The notes under the pieces: generated by a model
What the model saw: the letters and a program-made list of their open reading frames with translations, nothing else
Databases searched by the model: none
What the model was told of the DNA's origin: nothing
Shown: piece by piece, positions 1 to 64,000 of the stretch
How the letters are laid out: each line of letters opens with the position of its first letter
Numbering within the stretch: position 1 is the stretch's first letter
From: Deuterostichococcus epilithicus
Lineage: Eukaryota > Chlorophyta > Trebouxiophyceae > Prasiolales > Stichococcaceae
DNA length: 64,000 nucleotides
Reading direction: 5' to 3'
Assembly: GCA_033439295.1 (NCBI GenBank)
Contig: JAVTLE010000011.1
Location: 1,612,082-1,676,081 of the forward strand
Made by a program: the position numbers and the translations under genes

Positions 1-244
1 CACAAGGGCACATGCGACGCGGGCCATGCCTGCTCGTGCGATTGGGCTCGTGCGGCCAGGCGGGCTGCAATGGTGGCATGCGGCACCTGCGCGCAGCTCT
101 ACGCTGGCCTGTTCAGCACAATCCGATGCCGAGCGGTGCAATGCTGCATTATGTGATGGTCCGGCAGCTGGGCCAGCACGAAAGTCGGATGCGCTGCATC
201 ATCGCACTCATCTCCGTCTTACGCTTGCCGCTTGTCCGGAACAG

Positions 245-3200
245 GCGCACGGCCAAGGACTCACAGGGTGGCAAGCGGCAGCAGGGCGCGGGGCAGCACA
301 TCGCGCTGGCTGTTGCGCGTGGGCTGCACTGGCTGCACACCAATGGCCTCGTACACGGGGACCTGCGCCCCTCCAAAGGTCGTCCTTCCCTCCTGCTCGC
401 ACGCATCTCAATAGCAGGCGACTGTCAGCTGGGAAACTCAGCCGCCCCACTGCCCAGCGATGCACACATGGAGTCTTCCGGCACTAGACCGGCACTGTGT
501 TGTTCCTGTCGCGCTGCGCCATGCAGACTGTCCGGCTAGTGCGGCGCATGTCAACAGAATACGCTGCTCGAGATGTGTCATGCCTGTGCTCGCTTCTTGC
601 CGCAGTGCTGTTGGCGGACGGCGGCGCCGCCAGGTTGGCCGATGCAGGGCTGGCGGCCTTCATGCACACCGATTACATGGCGGCCAAGTCCAACCTTGGG
701 CCCTTCACCTGGACCGTACGCGCTCCAATGTCCCGCAGCTGCTGCTCGCAGCACTGTGGATTCTTCTGGCAGACCAGAGAGGATAGAGCCTGGATATTGC
801 CACTTGCTGTACCTCTCTGCTTGATGATGTGGCCGGCCGCATGTGCGGCTGCGCGTACGGTTTGGCTCCATATGGCACATGAAGGCGGCAGCTGCGCGCG
901 GCGCCAGGACATGGTGCAGATAGGGCCACCCTTGCCGCGCAGGCTCCCGAGGTGATGATCGAGGAGCCGGGCGCCTGGGGGCCGCAAGCAGACATCTACA
1001 GCTTTGGCATGCTGCTGTGGCAGCTGTGCAGCGGCAAGGACCCCGTCACCAAGCGCAAGCGCCACCTCGAGTGAGCGTGCTGGCCGTTAAGACCATAAGT
1101 GCCGCTCAAAGACGTCAGCTTGCTCATGACTGGTGCAGCAGCTGCTGATCAGACTCATGAGTCGCCCTCGACGGTGGCACTAGTTTCTGACAAGTCTGAA
1201 GCTGCAGCTATGCTGTGAAGGAGGCTTTTAACCCGATTCACAGCAGACGGGTGCCACCTCGTCAAGAACTTGCTTCACATTGTGCATCACTGCACCTGCA
1301 GGGGCACAGACGCCTGCCCGCGGCCAGTGGCGGAGCTGATTGTCAAATGCCTCGACCGCAATCCCGCCGCGCGGCCGACGGCCGCGGAGATCGTGGCCCT
1401 GCTGTGCCTGCCGGAGCACCAGCTGCCGCTGTCGCTGTGGCCGCGCCCGCAGGCCCGCCCGCCTGCCGGCGCCCCGGTGGGTATCTGCCTGGATGCAGGT
1501 GTTCGCATAAGCCCAGCCTTACACAGGGCCCACCCTCATCGCATGCCATCAGCCGCCGGGTTCAGAAACAGTGGATCTCCCAGGCATGGAGGATTGCTCG
1601 CAGAATGAGGTGGACTGATGTGCCAATGTGTGTAGGTGGAGGGTGGGAAGCAGACGGTCTGGGACGCGATTGCGTACGAGCTCTCCCCCAATGCCTTCTA
1701 ACTTTAGGTTGCATATCGTTGCGGCCCCAGACACCAGCCAGCCTACTCCGTGGAATGCTTGTGTATGCACTCGTCATTGCATGCTGTGGGTCCGCAGCTC
1801 GCCACCACACAGTGCTAGCATATGTTGATTGTATGCTTGTATGACAGCTCATCTGCTGCAGGACATGGGTGAACCTGTGCTACGGATCGAAGGAGGCGGC
1901 TCGCGCAGCAGGATACGTAGAGTCACCGGTGCGCAGCCGATGCTGCATCCCACGGCGCCTCTCGTGGCTGGGCACCCAAGCTCCTGGCTGCAAGCTGGCA
2001 AGGGAATGCATGATTACAGAGCTCTGTGCTAGACATGCAAAACCCTGCTAAAAGCCGCCCATCCCGACTGCAGGTCGATAAAATCCTTGACGCTCGAGGT
2101 GCGCAGGCTGCGGCCGTTTCTGTACCATTGGGCCATCTTGTCCAGCATACATACCACTGCTGCAGACTCTGCAGCGACGGCGTCTACCGCACAGCAGCAC
2201 CTCCTTTTGAAAGCATGTTGAAGTTTGCGGGCTGAGTCGCCTGCAGAATGGGACGTGTATGGCAAGATGATCGAGGTGCTGAAGGACGCCATTGCCCAGG
2301 CACGTGGTTCAACCTCATGTAGACCAGCACACACCACACGCATTTGCAGGAAGTGTCAATCATGTGCTGCAGTTTCTGGTGCATGCCTTCAAACCTCCAT
2401 CGTTCAGACGCGCCCAGGCACTGCCAGCCGAAAAGAACCTGTCAACTCTGCAGCCCCGCTGATGGCCTGCAAGCTTGCGAATGCTGCAGGAGAACGTTCA
2501 CACGCCGGGGTCGGCATCATATACAACCCTGATTGAAATGCACCGGGCCTACGGCTGGTGTGTCAATAGCAAGGTGAGGGTCTCGCTCCCACTGCATGCT
2601 GCCGCTTATGCGCCACAGACAGGTCTGGACCCATCAATGGTGCGGCCACCGGGGTGCGAGTCGCAATTTGACGGCGCCGTCTGCGGCAGAGGTCCTCTGT
2701 GGCCACACCCTGAGCATGCAGTGCTGTTGCTGCTGCTGCTGCTGCCGCCGCCGCCTGAGCCCTGCACCCTCAGCGCAGCTGGCGGGCACCAACGAGGAGA
2801 CGCGGGAGCAGCGTTTCCGACAAATGATGTCGTTGGAGTCGCTCCTGGCGCTTGTGCCGCCCAACTACAGACTGTTCGACAGCGACGAGGCAACAGCCTC
2901 GGTCGTAGCCGACAGCATGCGCCGCCTCAGCGTCGGCAGCAGCAGCGAGGTGTGGCACCGCCATGCTTGGCGCAGCAAGCCCGTCGCACCCTGCGCTTTG
3001 GATGCACCTGCACGGCTGCCCACTTCGCGCATCAGACCCTCGCCTGGCAGCCAGTGCGCGGCACAGTGTACAGGATTCATGCAGCTGCATGTGCACTCAT
3101 CGGTGGCCTGTTGACCTGTCGTGCAATGCGGTCAACGCCCCCGTGGAAAGACGACGGGTCTCTTCACACTCACTCAAATTGGATCCCCTGCAGCACTCCC

Positions 3201-4652
3201 GCCCAAATGAGCCGCCACCAGGGAAGGTGCATGCTGCCTTGGCCGGCGCCGCACCCTCAGGTGCCTCGTCCGACAGCCCATCGGCCTGCAGCGGCGGCAG
3301 CGGCGGCGCTTCTGGGCGCCCACCCAATATCGTCAAGCGCCTGGACCTGACGCAGGACCAGATTGATGCCATCCTGAGGGTGACCCACTCTCCGTGCTTT
3401 CTTTCTGCACCCGGCTGCCTGCCTCACTCACCGCGACAGGCTGTCGCAACAGGTTGCGCTGCGCAGCTGGCAGTCAAGCAGGTTGAAGCACGGCAGCGGC
3501 AGCAGCATGGGCGCGCCATCATCGCACAATGCTACTCTCCGATCGCTCTGCAGCCACACGAACGTTGCATGGTGCTCGCAGGAACGAGAGGACTTTCGAC
3601 GTCTGAACAGGCGGCTCGTGAGGGAGCGAGCCGGCCTGGTCAAGACGTTGCACGACTTTGCCCTTGGGAAAACCAAGGACCATGAAAAGGCGCTCGCTGC
3701 ATCCCGTGACCTGCGGACCAACGTCATGGAGGAGGTGCGCTTTTACATTCGCAGCTGCAGCTTGCAGAACCTCCTTGCTGCTCTCCCTGCTGCTGACGAT
3801 GTGGCGAGCTCTCCTGTTCCCAGATGCCCCTCGTGCACAGCGGCCTGCCTCTGGATTGTGCGATTGGGAAGGGCTTTGATGCTATCATCGGTGCTGACAC
3901 TGCCTTGCTGACATTGGTCGTTGTTTGCGGTGAAGGGTCGCTGCGTGTGGAGCATGCATGTGTACATCATCTGGGAGGTGCGCCGCCGCCATGACTACAA
4001 CTATTGACTGTCCAACTATTGCCTCTTTGGCGTGCCCCGGCAAACTACAGCAAGCCGCCTGCCTTGTGCGGCAGCTCCTCCAGGTATAAATTATTGAGAT
4101 TCGGGTTTGTTCCAGCGTGGGTCAGCATTTGCAGGGGATTGTTATAAGATCGCCAGAAGAACGCCATGTGCTATGCAGGTTCTGACGCCGTGGCAGTACG
4201 CCACCCTCGACTGCGCCGCCGCCCCGGCTCTCACGGATCCGGCGAGCTTCATGGACGATGTGGCGGCGACCGTCCTGGGCGCAGGAGCCGCCACCGACTT
4301 CACATGGCAAAGTGTCATCCAGGTGAGCGTGCTTCAAAGCAAGTGTCACGAACAGCGCTGCCCAGACGGGGCGAGGTGCTCTCTGGCAAGGCTTGGAGAG
4401 GGCGCAGCACAGTCATTTCGCTGTCCCAGGGGCACAAGATGAAACTGACCAGAACGTGCAGATGGGCTTCCAGTGTTCTGAAAAACCTCGTCAGAGACAG
4501 CTTAAGAGGAGTTTGAATGGTCAGGCGGTGTGCTGTGAATGTGAAAGGCCCCAAGAAGACCAGCCGTGTGATACTCAAATATAGTTTCATGCGTCATCCA
4601 GGAGGGCCACTGGGGAACCCTGCGCTGCGACGACAAGTTCATCGTCCGATGA
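245..4652 (+). CDS. Membrane-type pseudokinase family, paralogue A (5' end outside window)
   Basis: Fifteen exons are visible: 245-378, 606-715, 943-1070, 1302-1476, 1636-1673, 1862-1928, 2074-2098, 2247-2299, 2490-2573, 2779-2949, 3194-3379, 3582-3734, 3936-3977, 4179-4322 and 4602-4652. They give 519 codons plus a stop, and all phases agree with paralogue B. The anchor and the N-lobe lie upstream of the window. The visible C-lobe has HGDLRPSK where active kinases have HRDxxxxN, DAG instead of DFG, and an intact APE. So the metal-binding Asn and the DFG Phe are replaced, and phosphotransfer is unlikely. The C-terminal half has a conserved YGSKEAA segment, an acidic/basic helical block (LTQDQIDAIL, then an Arg-rich ERxDFRR helix), WEVLTPWQYA and the tail CDDKFIVR. 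The exon ending at 2299 appears to use a GC donor where B has GT. The helical block recalls the C-termini of some green algal bZIP-like proteins, but this is only a resemblance. The function is unknown. Confidence 0.8.
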
Positions 4653-5289
4653 TTGTTTGAAAATCCGCCGGCAAGATACGATGCCCGGCCGTATATGCTC
4701 TGCTCTTCAACAGAGTGGAGGTAGATGCCAGTGCGCAAGTAAGCTGCATTCCTGCTGGTGCTGTGTGATCGAAGGTTTTAGTTCTTGCATTGCAGTGAAT
4801 CCAGGTTAGGCGCCTGTAGGCTTATTTGAAGTGGGGTGCGGATTAAGCAACACAAGGGACAGTAGGCACGTGGTCTAGGATAAATATTGGACAGGCCGTG
4901 TGGTTTCCGCCGCCTTGTGTGTGATTTTCTCTCACACCTTCTACAAGTGGGAGTCGTAAGGATCAGGGTTTCCCGTGCACATGAATATCCTCTGGCTCGC
5001 TTGTGCAATTTAGTTTGTCACACTGCAATCACCATCTCAACCTCTACGACACTGCTCAACATTGCACATCGCACATTGATGATGATGTCCTCGTTGCTGC
5101 GGGACCCGCTGCAGCAGTCATCGTGGAGACCTGTTCCAACGTATCTGGGGCAGGCCCATTACCTTCATATTTGGCATGTCACCCCGTTCGCACAGCACGA
5201 CCGTCTCTCGCCATCAGCGAGTGGCGGCGGTCCTGGCCAGCTTGACCTGGCTGACAAGCGCAGCACATCGACTCGTCCAATCTGCCAGC
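4653..5289. other. Intergenic, between paralogue A and a pseudogene fragment
   Basis: This is the 3' flank of paralogue A, locally richer in A+T than the exons. I see no conserved coding segment, RNA gene or repeat in it. Confidence 0.5.
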
Positions 5290-5890
5290 ATGGCGGAGGG
5301 CCAGCCGCAGCTCCAGCTGTTGCTCATTGCGATGTTGTTGTGGCGGCAGCGGCAGCCGCCCTAGGCTTTGGCGTCGTGCACCTGTTTGACGGTTGGCTGC
5401 CCAACCGCTGCAGTGCCGCAGGCTGCGAGCGATGACGGCGGCGCGCAGGTCAAGTGCACCTGGTCATTGCCTGATCATTGCGAACAGCATTGCGGCAGGC
5501 TACCTACATTAGTGCATTTGCTGGCTCTTTCCTTGCAGATGATCTATGTCCACAGGCCTGCTGATGCTCTCTTTTGCTGCCGGATTCGACCATCAGCGCT
5601 GCACTGCAGTTGCAGCGTTGCTGCCAGGCGGCCTTGCTGAGGCTCATATGTTTCTGCGACTTGAACCTGTGCCGCCGCTGGTCGCACGCAGCAACAGGCT
5701 GTCGCGGCGATGGCGGCAGAGCAGCTGACCGTCCTAGCGCGCATGAACGAGGCCTTAGACACCACCGCGCTTATCCCGCCCGCTGGCCATTAAGCCCGTG
5801 TTGGCTAGCCTGGGCAGTCCGATGCAGGTGGTCAGCGGCGGCAAGACTCCGCCAGCATCAAGCCCTTCACGAACGCGGCGCCATCAGCTG
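5290..5890 (+). pseudogene. Decayed N-terminal fragment of the pseudokinase family
   Basis: An ATG at 5290 starts a segment like the first exon of paralogue D, but a frame change is needed to reach the hydrophobic helix (VVVAAAAAALGFGVVHL). Further on, 5707-5787 resembles the second exon of B and D (AAEQLTVLARMNEALDTTAL) and runs into a TAA. Around 5790-5890 the pieces KPVLASLGSP and IKPFTNA match LASLGG and KPFTEA of paralogue D, in different frames. No kinase lobe follows. At least two frame disruptions and one in-frame stop mark it as a relic, and its place between A and B points to a third tandem copy that has been lost. Confidence 0.75.
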
Positions 5891-6565
5891 TTCGAGGATA
5901 GCACAAGGAACCCGGTGCAAGGGAACCTCGGCGGCCGCCCAAGTGGGCGGGAGATGTCAAACGTCACATAACTGCTCATAGTCCCATAGTCCATAGACGA
6001 CCCCATGCCTCCACCTCCGCCGGCTTCCCATCTGGAGCAAGGGGTGCCGGCATCAGAAGACGACAGATGATGCCCGCCAGCTAGATGCAGACGAGAGTAA
6101 AGATCTCGCGTCGGAAGAGCGGAAGTCGAATCTGACCATGCTCGTGCCTTACCACACATTAGTGTCAACACAGAGACACCTCGGTCTAACCAAGTCGGCC
6201 GCCGGAGAAGCCGCTCATTTGACTAATCGACTGGAGTGGACACCCAAGGGAAGTAGCGAGTCGGGCATACCCCCGTGAACCACAGCTTGTCCAGCTTCAG
6301 CGTTCGTTGCCACGAGCATGCAGAGCAAAAGCACTTCATTTGTTTCCGGGTGACTCTGGTGCTAAAGGCCGCTTGGCCTCCAGATCCCAGTGTTCAGCCT
6401 CCTCGCCTTTCCGTGTTTACACGGTTGTGGTCAGCAGTTGCAGCACTGCAGACCTCACTGGACGCTCCAGAAGTCTTTCAGAACCTATTCCACTGTCCGT
6501 GCAGCGGCTCGTGGTGAAGGGCGTCACAGCGACACCTCTGGAGGTTGCGGCGCAACCCTTTGGCC
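5891..6565. other. Upstream region of paralogue B
   Basis: No coding segment is supported. The promoter and 5' UTR of paralogue B must lie here. No TATA box or other core element stands out by eye. Confidence 0.4.
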
Positions 6566-9500
6566 ATGCCAGACGTGCAGGGCGGTGGGTCCGCTGGCCA
6601 TACTCCGCACCTGTGGACGGTGGCCGCGGTGGCGGTTGCGGCAGGTCTGACTGGGTTCGGCGCTGTGTACTTGAGTGTGCGAGTGCAGCGCCGCGCTGCT
6701 GCCTCTGCTGGCGGCGGTGCTAGCGGCGGTGCCAGCGGCGGTGCCAGCGGCGGCGGCCGGCCGGAGGAGTTGTCATGGTCTGCCTCGTGGCCATGGTCCA
6801 ACCGCACGGCCTCGCGCCACGCCGCAGGTGTGCTGCATCTGCCACACACTTCCCTTGAGAATCCGGCGGCCTGCTTGTGCGAGGGCGCTGCTCCCATCTG
6901 CTGTTACACAGGGTGCGCTGACACATTTAGGAGGCCACGATCACTTGCTGCCCGCAGCTGCAGTAGCGGCGGCAGACCGGCTGGCTGCCCTGGCGCGCGG
7001 CAGCGAGGCCATCGAGGATGCGCGGCGGGTGCCACTGTCCAGCACCTCCAGGTTGGTCCTTCTGACGGGTCCTTTAAGGCCTCAGGGTCCTTTATCGTTC
7101 TACCGCAAGTGTTCCTGAGCAGCAGTTTGTCACGAGCCCGGAATGGGTACCAGCTCGCATGCAGGCACAGCTCACAGGAGCTAGTAACTGCTGTTGGTGA
7201 GGTCCAATGCAGGCACATGTTCCTCAGGCACGCATCGCAGGCATATACTTTCGAACGGCCGGAGAGTGTTTGATATCAGCAGTCGTGCCCTGCAGCCTGG
7301 CCGCGCTGCCGCCGCAGCAAGCCCATGCCGGCAATGGGGGGGGGCAGGGCGGTGCTTCCGCCGCGGCGCAGCAGCCGTTGACAGAGGCGGACCTGCCAAG
7401 CCTCAAGATGAGCACGCGCTCCAACGGCAGCCGCCATGTGCTGGGCGGCGACCACACCGGCCAGGTGCCTGTTGCTACAAAAGCAGCACGCCACGGACGA
7501 GTAGGCGCTTGAATGCTGTGGAGATATGCTCTGTCAAGATCCTGTCAAGAGATCGGCGTTCTGCGAGCAGACCGCCCCAATGGCGTCACAGACGCATTGC
7601 TGGCCGCCTCTGCAAGCCTGGGCCACAACAAGCTCGTGGCTTGCAGGTGTTCAAGGCGCTGCGGGGTGGGAAGGAGCCCATCGCGGTGCGCGAGTTCCAT
7701 TACTCGCTGTCGAGTGAGGAGGAGGCGCAGCTGAAGCGGGTGGCCGCGAAGCTCATGAAGTGCAGGGACAGCCACGTCGTCAAGCTGCTCGGCGTCGCGC
7801 CCATCCCTGGGCCTGCGGGCGGCTTCTACATCGCGGCACCGCTGTTCGAGCGCGGCAGCCTGGCGGACGCAATGGCAGGGCAGAAGCCCGGCGACCTGCT
7901 GTGGTACAGGCGGTGCGGGCCCCAGCTTTCCTTCAGTACTGCGTGGTCGTCAGCATCGGCACAATCACGACCCTGCTTTCCCCACGCTCCTGCAAGTGTG
8001 GGCTGGTGGCTCGTGCGTGTCTGGGTGCTGGTCGCTTGGGGTGCAGCAGCATCATGGCAGCAACATCATCTTGACAGGCGCATTTGCTTGGCGGCTCCAA
8101 GTGCTGTTGCAGGCCACAGTGAGCCTTTTCCTTTGGGACACTGCTGCCCCTGCTTGACCAGGCGCAAGGTCAGGGCATCGGGTGGCAAGCGGGAGCAGGG
8201 CGCCGGGCAGCACATCGCGCTGTCAGTGGCCCGCGGGCTGCACTGGCTGCACACCAACGGCATCGTGCATGGCGACCTGCGCCCCTCCAAAGGTGCGTGC
8301 GCCTTGTCTGGTCTGTGCACGACGACTTATGCACGTAAGGCTATACGCGCCAGCCTATGCAGCTTGCGGATCCTCAGGTAGAGCGATGCGGCGGTGCTGC
8401 CAGAACCCGCACCCTGTGCTGGCGCTACGTCATCGTCGTGGAGCGCAGCTGCTGTTTGCGCCCTCGCTGAGGGCGTCGCCTCTGCTGCAGTGCTGCTGGG
8501 CGACAACCGGAGCGTGAAGCTGGCAGATGCTGGGCTGGCGGCACTCATGCACATCGACTACATGGCCGCAAAGTCCAATGTTGGGCCATTCAGCTGGACG
8601 GTGCATTTTGTTTCATGGTCCACATGCTATCTCATGCATGAGCTGTCGTGAGGGCTGTGGTCAGTCAATGCAGGAGCCTCATTTCCTCTTGTCAATTTTC
8701 ACAGCTGTGCAACCACACCTGCAGCACAGTGTGGCACCTGCTCCTTTGTGGGGACGGCCTCTAGCAGAGCAAGCAATCTTGTCTGCAATAGGACTGACAG
8801 ACCATCGCAAGGCCTGCAGCCGCTTTGCCGGGTTGATTGCACAGGCGCCCGAGGTGATGGTGGGGCAGCCCGGCGCCTCTGGCCCACAGGCAGACGTGTA
8901 CAGCTTCGGCGTGCTACTGTGGCAGCTGTGCAGCGGCAGGGATCCCACCGCCGAGCGCAAGCGCTGTCTCGAGTGAGTCGCCGACTTGCATATGTGGAGT
9001 GTTCTGGCTGAGCTGAGGGAGCGCTCCGCCTTTGCCGGCGTGTGGCTGCAGCGGCAGGCTGCTCCCCCACTCAGTTTGGTCGCCCTGCTAAGACATTGCA
9101 GGGCACAAAGGGTAAACAGGAAAAGGCCAAAAAAAGGCTGTTAAAATAAACAACACCACGCCGTGCACATGTGTGAATGTCTCGCCACATCAAATCTTGT
9201 TCCCCCTTCTGCTGTCTGCTGCTCAAGGCTCTGCATCCAGCTGCACATTTGGGCACCTCCCCGCAGGGTGCTGTTGCAATGCTTTTCTCATGCCTCAGTT
9301 TCCTGGTCCACGTTCTGCCTTGCAGGGACGGGAAGCTCTGCCCACAGGCGGTGGCGGACCTCATCATCCAATGCCTGGACCGCAACCCCACCGCACGGCC
9401 GACCGCCGGCGAGGTGGTGGCCCTGCTCAGCCGCCCAGAGGGCCAGCAGCCGCCGGCGCTGCGACCGCGCCCCGCCTCACGCCCGCCAGCCGGCGCGCCG

Positions 9501-12500
9501 GTGCGTGAATCACTTTATTGCCGCCTGTCTTGCGCTGCGTGCAGACATATGTTACTCCGCGGGAGCGGGTTTGCACAGACAAGCTGGGACGTCGCGGGGC
9601 AGAGCACAGGCGCATGTTCCAGTCTTTCACAGCCCAGCACGACGCCTGAGGGTCTTCTCGCTGCAAACCACACAGCTTGCATGTGCTGCGTAGGTGCATG
9701 CTGGCAAGCAGGAGATCTGGGATGCCGTCACGTGCGTCTGCCTGGGCTTGCCCTTGCTCCAGAAACGACTTTCAGTGGTCCTTCGTGCATGTCACCTTGA
9801 CATTGATTTACACAGCAGCTGCGGCAGCACAGAATGTGCCATCATTCCGAAAGCACGCACTCTGGTCGTTGTACCTGCGTCCTGTGTGTGCGCAGAACAT
9901 GGGTTTACACGTGCTACGGCAGCAAAGAGGCCGCACACGAGGCCGGTTACCGGGAGTCTCCCGTACGCACAACTTTCTTCCTTTGGCCCTCCACCTTCCC
10001 TGCTGCCCGAAACATGCAGGAGACGTCCGCACTGCACAGGATCATGCCATCGCTCTGCCGCTGTTGTCAACAGGTCTGCGACGGGCTGAGTCTGAGGTGC
10101 ATGCTTCCCTGTTCGCCCTGCAGGTGGACATGATTCTCGAGACGCGAGGTGCGCAGGCAGCCTTTTTCTGTGCAGATGGCTTTGAGCACAAGGTTCTGTA
10201 TGGTTGCATGAAGCGTGGCGTTTGTCGAATAATGGGCTGCCTGCACGAGCTGCGAATCCCAACATCACTGGCTCGGTGTGCTGCTGGCAGAGTGGGACGC
10301 CTATGCTCAGATGATCACCGTCTTCCGAGACGCCCTCGCAGAGGTGCGCGGCCTCCCTTACCACACACCCCATACACAGCTGAATACAGCTGTTGCGTTT
10401 GCAGTTGCATCCGAGTCTGTGGCCTGACAACAGCTACTGCCGAATTCATAAAATTGCCGCCGGAGCAGGCAGAGCATGCTGTTTCATACAATTAGTTGCA
10501 ATAGTCATCGTCGGCATGCTCGCAGGAGGACGTGCACACGCCCGGCAGCAAGGCTTACAACACCGTCATGGAAATGTTCCACGTGTACGGCTGGGTGGTG
10601 AACTCCAAGGTGATGGCGGCCCACTTGCCTTAATCCTCCCCCGGCCGCTGCCCCCGCTTTGAAGCTCCAGGTTGCTGTGCAAGGCAAAGTCCAGCTCACC
10701 CCACTGAACGACATGGCCCCAGAGTCGCACCCTCATTTCCCAATCGGACTGCAACACGCTGGTGGCATTTTGCGATGCTGTTTCGGCATCTGCAACCCCG
10801 AAACCGTATGGAAACCCTGAGACCCTCAATTTCAAGCTGACACAAATGGCGGGTACGAATGCGGAGGTGCGGGAGGAGCGGTTGCATAAGCGCTGCCCTG
10901 GACCCTGACGGCCCTGAAAACTGACAACCTCCAACAAACCCACTGCAGCTTGCGGGCACGGCAGAGGAGGTGCGGGAGCAGAAATTTCGGGAGCTGGAGA
11001 CGCTAGAATCACTCAATGCATTGGTTCCTGCACAACCGGCGGGCTCCGACGGAGACGGCTCCGCCGCTGCCAGTGTGCGCTGCCTGTCCGGCACCAGTGG
11101 CTTCAGCCAGGTGCGGCCAGGCTGGACCCTCGCTGAGGCAGCGGACCGAAACGGTCAATCAACCGCACGCAAGCGCTTGGCAATTATTGTCCCCTGGCTC
11201 CTGTTGGAATGGCATGTGGAGATGACCGTGCCAACCAGCATGCCACGTCGACACTTCACACAGCTGCAACCCGGGGGCACGCTCGTCACATTTGCTTCAA
11301 GCCCGACGATGAGTCGTGCAGTAAGTGTCCTGCAATAGACGTGTGTCCACGAGTGGTTGAATCAAAGCATAGCCCGGTGTGTGCGCTTTGAGAGCCGTCT
11401 GTGCCGCCTCCCGGCACCCGATGTCTGTGCGCTTCGTCAGGCGGCGCTGTTGGCCCGTGACATGCACTGGCTGGGCTGGCTGACAGCAGTGTTGGGTGCG
11501 CATCTTGACAGCAACTGCTGCTGCGCAGAATTCGGACCCCAACCTGCCCAGGCGAGACCAGGCTGCCGCGTCCAAGGCTGCGGCGGCGGCGGCGGCAGCG
11601 GGGAGTACCTCGCCCGGCAGCAGCAGCGACGGCGGCGACGAGGCGGACAGCGTGGTGGCACGGCTGGGCCTGACGCAGGACCAGATCGACGCATTGCTGA
11701 TGGTGCGGCCCCATGGCAGATGTTTGTGATGTCGGGACATGCGTTGCATGAGAGAGCGCGCACAAGTATTATGGCTTCGCCGACCTGCATAAATGCCACA
11801 CAGGTGTTCCAGCCGCTGAAAGCACATGGCAGCGGTTGTTGCAGGCACACAGCAGCAGCTATCCGATGGCTGCCTGTCACAACGACTGTTGACTGCTGCG
11901 TCAGGAGCGGGCCGACTTCAGGCGCACCAATAGGCAGCTGGTCCGAGAGCGTGTGGGGCTCATTGGCCAGCTGCGCGACTATGCCGTCGGCAAGAGCGCC
12001 GACCACGAGAAGGCCCTGTCGGCCTCTGGCGCCCTGCGCGCCAACATCATGAAGGAGGTGCAGGCCCGCCCCGCTCCCATCCCTCGCCCCCTATCCCTTC
12101 GACAACCAATGACAGGCATCTCACCCGGCAACTGACGCTTACCACCCCCCTCTCAGCCCCCGTCACCACCCGGAATGAGCCCAAAGGCAGGGAGGCAGGC
12201 ATGCCACACAGCACCTCCAATGCCGCTTTTGGGTTGGTGCCTGCTTCTTTTGAGGACCGTGACAGCTGGAGGCCCATATCTTCAACCTGTCAAGTGGTCT
12301 CCTTTGCCGGTGGACGTCATCACCTGCACGTGCATGGTCCTTGCCGTAATGCTGGTGTCGCTGGTATTTCTGACCCCTGTGCCGCCATGTCCTGACTCCT
12401 GATATTCGACACTTTGACCCAGACAGTCAATGCTCCTGACCCTTACAGGGCCGAGCGCTGCAAGGCATGCACATCTATGTGATGTGGGAGCTGCTGTCGC

Positions 12501-13025
12501 CCTTCCAGTACGCCTCAGCAGAAGGTGCGGCAAGTGTTCTACACATATCTGCCGTCGTAGACGATTGAGGCTTTCAGCTGGTCTTCGGCCGCTGCAGCAG
12601 CTGCACCTGGGCAGCTGGTTGTCACTTGCCACTGTGACAATCCCGTCTGCTGTCTGCGGCACCCTGCATGATGCAGAGGGACGGTTTGGGGTGCATGGAG
12701 CCCCGCTGCAGGGCGCTGACGCCTTCGCTTCGTGCTTTTTGGAACCAGTGAACGCGTTCCCAGCCCTTACTGACCCGGTGGCTCTGATGGATGCGGTGGC
12801 GGCCAGCACACGCAGAAACAGCGGCCGCAAAACGGTGGCCACATGGCAGGGCATTATGCAAGAGGTGCGGCCGCTTTTCACAGGAGTCCGAGCCATCCCC
12901 TTGCAGCGGCAGCATGTCGTCTATGGCGCGTGCACAGATCCGTCTGCAAGCGTAGTGACTCGCCTTCTGCGGTGCAGGGTGACTTCCGCGAATTGCGATG
13001 TGACGACGCTTTCATAGTTCGGTGA
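6566..13025 (+). CDS. Membrane-anchored pseudokinase with helical C-terminal cassette, paralogue B
   Basis: Complete model of 19 exons, 776 aa: 6566-6827, 6958-7051, 7296-7464, 7647-7912, 8162-8292, 8491-8600, 8845-8972, 9326-9500, 9694-9731, 9896-9962, 10124-10148, 10291-10343, 10526-10609, 10949-11110, 11529-11702, 11905-12057, 12449-12524, 12749-12864, 12978-13025. The summed length is divisible by three. Residues ~16-38 form one hydrophobic helix (signal anchor), followed by Gly/Ala/Ser repeats. Residues ~165-445 have a kinase fold of TKL/tyrosine-kinase-like type: AVRE in place of VAIK, HGDLRPSK for HRDxxxxN, ADAG for DFG, intact APEVM, and YSFGVLLWQL in helix F. Lys, Asn and Phe are lost, so it is probably a pseudokinase. 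Residues ~446-776 carry the cassette shared with A and D, ending CDDAFIVR. Partner and role are unknown. Family membership is very sure; lack of catalysis is inferred from the residues. Confidence 0.88.
6709..6762 (+). repeat. 12-bp tandem repeat coding GASG units in paralogue B
   Basis: Tandem GGCGGTGCCAGC-like units in exon 1 encode Gly-Ala-Ser-Gly repeats just after the membrane helix. They probably form a flexible linker, and copy number may vary between strains. Confidence 0.8.
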
Positions 13026-13996
13026 CCGGACAATGATTGCTAAGCTGATGCGCTCCGCCCATTTCACAGCGAGCGTCATAGCACACGGCCGCATCACAAG
13101 CGCGCGGAGATCGAAAATGCATGTGAAACTTTCAGTTTTCAGATGAGTTGCAGGTGTATTGCGGCATATTGATTTGTGGGTGACGGTTCCTGATTTCATG
13201 GCCATCTCGAATTGTGCAAAACTCTGCTTCATGCTGAGGGCAGGGCTGTTCATTGCGCACGCATTTGAGATTTGGAGGTGTCAGGCTGAAGTCAGCTGAA
13301 GTCATGATTGACATTAGATTTCATTTGCGGTCTGTTTTTTCAAGTCTGCATCCGAGATGACGAGCGCAAATGAAACAGTTTGGGATACGAATATGTGTCT
13401 GCCCCGTCGCGGCGTGGCACCCATGCTTGCTTGCTGTCTTGCGGGCCGCACTGAAGTCCGGGTGCACTTCCATGCCAGCATTGCGATGTCCAAGCACCCG
13501 TCGTCATACTTCTCCACACACAGCAGGAGAAGCACTCCCGCGGGAAGTGGGTATTATCCCGGACACGTACGAGTATGTCGTACAGTCCGTCCCGTACGAT
13601 TGCCGGGGGATAGTGAAGAGTTGAGGGCGGCCCGTTGTGCAGGTGCACCACAGATAGGTGCTCACGATCCCAAACTGGCCGATCTGTACTGCAAACGGCA
13701 GAACGAAATTGGGGCGTCAAGTCAGCGCACTGCTGCAAGAGAGATTTGTGACACTCGTGTTTCCTTCACCACAGTGGCGTCAAAAGAACGCCTAGCTCCG
13801 TTCAAGTTGCCGCTGCTGCACCACGAGCCCATCAGGGTGCTGAAATTCGCGGCGATCTCGATGGTTTTGCCTATGCCAAGCAGCAACGGTCTGCAGGGAT
13901 CCAGTTGTGGCGTTTTGTGTCCAAGGGTGTGGGCTGCTGCACAGCTCCACAGTTTGCAACGTCGTTCGTAACCCCTCGACGTAATGTCTGGGCGGC
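13026..13996. other. Intergenic between paralogue B and fragment C
   Basis: Nearly 1 kb with no exon related to any neighbour. ORFs in it are short, lack family motifs and show no splice-consistent continuation. I see no RNA gene here. Confidence 0.5.
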
Positions 13997-14493
13997 ATGG
14001 CGGCGGGTCCGCTGGCCATGCTCCGCACATCTGCAAAGTTTGCCGCGGTGGCTGCATCGGGCGTTACAGGGTTTGGTGTCATGCTCTGGCTCAAGTGCGC
14101 ACGGAACCGCGCCGACGCCACGTCTGACGGGGTTAAAGGCAGTGCGGCGGCCAGCCACAGTTCATGCATTTCCGGCGCTGACTGATGACTGATCCAGTCG
14201 CTCTGGTGGACGCGGTGATGGCTGCCAGCACTTACAGCAGCGGCGGCAGAAGAAAGACGGCAGCGACCTGGCAGGGCATTCATGCAAGAGGTGCGGCATG
14301 TAGCTGCTTGCACATGCCGCACATAGCAAGCCTTTGTACCGGCAGCGTTTGTTCCTCCCCTGCTACCAATATCAGGGCAGGCTTGCGGAAGTGAGTCTCG
14401 CAATCTGTGGTGCAGGGCCAAAGCTTTGCGGGCCGGAAATGCGATGACGCACTCATTCCGCGGTGCCGGTTCACCGTCTGGTCGGCAGCATGA
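13997..14493 (+). pseudogene. Fragment C: internally deleted copy of the pseudokinase gene
   Basis: The N-terminal anchor exon (ATG at 13997; AAVAASGVTGFGVMLWL, close to the matching part of B) is followed at about 14162 by a copy of the penultimate exon of B (VHAFPALTD, then PVALVDAV, WQGI). All kinase and middle exons are missing. A seven-base direct repeat (ACTGATG) at about 14178-14190 shifts the frame inside the LTDPVAL segment. An extra C in WQGI shifts it again at about 14280. A last exon follows from 14416 (GQSFAGRKCDDALIPR), whose usual IVR-stop end is lost. The structure implies a large deletion with breakpoints near exon edges. Confidence 0.85.
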
Positions 14494-14951
14494 CCATGCT
14501 CTGCTGTTGCATCCATTGCAATTCAAATGGTGGTTATATATCAGTGGTAGCGAACGCTGGATGGGCTTGCCGTACTGGCTATACCTGATGTATCAGGCCG
14601 ACACACCTATGCCGCAAATTTATGGCAGTACGGCGCAAACTTTCTGGCTTGTCAAAGGTAGCATTAGATAAGATTTGAGTGGTCTTCGTGACACTCGTGT
14701 TGAGCAATCATAGCAGGTCCTGATTTTCAGCACTCTCACCTTGAAGGTTTGATGTGGGGGCCAGCAAATCCTGGTGCACAGTGCAAGCGCAATGCATGCC
14801 GCCAGAGCATACTTTGAAGCATGGTGTATTTGCAGCAGTGACTTCCCTGCCATCGCCTGTGTAAGCTCACACCTAGGTATAGGTGCACCAGGATTTACCG
14901 TAACAACATCCCAAGAAGGCCAGCCTACAGCTCAGCAGTGCCTAGTTCATT
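14494..14951. other. Intergenic 3' region, A+T-richer, with a spaced inverted repeat
   Basis: This lies between fragment C and the 3' end of ALG7. It contains a 12-bp inverted repeat (AATCCTGGTGCA near 14767 and its complement near 14883). The arms are about 105 bp apart, so a simple hairpin is doubtful. No coding evidence. Confidence 0.45.
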
Positions 14952-17622
14952 CTACTTCCAAATGCCCACCAGCGCATGTCTGAGTGTAAAGCCGGCCGCG
15001 CACGAGGCTGCCTGCAGCCACAGGATGCGGCGGCACAGCTGCTCCTCGGTGCAGGACCCGCCGAGCGAGAGCGTCAGGTTCACCAGGTTCCAGTTTGGTG
15101 TCGCGGTCAGTCTTCCGCTGGCTGGGTCGAAGGTTGGCAGCCGGTGCCGCGGGCAGGGCACGAACTTAAACAGCTGCGGTACCGAGTACACGAAATTGAA
15201 GATTTGCGGCAGCAGGAACAGCAGCAGCGTCTCCGAAAAGTGGCCCAGGATGCCCGCCACCGCTATCGTCATGCCCGCAAAGTAGGTGAACGTGTCACCC
15301 ACAAACACTTGTGACGGGTACCTGCGATGGACAACAGGCAAAGTCTTTTAGTCGAGAGTCAGCTATGGTCGGACGTGCATTACATCTGCATCCAGCATGC
15401 GGGGGGCTGCAGACCAAAAGGCGTTATGTCTGGCAGTCTTCTGGAAGGGCGGTCGGCAGTGCAGGCGCTCCTCAGCGCAAGGATCTCCAAGCAGGTGCGC
15501 CGCATCTGAGATGCTTGCAGCCGCGCACCAGTTGAAGTGCAGCAGCGCCAGCGAGGTGGTCGCCAGCGGCAGCATGAGGTATGCGGAAAACAGGTGGCCA
15601 TCGCGGGTGATGGCCTCCTTGCCGGCGTGGCCGGCCAGCTCCACCAGGTTGTGCAGCAGCACCGCGGCCGCAATGATGAACGTCTGCCCCACCTGCAGCG
15701 CAGTTGAATGTGGAGCTGATGTCGCTGCAAGGTGTGAGCGGGCTCTCATGTGGAGGCCGGCATGTGTCCCCAATGCTTGCTGATCGGCGCCGGCCGCCGA
15801 TCACCACCAAGAGTAGCACCACTGTGTGCAGGCTCCTCCTGCTGGAACACAGCAGGCATTCGGGGCTTGCGAATTGATGGCCAGATATTGCAGACAGTGT
15901 GCTCGTGCAAACTCGTGATCGCTCCACACAGGACCAGTGTCAAATTTCCGCTCTCATGCTGCCCTGACGCCTGCATATGGACACATCCACACGAGGAGCG
16001 CTGCACCAATGGCTGCGGCGTGCCCACCTCAAGCCCGTTCACGCCAGCCAGGATGTTGATGGCGTTGGTGGCAAACACCGTGAGCGCCACCATGTACAGC
16101 TTGTAGAGCGGGCCCAGCTCCAGGTATGGCGGCACCCACTCCGCCAGCGCCTGCAACGGTTTGAAGCAGTACTGCTTGAGGTATGATACTTGAGGTACGA
16201 AGTGGGAGAAAAAGACGACTGGATGTACAGCGGGCCCAGCTACAGGTTCGGGTGGCACCCAGGCCGCCAGCGCCTGCAATGATGGTCAAGAAGTCAGCAA
16301 GGAGCCAGCCAGCAATGTCAGCCAGCCGTTCATCCTTGTAGCAGAATCTGAATGGAAGCGTGGGAAAGTGGATGGGGGTTGGTGCAAGCGGCGCCTAGGG
16401 AGAGCTCTCACTGCACATGAGGCAGCAAAGGCCTGCACTTGCTGATTCTGTTTCCAGAGCCCCTGAAAGACTCGCAAGACTGCCCGCTGCGCTGCTTGCT
16501 GCCGCACCAGCAGAGTCACAGCTTCTGCAAGGATTCCTGCTGAGTTATGCAATCACTTCAATGCTGGCTGTGGTGCCACTGGCACTGTGTCGTAGCCGCA
16601 CTTGCATACCTGCACCGGCTTTGGCAGGCTGATGGCAGTGGCGCCCGAGTACGCAATCAGCAGCGGCAGCGAAGCTAGCGCCGGCAGCAGCAACTTCACG
16701 CGCCATGGGATGTCCAGTACATCGTCCGCAAAGCCTGCAGCGGGCACCAGGCAGGCAGTGATCAGGGTCTTCTGCGAAATCCCACTGTGCATGCCGCACT
16801 GGCGCTGGGGTTGCACGAGGGCTTTGCCGAAAGTCGGCGTCTGCGCCACACATGACAACGCTGCACCCTGCTTGGGTCGGCACGACGATTCTGCGGCACT
16901 TGACTCTCATGATGCCGCTCACCAAGGAACAGCATGAAGCAAATGGTCGCAAGTGCAGCATTGTAGTCCACCATCCATGCGTCGGCGGCGGCAGCAGTCA
17001 CCGGCGGCGGCGGCTGCCCGCCACCCAGCGCGTGCTGCACCGCCGCTGGCAGGTCGAAGTGGTGCAGCTGCTGGAAGAGCACGATGCACACGAGGAAAAC
17101 GACGCCCGGCGCCAGCCCCAGCGCCTCAGGAATCTGTAAGCGTGGTCACCATTGAGCAGTGTCACAGGGGACACTAGGAGGGGACCCAGTCCGTGGTCCT
17201 GTGCTCGCATGTCGGGGAATGTGCACTGTTGAGTGGCACTTACAGGCAGCTGCGCCAGGCATGCGGCACGGTTCAGGGAACGGTCAACCGTCCGCACCTT
17301 TTTCTCCCCAGCCTCCGTCCCCTTCTTGTTGATGTCCAAACCTGCATACCGAGAAGCAGTTGCCTCACGCGTGTCCCTTCCCTTGTCAGGGGGAGGGCAG
17401 ATCACTCAGATCGCAACACTTGCCAAAGAGTCCTCGCCGCAGCGTCAGCCTTTGCACGGTCGGGATGAGCCTGAAGGTCGCCCAGAACCCAAAGGCACTG
17501 ACAGTAGCGCTGGCTGCGATCGAGAAGCGCGTCTGCCAGTCTGCCAGTTGTGCGAAAGCATACAGGTTTGGCAGAAAACCCAGCAGCGACAGCGTAACAA
17601 GGCTGCGCTGTCTGCCGACCAT
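14952..17622 (-). CDS. ALG7: UDP-GlcNAc:dolichyl-phosphate GlcNAc-1-phosphotransferase
   Basis: Seven exons (transcript order): 17424-17622, 17298-17341, 16923-17133, 16610-16734, 16028-16150, 15529-15692, 14952-15321. They give exactly 411 aa, the usual size of eukaryotic DPAGT1/ALG7. This ER multi-pass enzyme makes dolichyl-PP-GlcNAc, the first step of N-glycan precursor synthesis and the target of tunicamycin. Family signatures in order: [23 protein letters not shown] (catalytic Asp pair), [26 protein letters not shown] and [10 protein letters not shown]. The start is the first in-frame Met before the first hydrophobic helix. Intron 1 has a GC donor (GCAAGT), which is required to keep LFG-LDIN in frame. 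The intron before the 16150 exon holds a degenerate copy of that exon's start. Confidence 0.95.
16222..16273 (-). repeat. Degenerate copy of the ALG7 exon-5 start inside the preceding intron
   Basis: Read on the minus strand, TTGCAG followed by GCGCTGGCGGCCTGGGTGCC mirrors the true acceptor and first ~50 nt of the exon starting at 16150. Similarity continues to GCTGGGCCCGCT and then ends. The copy cannot replace the real exon because the TNAINILAG region is missing. Confidence 0.75.
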
Positions 17623-17895
17623 GCTAGCAAGCCAATGTGGGGCACTTCCGCAGATGTCAACGCTGCCAATTTGGTTAGTGCGTTGCTTCCGGAAGCTGAA
17701 TCGTAAGCAGATGACCTTACGATGGCCAAAAATCCTCGTGGGCTGCAGACACGCAGAGCAGACTCGGTTGCAACCGCTGCAGGTCACCAATTCGCAAAAA
17801 CGGTGCGCCAACGGCGTTCCTCGGGTCCGGAAAACATCCTGGGGTCGTCGACAAACTCCGACACACTGTCTAGAGTGCCGTGTCCCACCAAGCCA

Positions 17896-20433
17896 TCACT
17901 CGTCATCTTCCTCGTCCTCTAGCTCGTATTCCAGGTTGACGAGCTGCCCGCTGAGGACCACGTACGCCACGACTGCGGCGCCCGCCGCCGCCAGCCACAT
18001 CTGCCCGCTCTGCTTCAGCTTCCGCTCCGATGCCGTCTCCTTCCTGCAGTCCGAAAATGATCGCTCAGCAACGAAACATGCGTCAGCATGTGCAGCATCC
18101 CAAATTGCCTTCTTGCTTGCCCTGGCAAGCGTCCCACGTCCCATGTACCTCAGACACTGTGCTTGCAGCCGTCGAGGCGGTTCCAGCACAGCCACTGACA
18201 ACAGAACATGCAGCATCATGCACCACACCTCTCAGCCTCCGGCTCTGCTGGACGCTCCCAGCCGCCGCGTGCCCGCGGTGGCCGCCGCGGCACCGTTGTC
18301 TCTGTGGCTTGCGCCACCGACTCGACGTACTTCACCAGGATGGGGTGCATCTCAAACTGCAAGGGACGATCTCACTGGCGATCAAGTGACGGCCACCAGC
18401 CTCCAGAACACGCGAGCACCAAGCCCCCCACCCTGCTGTGAACACACCGCCCTGGCTGCGCTGCATGTCCACGTCATGCGGAGTGCCTCCTCAGACCGTG
18501 CGCAATCCAGCCAGCTCTGCAGGAGAGCCCTGTCGACGTCAGCAGCTGAAAACCTCCACAGTCGAGGCCCACCTGGCGGCGCAGCTCTGGTGCGGCGACA
18601 GGCGAGCGGTAGTGGTACAGCAGGTGCGGGTACAGCACTGCGTCGAAGCTGCTGGGGTGCTCGCCGAAGAAGAACTTGACATTGCCGCCGCTGCGGGCCA
18701 CACAAGCTGCGCTCAAGGTGCTGAACCGGCGCTTGCCGCCATCAGCCTGGACATGTGAGTCTTTGCTGCCCCCGACTTGAATTGCAGAAGGTGAAGTCGT
18801 GACGATCCACACACACAGAACGCGGAGCAAGGGTTCATGTGCTGACAGTGCATGATTCCGTGCGGTGACCCTGCACACCTGTTGTGCTCCTGGAGCTGCT
18901 TTGCCAGGTCTGCGTACGCCTGTGCTGCATTGTCGTAGATCTGCACAGCAGGTGCACCAATCTGTAAAGGCACAAAGTTCAGTTTGCAGGCATGTGGTGG
19001 AGCTGCTTCAGCTCATTTCGGAACCCGCCCCACCTGCTTGGCCGAGTGGGCCTTGAACTGCAGTGCCGCTGCCGTGCGCGTACGCCATGGCACCCAGTGA
19101 TTCATTGGGAATGGCAGCGCCTCGCCATACGCCGCCTGCCCGTGCAGCAGGAGGCAACACCTCATGTGGTGGGCTGTACAGCAATCGGGAGCAAGAGCAC
19201 CAGCAGACACGGCAAACTGGCGGAGTCACTGTAGGGTCGGTCGGCGGGCTGCATGTGCCGAAAGCCGGCGAATGCATCGAGCAGCGGCACCTCCCGCAAT
19301 CGCGGTCCACAGACGGCAGGCTGCAGTCATGCCGCAGCGACTTGGCTCACCTTTCTTCATAACGAAAGCCCTTTGCAATGATAGACTCAGTAACCTCTAG
19401 GCTCAGTAATAGACTCACCTTGGTGTGGCTGGCATAGGCGGTGTCCTCCAGCCAGGTGGTGTACAACGTGGCCGCCTCGATATGACGGTCCACCAGCGAC
19501 GTCAGCGCCAGTACCTGTAAAGTAAGGGTCGAGCGTTTCAGATGGTGTAACTGATGTTGAAAAGCGGGCGCAGCGGCTCCGGGTGAGTGACGTCAGCGCC
19601 AGCACCTGTGAGAAGGGCTTTTGCCGCTGTTCATCAGGCAGCCGCAGTGCCTGAACCATTCAGCGCACAGGCTCTCGAGCAAGCGACCAGGGGCACTGGC
19701 AACAGCAGTTGTACCACGCAGCATTGGCTGCCGCCCCAGGCCCCAGGCGCCGACCATCCCCTCTTGCCCTCGTGCACACATCAGTGTAGGACCCAGGTTC
19801 TGGCACAGGTGCACGAGCCGGAGCAGTAGCGTTTGCCACGCTCGAAAGCTCGTTCAGCAGGCGTGCCGCAGTTGGTGTCTGTCCTTGTGGCCAGGATGGT
19901 CCAGGATGCCGACGATGCTGAGCTTGATGAATCTGCATGCTGAACCCACTGCCCGGTTGGTCTCCGACAGGGGCCTAACCTGAGTCTACAACAAAGGGGT
20001 TTCCTGCGCCCACCTCCGCCCGGCTGGTTTCGGACAAATCCCGGTCCAGGTCTCGAACGCGGTCCTTGAGGTACCGCAGCAGCAGGCGCGCAGCCTCGAA
20101 CTCGCTCTCTGGCGCGCCGGCATCGCCATTGACGCCCGGCAGCTGCGTGCCGTGCTCCAGTGCCGGCAGCTGCTCTGCAGGCGGAGTGCAGGTGCTTCCT
20201 CATCTGGTGCACTGACAGAGATCGTGAGTTGCCGCATCAAGGGTCGCCGATCGGTGATGGATGCCACGCGACAGGCACCATCCTTAGATCTCCCTTTGGA
20301 CTGGCGCACACTCCCAAAGGTTCCCGCTGCAGCGTTAACAAGCTACAGGCTGCAGAGCCGCACCTGTGGGCGACTGTGCAGCATAGACCAGCTCCTCAGT
20401 CGAGTGCTCCATGCCTGCCAGCTGCAGATACGC
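17896..20433 (-). CDS. MTX: Metaxin, mitochondrial outer membrane import protein (N-terminus unresolved)
   Basis: Eight exons: 20364-20433, 20014-20174, 19419-19514, 19034-19135, 18879-18961, 18573-18720, 18294-18356, 17896-18039, 288 aa plus stop in consistent phase. Metaxins are GST-like proteins of the outer membrane SAM/TOB assembly. The GST-N part is partly visible (AYLQLAGMEHSTEELVY, then LPALEHG and YLKDRVRDLDRDLS). The GST-C part has LALTSLVDRHIEAATLYTTW, LPFPMNHW and the hallmark FFFGEHPSSFDAVLYPHLLY. A single C-terminal hydrophobic helix (WLAAAGAAVVAYVVL) and an acidic tail match the tail anchor of plant metaxins. The first exon, with about 20-30 residues, must lie between 20450 and 20950. 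I cannot place it. The last acceptor (CAG or the AAG three bases on) is uncertain. Confidence 0.85.
19584..19606 (-). repeat. Degenerate copy of a metaxin exon start in its upstream intron
   Basis: On the minus strand CACAG then GTGCTGGCGCTGACGTCACT copies the acceptor and first ~20 nt of the exon starting at 19514 (GTACTGGCGCTGACGTCGCT). It lies 92 bp upstream of the real site. Confidence 0.7.
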
Positions 20434-21017
20434 CTGCAAGCACACCATTTTATCGTTCTGGTAATTGATTCTTCGGATCTCAGAACAGGGCAAGCCGGGT
20501 AGATGGGCCATGCACATGCCCCAGAGTCGGCGCCGCATCTGCACAAGTCAGACCTGAACTTGGGTGTCCGCCGGCGACAGGGACGGCAAGCCCCAGATGC
20601 TGCGTCTCTGGTACAGCGTGACTGTCGACATAACGTAGGCCTACTGATATTGTCTGTGAGTTGCGCTGAGATCAGAGTTTTCTACGTTGTGCGGACAACT
20701 CCGCGAAAGCGGATCGAAGGTGTCCACGTAAGTAATGTCGTTCACGGACCACGCAAAGCACGATTCGTGCGGCCAGAAGAGGCTGTCTGTGCCTATTTTG
20801 CGAGCTAGCGGGACTTCCTGATCGACACACCTGCGAAGCCGAGTCCCCTGCTTGTGCCCTGCGCCCAGACACTCAGGCAGCACACACATCGCGCTGTGTC
20901 CGACCTCGATCGACCGAGGTTGATTCTTAGGTACAGCCTACCTTAGTGCTGCAGCGCGTGGGCACCTAAAGTATTGCTGGTTGGCCTAGCAGCGTGCCAT
21001 CAGTCGCAGCTGCAGGC
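20434..21017. other. Divergent region between metaxin and the SR-type gene
   Basis: It should hold the unplaced metaxin first exon on the minus strand and the two opposing promoters. A minus-strand segment near 20730-20790 has a readable frame (LFWPHESC) but I cannot join it to metaxin with confidence. Confidence 0.45.
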
Positions 21018-23681
21018 ATGTCCGCGTCTCCGCCGCCGAACGGGCGAGATGCATCGGCTGAACGCCGATCTGTGAGCAGGTGAACACCCAAAGCTGACAT
21101 GCACATGCCAGCCAATGCAGTTTGCCTGGCAGTCGCGCCGATGCCGCGCCCACTATGCCACCAAGTGGCGTGCAAGGAAGGTGTAATCTCTGTAGGATCC
21201 CTTCACAATATTTGGCGCTTTGATTTACCAAGTCAGACGCGAGGCACTCTTGGCAGTCTGATCATGGACACGCATCACTGCACTCTCGCAGAGGCCGCTC
21301 GGCGTCGCCACAGCCGCGGTCGTCGTCGCCTGCCGACCGCTCGCCGGTGCCGCGCTCCCGTTCGCAGTCGCCGCGGCGGCGGTCGCCCTCCCGCTCGCCT
21401 GTGCGTCGCCGCAGATCCAGCACGCCACCTAGGTGCGTGCGGCAGACGGCTATTCGTAGTGCACTGCAGTTGGGGCCTATCAAACCGATGAATCATGCCC
21501 GGGAGCAGTCGCTCCACATGTGCTGTGCGAGAGGAGGGCTGCAAAGAATGACAAGGCCGAGCATTTGAATTGGTCCACTACACAAGCAATTGCGAAGGCA
21601 TGGACACTGCTGGGATCAAGTGATGCGATTGAGAACATGGCCGTGGGGGCAGAAACCAAATGCGTTACTTATCCTACGCTCGCTCCAGGTACGTGGCAAT
21701 CAGGTCTGTTGCCGCGAGCATTATACTGGTGCTCAGCGCATTTTAATCTACAGAAACTCCTCGATGACCCTTTCCCCGGCACGAGCAACGACAAGAGCTG
21801 CCTCGCCTGTGACTGAGGCGCAGCATAAAACCTGGTCTTGCTTACCGGCAGCTGGGGTCAGCAAACGCATCAATACAATCTTGTAAGTATGTTGGCATTC
21901 ATCCTCGATGTAGGTACCGCCGCCGCTCCAGCAGCCCACTCAGGTGAGCGTGAGGGGGGCACCTGGATTTGCACCCTTTGTCTCCCTGGCTTTCTGCACC
22001 AAGAGGGACGCTGGAGGGGGCAAGCAGCAGGACTCAGCTGACGGCGAAGCACAACCCTGGTATTCCTTACAGGCAGTTGGGGGTCTACAAACGCACAATG
22101 TAATACTGTAAGCATGTGGTTATCCATCCTCGGTGTAGGTACCGCCGCCGTTCCAGCACCCCACCAAGGTGGGTGGGGGGAGGGGCACCTGGATCTGCAC
22201 CCTTTGGTTTCCCTTTTTGCACAAAGAGGGACGCGAGAGAGGGCAAGCAGCAGGACTCAGCTCACGGTTAGACCCCAGCAGCTGTGACTGTGGGTCTGTC
22301 AGCACATCGTGGTCTGACCATGGCGCCACACACCCTCCTTGCAGGTACCGTCGTCGCTCCAGCACACCACCAAGGTTGCTATTGATCCGTTTAATCTAGG
22401 CTCCTGATCTGTTCAAATTAAGCTTCTGTGATGTACGAGTAGCAAGTTGGCAAAATCACAATGGCAACGCCATATGCAGCTCTTTCTCATCGTGACAGCT
22501 GATGGCTGACCCCGCGCACCTTCTGCTTGCGCAGGCGCCGCCGAAGATCCAGCACCCCACCGAGGTTTGTCGCCGGCATGTTCCTCGAGAGTTCGACTGG
22601 CCATGTGCAGGCATCTGTTTTGTGGGAGTAGGTGTAGGGATGGACGCGTGTCCACCACCGAATAGGCCAGATTGTGGTCCACCTTGACCTGCGAGCATGG
22701 CAGGCGCACGCTGCTGCAGCCTGTCTGTGACCATGTACACCCCGTCGCCTCATGCTACTGTTGCATCCAATCACAGGCGCCGCCGGTCGCCCAGCCGCGA
22801 GCGGTACCGCTCACGCTCCCGCGACCGCGAGTACCGCCGCCGCAGCCGCTCCCGGGACCGCGGCGGGGATCGTGGCGGTTACGGCGGCGGTGGCTACGGT
22901 GGAGGCGGCGGCGGCTATGGGCGCCGCTCGCCGCCGCCGCCGCGCTATGGTGGCGGCTTCGACTCGCGCGGCCGCTCGCCGCCGCGCGGCATGGGGCGCC
23001 GCGCAACGCCGCCCGCCACTGGCCTGCACATGTTTGTCGCTGGCCTCAACTTCATCTGCACCGAGAAGGTGGGTTCGGCTGCTGCAAAACAGCTTAGAAC
23101 AGCTTGTCGGTGACCGAGGCAACTGAAGAATCGTACTCCCTTCACACACTTGATTGGATGCGCGCAAGCAACACGTGCAAAGCAAGCGACACGTTCAGCC
23201 ACAGATTTGCAAGATAGTCAGTGTTAAGCCCTGTTCGCCTGAGAGGTATGTGGCCGCCGCAGGAGCTGGAGCACAAGTTTGAAAAGTACGGCCGCGTGAT
23301 GGAGGCGCGTGTCGTGCGCAACCCGCAGACCGGCGAGTCGCGCGGGTTTGGCTTCGTGGCCATGGACCACGACGACGAGGTCGACGACGTGAGTGTGCCA
23401 GCTGCACCAGCGGGCTTGCATGGCAGCCCTGCTCCTCGACCGCGGAATCTTGACGCTGTGGCAGCTGCGACCCCCGGTTGCGCAGCATGTTTGCCGCCGC
23501 CGCTGCTGCTGCACGCTGCCCCAGATGGATGCTCCCACCCTGCTGCTCGATGCCGCCGATCCCCCATGTGCCTCCGCACCTGTGCTCCTTGATCTCTGCT
23601 CTGCAGGCGGTCAAGGACCTGAATGGCGCGGAGTGGAATGGACGCCGCCTGCTGGTGGAGCGCGCACGCCACGTCCGCTGA
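21018..23681 (+). CDS. SR45a/Tra2-like RS-domain and RRM splicing regulator
   Basis: Nine exons: 21018-21079, 21292-21432, 21914-21943, 22139-22168, 22345-22374, 22535-22564, 22777-23068, 23263-23388, 23607-23681. They total 271 aa in perfect phase. An N-terminal RS domain (Ser-Pro-Arg rich, ~1-140) is followed by a Gly/Tyr/Arg-rich stretch and one C-terminal RRM with RNP2 MFVAGL and RNP1 RGFGFVAM, ending in VERARHVR. Proteins of this type bind pre-mRNA and promote splice-site choice in nuclear speckles. Four consecutive 30-nt exons each encode an RS decapeptide (YRRRSSTPPR or close variants). All are phase 2 on both sides, so any can be skipped or included without a frameshift. This looks suited to tuning RS-domain length by splicing, although no transcript evidence is available here. 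Confidence 0.92.
21914..22564 (+). repeat. Array of four duplicated 30-nt RS microexons with related introns
   Basis: Exons 21914-21943, 22139-22168, 22345-22374 and 22535-22564 are near-identical. The introns between the first three are also related: each contains GCACCTGGAT, a CACCCTTTG motif and GGGCAAGCAGCAGGACTCAG. The duplicated unit therefore spans exon plus intron, about 200-225 bp. The end of exon 2 (to 21432) has the same RS motif and is probably the founder. Confidence 0.9.
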
Positions 23682-24580
23682 TTGCCTGACGAGTGACCGG
23701 GCCCGGCTGACGAGGACTGGCTCACCTCGGGACCGTGCAGAACACCAGGACCGTGCAGAATGCAGCCGTAGCCACGTTCCCATCCGGAAAGCCACCAGGT
23801 GACGGTCAACAGTGGCGCCTGCACGCCCTTTAGGCTGGCGGTATAGTGCGTAGCAAGATGGAAGTTGCTGAGGAGGGCTGCAAATGACGATCAACGACAT
23901 GCCCGCTTGCGCCGCCAGTGTGGGCACATGTTGCTGTACCCACGGAATGGCATGTTATAGGAGTTAAGCTGCCTTCATGTCATGCACGAAACAGGCTCTT
24001 GTTCCCTCGACATCCGTGGCCCCGCTGACCCCAGCTTCGTGCGAGTCCTGCGGCGAGTCCTGTGCCTCGCCGACCAATCCAGTCCTGTGCCTCTCCCTCA
24101 TCAGCCGCCAAGACCTGTGGTCACTCGTCATCCGGCCGACCCCAAGTCGGACAGTTTGACGCCCAGCGCCGCAGGGAAAGAATCCGCTCCCCGCTGTCCC
24201 CAGCCGGATGCGCATTACACCCGTGCGGGTTGCACACACCAACGAACCACAGGCTTTGCGGTTTTCTTTAGGCTTGTGGCTTGGACTAAGGCGCAGACAG
24301 TTGTGCGTTCAGGTAAGTAGCTGGGCACATGGCCACATGGGGATCACAGCAGGCATGCGTCGAATGCCGCTGCCATGGCATTCATCTCGTCGTCTGTCAC
24401 GCAGGAAGAGGTTGCCTTCGACGTCTACTTGAGCCAAAATCACGTCGCCTGCAAACAACTGACGTGCACCAAGGCACTGAGATTGGTGCCCGCCAAGCAT
24501 GCGTGCTGCGGCCATTGGACCGACGGCAGGCGATTCACCCGCACCATTTGACAATTTGGGATCAGCAACAACCGCCTACG
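23682..24580. other. Intergenic between the SR-type gene and SURF2
   Basis: Contains the 3' UTR of the SR-type gene and the SURF2 promoter. There is a short direct repeat (GGACCGTGCAGAA, twice near 23730-23760). No exon or RNA gene is recognised. Confidence 0.5.
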
Positions 24581-26445
24581 ATGGACGTACAGCTCCAGAA
24601 GCTACTCAAAGAGCATCGCAGCAACTTCAAGGTCCAGCCGTCGGGCAAAAAAGTCGTTTGCATCTTGAATGGGCACGAGCTGCCGGTGAGACTGGACGCA
24701 GTCGAAGCGTTCATCAGGTGCGCAGCTGCTACAGAAAACGAAGGCCGTAGGTTAAGCTGCACTGATCCTGGCGATCAAGATCAGAGCCATTCCAACATCA
24801 TGAAGCCGGCGCACCAGGCGTCACTCTCCTCTGGGTGTGCAGGGGACGGAAGTACGCGCGCCTGAAATCCGAGGATGAGGCGAAGAACGCTCTGAAAAAG
24901 TACGAGCCGTTCCTGGTGCAGAGCAGGAACTTCGAGTGAGCGCCCACCGACACCTCTGCCAATCCTGTGGCCCCCTTCCTTGCCACCGCCTGCAATGTCG
25001 TCCAGCATTGAGCACTAGACCGAGCAATCCCTTTCACCTGCTGCTCCTCTTCACTTAGTCATGCTTGCAACTCCTGCAGGGACAAGCTCTACTGTGCGCT
25101 GACATGCCAGCTGCTGGGCAAGTCGTTAGATGCAGTGCGGCAGCATATGCGGGGGAAGCGGTTCCAGCGTGCCAAAGGTGAGCTGGATGCAAGCCTGCTG
25201 TAAGCTTGCGAGAGCTTGGCTCAGCACCTCGACGCGGACGATCGCCTGATACCTCGACTGAAGCGCCTTTCCCCTGCCAGCAAGGACATGCGTGGCGCCG
25301 GGCCCAGATTTGGTTCGTGCTCGGGAAGTGCCATCACTCCGCTCGCACTGCCGTGACTGCAGAGCAGTACCAGAACGACGAGGTGGAGCTGATGGACGAG
25401 CCTGCCCTGGAGGCCAAGGTGGGAGCAACCTCACCACTACAATTAAGTAATGCACGGCAACCGCTGCATATGTGCACGGCGACCTTTGCACGGCGACCTT
25501 TGCATGGCCTGACGCTGCCGATGCGATCGCTTGCCATTGGAATCGCGCTGAGACCCTGGCCGCCGACCCAGATTTCCGTGCCAGGCCAGGGCGCTGCATC
25601 TATAGAGGCCACCTGTGTCGTGCGACTGCAGCCGGAGGCGAGGGGTGCGGAGGCGGAGCCATTGACGACGAGCAGCGGCAGCGGCGGCGCTGACGGCACG
25701 GTGCCAATGGCGGCCGGCGAGGACGACGGGTTGTGGATACCTGCTGAGTTCATGCAGGTGTGGCCCTGGATGTGTACCCGTCAGGGGATACTGTGTCTCA
25801 GATCGTCTCTGAGAGGGCTCGGACCTGTGTGTGCCGCGCGGCATGGCGTCCGCCCCCCTCAGCATGTTGTGCCCAGCGCCTGCGCGCCGGCGTTGCCCTG
25901 AAAATAAAGAACCGGTCCCGCAGGGCTAGCTGGCTGTCTCTCGAGGCTGCAGCATGCGGCTGTTGCGTGAGCCTGACGCGCTCTTCATCTGCTTGCAGAT
26001 GGAGGCACAAGCGACAGCAGAGGTGCGCTGTCCTTTGCAAGCATGCTGCCACCTCATATCGTGATCATGCATGTTTTGCTTCGACACCTCGTGCAGCCCA
26101 GTGTCTGCTCGGGTGAGATTCAAACATGCATCAATGCACAGGCAGCAGACGAGGCAGTCGAGGCGTCGCCCAGCGAAGCGGCAGTCGATGCCGCTGCTGA
26201 GGAAGGTGCCGCAGAGGTGGCAGACGCGGCAGCTGCGCTCAGACTGGGCTCCGCGGCAGATGGCAACTCGTCAGCCAGCAGGTGAACAATCTCAGTGGGC
26301 TGGTCATGTGTGGGTGCAAGTTGTATCAGTCCGATGCATTGCATGTGCAAAATGATTCACTGGACAGACTCGTGTTTGTTGCAGCAGCAGGCGGCCGAAG
26401 AAACCGAAGCCAAAGCACAAAGCCAAGCGGGCACGTGTGGCCTGA
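24581..26445 (+). CDS. SURF2: Surfeit locus protein 2 homologue
   Basis: Eight exons: 24581-24717, 24843-24935, 25080-25177, 25363-25418, 25632-25757, 25999-26022, 26142-26281, 26385-26445. They give 244 aa, near the ~256 aa of human SURF2. The N-terminal half carries the family core: KVVCILNGHELPVRLDAVEAF, then GRKYARL, the CALTCQLLGKSLDAVRQHMRG block and KRFQRAK. An acidic middle contains DDGLWIPAEFM. The tail is Lys/Arg-rich (RRPKKPKPKHKAKRARVA), like the basic nuclear/nucleolar tail of animal SURF2. SURF2 is a nucleolar protein linked to ribosome biogenesis; its role in algae is not established. The sixth exon is a 24-nt microexon placed by homology-free phase logic and is the least certain. 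Confidence 0.92.
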
Positions 26446-27209
26446 AGTCAGGGCCTAGATGAGATAAATATGTAGAAGATTTGGCAGACATGTGGACGGA
26501 TTTGGAAGCACGCCGCATGGTCCTATGATGTGATGGCATAGGCAACCTGCCATTAAGGGCAGTGGACTCGCACCCTTGGAAACTCCATGCTTGCCTTCAC
26601 AATTTGCCTGGCAAGTGCTTGCATTTATATTTGCGACAAGACACCGCGAGCAAATGCTCTGCAATCACCGAATTCGTGATAAAATTTTGCGCAGTCTATT
26701 GGGTCAGGGCAACTCTCCACGCACGAAACATGGAAAAGTAAATCAGCAAGTGCGGCTGGCGGATGACGCAGCAACTCCAGACAGCCTGTTTTCTGCCGGC
26801 TGCAGGGCCCCTACTCGCACTCGCCGCACCCACAGCTAGGCAGAGGAAGATGTAAATGACACGACCTCCTGCCGCTGTTAATGACGCAGTAGCACGGCGC
26901 CCCTTGCGATGGCGGCGATGCCGATGTCAGCCTAAGGAGGCGCAGGGGCTACCGGTGGGAGCCTTGGCGCAACAGTGCTCGCGACGCACGCTTCAGTTGG
27001 TCTTGTGCTTCTTCCAGCTGGACATCCGCTTTGCGCGTTCCTGCAGGCAGCCGGAAGGGGCAAAGGTCAGACGGCACCACTGTCTGCACTAAAGATGACT
27101 GCGGCACATGCAGGTGTCCGCCACAGCACGGCTTAAATCCTGAAGAGCTGGCCAGTGGCTTGGCTTGCGCCAGCGTCGGGAGGAAATGCATGTCAGGGCA
27201 GCTGACTGC
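26446..27209. other. Convergent intergenic region between SURF2 and the EDR2-like gene
   Basis: Two 3' ends face each other here. It contains an A+T-richer stretch around 26620-26700. No coding segment is supported on either strand. Confidence 0.5.
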
Positions 27210-30200
27210 CTAGGGCAGGTCCGTCAAAGCAGCACCAGTGGCTGTCAAGGGGCCTGAAAAGCCGCAGTCGCCCGCAGAAGACGGGGGAAGAGAGGATGCC
27301 AGGGCCGGGTTGTTGAATCTCACTTGGGAGTTGTTGGCGTGCAGGCGGCCCTGGTGGTCGAGGAACATGCCGCTGTCCATGTCCAGGTGGCTGAACCGGC
27401 AGGTGCCCAGCAGCCGCTCCGGCAGCTCGTCGTCCGCCTGCGCATCATGAAGTTGGCGCATCCTGTTTTGACGCGCCTTTTGAAATTCACAGCAAACCTG
27501 AATATCCGGAGCCTGGCAGGCGCTCCAGGGTGCCCAGCAGTCCCTCCAGCAGCTCGTCGTCCCCCTGTGTTGGTTAACAGATCTACGGTGCCATCTCGGT
27601 GCCATCGCACGCCTCCGTGAAGAGTGACAGGGAGCAGCTGCAGGCACCTGGCTATTGCTCCGGCCGCCGTCGCGGCGCACTGCGCAGCGCCCCACAGAGG
27701 GCGCTCATGCTGCTAGAAGAAAGGCCGCACCTGGCCCTCGATGAGAACACCGAAATCGATGACCATGCCCTTGGTGGCGCCCTTGACGATGTTGACGACG
27801 CCCGCCGCCGCGTAGCTGCTGCTGATGTCCACGTCCACCTCGAAGTAGCGCTCCCCCCTGCAGCACATTTGGATTTCCCGTCTCCGACCAGATATCCTCT
27901 GCGCGCTCACTGCACACTTCCCACAGTCAGCACCTCCCTGCCGGCAAGGGCATTGTGTCGGCATGTTTCATATGAGAGCCTGAGGCAGAGTCTTTGGCTA
28001 GCTAGGCTGCTGAGCAGGATGCATGAGAAGCTACAGTAGCGCACTGAAGGGCGCCTTGACACTGGAGCAGTCTTCAAGAGTTTTCAAATGTGTGCTGCGA
28101 AGGTTTCCGATGATGTGTTGTTGCGTTATGAAGCGCGCCTGAAGTGCTTACAACGAAGTTGCATGTCAGCGCCGTCCAAGGAAGCGCACCTGAAGTACTT
28201 GGTGACAAGCTTGTTGCCCAGTAGCACGGGCGTGGTGCCGACAGCCTGCTTGACCACCCAGCTGCTCTTCAAGATGCTGGGGATGAGCTTGAAGCGGTTG
28301 TTGCGTTGCTTGTCCGCCGCCGGCCCCTCGCCCTCAAGAAACCTGCGCAAAAAGGTCAGACCGCGGGGGCTGGCATGGTTGCAGGATCAGTGTCAGGGTT
28401 TCAGATCCAGACTGCATGCTCTGTGCATGCCATGCGGGATATGACACTGCCGTCGACTGCAGAGAAAGCGGACCGGCAGACGCGATCCTGATTGGCCAGG
28501 GCTGCCTGGCACAACGCTTTGGAGGGTCGTGCCAGGAGGGTGGCACCTGGCGAGGCTGACGTCGAAGGGCGATTGGGCGTCGCTATCGCTGTCGTCGCGG
28601 TCGCCACCGGCGCTCGATGCTCCCGCCGAGTAGCCGCCGCCGCCGCCGTCGCGGGCCTCTCCATAGCAGCTGCCGTCGGCGGAGGATGCCCGGGAGGATG
28701 GCTGCGGCATCTCCATCGTGGACTGCTCTGCGGAGGAGCCGCCTGAGGGTGCAGCCAGAAGACACTGGGTGATGTGACTCGCGAGAGAAGAAGAAGGGAG
28801 TGGAGAGGAGGTGGGTGATGGTGAAGAGGGAGGTCATTTCGAAGGGTGTCAGGTTGCCAGCTTCCGGCTGCGCTTGGGAGTCCTGACTCTCTGCCACAAG
28901 CAAGGCGCGCATACCTGAGGAGACGGGGGGCGCCCATCCGGTTGGCGCCACGTCTGAGGACCAGCTCATGACCAGGTTGCGGAAAGGCGGCCCCGGCACC
29001 ATGAAGTTGACCACGAACGTGAACGCCGCCTCGCTGTCTCTGCATGGACAGCACCGCGCACAGTGACGCCCAGCCAACAGGGACTGCGGTCAACACAGGC
29101 ATATTGCAGCTGTATGCGGAGGTGGGTCACACGTCCAAGCACGCAGCGCCCTGCCCCCTTGCGGGAAAGGTATCAGGTTGTTCAGGATCCAGGGTTTGCC
29201 TGGCTGCGCGGACAGTGTCCGCGACGCCAGGAGCTCCAACACGATGCGAGGCAACGGGGGCCATGGAGGACAGCATGTTGTTATGGTTTTGTTAGGGTTC
29301 ATGGTTTAGGGTTTCTGCACCTGATTGCTGGGAGGAACTGGCCGACGTTCCACACCAGCTCGTCCGACTCCGTGAGGTCGCACGCTGCCAGGTCGAACAC
29401 TGGGTCCGCCGCTGGCACCTGGGGGTCAATCACCATACACGGAGTGACGACTCTTGCAGATGTGGCGCGAGAAGCCCTGCCACATTTGTGCCACATCAGA
29501 ACACGCCGCCGGCGCACGCATACTGTCCACCGCCAGCAGTCGAATAGTGTGCAGGGCGACACCTTTTTCCGGTCTCGCAGGTAGCCGCGACCGCGCAGCT
29601 TGAAGCCGCCGTTGCCAGGGTAGCTCCACACGCTCGGTGCCAGCGTTGGCCTGCGGGCATTCGCCGCCAGATCGCCGCCAATGCCGCCGTGGCCGTCGCC
29701 GCTGCCCGCCTCGCCAGCCGGCACGCTGCTGGCGAACTGCACTGACTCTGACGACGCCTGTTGCAGCCTGTGTGTTGCCAGAAGCAGAAACATGCTACGC
29801 ATCACATCTTGCTGAAGGGCTCTTCTCTGACGTTGATTGTCGACCCAGATGCCGTCCTGGATGTCACAAGGGGGCAGCGTCAACATCGACATTACCGTTT
29901 CATGAACCGTTTTGCAACCGAGCAAATGTAGTGAAGCTGCGGCCAACCGCCAGGCAGCGATGGCGGCGCAGCATGACAAATCTGGTTCCTGGCGATCCTA
30001 TTGCCGGTGCACACACGCAGTGCAGCAACAAGGCTGGCAAGGGCAACCTCTTGGCCCGGCGTCGCACATCGCGCATGTGCCAAAAGGTGGGCGTCATCCA
30101 GCAGCCGCCTCCAGAACGCTTGCTTGTCCGATGGGCGCCCCTTGGCAGACGCCGGGGCCTCACCACCCGAGGAGTCTCAAACGGCAAGCGCCGGCCCCAC

Positions 30201-33200
30201 ATCCGGGTGAGCAGGACCGCTCGCGCGAAGGAGCTTCAAGGTGGGACGTTGCAGGAGGGGAGCCGACCACCGAGACGCACGAGGGGTAGCGGACGGCTGG
30301 CGCCAGGAGGTGGCCGGCCGACTGCGGCACCGGGCCGCTGCTGGCGCGTGAGGCGGGCGCCCGCGGCGGCGAGAAGCTGCCGCGCATGCTGAAGGGGCGC
30401 ACCACGAACCGCTCCTGCTCCACCTGGAGCGCGGCGGGCAAGAGTGTCATGGTGTGTTCGTAGGAGCCGCGCTTGTGATGGCAACTCCGCGATCCAGTGT
30501 TGTTCAAACGGCGTGGTGGCATGCGCCTGACCATGGAGGGCAGCTGCTGACACCGTGCGTTGGCTGTGTTTGACTGCACTGCTGTGATTCAATCGTTTAC
30601 TGGACAATGCAAGACCTCGTGCTGCAAACGACTGGACAGGTTGTGAGGTGGTTCCCAGCGCTGCATGGCAGTACGGCACCGACCGCATCGCGCAGGGTGA
30701 CGACGGGCGGTAGCATGGGCGTGCACTTGGCGCCGAGGCTCGGCGTCTATGCAACGAGCTCGAGAAGGGAGCGATGGCAAGTGGAGGAGTACTACTCGGC
30801 CTCACCGCGTCGCGCAGGGTGATGACGGACAGCAGCAGCGACTCCTGGTAGGAGGCGTGCAGCGCGGACAGCAGCGGCGCAGTCGCCCGCGCCAAGCCGT
30901 GCGGGTGTGCCGACGGCTTGTCGCCCAGCCAGCCACCCAGCTCCGCCTGTCCAGCGGTCAAAGAGACCACGTTTCGTAACCCTTTTCAAACGAAAATTTG
31001 CTGTGCAAGGCATGGCAGGTGGCAGGCGAGGCAGCAGACTGAGGACGTGGACAGCGAAGGGCACAGGTATGCCGCCTTGATGACACTGCGAATCGGAAGT
31101 GTCTGCAAGATGGCACCTTCAGCACCATGGTGACGAGGCACTCCGCCGGCCCAGCGGCAAATCGCGGCTGCAGCGGTGAGATGGTGTAGCCGCACGCCAC
31201 GATCTGCGCGCGGCAGTAGCGGGAGCCACAGTGAGGAGCTCCATCGACGCTGCATGTGTCCTGCAATACTGCTCCGGTGCACGTGCAATCGCTTGCACAG
31301 TGAAACTGCTTCTGCACGTCAAGCTCTCCTCCCAGCTCCGAAATCAGACGAAAGCACTCGCGACCTTCTCCACTTCTAGACAGAAAGACAGGCTTGGGTT
31401 GAGCTGTTCAAGCCAAGCTTGAACAACATGCGCCAGGCAAATCGGACAGGCCAGTCGGCAGGATGATCGTGGGTGGTTGCGAAGGCATGAGGCGGCTGGC
31501 GCACCTGAGCGCGCACTGGCCAGAACCAGGAGTACCAGGGGCGGGGCGCCTGGCGGGCGTGGTGGTGCCGCACGCTGTGCATCAGCACGATGAAGGTGCC
31601 GTCCTCGTCCTGCCGCCAGTGCTGCTCCACCACCACCTACGGGAGGCACATGGGGCGGTGACCCGGCGACCCGCGCAGACAAGGTGCCCCCCTGTTGCAG
31701 CGCGCCGGCGGCGGCACTGGCTGTCCGCAAGGGCGGCACCTTCCTGCTGCCGCAGCTGCCGGGTTCCGGGGGCGCGCCGCGGAGAGCGGCAGAGACAGTG
31801 GGGCAGCGAGGATGTCCGACCTGCGGCCTCAGATCCGCGCCGCAACCTCGTGTCCAGCCTCCTCCCTTTCCGCCAGTGCTTGCACTGAGCGATACAGAGA
31901 TGAGTCATCAAGTGTGACAAGGGCTCTTTGCCGTGCGAGGGGCGCACCTCGCGGGGCGCGCACAGCGAGGTGAGCCAGCCCCCCCTGGAGTGGAACCAGC
32001 CGCGCACGACGCGCGTGTGCGGCGAGCGCTGGTCCAGCACCGACGCGCTGAAGAAGGGGAACATGAAGTGGTTCGCCGACTCGATGTCCATCAGCGCCTG
32101 CGAGGCAGCATCATAGTCGTGCATCGCTGAAGATCTCTGAAACATTCCAGCAGAGCAATGCATTGAACAGGTCGAGTGGGGAGGGCGCGGGCCGAGAACA
32201 CTGCAGACAGCAGCATTCACATATTGGGGCACGCAGCAATAGGTGCACAGGGAGATCTAGCAGATTCGAATGCCAAACAAGGGTGGCTGCCAGCGGCAAA
32301 GTGCACGGGAAGCACGAGAAAGTTGTCGGGTAGGGGCAGCGTCGCTGGGCAGGTCGCCACACCTTGAAGACAGAGGCTGGCGAGGAGCGAACACAGGTGG
32401 ACACCATCGTCGCGCCGCCGTCCTGGTCGCCGTCCTGATCCTGCGCCACCACCATCGCTGGCGTCACGCCATGCGTCGACGTGAATCGGGTGTGGACTTG
32501 AATGGAGATCAGGATGTCGCCTGGTGCACTGCTGTGACGCTGCACCCATACACCACCCTCCCACCAGCCCTCAGCGACTGCCCCACCAAGTGCAACCCCT
32601 CGCTCGCCTGCCTGCCGTAGTGCTGCACAGGCTGACCAGATGACCGCTGGCACAGCGGCCGCAACCCTGCCCAATTCCACAACTGCTTCAATCAGAAATC
32701 ACAGGCTGACCAGCTGCAGCTGCTGACCTCCTCCTCCTGGTACACCGCGACGCCGCAGATGTGGCGGAAGTTGGCCCACTTCCTCGCGTGGACGCCGTCA
32801 GAGGCGCCGTTGACGTTGTCGCCGCTGCCCTGTGCCGCCGTTGGGCTGCCCTTGGCCGAGAACTTGCTTGCCAGCGGGCTGCCGGGCGCCTCGTCTGGGG
32901 GTGTGCACAGACAGGGAGTCAGTCCGAGGCTCAAGAGGCGCCCTCTGAAGGCGGGTGCGAGGATCGCCGCAGCAGGGGAACGTGTTCATGTGGACGCTGT
33001 CCACAGGCTCACAGATGGCCGCAGCACGCCGACCGCCTGCTGCCAACTCCATGTGCCCTTACACAGGGGCACATGCACTTTGACAACTGCACATGAAAGA
33101 TGACGCTGGGTGACGCAGACTTGAAGGGGTTCCGGCGGCATGCGCCCTCAGAAACGGTCAGGTATGAGCCACGATTCCAGCTGGGCGGCTGTGACCTCAG

Positions 33201-34886
33201 ATGCGAGGAGACTGCACAAAAGCCTAGAGCCTGGGTCCTGAGCGAGCGCACCGTCTGCCCTGCCGGACACAGGCGACGGGTCCTGCAGCGAGTCCGTCGA
33301 GCGGTTGGAGGCCGCCACCAGGCGCTCGCGGTGTTGCTGCATCAACGAGAACAAGAAGCACGGCATCAGGGATGACGTATGTCAAAGGGTCCATCGCGGG
33401 AGATATAACTCAAGGGCAGCACAGCAGCTGGTGCACTCTGACATCTGACGGCACCGCCGTCGATGGGCAGAAGGCGCTGCCACGGCTCGCTCGACTGCCA
33501 GGCCATAATCAAGCAGGCATTGCCTTGCTGCGTGTGCACCGCGGCACGCGGCGCGGCACGGGGGGCCCCCAGTGCTGCCCTCCTCGCCTGACCCCAACCC
33601 TGCCACGTCCCACCTGCTTGGAGCGGTCGGGCGTGAAGTGCCGCCGCAGCCGCCCCAGGCTGCCGGGCCGGTGCTGCGACGCCTTCAGGCCGCCGCTGGG
33701 CACCCCAGTCGCCGACAGCGCCGACACCGCGGTGACCAGGCAGTCGCGCCACGCCTTGGCCTCCTCCCCATCCTCGAAGCACAGCTTGAGTGGCTCGCCG
33801 CAGAAGACGTGGCCGTCCGGCCACCGCAGCGTGAAGAAGCACTGCAGCGGAGGCGGGTGCCGGGGCTCTCAGCGCAGCAGCCCTCAGTGCTGCCGGCCGG
33901 AAGCGGTCAGTGGGCACCTGCGGCCGGCTCATCAGCCTCGGGCACTTGCCGCCCAGCGCCATGAAGCAGGAGTGGCTGCAGGCATCCTGAGGAGGCAGGT
34001 CGCCAACAGCGAGGCCTCCAGAAGCATTGATGGGAGCGCAGGTAGGTATGCACCGGCCGCAGACGCCACGCATCGGGGGCCCTTACCAGCTCCTTCTTGT
34101 GCACGTGCCGCTTGGCAAACGCCACCACGATGTTGGTGTGCACCCCGCGCGTTGTGAAGTGGTGATGCTCCAGCGGCGACAGCGTGCACCGCCCGTGCAG
34201 CGGCCACACCTTTGTCGGCGTGTCTGCCTCCGGGTCCCTACAGGCATGACCGCATCCGGGCTGAGACGTCTTGTCGCCACACGCGCAGATGGCATGCAGG
34301 CTTCAACGGCACCCAGGCCGGCTCTGCAGACACGGGTCGCTGCATGATCGTGGTCGGTCGTGGCCCCAGACTCAGCCTTGTGCAGTTGGCGATACAGAGT
34401 GTGCTGCAGCCAGCTGCAAGGGCACGCCCAGACAGCATCACTCCTGTTTTTGCAGCAGCTCCTCCAGAGCGGTCAGGCCAGGCCGTCTGTTACACTGTCA
34501 AATCAAAGCACAATGGAGACCGCCCACCTGAAGGTCACCAGCGCGTGCGGGTAGATGGCACCATAGCGCTTGTTGACGACGCCATCCAGGTAGGTCGACT
34601 CCCGGAACACCCAGCCCTCCCGCCGCACGTCCGCCACCGACTTGCGGACGCTGAGCGAGGAGCCCTCTACACCGTTGGCGCTGCCGATGCGCTGGGGGGT
34701 GGCGGCCTCCATGCCGCTGGCGCCGATGCCATCGGCGTGATTGTTCAGCAATGTGCCGGAGCTGGTGTGCGCCAGGCGGCTGGGCCCGTTGGTGCTGAAG
34801 GAGGCGCTGGAGGCCGCCGCGGAGGCCGGCATCGTGCTGCGCTCCGGCGCCGGCAGCAGTGGCGCACCGGCATCATCCCGCCTCAT
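27210..34886 (-). CDS. EDR2-like protein: PH, START and DUF1336 domains
   Basis: Exons: 34528-34886, 34087-34237, 33918-33986, 33614-33841, 33252-33336, 32728-32894, 32363-32440, 31948-32097, 31505-31636, 31117-31203, 30806-30946, about 30331-30423, 29563-29757, 29321-29418, 28915-29039, 28548-28728, 28190-28342, 27731-27857, 27210-27437; about 948 aa. Order: PH-like region (REGWVFRES through CFFTLRWPDGHVF and W in the C-helix), START domain (TMVSTCVRSSPASVFK, VVRGWFHSRGGW, RQDEDGTFIVLMHSV, GYTISPL), then the EDR2 C-terminal domain (GYLRDRKK, ADPVFDLAACDL, FTFVVNFMVPGPPF, RFKLIPSIL, FEVDVDISSS, LIEGQ). Plant EDR2 binds phosphoinositides and restrains cell death and defence. The role here is inferred. 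The donor of the 30423 exon is unresolved, and an upstream start at ~35039 lacks support. Intron partial exon copies are listed separately. Confidence 0.88.
27521..27564 (-). repeat. Degenerate copy of the last EDR2-like exon start
   Basis: On the minus strand CACAG then GGGGACGACGAGCTGCTGG repeats the start of the real final exon at 27437 (GCGGACGACGAGCTGCCGG). It continues to GGACTGCTGGGCACC. It keeps the frame (GDDELLEGLLGT against ADDELPERLLGT) for ~15 codons and then diverges. Confidence 0.75.
29291..29314. repeat. Short telomere-like motif (TTTAGGG type) within an intron
   Basis: The stretch contains GTTAGGGTT and GGTTTAGGGTTT within 24 bases. That is the plant and Chlorella-type telomere unit in one orientation, but with only two imperfect units. 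It lies in the EDR2-like intron just downstream of the exon ending at 29321. Confidence 0.5.
30684..30711 (-). repeat. Degenerate copy of an EDR2-like exon end plus donor
   Basis: On the minus strand GTCGTCACCCTGCGCGATGCG followed by GT copies the last ~24 nt and donor of the exon ending at 30806 (GTCATCACCCTGCGCGACGCG followed by GT). It lies 95 bp into the following intron. Confidence 0.7.
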
Positions 34887-35761
34887 CGCGGTGCCCGGCA
34901 GTGTGTTTCGACAGCCACGCTGGGCAGCGCCATGATCAGACGCGGCCGCCACGCATGGCCGGCAGAGTCGCTGCTCGTGCGGCGAAGCTGCCAAGGCAGC
35001 GTCAGCACAGCTTGGTTCTGCGCAGGGCCAGGAGGTCAACTAGCCCAGGGAGGACCGGCGAGCCTGCTGCACAACCTCCGCGGCCCTTTCTTGTCGCCTC
35101 TCTGCGGCGACTGGGATGTTTCCTCACAGAGCCAGGAGCAGCCGGGGAGTTTGCGATGCGTATCGATGGGCCTGGTCAACAACGAGCTGTCAGCGGCACA
35201 CCTCTTGGAGCCGCACCATATGATCGACCCGACGATTATTCCTAGAGCTTGATCTAGAGCTAGAGCTTGATCAAACGAAGCACCAGCTGCGAGGCAGTGG
35301 TGCACGTGCCCGGCCAACGTGCGATGTGCTATTCGTGGGCAGAGAGCCGGCGACAACAGCTGGAAATTGCTGTGGACTGCCAAGTTGTTGTACTATGTCA
35401 TGTCCAAGTGCGCAGCTGAACAGCAGTACACGCGTGACCCCGCATCTTCAATATACCTGGAGTCACAATGAGTCATGTCCTCAAGCGCCAGGTGTCGGCA
35501 GGGTGGCAAGCTACTCAACAACTCAAGTACCATCCTCCAGCCACTTCATTTCTCCAAGGCGCAGGCGGGTGAAGTATGCTCGGGAGGGGTGACGGGGGAG
35601 CCAGGATCAACAAAATATTAGAAAGCACCTGATCTTCAACAGGTGCATTGTTGGCCCGCAAAACCTTGAGGCCTGTCGGCGACAACAGCTGACGGTGCCC
35701 GGCGCACTTACACAAGCAGGCAAGGCTGGCAAAAGCGCCTCCTTGTCAGCGATCAACTCCC
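34887..35761. other. Intergenic: 5' flank of the EDR2-like gene and 3' flank of the next gene
   Basis: It includes a small direct repeat near 35229-35270 (TAGAGCTTGATC twice, separated by TAGAGC). A possible in-frame extension of the EDR2-like N-terminus runs up to ~35039. No separate gene is supported. Confidence 0.45.
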
Positions 35762-38553
35762 CTACTTGGGCGGAACGATCTTGCCGTCGCGCCAGACGAC
35801 CTGCGCCCGGCGGAGGAAGCAGCACCTCAGGCACCCAGCCCATGTGCGCACACGACGGCCAGAAGCCTGCTCCGCCAGCATCAGCATCGCCAAAAGCGGC
35901 ACTGCACGCACTCACTCATCAGAGCTGCACAGACACAAGCATCACGCGCACCTCGTCGGGCGCCAGCCGTGAAGCCAACTTCTCCGCCGTCTCGTGATCG
36001 CCCATGCGGTACGCGTTCTGCATCTGCATCTTGAGCAGCTCCTGCTCCTTCATGTCCTCCGCCTTGCCCACCTGCGGGCGCGGCGGCCTCGATCCATGGA
36101 TTGCAAGCCAGCCGACTGGTGATGTCTCTGTCTGGCTGATCTCAGACGGCCGCATGGAGCTGAACGTCCCGTCCCTGCTGCACCAACCTGGTGCCGCTGC
36201 GGCGCACGTCTGCCGGGTCGGTGCGTTTCCGCGAGTGTGCTCCTGCTCTGGAAATGCTGACGTCATGCCCTCGCAAGGCTGCGCCAGTTGCAGCACCCGG
36301 CAAGCGACCGACCATAGTGCTGCCTGGGCATGACAGTCCCGTGTGACAGTACCCCATGACGGTACCCTGTGTGCCGTCCGCGATTCAGGACGCCTCGCCG
36401 GGGGCGGAAAGCGCGGGAGGAAATCTCACCGCGGTGTACTTGAGCTGGTTGTAGGCGTCCCGAAGGCGCTCGGCCTGCTCCTGGCGCCGCGTCTCCGCCA
36501 GCTCCAGCCGCCGCTCAGCCTCGTCGTCAAACGCCGTCTTCTCCATGTCCTGTACGAGAGCAGGAGATGCTGGGTCTCGTCCATGGGGGTCATCGAGGCT
36601 GTCGGCAAACACAGCACGGTCTGGTGCCCCACGCCCCTTCTCATGGCAGAGCCAGCCGCAGACACAGGACGATGATGACCGCCTCATCATCGCCAGAGCA
36701 GCGACATTCACGTCTGCTCGACGCTCCGGAACGAACAGAAGGGCCGGCGAGATGCGCCAGCCTGCCGGATCCTGCCACCTTTCCCCAACAGTCCTGTCTG
36801 CACTTGCCTTGGGGTCGACGCCCTTCTTGGCGGCCTTGGCCGCCTTGCGCTTTTCGTAAGCCTCCAGGTCGTAGTATTTTATGTGCGGCAGAGTCGACGT
36901 GTTGTAGTCCTGCAACGTCCAGAGAGGAACGCTCAGAGGCGAACGCCAGTCCTATCGACTGGCCGCCCTCATTGATAAATCTGGCCGCCTTCATTTGAAA
37001 CATGCATGGGTGCTCGATCGCAACGTCATCAGCCATGTGGGGACACTGCTGCGGTGACGAGGAGCTGGGAGGTTGTGCACCTCCATGAAGGTGCTGAAAA
37101 GCTCCTTCTCCTCTGCCTTAGGCCTGCAGTGATGTCCATGTCAACTTGTCAGCCGCATTCCAGAAGGCTGTGGGCGCACAGAGCGCACTGGTTCCCATTC
37201 CCCCGTGACGCACAATTCAGCATGTGGTGTCCGACAAGCACCCTCGGATGAAGGCGGATAGGACTCACATGATCTCGGGGTCCAACTTCTTGACGTCGAT
37301 GGCCCAGGCCTGGAACTCGGCGCGCTTCTCGTACATATCCGTCTCCCGCAGGATGCCATGCGCGCCGTAGCCGTCCTTAACCACACCCTGTGCAGACGGA
37401 ATGCTGCGCCATCACCGTACATCCTCATGCCCCTCTCATCATCGTTAGGACACTGGCTTCGTTGAAACTAATGCATCTGCTCTGTTGCGCAGACTGGTAC
37501 TCTGATCGCGCTGTAAGCAGGCGCAAGACGAGACGACGGAGCAGTGCGGCGCACTGAGCCCCCAGGGGGTTTCTGCCCACCTCGATGGCTGCCTCCTTCG
37601 AGGCCCTTCGCTTTGTCGCCTTGGCGCTGCCCTCGCGACGCCGCTTGTTGCCGCTCTTCGACGACTTCTTGTGCTTCGACTTGCTCTTGGACTTGCCGTG
37701 GCGCCGCCGCCTGCTGCCGCGGCGATCGCTGCCCGAGCCACTGTCCGACCCGCTGTCCGAGGCGCTGGCGGCCGGCGGCAGCGCCAGGTCCTGGCGCCTC
37801 TGTCAGCGGCACCAATGCATGGCCGATTGGCCTCTGAAACCTCCTAGATCAAGCCAGGTTTGCTCCACAAGCAGACCATCGCAATGGTGCTGCACTCTCT
37901 CAGCATCGACAGGGCTGCTGCCATCAAGGCTGCAGCTGCTGGGCCGGCTTGGGCCCCTCTCTGTAGCGCGGCCAACGGGCCCGCCAGATCCCGTGCACCT
38001 AACAACGTTCCGCAGACGTCCCACCTGCTGCAGGGCGGCCAGCTCGGCCGCCTTGTCGTCCTCGAAGCTCTTGAGCAGCTGCAAGGCGGAGTCGGCTTCC
38101 CAGCCGGCGCCCTCCAGCGCTAGCACGCACACGGTGGGGCCCAGCTGCGGGACCGCGGCGCACACAGCCCGCAGCGCGGCCTCCTCCTTGGCCCTCTGCA
38201 TCTTCTCCCGGTGTTTTTCCACCTGCGGAGTTCCACAGCATAAACAACATGACTCTAGGGTACTTGAGAAGCCAAGCACGCGCCAGGTGGCCATCTTGCC
38301 CGTGCTGAGGAAAATAGCCAGGCGGGTGCTTGTGGGCCCGGCGTCAAGAAGGTGTCCGGCGCAGGCCAAGCGGGGGTCAAGGGTCAAGGGTGAGCTGCGG
38401 CAAGGCCAGTGGAGACCTCCGCCAGATGCATGCTTGTTGTGCTGACGGCGACTGATGCGGCATGGAGCAACATCTCACCATGCTGCCGCCGCGTTCATCC
38501 GGCGCATCAGCCCCTCCCCGTGTGTACAGCGGTCCTGCTGCCGCCGCCGCCAT
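35762..38553 (-). CDS. Conserved basic coiled-coil protein, probably nuclear, function unknown
   Basis: Nine exons: 38479-38553, 38025-38222, 37581-37799, 37269-37387, 37081-37123, 36808-36909, 36430-36549, 35952-36071, 35762-35800. They give 344 aa with exact phase agreement. Residues ~26-91 form a UBA/CUE-like helical segment (VLALEGAGWEADSALQLLKSF). Residues ~95-164 are Ser/Asp then strongly Lys/Arg rich (KSKSKSKHKKSSKSGNKRRR), a likely nuclear signal. Residues ~165-250 hold a conserved-looking core (KDGYGAHGILRETDMYEKR, AEEKELFSTFMEDYNTSTLP, HIKYYDLEAYEKR). Then come charged helices (AETRRQEQAERLRDAYNQLK; MQMQNAYRMGDHETAEKLA) and the end VVWRDGKIVPPK. I believe the core recurs in plants and animals but cannot name the family. 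The intron after 36808 uses a GC donor (GCAAGT). Exon structure is very secure; function is not. Confidence 0.85.
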
Positions 38554-40066
38554 GGCTGCTGCTTTGTATTGCGCAGCTGGGCCAGCGCCGCGCTATCAAG
38601 TCGGCTCGTGAATCCAACTGAAGCTGGACTGGCTAACCTGCGCCTCGGCTCGCCTCGGCTCGGCTCCTACAAACCACGTTCCGACGATGGGCAGCAAGAA
38701 TTGAAAGCTGCACCTTCGTCGCTGTGGCAACCATAACACGTGTCAAGCCGACTTTCAACTCAACTCTGCGACTTGAAATGGAAGTTACCCTTCAAAGGTG
38801 ACTGTGCAACAAAGCCCAACGACTTGGTCTCGAGCTCATGGGTTGAAAAGAAGCTCGGTACTTTTGCCCATTATCAACCTCCGAGCCAATTGAGATTCTG
38901 CCCGCCTGCTTCCTCGCAGCTCGCAGCCCCTTAAAAAGAAGTTTCAGTGGAAAGGAGCCAAGACGGACAGAAGACATCCTTGAACCGAACACACGAGCGC
39001 TGTGCCCAGTCGTTCGACGCTGCAGCCGTGCCGTGATTGCGGTCAGACCTGCGCTGTGACCTGTGACCTGCGCTGAGTCCGAGTCCTTGACGTCACAGAC
39101 CGCCAGAACCGCACAGGGATAGTGATTGGGCCGGACCATCCGCAAGAGAGAGTCCAGTTGATCTGAAGGTGACATTCTGGGGTCTCTCGTTGCCGTGAGG
39201 AGAAGGACTGATCATTTGCACGGCACTCGCATCAAGTTGAAACGGGCAGCTGGGCGAATGCAAAGCTTGAGTCACTGCCGTACAACCGTTCTCGTCTCTG
39301 TGCGCACACAAGCGACATATCAGTGCCTGCTGTTGAGAAGGGGCTTTTGTTGGGACGGCGGCTTTCGGAGGGCCAAACCTCTGCTGCTCACACCGAACCT
39401 CCCATTTCGGGCTGTGCTGGCCGCTTAATCGGTCTGCAGCCTTGGATCGCATCAGTGGTGTGTCATCGAACACATGCGACTGCTTGCAGCTGTTGTTCCT
39501 CAATGACCAAGCTGTATCTGTTGACGGAGCGCTTAACACATCACTGCTCCACCCCCGGTCGTGCTTGCTCTCTGGGGCAGCTGCGGCCCGTTGCAGACAA
39601 ACTAGCGTGCAGATTTCCCGTGAGAGGATTGCGACGACATCGCCCTGTGCACCGGGGACTTGCCCGCCGGTCAGCTGCGCGGTCGTTGCAGCCGAATTTT
39701 CGGCAAGGTCATTGAGTTGATCCGGCCGCAGGCGTGCTCGCAGGTGGCATCACTGGCCAACGGATGTTCTTGAGGTATCAACTTCGAGAGCACCGATAAT
39801 TGGCAGGCAAGTGCACCGATTGTGTCCCGGTATCTCGAGTGCGTGCTGCGTGGGTGGGCACTACATCTCATCTGGGCCGGGCTCGTCCTATCCGAACCAT
39901 TCTCAATCAGGTCCCACAACAAGTCTTCCGTGGCCTGCACGCTCAGCTCCCGCAGCAGCCGCCTGGGCGACCGCCAGGCGCCAACGCCTGCATTCTCTGC
40001 CACAGATTGTCGACCTCGCAAACTCGCCGAGCGTCCTTGCGCAGGCTGGTGGGCCTCCGGTATGCG
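38554..40066. other. Divergent intergenic region, 1.5 kb
   Basis: Holds the promoters of the basic-protein gene (minus) and the RRM gene (plus). Simple CTCGGCTCG-type repeats lie near 38643-38667, and TGTGACCTG direct repeats near 39055-39070. No conserved exon is recognised, although a 5' UTR exon of the RRM gene could be hidden here. Confidence 0.45.
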
Positions 40067-43000
40067 ATGGAGCCACAATTCAGAGGCGCGGGAGGCGCAT
40101 TGGAGCAGCTGGGGCAGTTGGGCCTCAGCGAGCTGGACCTGCTGAAGCTTGCGGCGTCAGGCCTCAACACGGACGCGTACACGCGCAGCCACTCCGCAGA
40201 GGTGGCCCGCGCCCAGGCCGCCGCACAGCAGCCGACATTCAGCCCGTCGTGGCCGCCGCACGGCGGTATCGACAGCGGCAGCTCTGAGCGCGATGCTGCG
40301 GCCGCAGCGATGCTCGGCACCCGCGGCATGCCACCGCTGTCGCCAGGGAGCTATCTCGGGGGCGGCGGCAGTCTGGGCGGCGGCGGCGGCCTTGACGGGA
40401 GCCCGCTGGGCGCTGCAGACCTGGCGTACCTTGCACAGCTGGGCGCCGCAAGTGCGCCCGGCGCAGGCCCGTCGGCGGCATTTGGCGAGGGCCCGCGCAT
40501 CTATGTCGGCGGCGTGCCCGATCTGGTCACTGTGGCCATGGTCCGCGACCACTTCAGCCGCTGGGGCGTGGTGCGCATCTCGACTGATCGCGTCTGACCC
40601 TAACACATGACCACTCGTGCAGATGGATCATTGTTCCGATAGGTCTGTTGAAGGCTGACTCAAGCGCCCGCATGACTGCCATCGGCAACCCGCTGACCCC
40701 GCTGGCATTCGTGCTCGGCGACGGCTAGAGATCCTGCCGGATGCCGGATGCACAGATGATCGCACGGTACCAGGAGCGCTGGTACACTTGTGGGCACTGG
40801 AAGCTGGAAGCTGGTGGGCATCTGTCCTTGCCGCCACCTTCCCCTGATGCCATAACCTGCATGCATTGCAGGTACGGGACGTGCACTTTCCGAAAGAGCG
40901 CACGTCCAGGCGCCGGCGCCACTTCTGCTTTGTGACCTTCGAGTCCATGCCGGTGAGGGGGTTTTGCCGTGTCTGGGTCTTCCGGTCTTCCTCCTCCAGC
41001 CTTCGCTTCGGCGTTCATCATCTTGCCGTGCTCGCATGAAAGCTTGCACCAAACTGGCGCTGCCCCCNCTTTTGCTTTCCCACATATTTGACGGGATGGC
41101 ATGTGGATTTACTGCCAAATATTGCTGCAATCATGCATGCGCCACCCACGACGCAAGTGGGAGACACCACCTGAAGCAAGGCTTGCTCGCGCAGGCGGCT
41201 GAGCGAGCTGTGGCGGAAAGCAACCGCGAGATTGGCGGCTACCCTGTGGCTGCCATCAACATTCCCACAGACCGCCTGACGCACTATGGCCTGCGCCAGG
41301 TATGCGCAAACTGCCGAGCTGCTGGACTGACGTTCCCTCTTGTGTCTCTGGCTCACCATGGCTCACCATGACTCGAAACAGGAGCGCAGCCATCCGCCAT
41401 CATGTAAGAAGACCTGCCCTGACTGTCCTGTTGCGCATCGTTGTGCTGCTGCAAACCATTTTCCTCATCGTCTCCTGCTCTTGTCTAGGCTTCGGCACTT
41501 GCGTCGCCCACGGCGTCCATGCGCGGCGGCCTGCCCTTTGGCGTCGGCTCTCCGGGCGGCGGCCTGCCCAGCAGCCTCGGCATGCTGGGCGGCAGCGGCG
41601 GCCACATGGGCGGCGATGCCTACAACTCGGCCAGCCCGACCCGCGCCCAGTCCCACAGCGGCGCGTACAGCGTCACGCACCAGGTGTTTGCTAGCGCGGC
41701 TGACACAAACGCCCATCGTCGCACCCAAACATGCACGCCTACGCCTCTGTTCTGCACACCAGCTCGCAAGTGTGATTCGTGGGCGTTTTTGGGGGTGCGT
41801 CATCCCCCGCCGCGCCATCACGTTGCTGTGCATTTTCTATCGCCCATCACTCCTGCAGCGTAGACTTTGTCGACACCTGCCATGCTGAGGCCAGCGATGC
41901 TGCTTGTCTTCGCAGGTGGGCTCGCACCGCATTCGAGGCCCCGCATCTGCCGACTTCATGGCGACAGATGCCGCGGCGCAGCTGGCGGCTGCCTCGGAGC
42001 AGGATCTGGCAGCAGCGCTTGCCGCGCTGCGCATGAGCCAGCAGCAGCAGGTGGCGGCGGCAGCGGCTGCCAATGGCTATGGCAGCGCCGGCGGGTGAGT
42101 GGGCATTCACCCCCACACGTCCGTTGGCTGGTGACTCCCGAGTGCCCGGTACAACTGTGGACTTTCGGGGCACCACATGCTGCTCTTCCTGGCGTTTCTA
42201 GGGCACAGTCTCGGCTTGGATTCTGGACAACGGTGGCCCTGCTTGCCTGCAAATTTATCCCGCTAAATTCAGTTCTTGTTGGTGTAGGTCTGGTGCGTCC
42301 ACCCGGCAGACCAGCCACGACTTCTCCAGCGTCGCCAGCTACTCGGGCACTGCCTCCGCTGGCCGCGGGAGCCACGATCACGCCGGCCAGCCGGTGAATG
42401 GCGGGCCGCAGCTTGCCGGTGCCGGCAACGGCGGCCTGAACCCTGCGGCCGGTGGTGACATCTACACAGTGCTGGCCAACATGCAGCGCAACTCGGCGGC
42501 CGCGGCGCAGCAGCAGGCGGCGCAGCAGCAGCAGCAGCAGCAGCAGCAGCGTCTCAGCCCGCAGCCGGCTTCTCACATGGTGAGCGTGTTGCTGCAGCTG
42601 CAGCCTCACCCTTGCTCTATGATTGGCCCCTGTTCTGGCTCAACCCACAGCCGGCATTTGATGTCGGGTATCATGTCCTTGACAGCAACTCTTTCGGCAG
42701 GCATTGCGCCGCCCCCTAGGTTACGGCCTGACTGTTTCCGGTGTATGCGCAGAACATGCTGCACGGCGGCAGCGGCAGGTCGTCTGCGGGCGTCACACCC
42801 CTTGGCACGCCGCTGGGCACACCGCCAGGCGAAGGCTTCCACACAAATACTGGCGGCGGATCGCGCCCTGGCTCTGCCTTTGATGCGGGCGGCGCGCCGC
42901 TGCAGCCGCAGGGCAACAGCTATGGCTTCCTGGGACAGGTGTGGGACGTAAACGAAGCTGCCGTGCTTTCTGTAACCCCTTCCGCATGTGTACACATGTT

Positions 43001-44085
43001 TTGGTGTGCGGTGCTCAGCTTGTAAGACTGCAGGCGGGTCACAACTTCTGCATTGGCATCAGCTTGCACGGCAGGCGGGCCGGGCGCACCTCGGACCTCA
43101 ACCTTGCAATGCTGCGACGCATGCTCTTTGACCCTCTGACCCTGCTCTCGTGCAGGGCCACCAGCAGCCGCCGATGCACCAGCGCAGCTTCAGCTTCGAG
43201 GGCTCCCGCAGCAGCCTCGGCCCCGAAAGCGGCCAGCCACAGCAGCAGCAGGACATCGGCAGCCTGCGCACGCACTCGGCTGTCTATGCGCGTTCGGCGT
43301 CTCCGCTCGCCCGCGTGTCGCCGCTCCCCGAAGTGCGCACGAGCGGCCAGTTTGGCCCCGGCTCGTTGGCTGTGCACAGCGGCGCCGGCGGCGGCGGCTA
43401 TCCCGACCATGGCGGGCTCCTGGTCTCTGCTGCCTTTGTGGCCCAGGGCGCGCCATCGCCGCAGCAGTATGGCAGCCTGCAGGGGCAGAACATCGCCCAG
43501 CTGCACGCGCAGCTACCTGTCTCGGCGTCGCAGCTCAACGGTAAGGCTGGCGACAGCCAGGCAAACAATGGGGCTCACAACATCAGTATCGACTTTGCCT
43601 CCGGCAGCGGCCATGGCGCTGGGAATTCTGGCGGCGGCGGCGGCGGAGATGGCAGCATCAGCAACAACATGAATAACCGCGACAGCGGCGACCGCAACCG
43701 GGGCGGTGGCAATGGCGGCTCCGGCCTGCCCAACAGCTTCGCCATCGCCGGCCCTCGCTCCGAGGCACTGCAGACGCAGGAAACAAGTCACATCGAGGCG
43801 CGGCCGCAGCCGCAGCCGCAACCGCAGCCGCACCCTGCTGACAGCGCTGATGCAGATTCCTCCTCCTCATTCGATGCAAAGATGCACGCCAGCGTCTCTG
43901 ACTTGCTGCGTGGTAGCAGTGGCGGCTCCGGCCAGCCGCAGCAGCATGCGGAGCACCAGCCGCTGCAGCAGCAGCCGGCGGTTAGCGAGTGGCGCCGCTC
44001 CTGGGAGGGCAGCGTTGGCGGCGGTTCGTTGCAGAACGGCTTTGGCGGCGCAAGTGCTGGCGGTGACCTCGTCAGCAGCCGCTAG
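40067..44085 (+). CDS. Single-RRM RNA-binding protein with long Q/G/S-rich tail
   Basis: Eight exons: 40067-40570, 40872-40952, 41195-41299, 41489-41683, 41916-42094, 42288-42579, 42753-42938, 43156-44085. The total is 823 aa in consistent phase. Residues ~1-140 are Ala/Gly/Ser-rich. The RRM (~145-225) has RNP2 RIYVGGV and RNP1 RHFCFVTF, followed by AVAESNREIGGYPVAAINIP. The remaining ~590 residues are low complexity, rich in Gly, Ser, Gln, Asn and Ala, with a nine-Gln tract and a PQPQPQP run. This composition is prion-like and typical of proteins that enter RNP granules. The specific target is unknown. The start Met at 40067 is chosen because it follows a stop-free but low-quality upstream frame and begins MEPQFRGAGG; a longer N-terminus is possible. 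Confidence 0.85.
41068..41068. other. Single ambiguous base (N)
   Basis: An unresolved base after a run of five C in an intron of the RRM gene; it does not affect the coding model. Confidence 0.95.
42523..42549 (+). repeat. Pure CAG tract coding polyglutamine
   Basis: Nine uninterrupted CAG codons in exon 6 of the RRM protein, preceded by a shorter CAG run (QQQAA). It is prone to length change and useful as a strain marker. Confidence 0.9.
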
Positions 44086-45503
44086 CCGGCGCTGCGAGGG
44101 CGTGGGCGCCTTTGCTGATACGCCAAAGTCGCACCAGAATCAAGAGCCATGAGGGTTGGCTGGCCTGCGGGGGCGAAGGCAGCCGTGCGGGGCTGCTCCG
44201 GCTGACGGCCGCCGATGTGTTGGCGTGCCTCGGGGTTTCCAGTGACGGCCGGGCGGCAGCGCGGCCACGACAGCAGCCTGCACAGCCTTGCACGGGGTGG
44301 GGGACCAATGGTCGTGGCGGCAGCAAGAACTTAGCTCGAGTTTGATAGCTGCCTTGGTCTTGGTCCTCGCCCCGCGCAGGTGTAGGCCAGCACACCCTCA
44401 CACCCTTCGGACCGTGTCGGCTTGGCTGATGCCGCCAGCATCTGGCGGCGCAGTCTCGCACAGCGTTCTCCCTTTCTGTGATGCATTCATGCAGGCACTC
44501 GTGGTCAGTCGGGAAGTATAGCAGAGACTGGGCCCTGGCTTCTTGGCAGGTTGGTGGCCCCGCTTTGCAGGATGTTGCAGCAGACACATTTTTTCTGGAT
44601 TCCGATGCGCCTCGGTCTGTTGGTATCCTACATCTACATGGGGGTTCTCGGCGCAGCATTTGCATCGCGCAGTTGACGCTCCCTTACGGTGGCAACTGCA
44701 CGGGCGATCTGCTTTAGACTTTCAGATCACTTTTTGGTCGGAACGCAACCCAATCCGGTAGCCTGGCTTTCCCAGGGCTTTTAGAGGCTGCCTCCTCAGC
44801 AACTTTTCAGTAAATGCCTCCTGCATTCGATGTCACCCTGCTTGCCATGTGTCTTGTAATTTACTCGCTCTTGATCTCTAAGTCTCATTGCATTTTGAAT
44901 ACCGGTCAATGCTTCACCACAAAAATGCTGCTGCAAACTCCACGATTTCTGCCGGCACTTTCTCCACTGCAAATTAGCATCTTAGGACTTTCTCCACTGC
45001 AAATTAGCATCTTAGGACTTTCTCCACAATTGCACTTACACTCATCCTCTTCCTGGGCCATCAAACTGTAGCAGTTCCATTCTCATCCATCCTTCCATAT
45101 TGCAATCCTGATCATTCCCATGACATGCACACTGGCTGAGCTACAACTCCACACGACACCCTCTCCTGTCGTGAGGAGGTGCAATGCTGGGCGCCCATGC
45201 CCTGCCCTAAGCTCCGACAGCCGCCAGCGCTTTCCAGACCACACTGCCTAATATCTCTCAGGCTATTTTCGTGGGAACCACAGCCAGCCAGTGGCACGCC
45301 TTTCCCCCCTGTTCCTGCGGGCAGCTACACAGCTGGAGAGCTGCCTTTCAGTTTGCCTAATGACAGCTCTACGTCTCTCGCCCAAACATCTCAAATACTG
45401 GCGGCTATGCCGCGGCCAGGGTTGTGCCCTCTTCGACGCGCCCCCTGTGGCGTTCTCCCCTTGTTCTTCTTCTTCGTTTCTTCTTCTCCCGAAAATTGCA
45501 GCG
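44086..45503. other. Convergent intergenic region
   Basis: 1.4 kb between the stop of the RRM gene and the stop of paralogue D. It is A+T-richer from ~44760 on and contains a tandem repeat (separate entry). No exon or RNA gene is recognised. Confidence 0.5.
44957..45027. repeat. 30-bp direct tandem repeat, 2.4 copies
   Basis: A 30-bp unit beginning ACTTTCTCCACTGCAAATTA occurs at 44957-44986 and 44987-45016 without mismatch, then again for 11 bases. It is noncoding. Confidence 0.9.
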
Positions 45504-48500
45504 TCACCGAATGATGCGGTCGAGGTCGCACTTCAGTTTGACGTAATCGCCCTGATGCAAAGACATAAAAGCAAGACGCTTGCGCACCTCAAATCGACCT
45601 TTGCAATGCATTGATACGCATGGACATCAGGAAACTGAAATGAGATTGATATTCTGGTTGCCGTCCCCACTCAACGACCAACAAGCCGGAACTGACCTCT
45701 TGCACGATGCCCTGCCACGTTGAGGCCGTCTGCCGCCGGTCGCCGCTGCCGGCCGAAGCCATGTTTGCAACCTGAAGTCGACAGCGACGCATTTCAGCTT
45801 GAGAATGTCCAGAGGCGTATGCCTCTATCAGGATGGCCATGTTTCACGACGTCAGACAGCGACGGCGAGACGGCAGCATGACATCTGCTGCTTGCATGCC
45901 TCCAGATGAAGGATGGCACCTCATCCACCAGCAGCGTCGGGTCGGTCAGCCCCGGAAATGCCAGACATTCAGCGAGCGCAAACTGCCACGGCGAAAGCGC
46001 TTCCCACATCGTCCACATGTGCATTGAGTGGAGCACACGGGCCTGCACACGTGCACACGCAAGGGTGGGGTCGGCCACGCGGCCATCTGTGTTTGACATC
46101 ATGGAGTGCGTCGCTGGCATGGGGACTTGGGGAGCAGCAGCAGTCAGCAGGAGAGCAGCCCTGTCTCGTAAATGCCTTGAGTTGCATCACAGCGTTTGCA
46201 TTGCATAGCATCAAACTTGCATCGCAACATCGCAACGCAGCACAGGCAGTGCACACCTCCTCGAAGATGTTGTGCCGCAGCGCAGCGGAAGCCGCGAGCG
46301 CCCTCTCGTGGTCAGCCGACTTGCCGAGCGCGAAATCGTGCAGCACCTGTGCATGGGTTTTGCCAATTGTGTGACGGGAGGCCGTGGGCTGTCGTGGCAG
46401 ACGCAGGGGCGTCGGGACCCTTTGCCCCCACAGCCCAGCTGCAGGAGTCTCCTGCCAGGCTTGGGCTCGGCGGCAGTCCAGCATTCGGGACATCGGGACA
46501 CCACACAGGACAGCGGACATCTGCCACGGCAGCGAGCGGCGCAGCAGGAGAAGCAGCACCTTCACGAGGCCGTTCCTCTCTCGCACTGTGTCCTGCTGCG
46601 TCCGCTTGAACACGTCTCGTGCCTGCAAGGCACGAGCCTGCGTCGGCAGCGGCGCATGGCGCCCTGATCCAGCAGGCACCAGCTGCGGACGCTGGCTTGC
46701 TCGACACACGTAGCAGACAAGCGTCACACGAGCGCGGCTGGCGCGGCAGTGCCCCGAAGGTGCCAGAGAAGGTGACGCACGCACCAGTACAATGGCTTGT
46801 ATCTGGTCTGGCGTCAGCTGCAGCCGGCTGGCGATGTTGTCCTGCCGGCGGCGCGCCGACTCGGCGCTGTCGTCGCTGGCGACGCTGCCGCTGCCTCCGC
46901 CAGATGCTGCGGCGTCGGCGTCGGACGTCGGCGCCATCGCCACGACAGACTGCGCACCCTGCAGCAGGACGGGCATCCAGCTCGGAAGTCAGGTGGCTGC
47001 CCGACCTGAGCGAATGCAAAACAACATGTGCAATGGGCCATCGCAGCCTGGCGCGGCGGCTGCGACGGCAGCCGCGCCCTAGCAAGGCCAACAGGACGAA
47101 CACCGCTCCAGCACGATTCCTCATGGACTGCAGCGCACCCACCTGGCTTCCCCTGGAGCTACGGCGCGTGCTGCCGGCGGGCTCGGTGGCGGCTGTGTTG
47201 GCCTCGGGCTGTGCCAAGCTGACCAGCGCCTCCAAAGACTCCATCCCTTTAAATCGCTGCTCCCGGACCTTTTAGATAAATGATCAATTTGAATATGATT
47301 TCATTAACCTCTGTGCTTTTCTTCATTTTATATGATTAATAGATAGCAAACGTTTGCTTCCCGGAGGGTTTCCCTCTGGCGCGCACGCCCTCTGGCGCGG
47401 CCCAAGCCACTGGGTGCTTATGCCCAGCAAGGCCGCGGAGGCGCTGGGTGCGCCGCGGAGGCGCTGGGTGCGCACCTCTGGGAAAGGGGGGAGGGGAGTN
47501 GGGGGCCGGGCGGGCAGACAGGCACGGCAGGTGGGGGAGACAAAGGGGGTCGGGGTGGTCGCACCTCGTCTGCCGTCCCCGCCAGCTTGAAGTTGGTATG
47601 GCTGTGGAAAGCCTTGTGCAGCTCCAGCAGGCGCTCGTAGGCCTTGGAGCCCGGAGTGCGTACATCCGGCTGCGGGCCACCCGTCAGGATGATGTTCAGG
47701 GACGTTTCAGGACATCTTTTAAATCACTTGGCGCTTGTAGGTTGCCAGTCTCCACCTCGCAAACTGACTGGGCTGTCTGCCGGCTGCCGCGCGGAACACG
47801 GATAGTAGAATACACGGAAAGCCCTGGCGCTCCCAACCGCATGTGGCGTTGCAGCAGCGGCAGCCAGGGCCTCGAGGGCTGCTGCGCCGCCACGTGGGCA
47901 AGCAGGGGTGCGGCATTGTTGCAGCTGGGCACGCCATGGGGACGCAGGGGAAGGCTTCAGAGCGACACCAACAGCGCTCACTGCACCTGCACACCTGTTT
48001 CAGCGCCCGCCGGAACTCGGCAATGAACTCTGCATATGCGTCCCACTCCCGTACCTGTTGCTCGCAACAAAAGGGGTCCCTGTCGGCTTTCGCTGCAGTC
48101 GTACGGACATAGCGCAGCATGGCCAGGCCCCGGGGTGACAACAGCCTGGATGACAGCATGTCACAGGAGCTCCCCACGTCGCTGTTTCCAAAGCCACCGG
48201 GCAGCAAGTTGTGCAGGTGCCTCCGCACCTCCAATATGCGCTCAACCTGCACGCACCACATACAGCAGTTGCTCTGCTGTTGATGCCCACAAAGAACGAG
48301 CAGCGGTCTGGCCCTGTAATCGGGAGGGTGACGGATCCATGCACAACAGAGTGCAGGGCACCAGGCGATCAGGAGCGCTATAGACACGGCACAGGTTCAG
48401 AATGTGGGCGGGGCCTCACAGGACTCTCTTCATAGCCAGCTGCATGGGCCTTTTCTCGCCCGCCGTAGGTCGTGTAAACCCACGACCTGCCATTCAGCAT

Positions 48501-51500
48501 GTCCAAAAATGAGACGAGCCCTCGACGATGAGCACAATGCAATCACAGGGAGGGCGACGACGGCCTCTGAGTGACAATGCACATGACACTCACGTTGCGG
48601 CGTTCCAGACGCCCTGCTTCGATTTCTCTGCCCCGATCTGCAGGCAGCAACGCGCTCTTCGCCAGCCAGGTTGGCGCACATAGAGCCTCGCGCATTGGTC
48701 AAAGCACTGACGAGTCGCAGGAGCATACGTTCGCAGATTAAGCAATGTGCCGTGCTCACCGGGGCGCCTGCCGGGGGCTGGGTCCCGCGCCGTGGGCGCA
48801 GCGCCGGCGGGAGCCTTTCCTCTGGCAAATTGAGCAGCGACACGATCTCTCCTGCGGTGCGAAGACATGAGGCGGCAAGCAGGTCAGAGCGCAGCAGCAG
48901 GCCTGCAGGTGGGAGCCGTGCGATGCAGCGTGCCAGCACCAGGATCGGCAGACTGTCCACACGCGTCGCTCGGCGCTCACAGAACCGGCCAGGTACGCTG
49001 CTGAGCGCACCTGATGTTGGCCGCGCGTCAGGGTTGCGATCCAGGCACTGCATCAGCAGGTCGCTGACGGCCTTTGGACAGAGGTCGCCGGGTCTGCAGC
49101 GCCAGATTCGCTGATGTCAGTATGGCCTGGCCCCTGAAATGCGAGCCTGGGCTCAGTATGAAATTCGACAGGACAAGCGCACCCACACCAACGCTTCCAG
49201 CAGCTCTAATGCTTCAGAGTCACTGACGTGGCAGCTGCCCACCTGACATAGCGGCGGCGCTCCGCCAGAGGGTTGTTGAGCGTCAGCAGCTGCCACAGCA
49301 GGACGCCAAAACTGCAAGGTTGCAGGGTTCATTATCAGGCCGCAGCAGCATCCGGCCAGACTGTCATGCATGTCAAAGACCTGCACAATCGCCAAACTTT
49401 GAGTATACTTGACCTTGCCGGTCCCCACCTGTACACATCTGCCGCTGGAGTGGCCGGCCTGCCCCACATCACCTCCGGCGCCTGCGGGCGCGACAACTCG
49501 TCACCGCTGACACCAAAGGGCGAAGTGGAGCAGCTGTGAGACCGTTGCACGGCCTGCCGGACAGAAGGAAGGCTCCTCTGCTGACTCAGCTGGTGCAGCA
49601 GCGTCTGATGCAGCAGCGCCCGCAGCGCTGGCGGGAGGTCGTGCAGCAAGACCGTGCGGTCGCGCACCGTCCACGCGAACGGCCCCACGTTGGTCTGGGC
49701 TGCCATGTAGTCGTGGTGCACAAACGCTGCCAGCCCCGCGTCGGCCAGCCTGGCCGTGGCGCCGTCCCCAAGCAGCACTGCGCGACCAGCGGAGGCTGCT
49801 TGACAGGTGGGCTGCGGGTGGGGCGGAGTGAGCAGCCGGGACAGTGGGGAGGGGGGCGCTGATGACCAATGACCGAGTGCACGATGCTGGGTGACTGAGA
49901 GACTCGAGCCAATGCACATCTGCCCGGGTGGGTGCGGGCTGCCGGGGCACCTTTGGAGGGGCGCAGGTCCAGGTGCACAATGCCATTCACGTGCAGCCAG
50001 TGCAGCCCGCGCGCCACCGCCAGCGCCACCTCCTGCGCCCGGCCCTGCACACGCTGTCCCCCGGGACGCACCCTGCGGAGGCGCCCACACACGATCGTCA
50101 GCCGCACGGCAAGCGTGACACGCGGTTGCGCTCTGTGCTCGGACGGCCAGCAGGCATGGCTTCCCATGCCGCTCATACAGTCTCCTGCCGACGAGCTCTG
50201 CCCTCAGCTGGCCTCACCCAGTGAGCCTGACGACGCAAGCCACTGCAGCATATTGAGCTTCACGAGCCCAAAACTCTGGGTTGAAGCTTCCACGGGGCTC
50301 GCTCACCCCTTGTACCACTGGTACTGCCCCGCCTGCAGCCCCTCCAGCACGTCCGCCAGGCTGCCGGCCTCGAACAGCGGCGCCGCAATGTAGTAGCCGC
50401 CCCCGGGCCCAGGAATCGGCGCCGCCCCCAGCGGCCTGACCACGCCGCACGTTTCACCGCAACCTGCCAGCTTGGCCAGCAGCCGGTGGAAATTTGCGAC
50501 CTCCGCCTTGTTCAGGTCGTAGCGGAACTCGCGCACTGCGATGGGGTGCGAGCCGGCGCGCAGCGCCTTGAACACCTGTGCGGGAACACGTCGGTGAGGG
50601 GTCGGGAAGTTGCGTCCGCTGCAACCAGTCGTTGCACTACAGGGCATCAAACAGACGAGGACTGCTGCTTGGTGCTGCTCTGCTGCTCTGCTGCTCCTGT
50701 TACAGGCACAGACCCACGGCACCGCAGCGCCCGCGTGGTGCAGGTGTGTCAGCGCTCCATGCGCGTTGCAACATGCACGCATGTGACTCGAGGCAGGGCA
50801 GATAACCTGGCCGGTGTGGTCGCCACCTAGCACCCAGCGGCTGCCGTTGCGCCGCGTGCACATCTTCAGCACCGGCAGGTCCGCCTCCGTGAATGGCTTG
50901 CTGCCTTCGGCGGCGGCGGCGGCGGCGGCGGCGGCAGCGCCGCCACCGTCCGCCGCCACCGGGCCGCCGAGGCTGGCGAGGCTGGGCTGCGCGTGCAGCG
51001 GGATGTGCGCCGCGATCTCGATGGCGTCGTTGGTGCGTGCCAGGGCGCTCAATCTCTCCGCCGCCACCGCCGCGGCTACGCAGCAACATCGATGAGCGCT
51101 GGAAGCTGCATTAGTGAGCGGCGCAGCGGGAGTCCCGCTCCGGCCGCCGCTCCAAGCGGCCGTCGGTGTGCAGGGAACGAGCTGCTCACAGGGTGTGGTG
51201 TCTGAATTGCACTGGTACTCGTAGTGCAGGCGCTACCGAGATGCGGCATGCAAGACACAAGTAGCACAAGACGCAGGGAAGTAATCTGCGAATGCACGAA
51301 TGCCAAGCCATCACACGGCAAATGGGACTGTCACCCACCAGCGGCCTTCTTGGCGGTCGATCTCCGCATCCAGGGCCACGCGAAGCCAAACGCCAAATCT
51401 GGCCGCAGGCCGACGGCGGCGCCATTGTCGGGCGCGGGCGCCTGCGCCCGGGCCTGGGTGTGCCAATACACCAGCACAAATCCTGCAGCTCCAGCCACCA

Positions 51501-51564
51501 CAGCAACGGCGGCAACCTTCCCGGCCGTCAACGGCGGAGTTGGGGCGGCTGCGCCACCCTCCAT
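45504..51564 (-). CDS. Membrane-anchored pseudokinase with helical C-terminal cassette, paralogue D
   Basis: Complete model, 21 exons, 761 aa: 51339-51564, 50807-51075, 50307-50575, 49951-50072, 49668-49777, 49429-49481, 49243-49311, 49011-49093, 48760-48851, 48594-48637, 48420-48486, 48229-48246, 47995-48054, 47565-47669, 47143-47268, 46785-46958, 46560-46622, 46257-46346, 45920-46042, 45697-45771, 45504-45551. Anchor helix at ~14-35 (VAAVAVVAGAAGFVLVYW). Kinase-like fold with AVRE for VAIK, HLDLRPSK for HRDxxxxN, ADAG for DFG, intact APEVM. The cassette has TPGSKAYERLLELHKAF, LTPDQIQAIV, HDFALGKSADHERAL, WEALSPWQFA and the tail CDLDRIIR. It is the most diverged paralogue, inverted 32 kb from B, and differs from A and B at many intron positions. 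The exon at 48229-48246 is only 18 nt. Function unknown; probably noncatalytic. Confidence 0.88.
47432..47471. repeat. 20-bp tandem repeat in a paralogue D intron
   Basis: Unit GCCGCGGAGGCGCTGGGTGC is repeated exactly twice. Nearby, position 47500 is an N within a G-rich run, so the local sequence may be imperfect. Confidence 0.85.
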
Positions 51565-52399
51565 GTCGCTACAGCTATTGCTCAGTACCAACTAGCAAGG
51601 TTTCAGCTTGCAACTCATAGCCAGTCCGTTGTGACGTGCCACACGTCAAACCACCGACGCATACTTCACAGGCTATCATGCGTGCGAGGCATCGGCAATG
51701 CCGCAGAGACGCCAAGGGCTAAGAATACATCTCCCTTTACGCCAATTGTGTTTTTCGGACCCTGTGAATGCGCTGGGTATGTGGGCAAGAGCAGGCGGCC
51801 AGAAACGCAACCAACAGCACCGGCAAGTATCAGTGGCAGTGTGGACACCAGCCTGCTTGGATGAACAGATCCAACCGCCCAAAAGAACGTGCCGACTTCC
51901 TTTGCAGACTCACAAATTGCGGAAGACACGTGTGCGATTCTCGAGCAGGACGCGTTAGCAATCGATCGGGTACGCTCATATTCTGTGACCCCCGGGATAG
52001 GACGAGGAATAGGATTTTCACAACATACTGGGTCATTTGAACAGGAGTACAGAACGTAGCAGGTATGTCCGACTCACTATCCCCTGCGGCATAAGCCACA
52101 TGTAGTGGAAGGCTTACTTGTCAACAATGCAAGTGCACCTTGCCAATGCCCATTATTGCTGTTGTACAGTATCCAAAGGCGGGTTGGGGATACCCACTGA
52201 CACACTACCTATATACCGTGCACTACCTATCACGTGACCAATGGCGAGGCTCTGCAACATCGTCCACTGAACCATACCACTTGGACTTGGACTTGGTTAC
52301 ATACTGTGCAAATCAAGTGGCTGACTATAGCACAGGCCCGAAGGCGGTCGGAAACGCGCAACAGCAGGCGACAGGCTGAGGCTAACCACGCCAGGGCCA
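51565..52399. other. Intergenic between paralogue D and the ThiE-like gene
   Basis: The promoter of paralogue D (minus strand) must lie here, just above 51564. A short ACTTGG repeat occurs near 52279. No coding segment is supported. Confidence 0.45.
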
Positions 52400-53127
52400 T
52401 CACCGCCAGGCGGCCTCCAGCTGCTTGAACGCCGCCACCGGGTCGTCCGCCTGCCAAACACTGCCGATCCCCGCCGCGCCCGCGAACCCCAAGGATTTGA
52501 CCTCCCGCATGTTTTCAGGCGCGATGCCGCCCAACGCAATGACGGGGAAGCCGCACGTGCCAAGAGTGGCCCGCAGCTCCCGCCGATCAAAGCCCTCGGC
52601 GCTGTAGCCCTGCTTCGAGATGCTGTCGAATACCGGACTGAGGAACGCGTAGCTCAGCGCCGGGCCCCAGTCGGCTTCCAGCAACTGGGGCAGCCTGTGG
52701 AAGGACGTGGATAGAGACAGGCTGCTGCCGGGGGAGGGCAGCGGCGGCGCAGGGCGGCTGGCCTCGGTGTAGTGTATGCCCTGTCCATTGCCAGGCATGG
52801 AAATCGTTCGGCATTCCATCACGACTTGTAGGGGCTTTGGCGTCGACACTTTGCCGCCAGCTGCTGGGTGGTGCGGCGGACCAGCATAGAGGCGGATTGC
52901 CCCTGAGCGCGCACCTTCAGGCCAAGCTCGGCAGCGAGGTGGCAATTGGGTGTGTGCAGCACGATGCGATCGCGATAAGGCCCCACACGATCGACGTAGC
53001 TCGAGATCTCTGCTTCAGTCCACTCCGGCTTCCTCAAATGGAATCGCTGCAGGCCACGCTTGAACAGGGCATCGAGATGTGCGTGCTCGTTGCACACGGC
53101 GGTGGGCGGCGAAATCACTACTAGCAT
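52400..53127 (-). CDS. Thiamine phosphate synthase/TenI-type TIM-barrel protein
   Basis: Two exons, 52915-53127 and 52400-52780, give 197 aa, the size of a stand-alone ThiE/TenI domain. ThiE couples HMP-PP with thiazole phosphate to form thiamine phosphate; TenI proteins of the same fold act on the thiazole. Visible: MLVVISPP (first strand; start chosen here because only non-ATG codons lie upstream), RGLQRFHLRKPEW, DRIVLHTPNCHLAAELGLKG, IHYTEASRP, YAFLSPVFDSISKQGYSAE, VIALGGIAPENM (phosphate-binding GG) and FAGAAGIGSVW. The RFHLRKP form and the weak DDV-LA motif resemble ThiE-like proteins of the Bacteroidetes type more than canonical ThiE, so TMP synthase activity is uncertain. The intron makes recent bacterial contamination unlikely. 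Confidence 0.85.
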
Positions 53128-53820
53128 CAGTTCGCTTTCTTCGGTTGCGTCAAGGTTGTATTGCAGACGCCTGTACTGGCTCACATTGGAGCCTACATTG
53201 AGCTTGGCTCATTGCATTGTTCCCGCGACATAGTATCTTCAGGTTTACATCCGTGAGCTTCCTGTCTTCTTTTGGATCTTCTTTTGGAGAGCATTCCATC
53301 TCATTCATATGTATACCAGTGTAACAAAACAGATCAAACGTTTCGCCGCGATTTTGCTATTTTTGGCAAGACGCAACAAATAGCCGTTTTCAGCCATTCG
53401 CACGCGGTGGTGCTGCCCTCTGCAAAGCTTCTGGAGCCGAGTCTGATTCCTGTGAAATCTCAGGCAAGTATGATAGGCCTGCGCGCAGCTCAGAGGCAGT
53501 GTGGCCCGATGCAAGCCGGACGGTCCGGAACCCTGGCTGCTTCGCACCCGAAGCCTCGTGCTGATCAGTCTGCGCAACTGGCATCCTGGCATGCGGTCCA
53601 ACACACGCCGAGGCCTTCTGTGTCAGCCCAGGGTGAGCAGCCTTGTCACCTGCTGGTTTCGACAAGTCGCAGATCCGCCTTCCTCGCTTCTCTGGCTGCC
53701 GTTGTGAGACAAAAGCAGCCTCATCTATGTCAGACTCACAGACTCATCCAATTTCGCCACGTTTGCAATCTTGCATCTGCGCAGGTGCGGCTGCCGTGAC
53801 AGACGCTGAGGCAGCGGCGA
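53128..53820. other. Divergent region between the ThiE-like and phosphatase genes
   Basis: Holds both promoters. Some readable frames (for example near 53640-53820 on plus) lack homology. A longer first exon of the phosphatase could begin here. Confidence 0.45.
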
Positions 53821-56800
53821 ATGAGAAGCGGCGGGAAGAAGCCGGCAATGTTGGCAGCTCTGACGAGTGGCGCGTCCTTGCGTTTTATTACCCTGTAGAA
53901 TTCCGTCAATGCGCAGCCCATTCCTCCAGCATCATCTGGCAGAGTCACAGTGATGGCTCATGGTGATGTCTGTGTCACGGCATGCAGGCGCTGGACTCTC
54001 AACTGGGACAACATTGAGGACAACATCATCGTGGGATCCTGCCCGCGCAGTCCCTCCGACGTGGTGTGACTTGGATTCTTGCTTTGCGGTCCACATACAG
54101 CAACGCCCTTGCTGCAACCATGCGGATCGACGCTGTACGCTCAACAGATCAGGGCAGCTTGACATCAGCTTGACATCAGAACACATACCTGTAGGATCGG
54201 CTGGTGGACGAGGCGGGCATCACCGCCATCATCTGTCTGCAGAGCGAGATATGCCACGATGCACTGCAGATCGAGTGCGTCCTGCCGTTATGTCCATCCT
54301 CAACCAGTCTGGCTTCAGCTGCATGGCGCCCTGTGCGTTTTGAGGAACACATGCAAACTGTCGTGGCCGCAATCTCCAGTGAAAACGATGTCCAGGATAG
54401 CAATTGTACGTTCTCGCTGGTTGGTGATGTGGGCTGCCGCATTCCCTGTCTGCAGGTGGGAGTCCATCCGGCGGCAGGCAATCCAGCGCGGGGCAATCAT
54501 GACGCGAGTGGCGGTGCGCGATTTTGACCATGGCGACCAGGTGTGCGACTGCAACACATGGCTGAAGCCCTTCTGGCAACTTCCGTCAGGTCGGCAAGCG
54601 TTAATGCAGTGCACGCTCTGGGTGGTGCACCAGAGAATGCGGCTGGGCACTGGCGACCCAAACCCGAGGACTTGAGACCCAAGCGACACCACACTGATGA
54701 CCCTGTAGCTCAAACCCCTGCTGAGATCCCCCGCAGGCGCTGCTCCTGCCGGAGGCGGTGCTGAATGTTCCACTGATGTCTCTGCCCAAGACCCGCAGGC
54801 GCTAATGCTGCCGGAGGCGGTGCGCATGCTGCACCTGCTGCTGAGCATGGGCAAGCGAGTGTACGTGCACTGCACTGCGGGCATCAACCGCGCGACGCTC
54901 ACCGTGGTCGGCTACCTGACTTTCGTTAAAGGGTGGCCGCTGGAGGACGCGGTGGGGCACGTCAAGCACCGCCGCCCGCAGGCGCACCCCTACATTGACT
55001 GCTGGCAGGTGCTGTCGGCAATTGGGCGCAAAACCCTGCATCAAGCTTGCCATAGAGGCCGAGTAAGGGGGGCGGGACGCCAGGCTTCGGGCAGTAAGCC
55101 GTGCCCTGAAGCTGGCGGCACACGACCCTGCACCGACCGGACAGCGGAGCGCTCGTTGGTGGCTGCCACACTGATGCATCGCATCAAAGGCTTCCTGGCA
55201 AGGCGGCCGGTGGCGCCGCTGCTAGGACAGCAGCGCATGGGCGCAGCCCTTCCAATGTATACTTGGCTTCCCGCCTGGCACCCCGACCAAGCGATCCTTG
55301 CGCTGACACCCCCTGAGCGTGCTGCAGACGGTGCGCGCGCGGCTGACGGAGGGGCGCACAGAGGAGCTCATGGGTCTGGCCAAGGCGGTGTACCGGGGGC
55401 GGCTGGCGGACAACCGGCCGGGCAGCAGCCAGGGTGACTGGGCGAGCGCCGAGCAGCTGCTGCTGCAGGAGCAGTTCACCCGCGGGATGGGGTGCACCCT
55501 GTCCCTGGTCTCCACGCTCAAGGTGTGCGACCGGTTTGAGGGTCTGATAGGGCTTGCTTGGGGTGTTCCCGCCCGCGGCATGGGCTGCACCCGGTCCTGT
55601 TGTCCGCATTCAAGGTGGCGCGGCGCAGCAGCTCTACATGGAAGTTGGGTCTGCAGGGGGAGCAGGCAATGCTGTCGGGGTGATGCGGGTCAGCGAGCAT
55701 TCCTGCCGCAAGCTTGATCTTTCCGCGTGCCCTCCGCATGCCGGAGCTCTGCCGCCAGGAGCGTGTGCAAGCGTGGCACAGTGCGGGAAGGCCTCGCTCA
55801 GGAGTCGTGAGGGGATTTGGGGTGTGCCCCACATGCGACTGCGCCGTGTCATGCTTGCTGCGTCTGTGCACAAAGACGCTGCGCCCAGTGGTTTGTGTGC
55901 ATTCTCTCGTGTACGCGTCCCCACTTGCAGGAGCTGCGGGAGGCGCTGCCGGACTCGTTGGCGTCCCTGAACATCTGTCTGCCGTCGCCCTATGCCCTGC
56001 TTGACCATGTCTTGCTGACCTCTACTCCGCGTCGCTGCCGCAGGAGCTGGAGGAGGCGCAGCTGGACTCGTTCGTGTGTCTCACCGGGGAGGAGGCGACG
56101 AGCCAGGGCGAGGAACTGGCGCGGCTGCACACGCAGCTAGACAGCGAGCGCACCCAGTACAAGCAGGTAAGCGTCACGCTGAGTGGGCGGAGCCGCCCTG
56201 CAGCAGCTGCCGCAAGCCGCCACAGGCGGGCGCAGTTCTCCCCCAGCAGTGGCTGCAGCACGCTGACGTCGTGGGCTCGGCGGGGAGGTCCCCCAGCGGC
56301 GTGCTGGTGGGAGGTGGCGCGGGAAGGCCTAGCCCTGGCAGGCCGGCGCCGTTGCCGCGCACTGATGCCTCGTTAGGGCTGAGCACTCGTCACCCATCAC
56401 CATCGAGGAGTTTCAATGTGCGGCTGCAGGCGGCGCAGGAGCTCGAGGCGGCGAGAGAGGAGGTGGCGATGCTGCGCCAGGCCGCGGCGTCCGACGAGCT
56501 GGGCAGGTGCGGCGCTGCAGAGGTTGCAGGGTATGTGTGCAGCAGTTCCACACAAGAGGCGGCGGCCCGGCACAGGTTCCGGGCTCCTCGCCTGCCGGAC
56601 GGGTGCCATTCGCCCCAAGTGGGCCCCTTAAGGGCCGCTTGCTGTGCGGCCTGTTCCCTTTCGGCTGCTTCGTCTGTGGACACAAACCGCGAGCACCATA
56701 CCAGCGTGCCCCTGCCGTGCCCCCGCTCACATATGTCGCGTCCCGCCACTCTGCAGCGAGATGCTGGCCGAGCTGGATGCCCTCAAGTCGGCGCGCACTG

Positions 56801-57144
56801 AGATCGCAGCGCTGCGCACCGCCATCAACCAGGTGCCGCGCCCAAATGGCTGCCTCAGTCGGGACTCCTCTCGTGCCAATCTTGCTTTGCATCTGCTACG
56901 AATGGCTTCCCTACGCCTGTCATTGTTCACACAGTGCCATGGTATTAGCGGCGGGCATGTACCTGCCGCTAGGTGTGCGTCTCCGAGTGCTGGTCAGCAG
57001 CAGCGACCGCCGCCCTCATGTGTGGGCGGTCACATGCAGGTGGCTCAGTCGACCATCAGGAATCTGGAAGGGAGGACTTCCGCTGCATCCCACGACTCCC
57101 CGACCGAGTTCCTGGAGCCAGCGGCGCAGACCAATGGGGCGTAA
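53821..57144 (+). CDS. Laforin/SEX4-type dual-specificity phosphatase with coiled-coil tail
   Basis: Ten exons: 53821-53894 (least certain), 53988-54063, 54195-54274, 54456-54540, 54799-55008, 55328-55522, 56044-56166, 56430-56506, 56757-56832, 57040-57144. The total is 366 aa in consistent phase. The phosphatase domain (~25-175) has NIIVGSCPRSPSDVDRL, the typical opening of plant glucan phosphatases. Then come the general-acid loop VRDFDHGDQ and the P-loop VHCTAGINRAT (HCx5R intact), so it should be catalytically active. Plant relatives (SEX4, LSF2) remove phosphate from starch; animal laforin acts on glycogen. No carbohydrate-binding module is seen. Instead residues ~180-366 are helical and coiled-coil (ELARLHTQLDSERTQYK, AAQELEAAREEVAMLRQ, ELDALKSARTEIAALRTAIN). 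The first 24 residues (Ser/Lys/Arg, few acids) could be a plastid or mitochondrial transit peptide. Substrate is inferred. Confidence 0.85.
54737..54766 (+). repeat. Degenerate copy of the P-loop exon start upstream of the real exon
   Basis: CCGCAG then GCGCTGCTCCTGCCGGAGGC copies the acceptor and first ~30 nt of the exon starting at 54799 (GCGCTAATGCTGCCGGAGGC). It lies 62 bp upstream in the same intron. Confidence 0.75.
55931..55969 (+). repeat. Degenerate copy of a coiled-coil exon start
   Basis: TTGCAG then GAGCTGCGGGAGGCGCTGCC mirrors the acceptor and first ~39 nt of the exon starting at 56044 (GAGCTGGAGGAGGCGCAGCT). The peptides are ELREALPDSLASL and ELEEAQLDSFVCL. It lies 113 bp upstream in the same intron. 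Confidence 0.75.
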
Positions 57145-58044
57145 GCAGTGCCGACCTGCGACCTCAGGCGGCAAGTGGCAGCGCACACTCCATCCGGGCG
57201 TTCAGACTACTGTTCTTTTCTCTGCTGCAGAGGCTGCAGAGGCATCTGACGCGGGCCTCGTGCTGGGTTCTGGGCTTTCTGCAGTCAAGCCGCTTGTGTG
57301 CTGTGGTTCCTGAGGTGGCAGATGCCATGAAACGCAGCTGCAGGTGTTGACGATGAGATAAGCGAGGTCATCCGTGATTGCGAAAGGACGTCCTGCTTGA
57401 TGTTCATTCTTGGGTTGCCTGTGGAAATATCTGGTTGTGCCACCTCTAGACAAAAGGCTCACTACCTATGCTGCAAGCTGCTGTTCATTTGAGAATTGCA
57501 TTGTGCATTCCTATCTGACTCGGCTTAACCGGGAGACAGGGCTTATTTGGGGGGATTGAAAACCAGTTACCTACTGCCACCTCTAGGTCTCTAGGCGTTG
57601 TAAGATTGGGAGTGGGACTGGTGCCTCCGTCAAAGCTCCATGTCGAAGTGTGACTCTATCATCAAACGTCAGTGTCATGCAGGATGCTCGAAGTCATGCC
57701 CGTCAAGTCAGTAATGGTCAACGCTGCGGTGAAATCCGAACTCTCCGCCATCCCAATGCGGCCCACCCTTGATCATGCATCCTGCCTGCTCTGCTGACGC
57801 GACATAGGTATGAAACCGCGCCGCGCCTTATCAAGGTTCCTCACACCTGTGAATGGGGAGAGGCGTAAGCTTGAGCCGACAGCCCTCAGCACCGCCGCTG
57901 CTGTTGGCCGCAGCCTCTGTGCCGCTGCTGTGCTGACCGGCTGGCTGCTGCTGTACCAGCACCTGCAGCGCTGCTCCCCTCGCTCATTCCAGAGGAGACA
58001 GACGGTGCCTGCGATGGTGCCCAAGGCTTGGGCTTGCGCAGCCT
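57145..58044. other. Convergent intergenic region
   Basis: Two 3' ends converge. TGCCACCTCTAG occurs twice (near 57437 and 57579). I see no exon, RNA gene or transposon. Confidence 0.5.
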
Positions 58045-61901
<3,857 letters not shown>

Positions 61902-62390
61902 GGATGGCATCCTGCCCCAGCTGGGCTCGGTTCAGCCCGCTGGGGAGGTGCGCCGGCCGTTGGGCAGGCGTCAGCTGTCTGTCATGCCGAAGCAGTGGTG
62001 CTGGCAAGTCGTGAGGCGGTCGCTTGCGACGTCGCTGCACCCTGAACGTACCTGCCTGTGCCGAAGCTGTGCTTGCTTGAAATTCGTGCTGCTGTGTGAG
62101 ACTAGGGTTGATAGCAGGTTGTTAGAAGGGTTCAGCAGTACTTCAGCGTTATCGTTACACTGGTGGCAACCCGCTCGAGCATCAACTGGCGGAGCCGGTG
62201 ACTTAAGGACCATCGAACCAGCTTGGGACCTTGTGCCAATCAGTGTTAAACTTGAAATTGCGCTTGCGCCGCCACAAACATTGCGGCACAAGATAGCCTG
62301 AGCTGAAGTTCGACGGAGGACAAACTGACACTGAGGGCGCTGGCCGCTTCCGCAGACTTGACTCTCACAGCCTTCTGTTGACAACGATCA
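61902..62390. other. Intergenic between MKK and RPAC1
   Basis: MKK promoter side and 3' UTR of RPAC1. No conserved coding segment or repeat stands out. Confidence 0.5.
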
Positions 62391-64000
62391 TCAGGGCAGA
62401 TTCTCCAGCAGCCTATCGCACTTGTCGGCCAGCACGTCGATGGCCTGCTCGAACAGCACGTCCGGCGGCAACACCCCTGCATTTCATGTCGCCGCCACCT
62501 CTGAGCCAGGTCAATGCAGGCCTCGAAGTGTTCGACACCTTGCGCCTCGCTCGAGGTGCAAGTCAGGTTGACATGTGCCCGTCCGCAGCCTCACAGCGAC
62601 AACACACAAAAGGTGCAAGTTCTGATCAGGAAGCCAGACGAGCCTCACTCGAGCCAGACAGCCAGCTAGCACCGCTTTTCACACACCTGTGGACTGCACG
62701 GTGAAGATGAAGTGCTGCTTGTCCTTGCGGACCTGCAGCGAGTCCTCCCACTCCGGCGTCCCTGACAGCGCCCGGAGCTGCACGCAGACGGAAGGGTGGA
62801 TTTCACGGCCCAAAATTTGTGATGCATCTGTGCGTCGATCTCGTGAAGATGCGTGCTGCCATCGCCAGCCGGAAAGGACTCTCGCGACTTTGCGCGATCT
62901 CGGTGCTCTGCTCGAACAGCTTGCACTGCTTCAGTCCGAGACCGGCATAGGGCCGTCTGGCAACCCGGCAATAGGCGCGCCTCGAGGATGTGCCATCGCG
63001 AGGCCAGCGATGTGCACCAACTTTTTGGTGTGTCAGTGTCTTGTGCGGTTGCATGTATCAATCTCACCTTTTCAAGGTGGTGCTCGTTGCTGCGCGTCTT
63101 GACGACAGCCAACTTGCGGCGCGCGCCGCTGCCCTCAAGCCGGAACAGCGGCTGGTAGCCTTTCGGTTCATTGCCCTTCGGAGCGCACAGCTCCATCAGC
63201 TCGTCTGCGCGTTCGCCGGTGATGTCCTGGATGAAAGTAGGGGAAATGTATGTTTCGGAGTGGAGAAGCTGGCTGTGCGCCTCGGCCACACATACGCGCA
63301 TACGATGCAGCCTCCAAAGCCGCAGCACGCTACGGAGGCAGGGGCACCTCTCCAAGTCAGATGCTGAATGCAGCGCACCTTGAGCAGGACGACGTCGGGG
63401 TTTAGTCGATACCAGGCGGTTGCCACAGGCGACCATTTTGCATGCTCGGCGCCGACGCCTGCACAGCAGGTTCGTCGCCCTTCGGACCATCGTGTCATAT
63501 CAATGTGCGCAGAACACTGCTTACCTTCGTGGCAATTGAGGATGCTGCTCCGATATGCCCAGCAGTGCGGCAGCCTTCGAAGCAGCTCTCCAGGTACGAG
63601 TCATCGCAGTCTGACGCCAAACTGAACAACTGGAAAAAACAGCCAGACTCGCCCACCCTTGGTGCAGTGGGCCTCCAGCTCGATGGAGTGGCCCGCCCGC
63701 AGTTTGGCCAGCAGGATGTTCTCGATGACGGGGCTCACGCCCTCCGGCAGGTCCAGCGCCACCTGCCGCACATGGAAACACGTGCATTTTCCGAGGATGC
63801 ACGTGGAACTGCCAGCACGCATTTAGAAGCAGGTCCCGCCTCAGAGATGCGCTGCTGCTGCTGCCATCTCACAGCGCTTGCCCTGTTGTGGCAGACCAGT
63901 AGAGCGGTGCAGCAGCTAGAACAAAGTGAAACGGAAGCGTGCATAGGATACCTGCTGGTCCTCTGCGAACTCGCAGTTGGTCTCCTCTGGGATTTCGCTG
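62391..64000 (-). CDS. RPAC1: RNA polymerase I and III shared subunit RPAC1/AC40 (N-terminus outside window)
   Basis: Exons: 63952 to beyond 64000, 63657-63762, 63379-63458, 63068-63226, 62687-62777, 62391-62476. AC40 is the alpha-like assembly subunit common to Pol I and Pol III, pairing with AC19. Visible motifs in order: ENILLAKLRAGHSIELEAHC, GVGAEHAKWSPVATAWYRL, RADELMELCAPKG, KTRSNEHHLEK, QHFIFTVQSTG, GVLPPDVLFEQAIDVL and the end CDRLLENLP. These align without gaps of note to the second half of eukaryotic RPAC1, including the KWSPVATA segment that distinguishes it from RPB3. About the first half, including the dimerisation start, lies beyond the window. All exon phases agree. Confidence 0.93.

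Follow-up and report, generated by a model that had tools for sequence, protein, structure and literature searches.

Three putative pseudokinases with a bZIP-type C-terminal tail in the green alga Deuterostichococcus epilithicus

The locus studied here raises the question of what kind of protein joins a single hydrophobic helix and a kinase fold to a long helical region, and what such a protein might do. The window, i.e. the whole 64,000-nucleotide stretch of contig JAVTLE010000011.1 that was analysed, had been described in a first-pass annotation as carrying three paralogues of one architecture (genes A, B, and D). Each of the three assembled as a single spliced open frame, and the complete predicted models (768, 776, and 761 aa from 18, 19, and 21 exons for A, B, and D, respectively) bear out the paralogues and reproduce the coordinates and lengths first given for B and D. 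Gene A is complete once extended, its start lying 1,177 bases left of the window and its first three exons upstream. The common layout consists of a short N-terminus, a single hydrophobic helix, a TKL-type kinase domain, and a helical cassette of ~330 residues (Table 1). Of their introns, 54 of 55 are GT-AG and one is GC-AG. When A DNA was aligned with splicing to a profile built solely from B and D, both ends were reproduced exactly for 16 of the 18 A exons; the first and the last exon were each off at one end, and several spurious micro-exons were added. The claim that splice phases agree exon by exon is just partly true, since column and phase agree in all three genes at 11 of 28 intron sites and in two genes at 5.

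Table 1. Features of genes A, B, and D and of the adjoining relics (positions in the window; negative numbers lie to its left)
Feature	Position	Strand	Basis
Gene A, three upstream exons (L001)	-1177 to -41	+	spliced ORF
Gene A, window part	1..4652	+	spliced ORF, 768 aa
Gene A, window exons 1-8 of 15	245-378, 606-715, 943-1070, 1302-1476, 1636-1673, 1862-1928, 2074-2098, 2247-2299	+	
Gene A, window exons 9-15 of 15	2490-2573, 2779-2949, 3194-3379, 3582-3734, 3936-3977, 4179-4322, 4602-4652	+	
Gene A cassette	1636..4652, bZIP-type tail from 3194	+	alignment with B, D and bZIP tails
Relic, linker after hydrophobic helix (A residues 71-100)	5686..5778	+	profile match
Gene B, 19 exons, 776 aa	6566..13025	+	spliced ORF
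Gene B exon 1, start codon and single hydrophobic helix	6566..6827	+	best Kyte-Doolittle 19-residue mean 1.8
Gene B kinase domain and linker end	7296..9500	+	Pfam PF07714, residue table
Gene B cassette part 1 (YGSKEAA, TPGSKAY segments)	9694..11110	+	alignment with kinase relatives
Gene B bZIP-type tail (LTQDQI, ERADFRR, LSPFQYA) and CDDxxIVR end	11529..13025	+	profile matches, alignment
Relic, N-terminal helix fragment (13994-14140) and tail fragment (14185-14290)	13994..14290	+	profile matches
Gene D, 21 exons, 761 aa	45504..51564	-	spliced ORF
Gene D exon 1, start codon and single hydrophobic helix	51339..51564	-	best Kyte-Doolittle 19-residue mean 2.1
Gene D linker and kinase domain (IAVR, HLDLRPSK, DAG)	48760..51075	-	spliced ORF, Pfam, residue table
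Gene D cassette	45504..48637, bZIP-type tail from 46958 downward	-	alignment with bZIP tails

Pfam kinase models matched all three proteins (PF07714, best E 4e-32), a TKL-type fold shared with CTR1/Raf-like kinases. Among the best 60 of 2,331 PDB profile matches, most were tyrosine kinases, and the plant TKL kinase CTR1 was included. No single-domain kinase match runs over the whole protein; a plain kinase across the full length was ruled out, as Pfam spans just residues 153–406 of A's 768. The NCBIfam matches shown for A all fall within the kinase region, and besides kinases, Pfam with a limit of E 10 lists just Nodulin-like for A, B, or D, in one member and at E 0.25. The suggestion of a TKL-like kinase with lost catalytic residues proved right: in all three proteins the beta-3 Lys is replaced by Arg, the catalytic-loop Asn by Lys, and the DVG of relatives by DAG. 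Gene B, for example, reads IAVR (Lys lost), HGDLRPSK (Asn lost), and DAG, with APE retained. An active kinase would have a beta-3 Lys, a catalytic Asp and Asn, and the DFG Asp; none of the three has this full set, and they are probably pseudokinases, both the catalytic Lys and Asn being lost. They differ from TKL kinases in this loss, and the family differs in its N-terminal hydrophobic helix and bZIP-type tail.

At least 12 kinase-plus-tail genes were counted in this genome at five sites, using spliced alignments with stiffer penalties. One spliced model covers kinase and tail in A, B, D, and L019a; in the other eight genes a cassette model follows the kinase model on one strand, 0.27–0.76 kb apart. 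The nine tail-bearing relatives of A, B, and D have the beta-3 Lys (8/8 covered), HxD...N (9/9), and DVG (8/9), the exception being L026a, a partial model reading no such motif. Wherever their models cover these positions, the other nine genes keep the catalytic residues, and the pseudokinase state appears confined to A, B, and D. In a kinase tree that also took in eleven ordinary TKL models from the same genome, the tail-bearing rows form one side of a branch (91/89), within which A, B, and D are a clade (100/100). Four kinase-domain intron sites, phase included, are common to every tail-bearing member covering them. These comparisons place A, B, and D as a degenerate branch within a larger predicted kinase-plus-bZIP-tail family. 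A scan of viral contigs gave 43 pattern matches, with no relative confirmed among them.

The cassette contains the link to bZIP factors. Over its final ~110 residues it shows homology to bZIP-type proteins encoded in the same genome, namely to their C-terminal region, so that a domain combination previously called unrecognised now has one recognisable part; no description of the architecture was found in the open-licence papers searched. With an E limit of 10, the B cassette has 22 matches in its own genome: 20 fall inside the window, and the two others, both weak, each lie downstream of a bZIP-type basic region. Against a profile built from six kinase tails, these two bZIP-locus tails score 59.5 and 57.6 bits. 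Reciprocally, when 7,186 ORFs taken from non-bZIP loci and from the window were searched with a profile of five bZIP tails, ranks 1–11 all went to kinase-cassette exons (E between 1.2e-4 and 0.1; for seven of them below 0.01), and shuffled ORFs gave a single match (E 0.21). The reciprocal search is not fully independent, because the tail segments of L023, L024, and L027 were excised with a kinase-based profile. The cassettes of A, B, and D share this reciprocal similarity over ~110 residues.

A bZIP-type basic region lies upstream of the tail in all five non-kinase loci with a profile-confirmed tail (L002, L003, L023, L024, and L027), and zippers were located in four of them, with none found at L027. 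These calls are based on basic-region motifs and heptads, Pfam scores being under its cut-offs: single exons gave E 0.01–0.33 or no match against Pfam bZIP, and splice-site joins gave best values per locus of 5e-4, 3.5e-5, 5e-3, and 1.3e-3. At L023 and L024, basic-zipper joins at in-register splice sites lower the bZIP scores. The five loci are absent from the genome's 17 bZIP_1 matches, and the three loci inspected among those 17 (L020–L022) are without the tail; L028 and L029, with weak tail matches, had no significant one on inspection. The tail-bearing bZIPs and the kinases share the C-terminal motif LTxxQ...R...R...LR.N...E...LTPxQxA...P...D. No kinase was seen adjoining the bZIPs, whereas in A, B, and D a kinase stands in the place of the basic region and zipper: neither an N-x7-R basic region nor a leucine-heptad zipper is visible by eye, and no Pfam bZIP family is listed at E up to 10. 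The bZIP-like character first ascribed to the helical region therefore holds through its C-terminal tail, but not through the Arg-rich ERxDFRR helix. This helix was ruled out as a bZIP basic region, as it aligns with the bZIP tail region instead, and with no basic region or zipper seen it would not be a DNA-binding bZIP. For the same reasons a cleaved transcription regulator, one of the ideas first put forward, would free no DNA-binding part.

Outside the tail, cassette part 1 matched a bZIP 'GSPAGKRLA' motif significantly only through L015 (E 0.0019); part 1 of A, B, and D had no match to the bZIPs, a profile of 12 kinase part-1 segments gave nothing significant in bZIP loci, and three part-1 segments had no Pfam match. 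The tails had no clear Pfam relative (best LTXXQ, E 0.014, in two of eight tails). PDB searches with tail and part 1 gave weak matches only, with best E of 0.29, 0.23, and 0.024, the last to a COMMD-like protein. A tail tree gave no resolution on whether the kinase tails form one clade.

The layout of a bZIP with a helical C-terminal domain has a counterpart in plants. As described in an excerpt of PMC9360754, TGA (group D) bZIPs combine a bZIP with a helical C-terminal DOG1/NPR1-interacting domain, and DOG1 is a transcription factor-like protein that has a domain of this C-terminal type, yet no bZIP or DNA-binding ability; both the layout and the bZIP-less protein resemble what is seen here. 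In an excerpt of PMC6508501, TGA factors are reported missing from chlorophytes. The TGA3 stretch 'LTTRQAAR' resembles the family's 'LTPxQxAR'. Pfam DOG1 (PF14144), searched exon by exon, had 0 matches in the genome, the tail profiles did not return TGA chains from the PDB, and hhalign of tail against TGA gave P 0.036 over 17 columns. The TGA3 segment scored 2.9 bits against the tail profile, and shuffles reach 8.2. DOG1/TGA membership of the tail is not supported, given the lack of a PF14144 match and a TGA3 score within the shuffle range.

The N-terminal hydrophobic helix noted for B and D was found in A too, with Kyte–Doolittle 19-residue means of 1.8–2.4 across the three genes. In the wider family, a Met followed by a hydrophobic helix occurs in 10 of 11 members with enough upstream sequence, including 7 of 8 relatives, whose helices were read from upstream sequence and not spliced onto the kinase models; a comparable scan of 400 random 2.6-kb stretches found the same in 82. 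The helices are rich in Ala, and their hydrophobicity is moderate. They are membrane-anchor-like, and we infer membrane insertion and topology from this. Receptor-like kinases and IRE1-type membrane kinases are single-pass membrane kinases with a C-terminal output module, a likeness that the present family is predicted to share. However, it is almost without an N-terminal ectodomain, and in place of an RNase or a bare kinase it has a transcription-factor portion as output module. A membrane receptor, as once proposed, is unlikely, because in A, B, and D the hydrophobic segment begins after only 12–15 residues, where a receptor kinase would have a sizeable extracellular domain.

On the sequence evidence, A, B, and D are very likely paralogous TKL pseudokinases with an anchor-like helix and, within their C-terminal third, a non-DNA-binding bZIP tail, in a family of at least 12 genes. 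Adding a docking mechanism to this identity, with the tail mediating contact between kinase and bZIP (or partner) at the membrane, makes a tentative proposal that we consider quite possible. The tail would be an interaction or sensing module common to kinases and bZIP factors, and membrane-tethered kinases would therefore bind bZIP factors, or vie for the same partner, through it. Catalytic family members might phosphorylate the bZIP factors; lacking the ATP-positioning Lys and the metal-binding Asn, A, B, and D might serve as non-catalytic tethers, scaffolds, or decoys. A more specific version, direct membrane-to-bZIP wiring by homotypic tail-to-tail docking, with A, B, and D as decoys keeping bZIPs or co-regulators from the nucleus, strikes us as rather unlikely. 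Membrane kinases usually act on transcription factors via cascades. If true, a membrane-anchored kinase joined to a transcription factor's own C-terminal module would be a short route to gene regulators, dead family members would be natural competitors, and the shared tail, without a Pfam or PDB match in these searches, would give a handle on the regulation of such bZIPs.

It is less probable, though deserving serious weight, that bZIPs and kinases, two classes that never meet, each use the tail separately as a domain that senses a small molecule or a protein. The kinases would then be tethered enzymes sharing a sensor, and A, B, and D sensors with the dead kinase as an allosteric scaffold. 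One domain beside two unrelated partners, as often with sensor domains, agrees with this, as does the C-terminal region of land-plant TGA bZIPs, which envelops palmitic acid and may bind heme (excerpt of PMC9360754); but no ligand-binding signature is known in the tail, and homology to the TGA region is not supported.

Across the full coding sequence, the three pairwise dN/dS values for A, B, and D are 0.31, 0.45, and 0.38, as in genes under constraint; in the kinase domain they are 0.36–0.40. The idea that the cassette is under stronger constraint than the kinase was dropped, because its lower dN/dS comes with a dS close to saturation (1.1–2.8) and a pN above that of the kinase. These ratios, three full-length ORFs with intact splice sites, and identical Lys, Asn, and DAG changes in all three make it improbable that A, B, and D are decaying duplicates of an active kinase, with catalysis lost and heading to relics, a reading favoured by the long stem of their clade (1.3 changes per column) and by the relic fragments adjoining B. 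Two relics had been placed beside B (5290–5890 and 13997–14493), and both are present as shorter fragments (Table 1); the match on the left, extending over 5686–5922, carries three in-frame stops. By eye, a hydrophobic stretch in ORF 4884–5435 resembles the family N-terminus.

Unusual routes to activity are described for kinases such as WNK and CASK. The catalytic-loop Asp and the Asp of DAG are present in A, B, and D, with the APE, DVYSFG, and RPT segments kept or nearly so. That the three are likewise active, and so not pseudokinases, is nonetheless quite improbable, given that beta-3 Lys→Arg and loop Asn→Lys occur in 3/3 and relatives retain both residues where covered. Least credible by far is a modelling artefact in which the exons of two distinct transcripts, one for the kinase and one for the cassette, were wrongly fused, as the kinase-then-tail order recurs in all 12 genes and a continuous frame joins kinase and cassette in A, B, and D.

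Exons of A, B and D, the three paralogous genes of the window (G000:C10:1612082-1676081; genome 46.8 Mb, 21 contigs), were put together from reading frames at GT/GC-AG junctions. The spliced exon models gave one open frame per gene, of 768 (A), 776 (B) and 761 aa (D), confirming the family with one architecture described in the first-pass annotation. A had been called partial, which holds within the window; in the genome the gene is complete, because its first three exons lie to the left, in the upstream stretch L001. The introns of the three genes (107-418 bases) are GT-AG in 54/55 cases and GC-AG in 1/55, and of 28 intron sites, 11 are common to all three genes, with the same column and phase, and 5 to two of them. 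Overall dN/dS was 0.31-0.45 across the pairs. Between A and B, the proportion of synonymous differences (pS) was 0.39 in the kinase and 0.71-0.73 in the parts of the cassette (the helical C-terminal ~330 residues), and this lower pS suggests that the kinase part may have undergone gene conversion.

Each protein consists, in order, of a hydrophobic segment, a linker, a kinase domain (residues 153-406 of A by Pfam), cassette part 1, which contains YGSKEAA and TPGSKAY, a region of low complexity, and finally the tail, the last ~110 residues, which holds LTxDQI, ERxDFRR, WExLSPxQYA and CDxxxIxR. The hydrophobic segment starts 12-15 residues past the start, with a best Kyte-Doolittle 19-residue mean of 1.8-2.4. 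In all three proteins, Arg stands in place of the beta-3 Lys (IAVR) and DAG in place of DFG; the catalytic-loop sequence, HGDLRPSK or HLDLRPSK, retains the Asp and lacks the Asn, and APE is retained. Nine tail-bearing relatives elsewhere in the genome have the beta-3 Lys (8/8 covered), HxD...N (9/9) and DVG (8/9), no DVG-type motif being read in the partial kinase model of L026a. Judged by these residues, the putative pseudokinase state of A, B and D is a local degeneration within the kinase-plus-tail architecture.

With an E limit of 10, the B cassette had 22 matches in the genome: 20 within the window and two weak ones outside, on C15 and C14 (table). These two loci and 16 stretches around kinase matches were taken for a profile search. 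Among the 4,582 ORFs of the 18 loci, the A/B/D tail profile ranked the C15 and C14 loci top (E 8.4e-4 each), followed by exons near kinase genes. At both loci (L002 and L003), the tail is preceded by a bZIP-type basic region ('...EKNRRAQARFRSRQK...' and '...EKNRRAQANARRRKK...'). Three more loci, L023, L024 and L027, came from additional tail matches, and in each a basic region of this type precedes the tail; such a region is thus present at 5/5 non-kinase loci with a profile-confirmed tail. Zipper-like heptads were located in four of the five; at L027 a zipper was sought and none located, the basic region alone being seen. With in-register splice-site joins, the best Pfam bZIP family scores were E 5.1e-4 (L002, where another coiled-coil model outscored bZIP), 3.5e-5 (L003, where the basic-zipper join requires a GC donor), 5.3e-3 (L023) and 1.3e-3 (L024); single exons gave no bZIP match or E 0.01-0.33. 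As all four joined scores fall short of the Pfam cut-offs, the bZIP label rests on the N-x7-R motif and the heptads, and bZIP identity is supported by these sequence features and backed, not proven, by Pfam. Three of the 17 Pfam-detected bZIP matches of the genome were inspected.

The earlier hint of a bZIP-like helical region named the right family and the wrong element: the shared part is the C-terminal tail, outside the DNA-binding domain of bZIP-type proteins. A profile of six kinase tails scored 59.5 and 57.6 bits on the L002 and L003 tails, over the tail length. In the reverse test, the 7,186 ORFs of all non-bZIP loci and of the window were ranked by a five-bZIP-tail profile, and 11 kinase-cassette exons came out on top. 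Their E values span 1.2e-4 to 0.1, with seven under 0.01, and one of these exons is from B. The test is not fully independent, because the L023, L024 and L027 segments were excised with a kinase-based profile. The next ranks included an L017 frame (E 0.26) and a D exon (E 0.39), and shuffled ORFs gave one match (E 0.21). Upstream of the tail, four bZIPs share a 'SPAGKRLA'-type motif in the same place as the TPGSKAY helix. Its profile found the cassette of L015 significantly (E 0.0019), L019a at E 1.2, and none of A, B and D; in the bZIP loci, a profile built from 12 kinase part-1 segments had no significant match. A tails-only tree neither showed nor rejected a single kinase-tail clade (p-AU 0.239).

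Using profiles and a purpose-written spliced aligner, we found at least 12 kinase-plus-tail genes at five sites in the genome (table). Such counts are minimum values, since the genome search evaluates exons one by one and scores only the top candidates. Kinase and tail fall in a single spliced model in A, B, D and L019a; the other eight genes have a kinase model followed by a cassette model on one strand, 0.27-0.76 kb apart (the L026b cassette being read as two pieces). With L026a left out, a hydrophobic helix preceded by a Met was seen in A, B, D and 7/8 relatives with enough upstream sequence, and was sought without success upstream of L009. In the relatives these helices were read in the upstream DNA, outside the spliced kinase models, and a similar scan found them in 82/400 random 2.6-kb stretches.

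Coordinates of kinase-plus-tail sites and other features
Feature	Location	Strand	E
A, B, D	C10		
L019a, L019b	C14:167-184k		
L009, L010a, L026b, L026a	C14:587-617k		
L005, L006	C18:498-518k		
L015	C3:1806k		
Weak B-cassette match	C15:752142		0.058
Weak B-cassette match	C14:666877		0.33
Tandem TKL models (L007, L008)	C7:311-331k		
MAPKK-like gene	window 58121-60069	minus	
PF07714 matches	window 59416-59904; 58976-59116		
SR-rich and RRM-like frames	window 22666-23592	plus	
Thiamine phosphate synthase-like frames	window 52400-53208	minus	
Tandem repeat	window 21831-22267		

In a kinase tree of 22 rows, from which L026a was excluded, a single branch (91/89; present in 86% of 200 bootstrap trees) separates the tail-bearing rows from the others. 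The clade of A, B and D has 100/100 support, and its stem measures 1.3 changes per column. Four kinase-domain intron sites, phase included, are common to all tail-bearing members covering them. For eleven TKL models from neighbouring matches, the retrieved DNA held no match to the tail. A, B and D are very probably TKL pseudokinases with an N-terminal hydrophobic helix and a bZIP C-terminal region, within a larger kinase-plus-tail family; the combination is a new variant assembled from known kinds. HLD or HFD replaces HRD (non-RD) in 9/9 tail-bearing relatives (L005, L006, L009, L010, L015, L019, L025 and L026 kinase domains), and HRD was read in 7/11 tail-less TKL models of the genome. On C7, three TKL models stand in tandem with no tail match.

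According to PMC9360754, the C-terminal region of land-plant TGA bZIPs mediates dimerisation and NPR1 binding, and DOG1, transcription-factor-like and without DNA-binding ability, could modulate TGA activity; PMC6508501 reports chlorophytes to be without TGA factors. Classing the tail as a DOG1 domain was not supported, Pfam DOG1 giving 0 matches in the exon-by-exon genome search. It was not assigned to the TGA type either: PDB searches with the tail returned no TGA chains, and the TGA3 segment scored inside the range of shuffles. By analogy, the tail, though not classed as one, may work like a TGA C-terminal region. On the same analogy, a membrane kinase bearing it could retain bZIP factors or their partner at a membrane; catalytic members might phosphorylate them, and A, B and D would act by tethering only.

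Elsewhere in the window, a further kinase gene looks MAPKK-like by eye and holds two PF07714 matches. Also by eye, the SR-rich and RRM-like reading frames are probably a splicing factor, and other frames resemble thiamine phosphate synthase (TenI/ThiE type). A 225-base unit occurs as two tandem copies with 82% matches.
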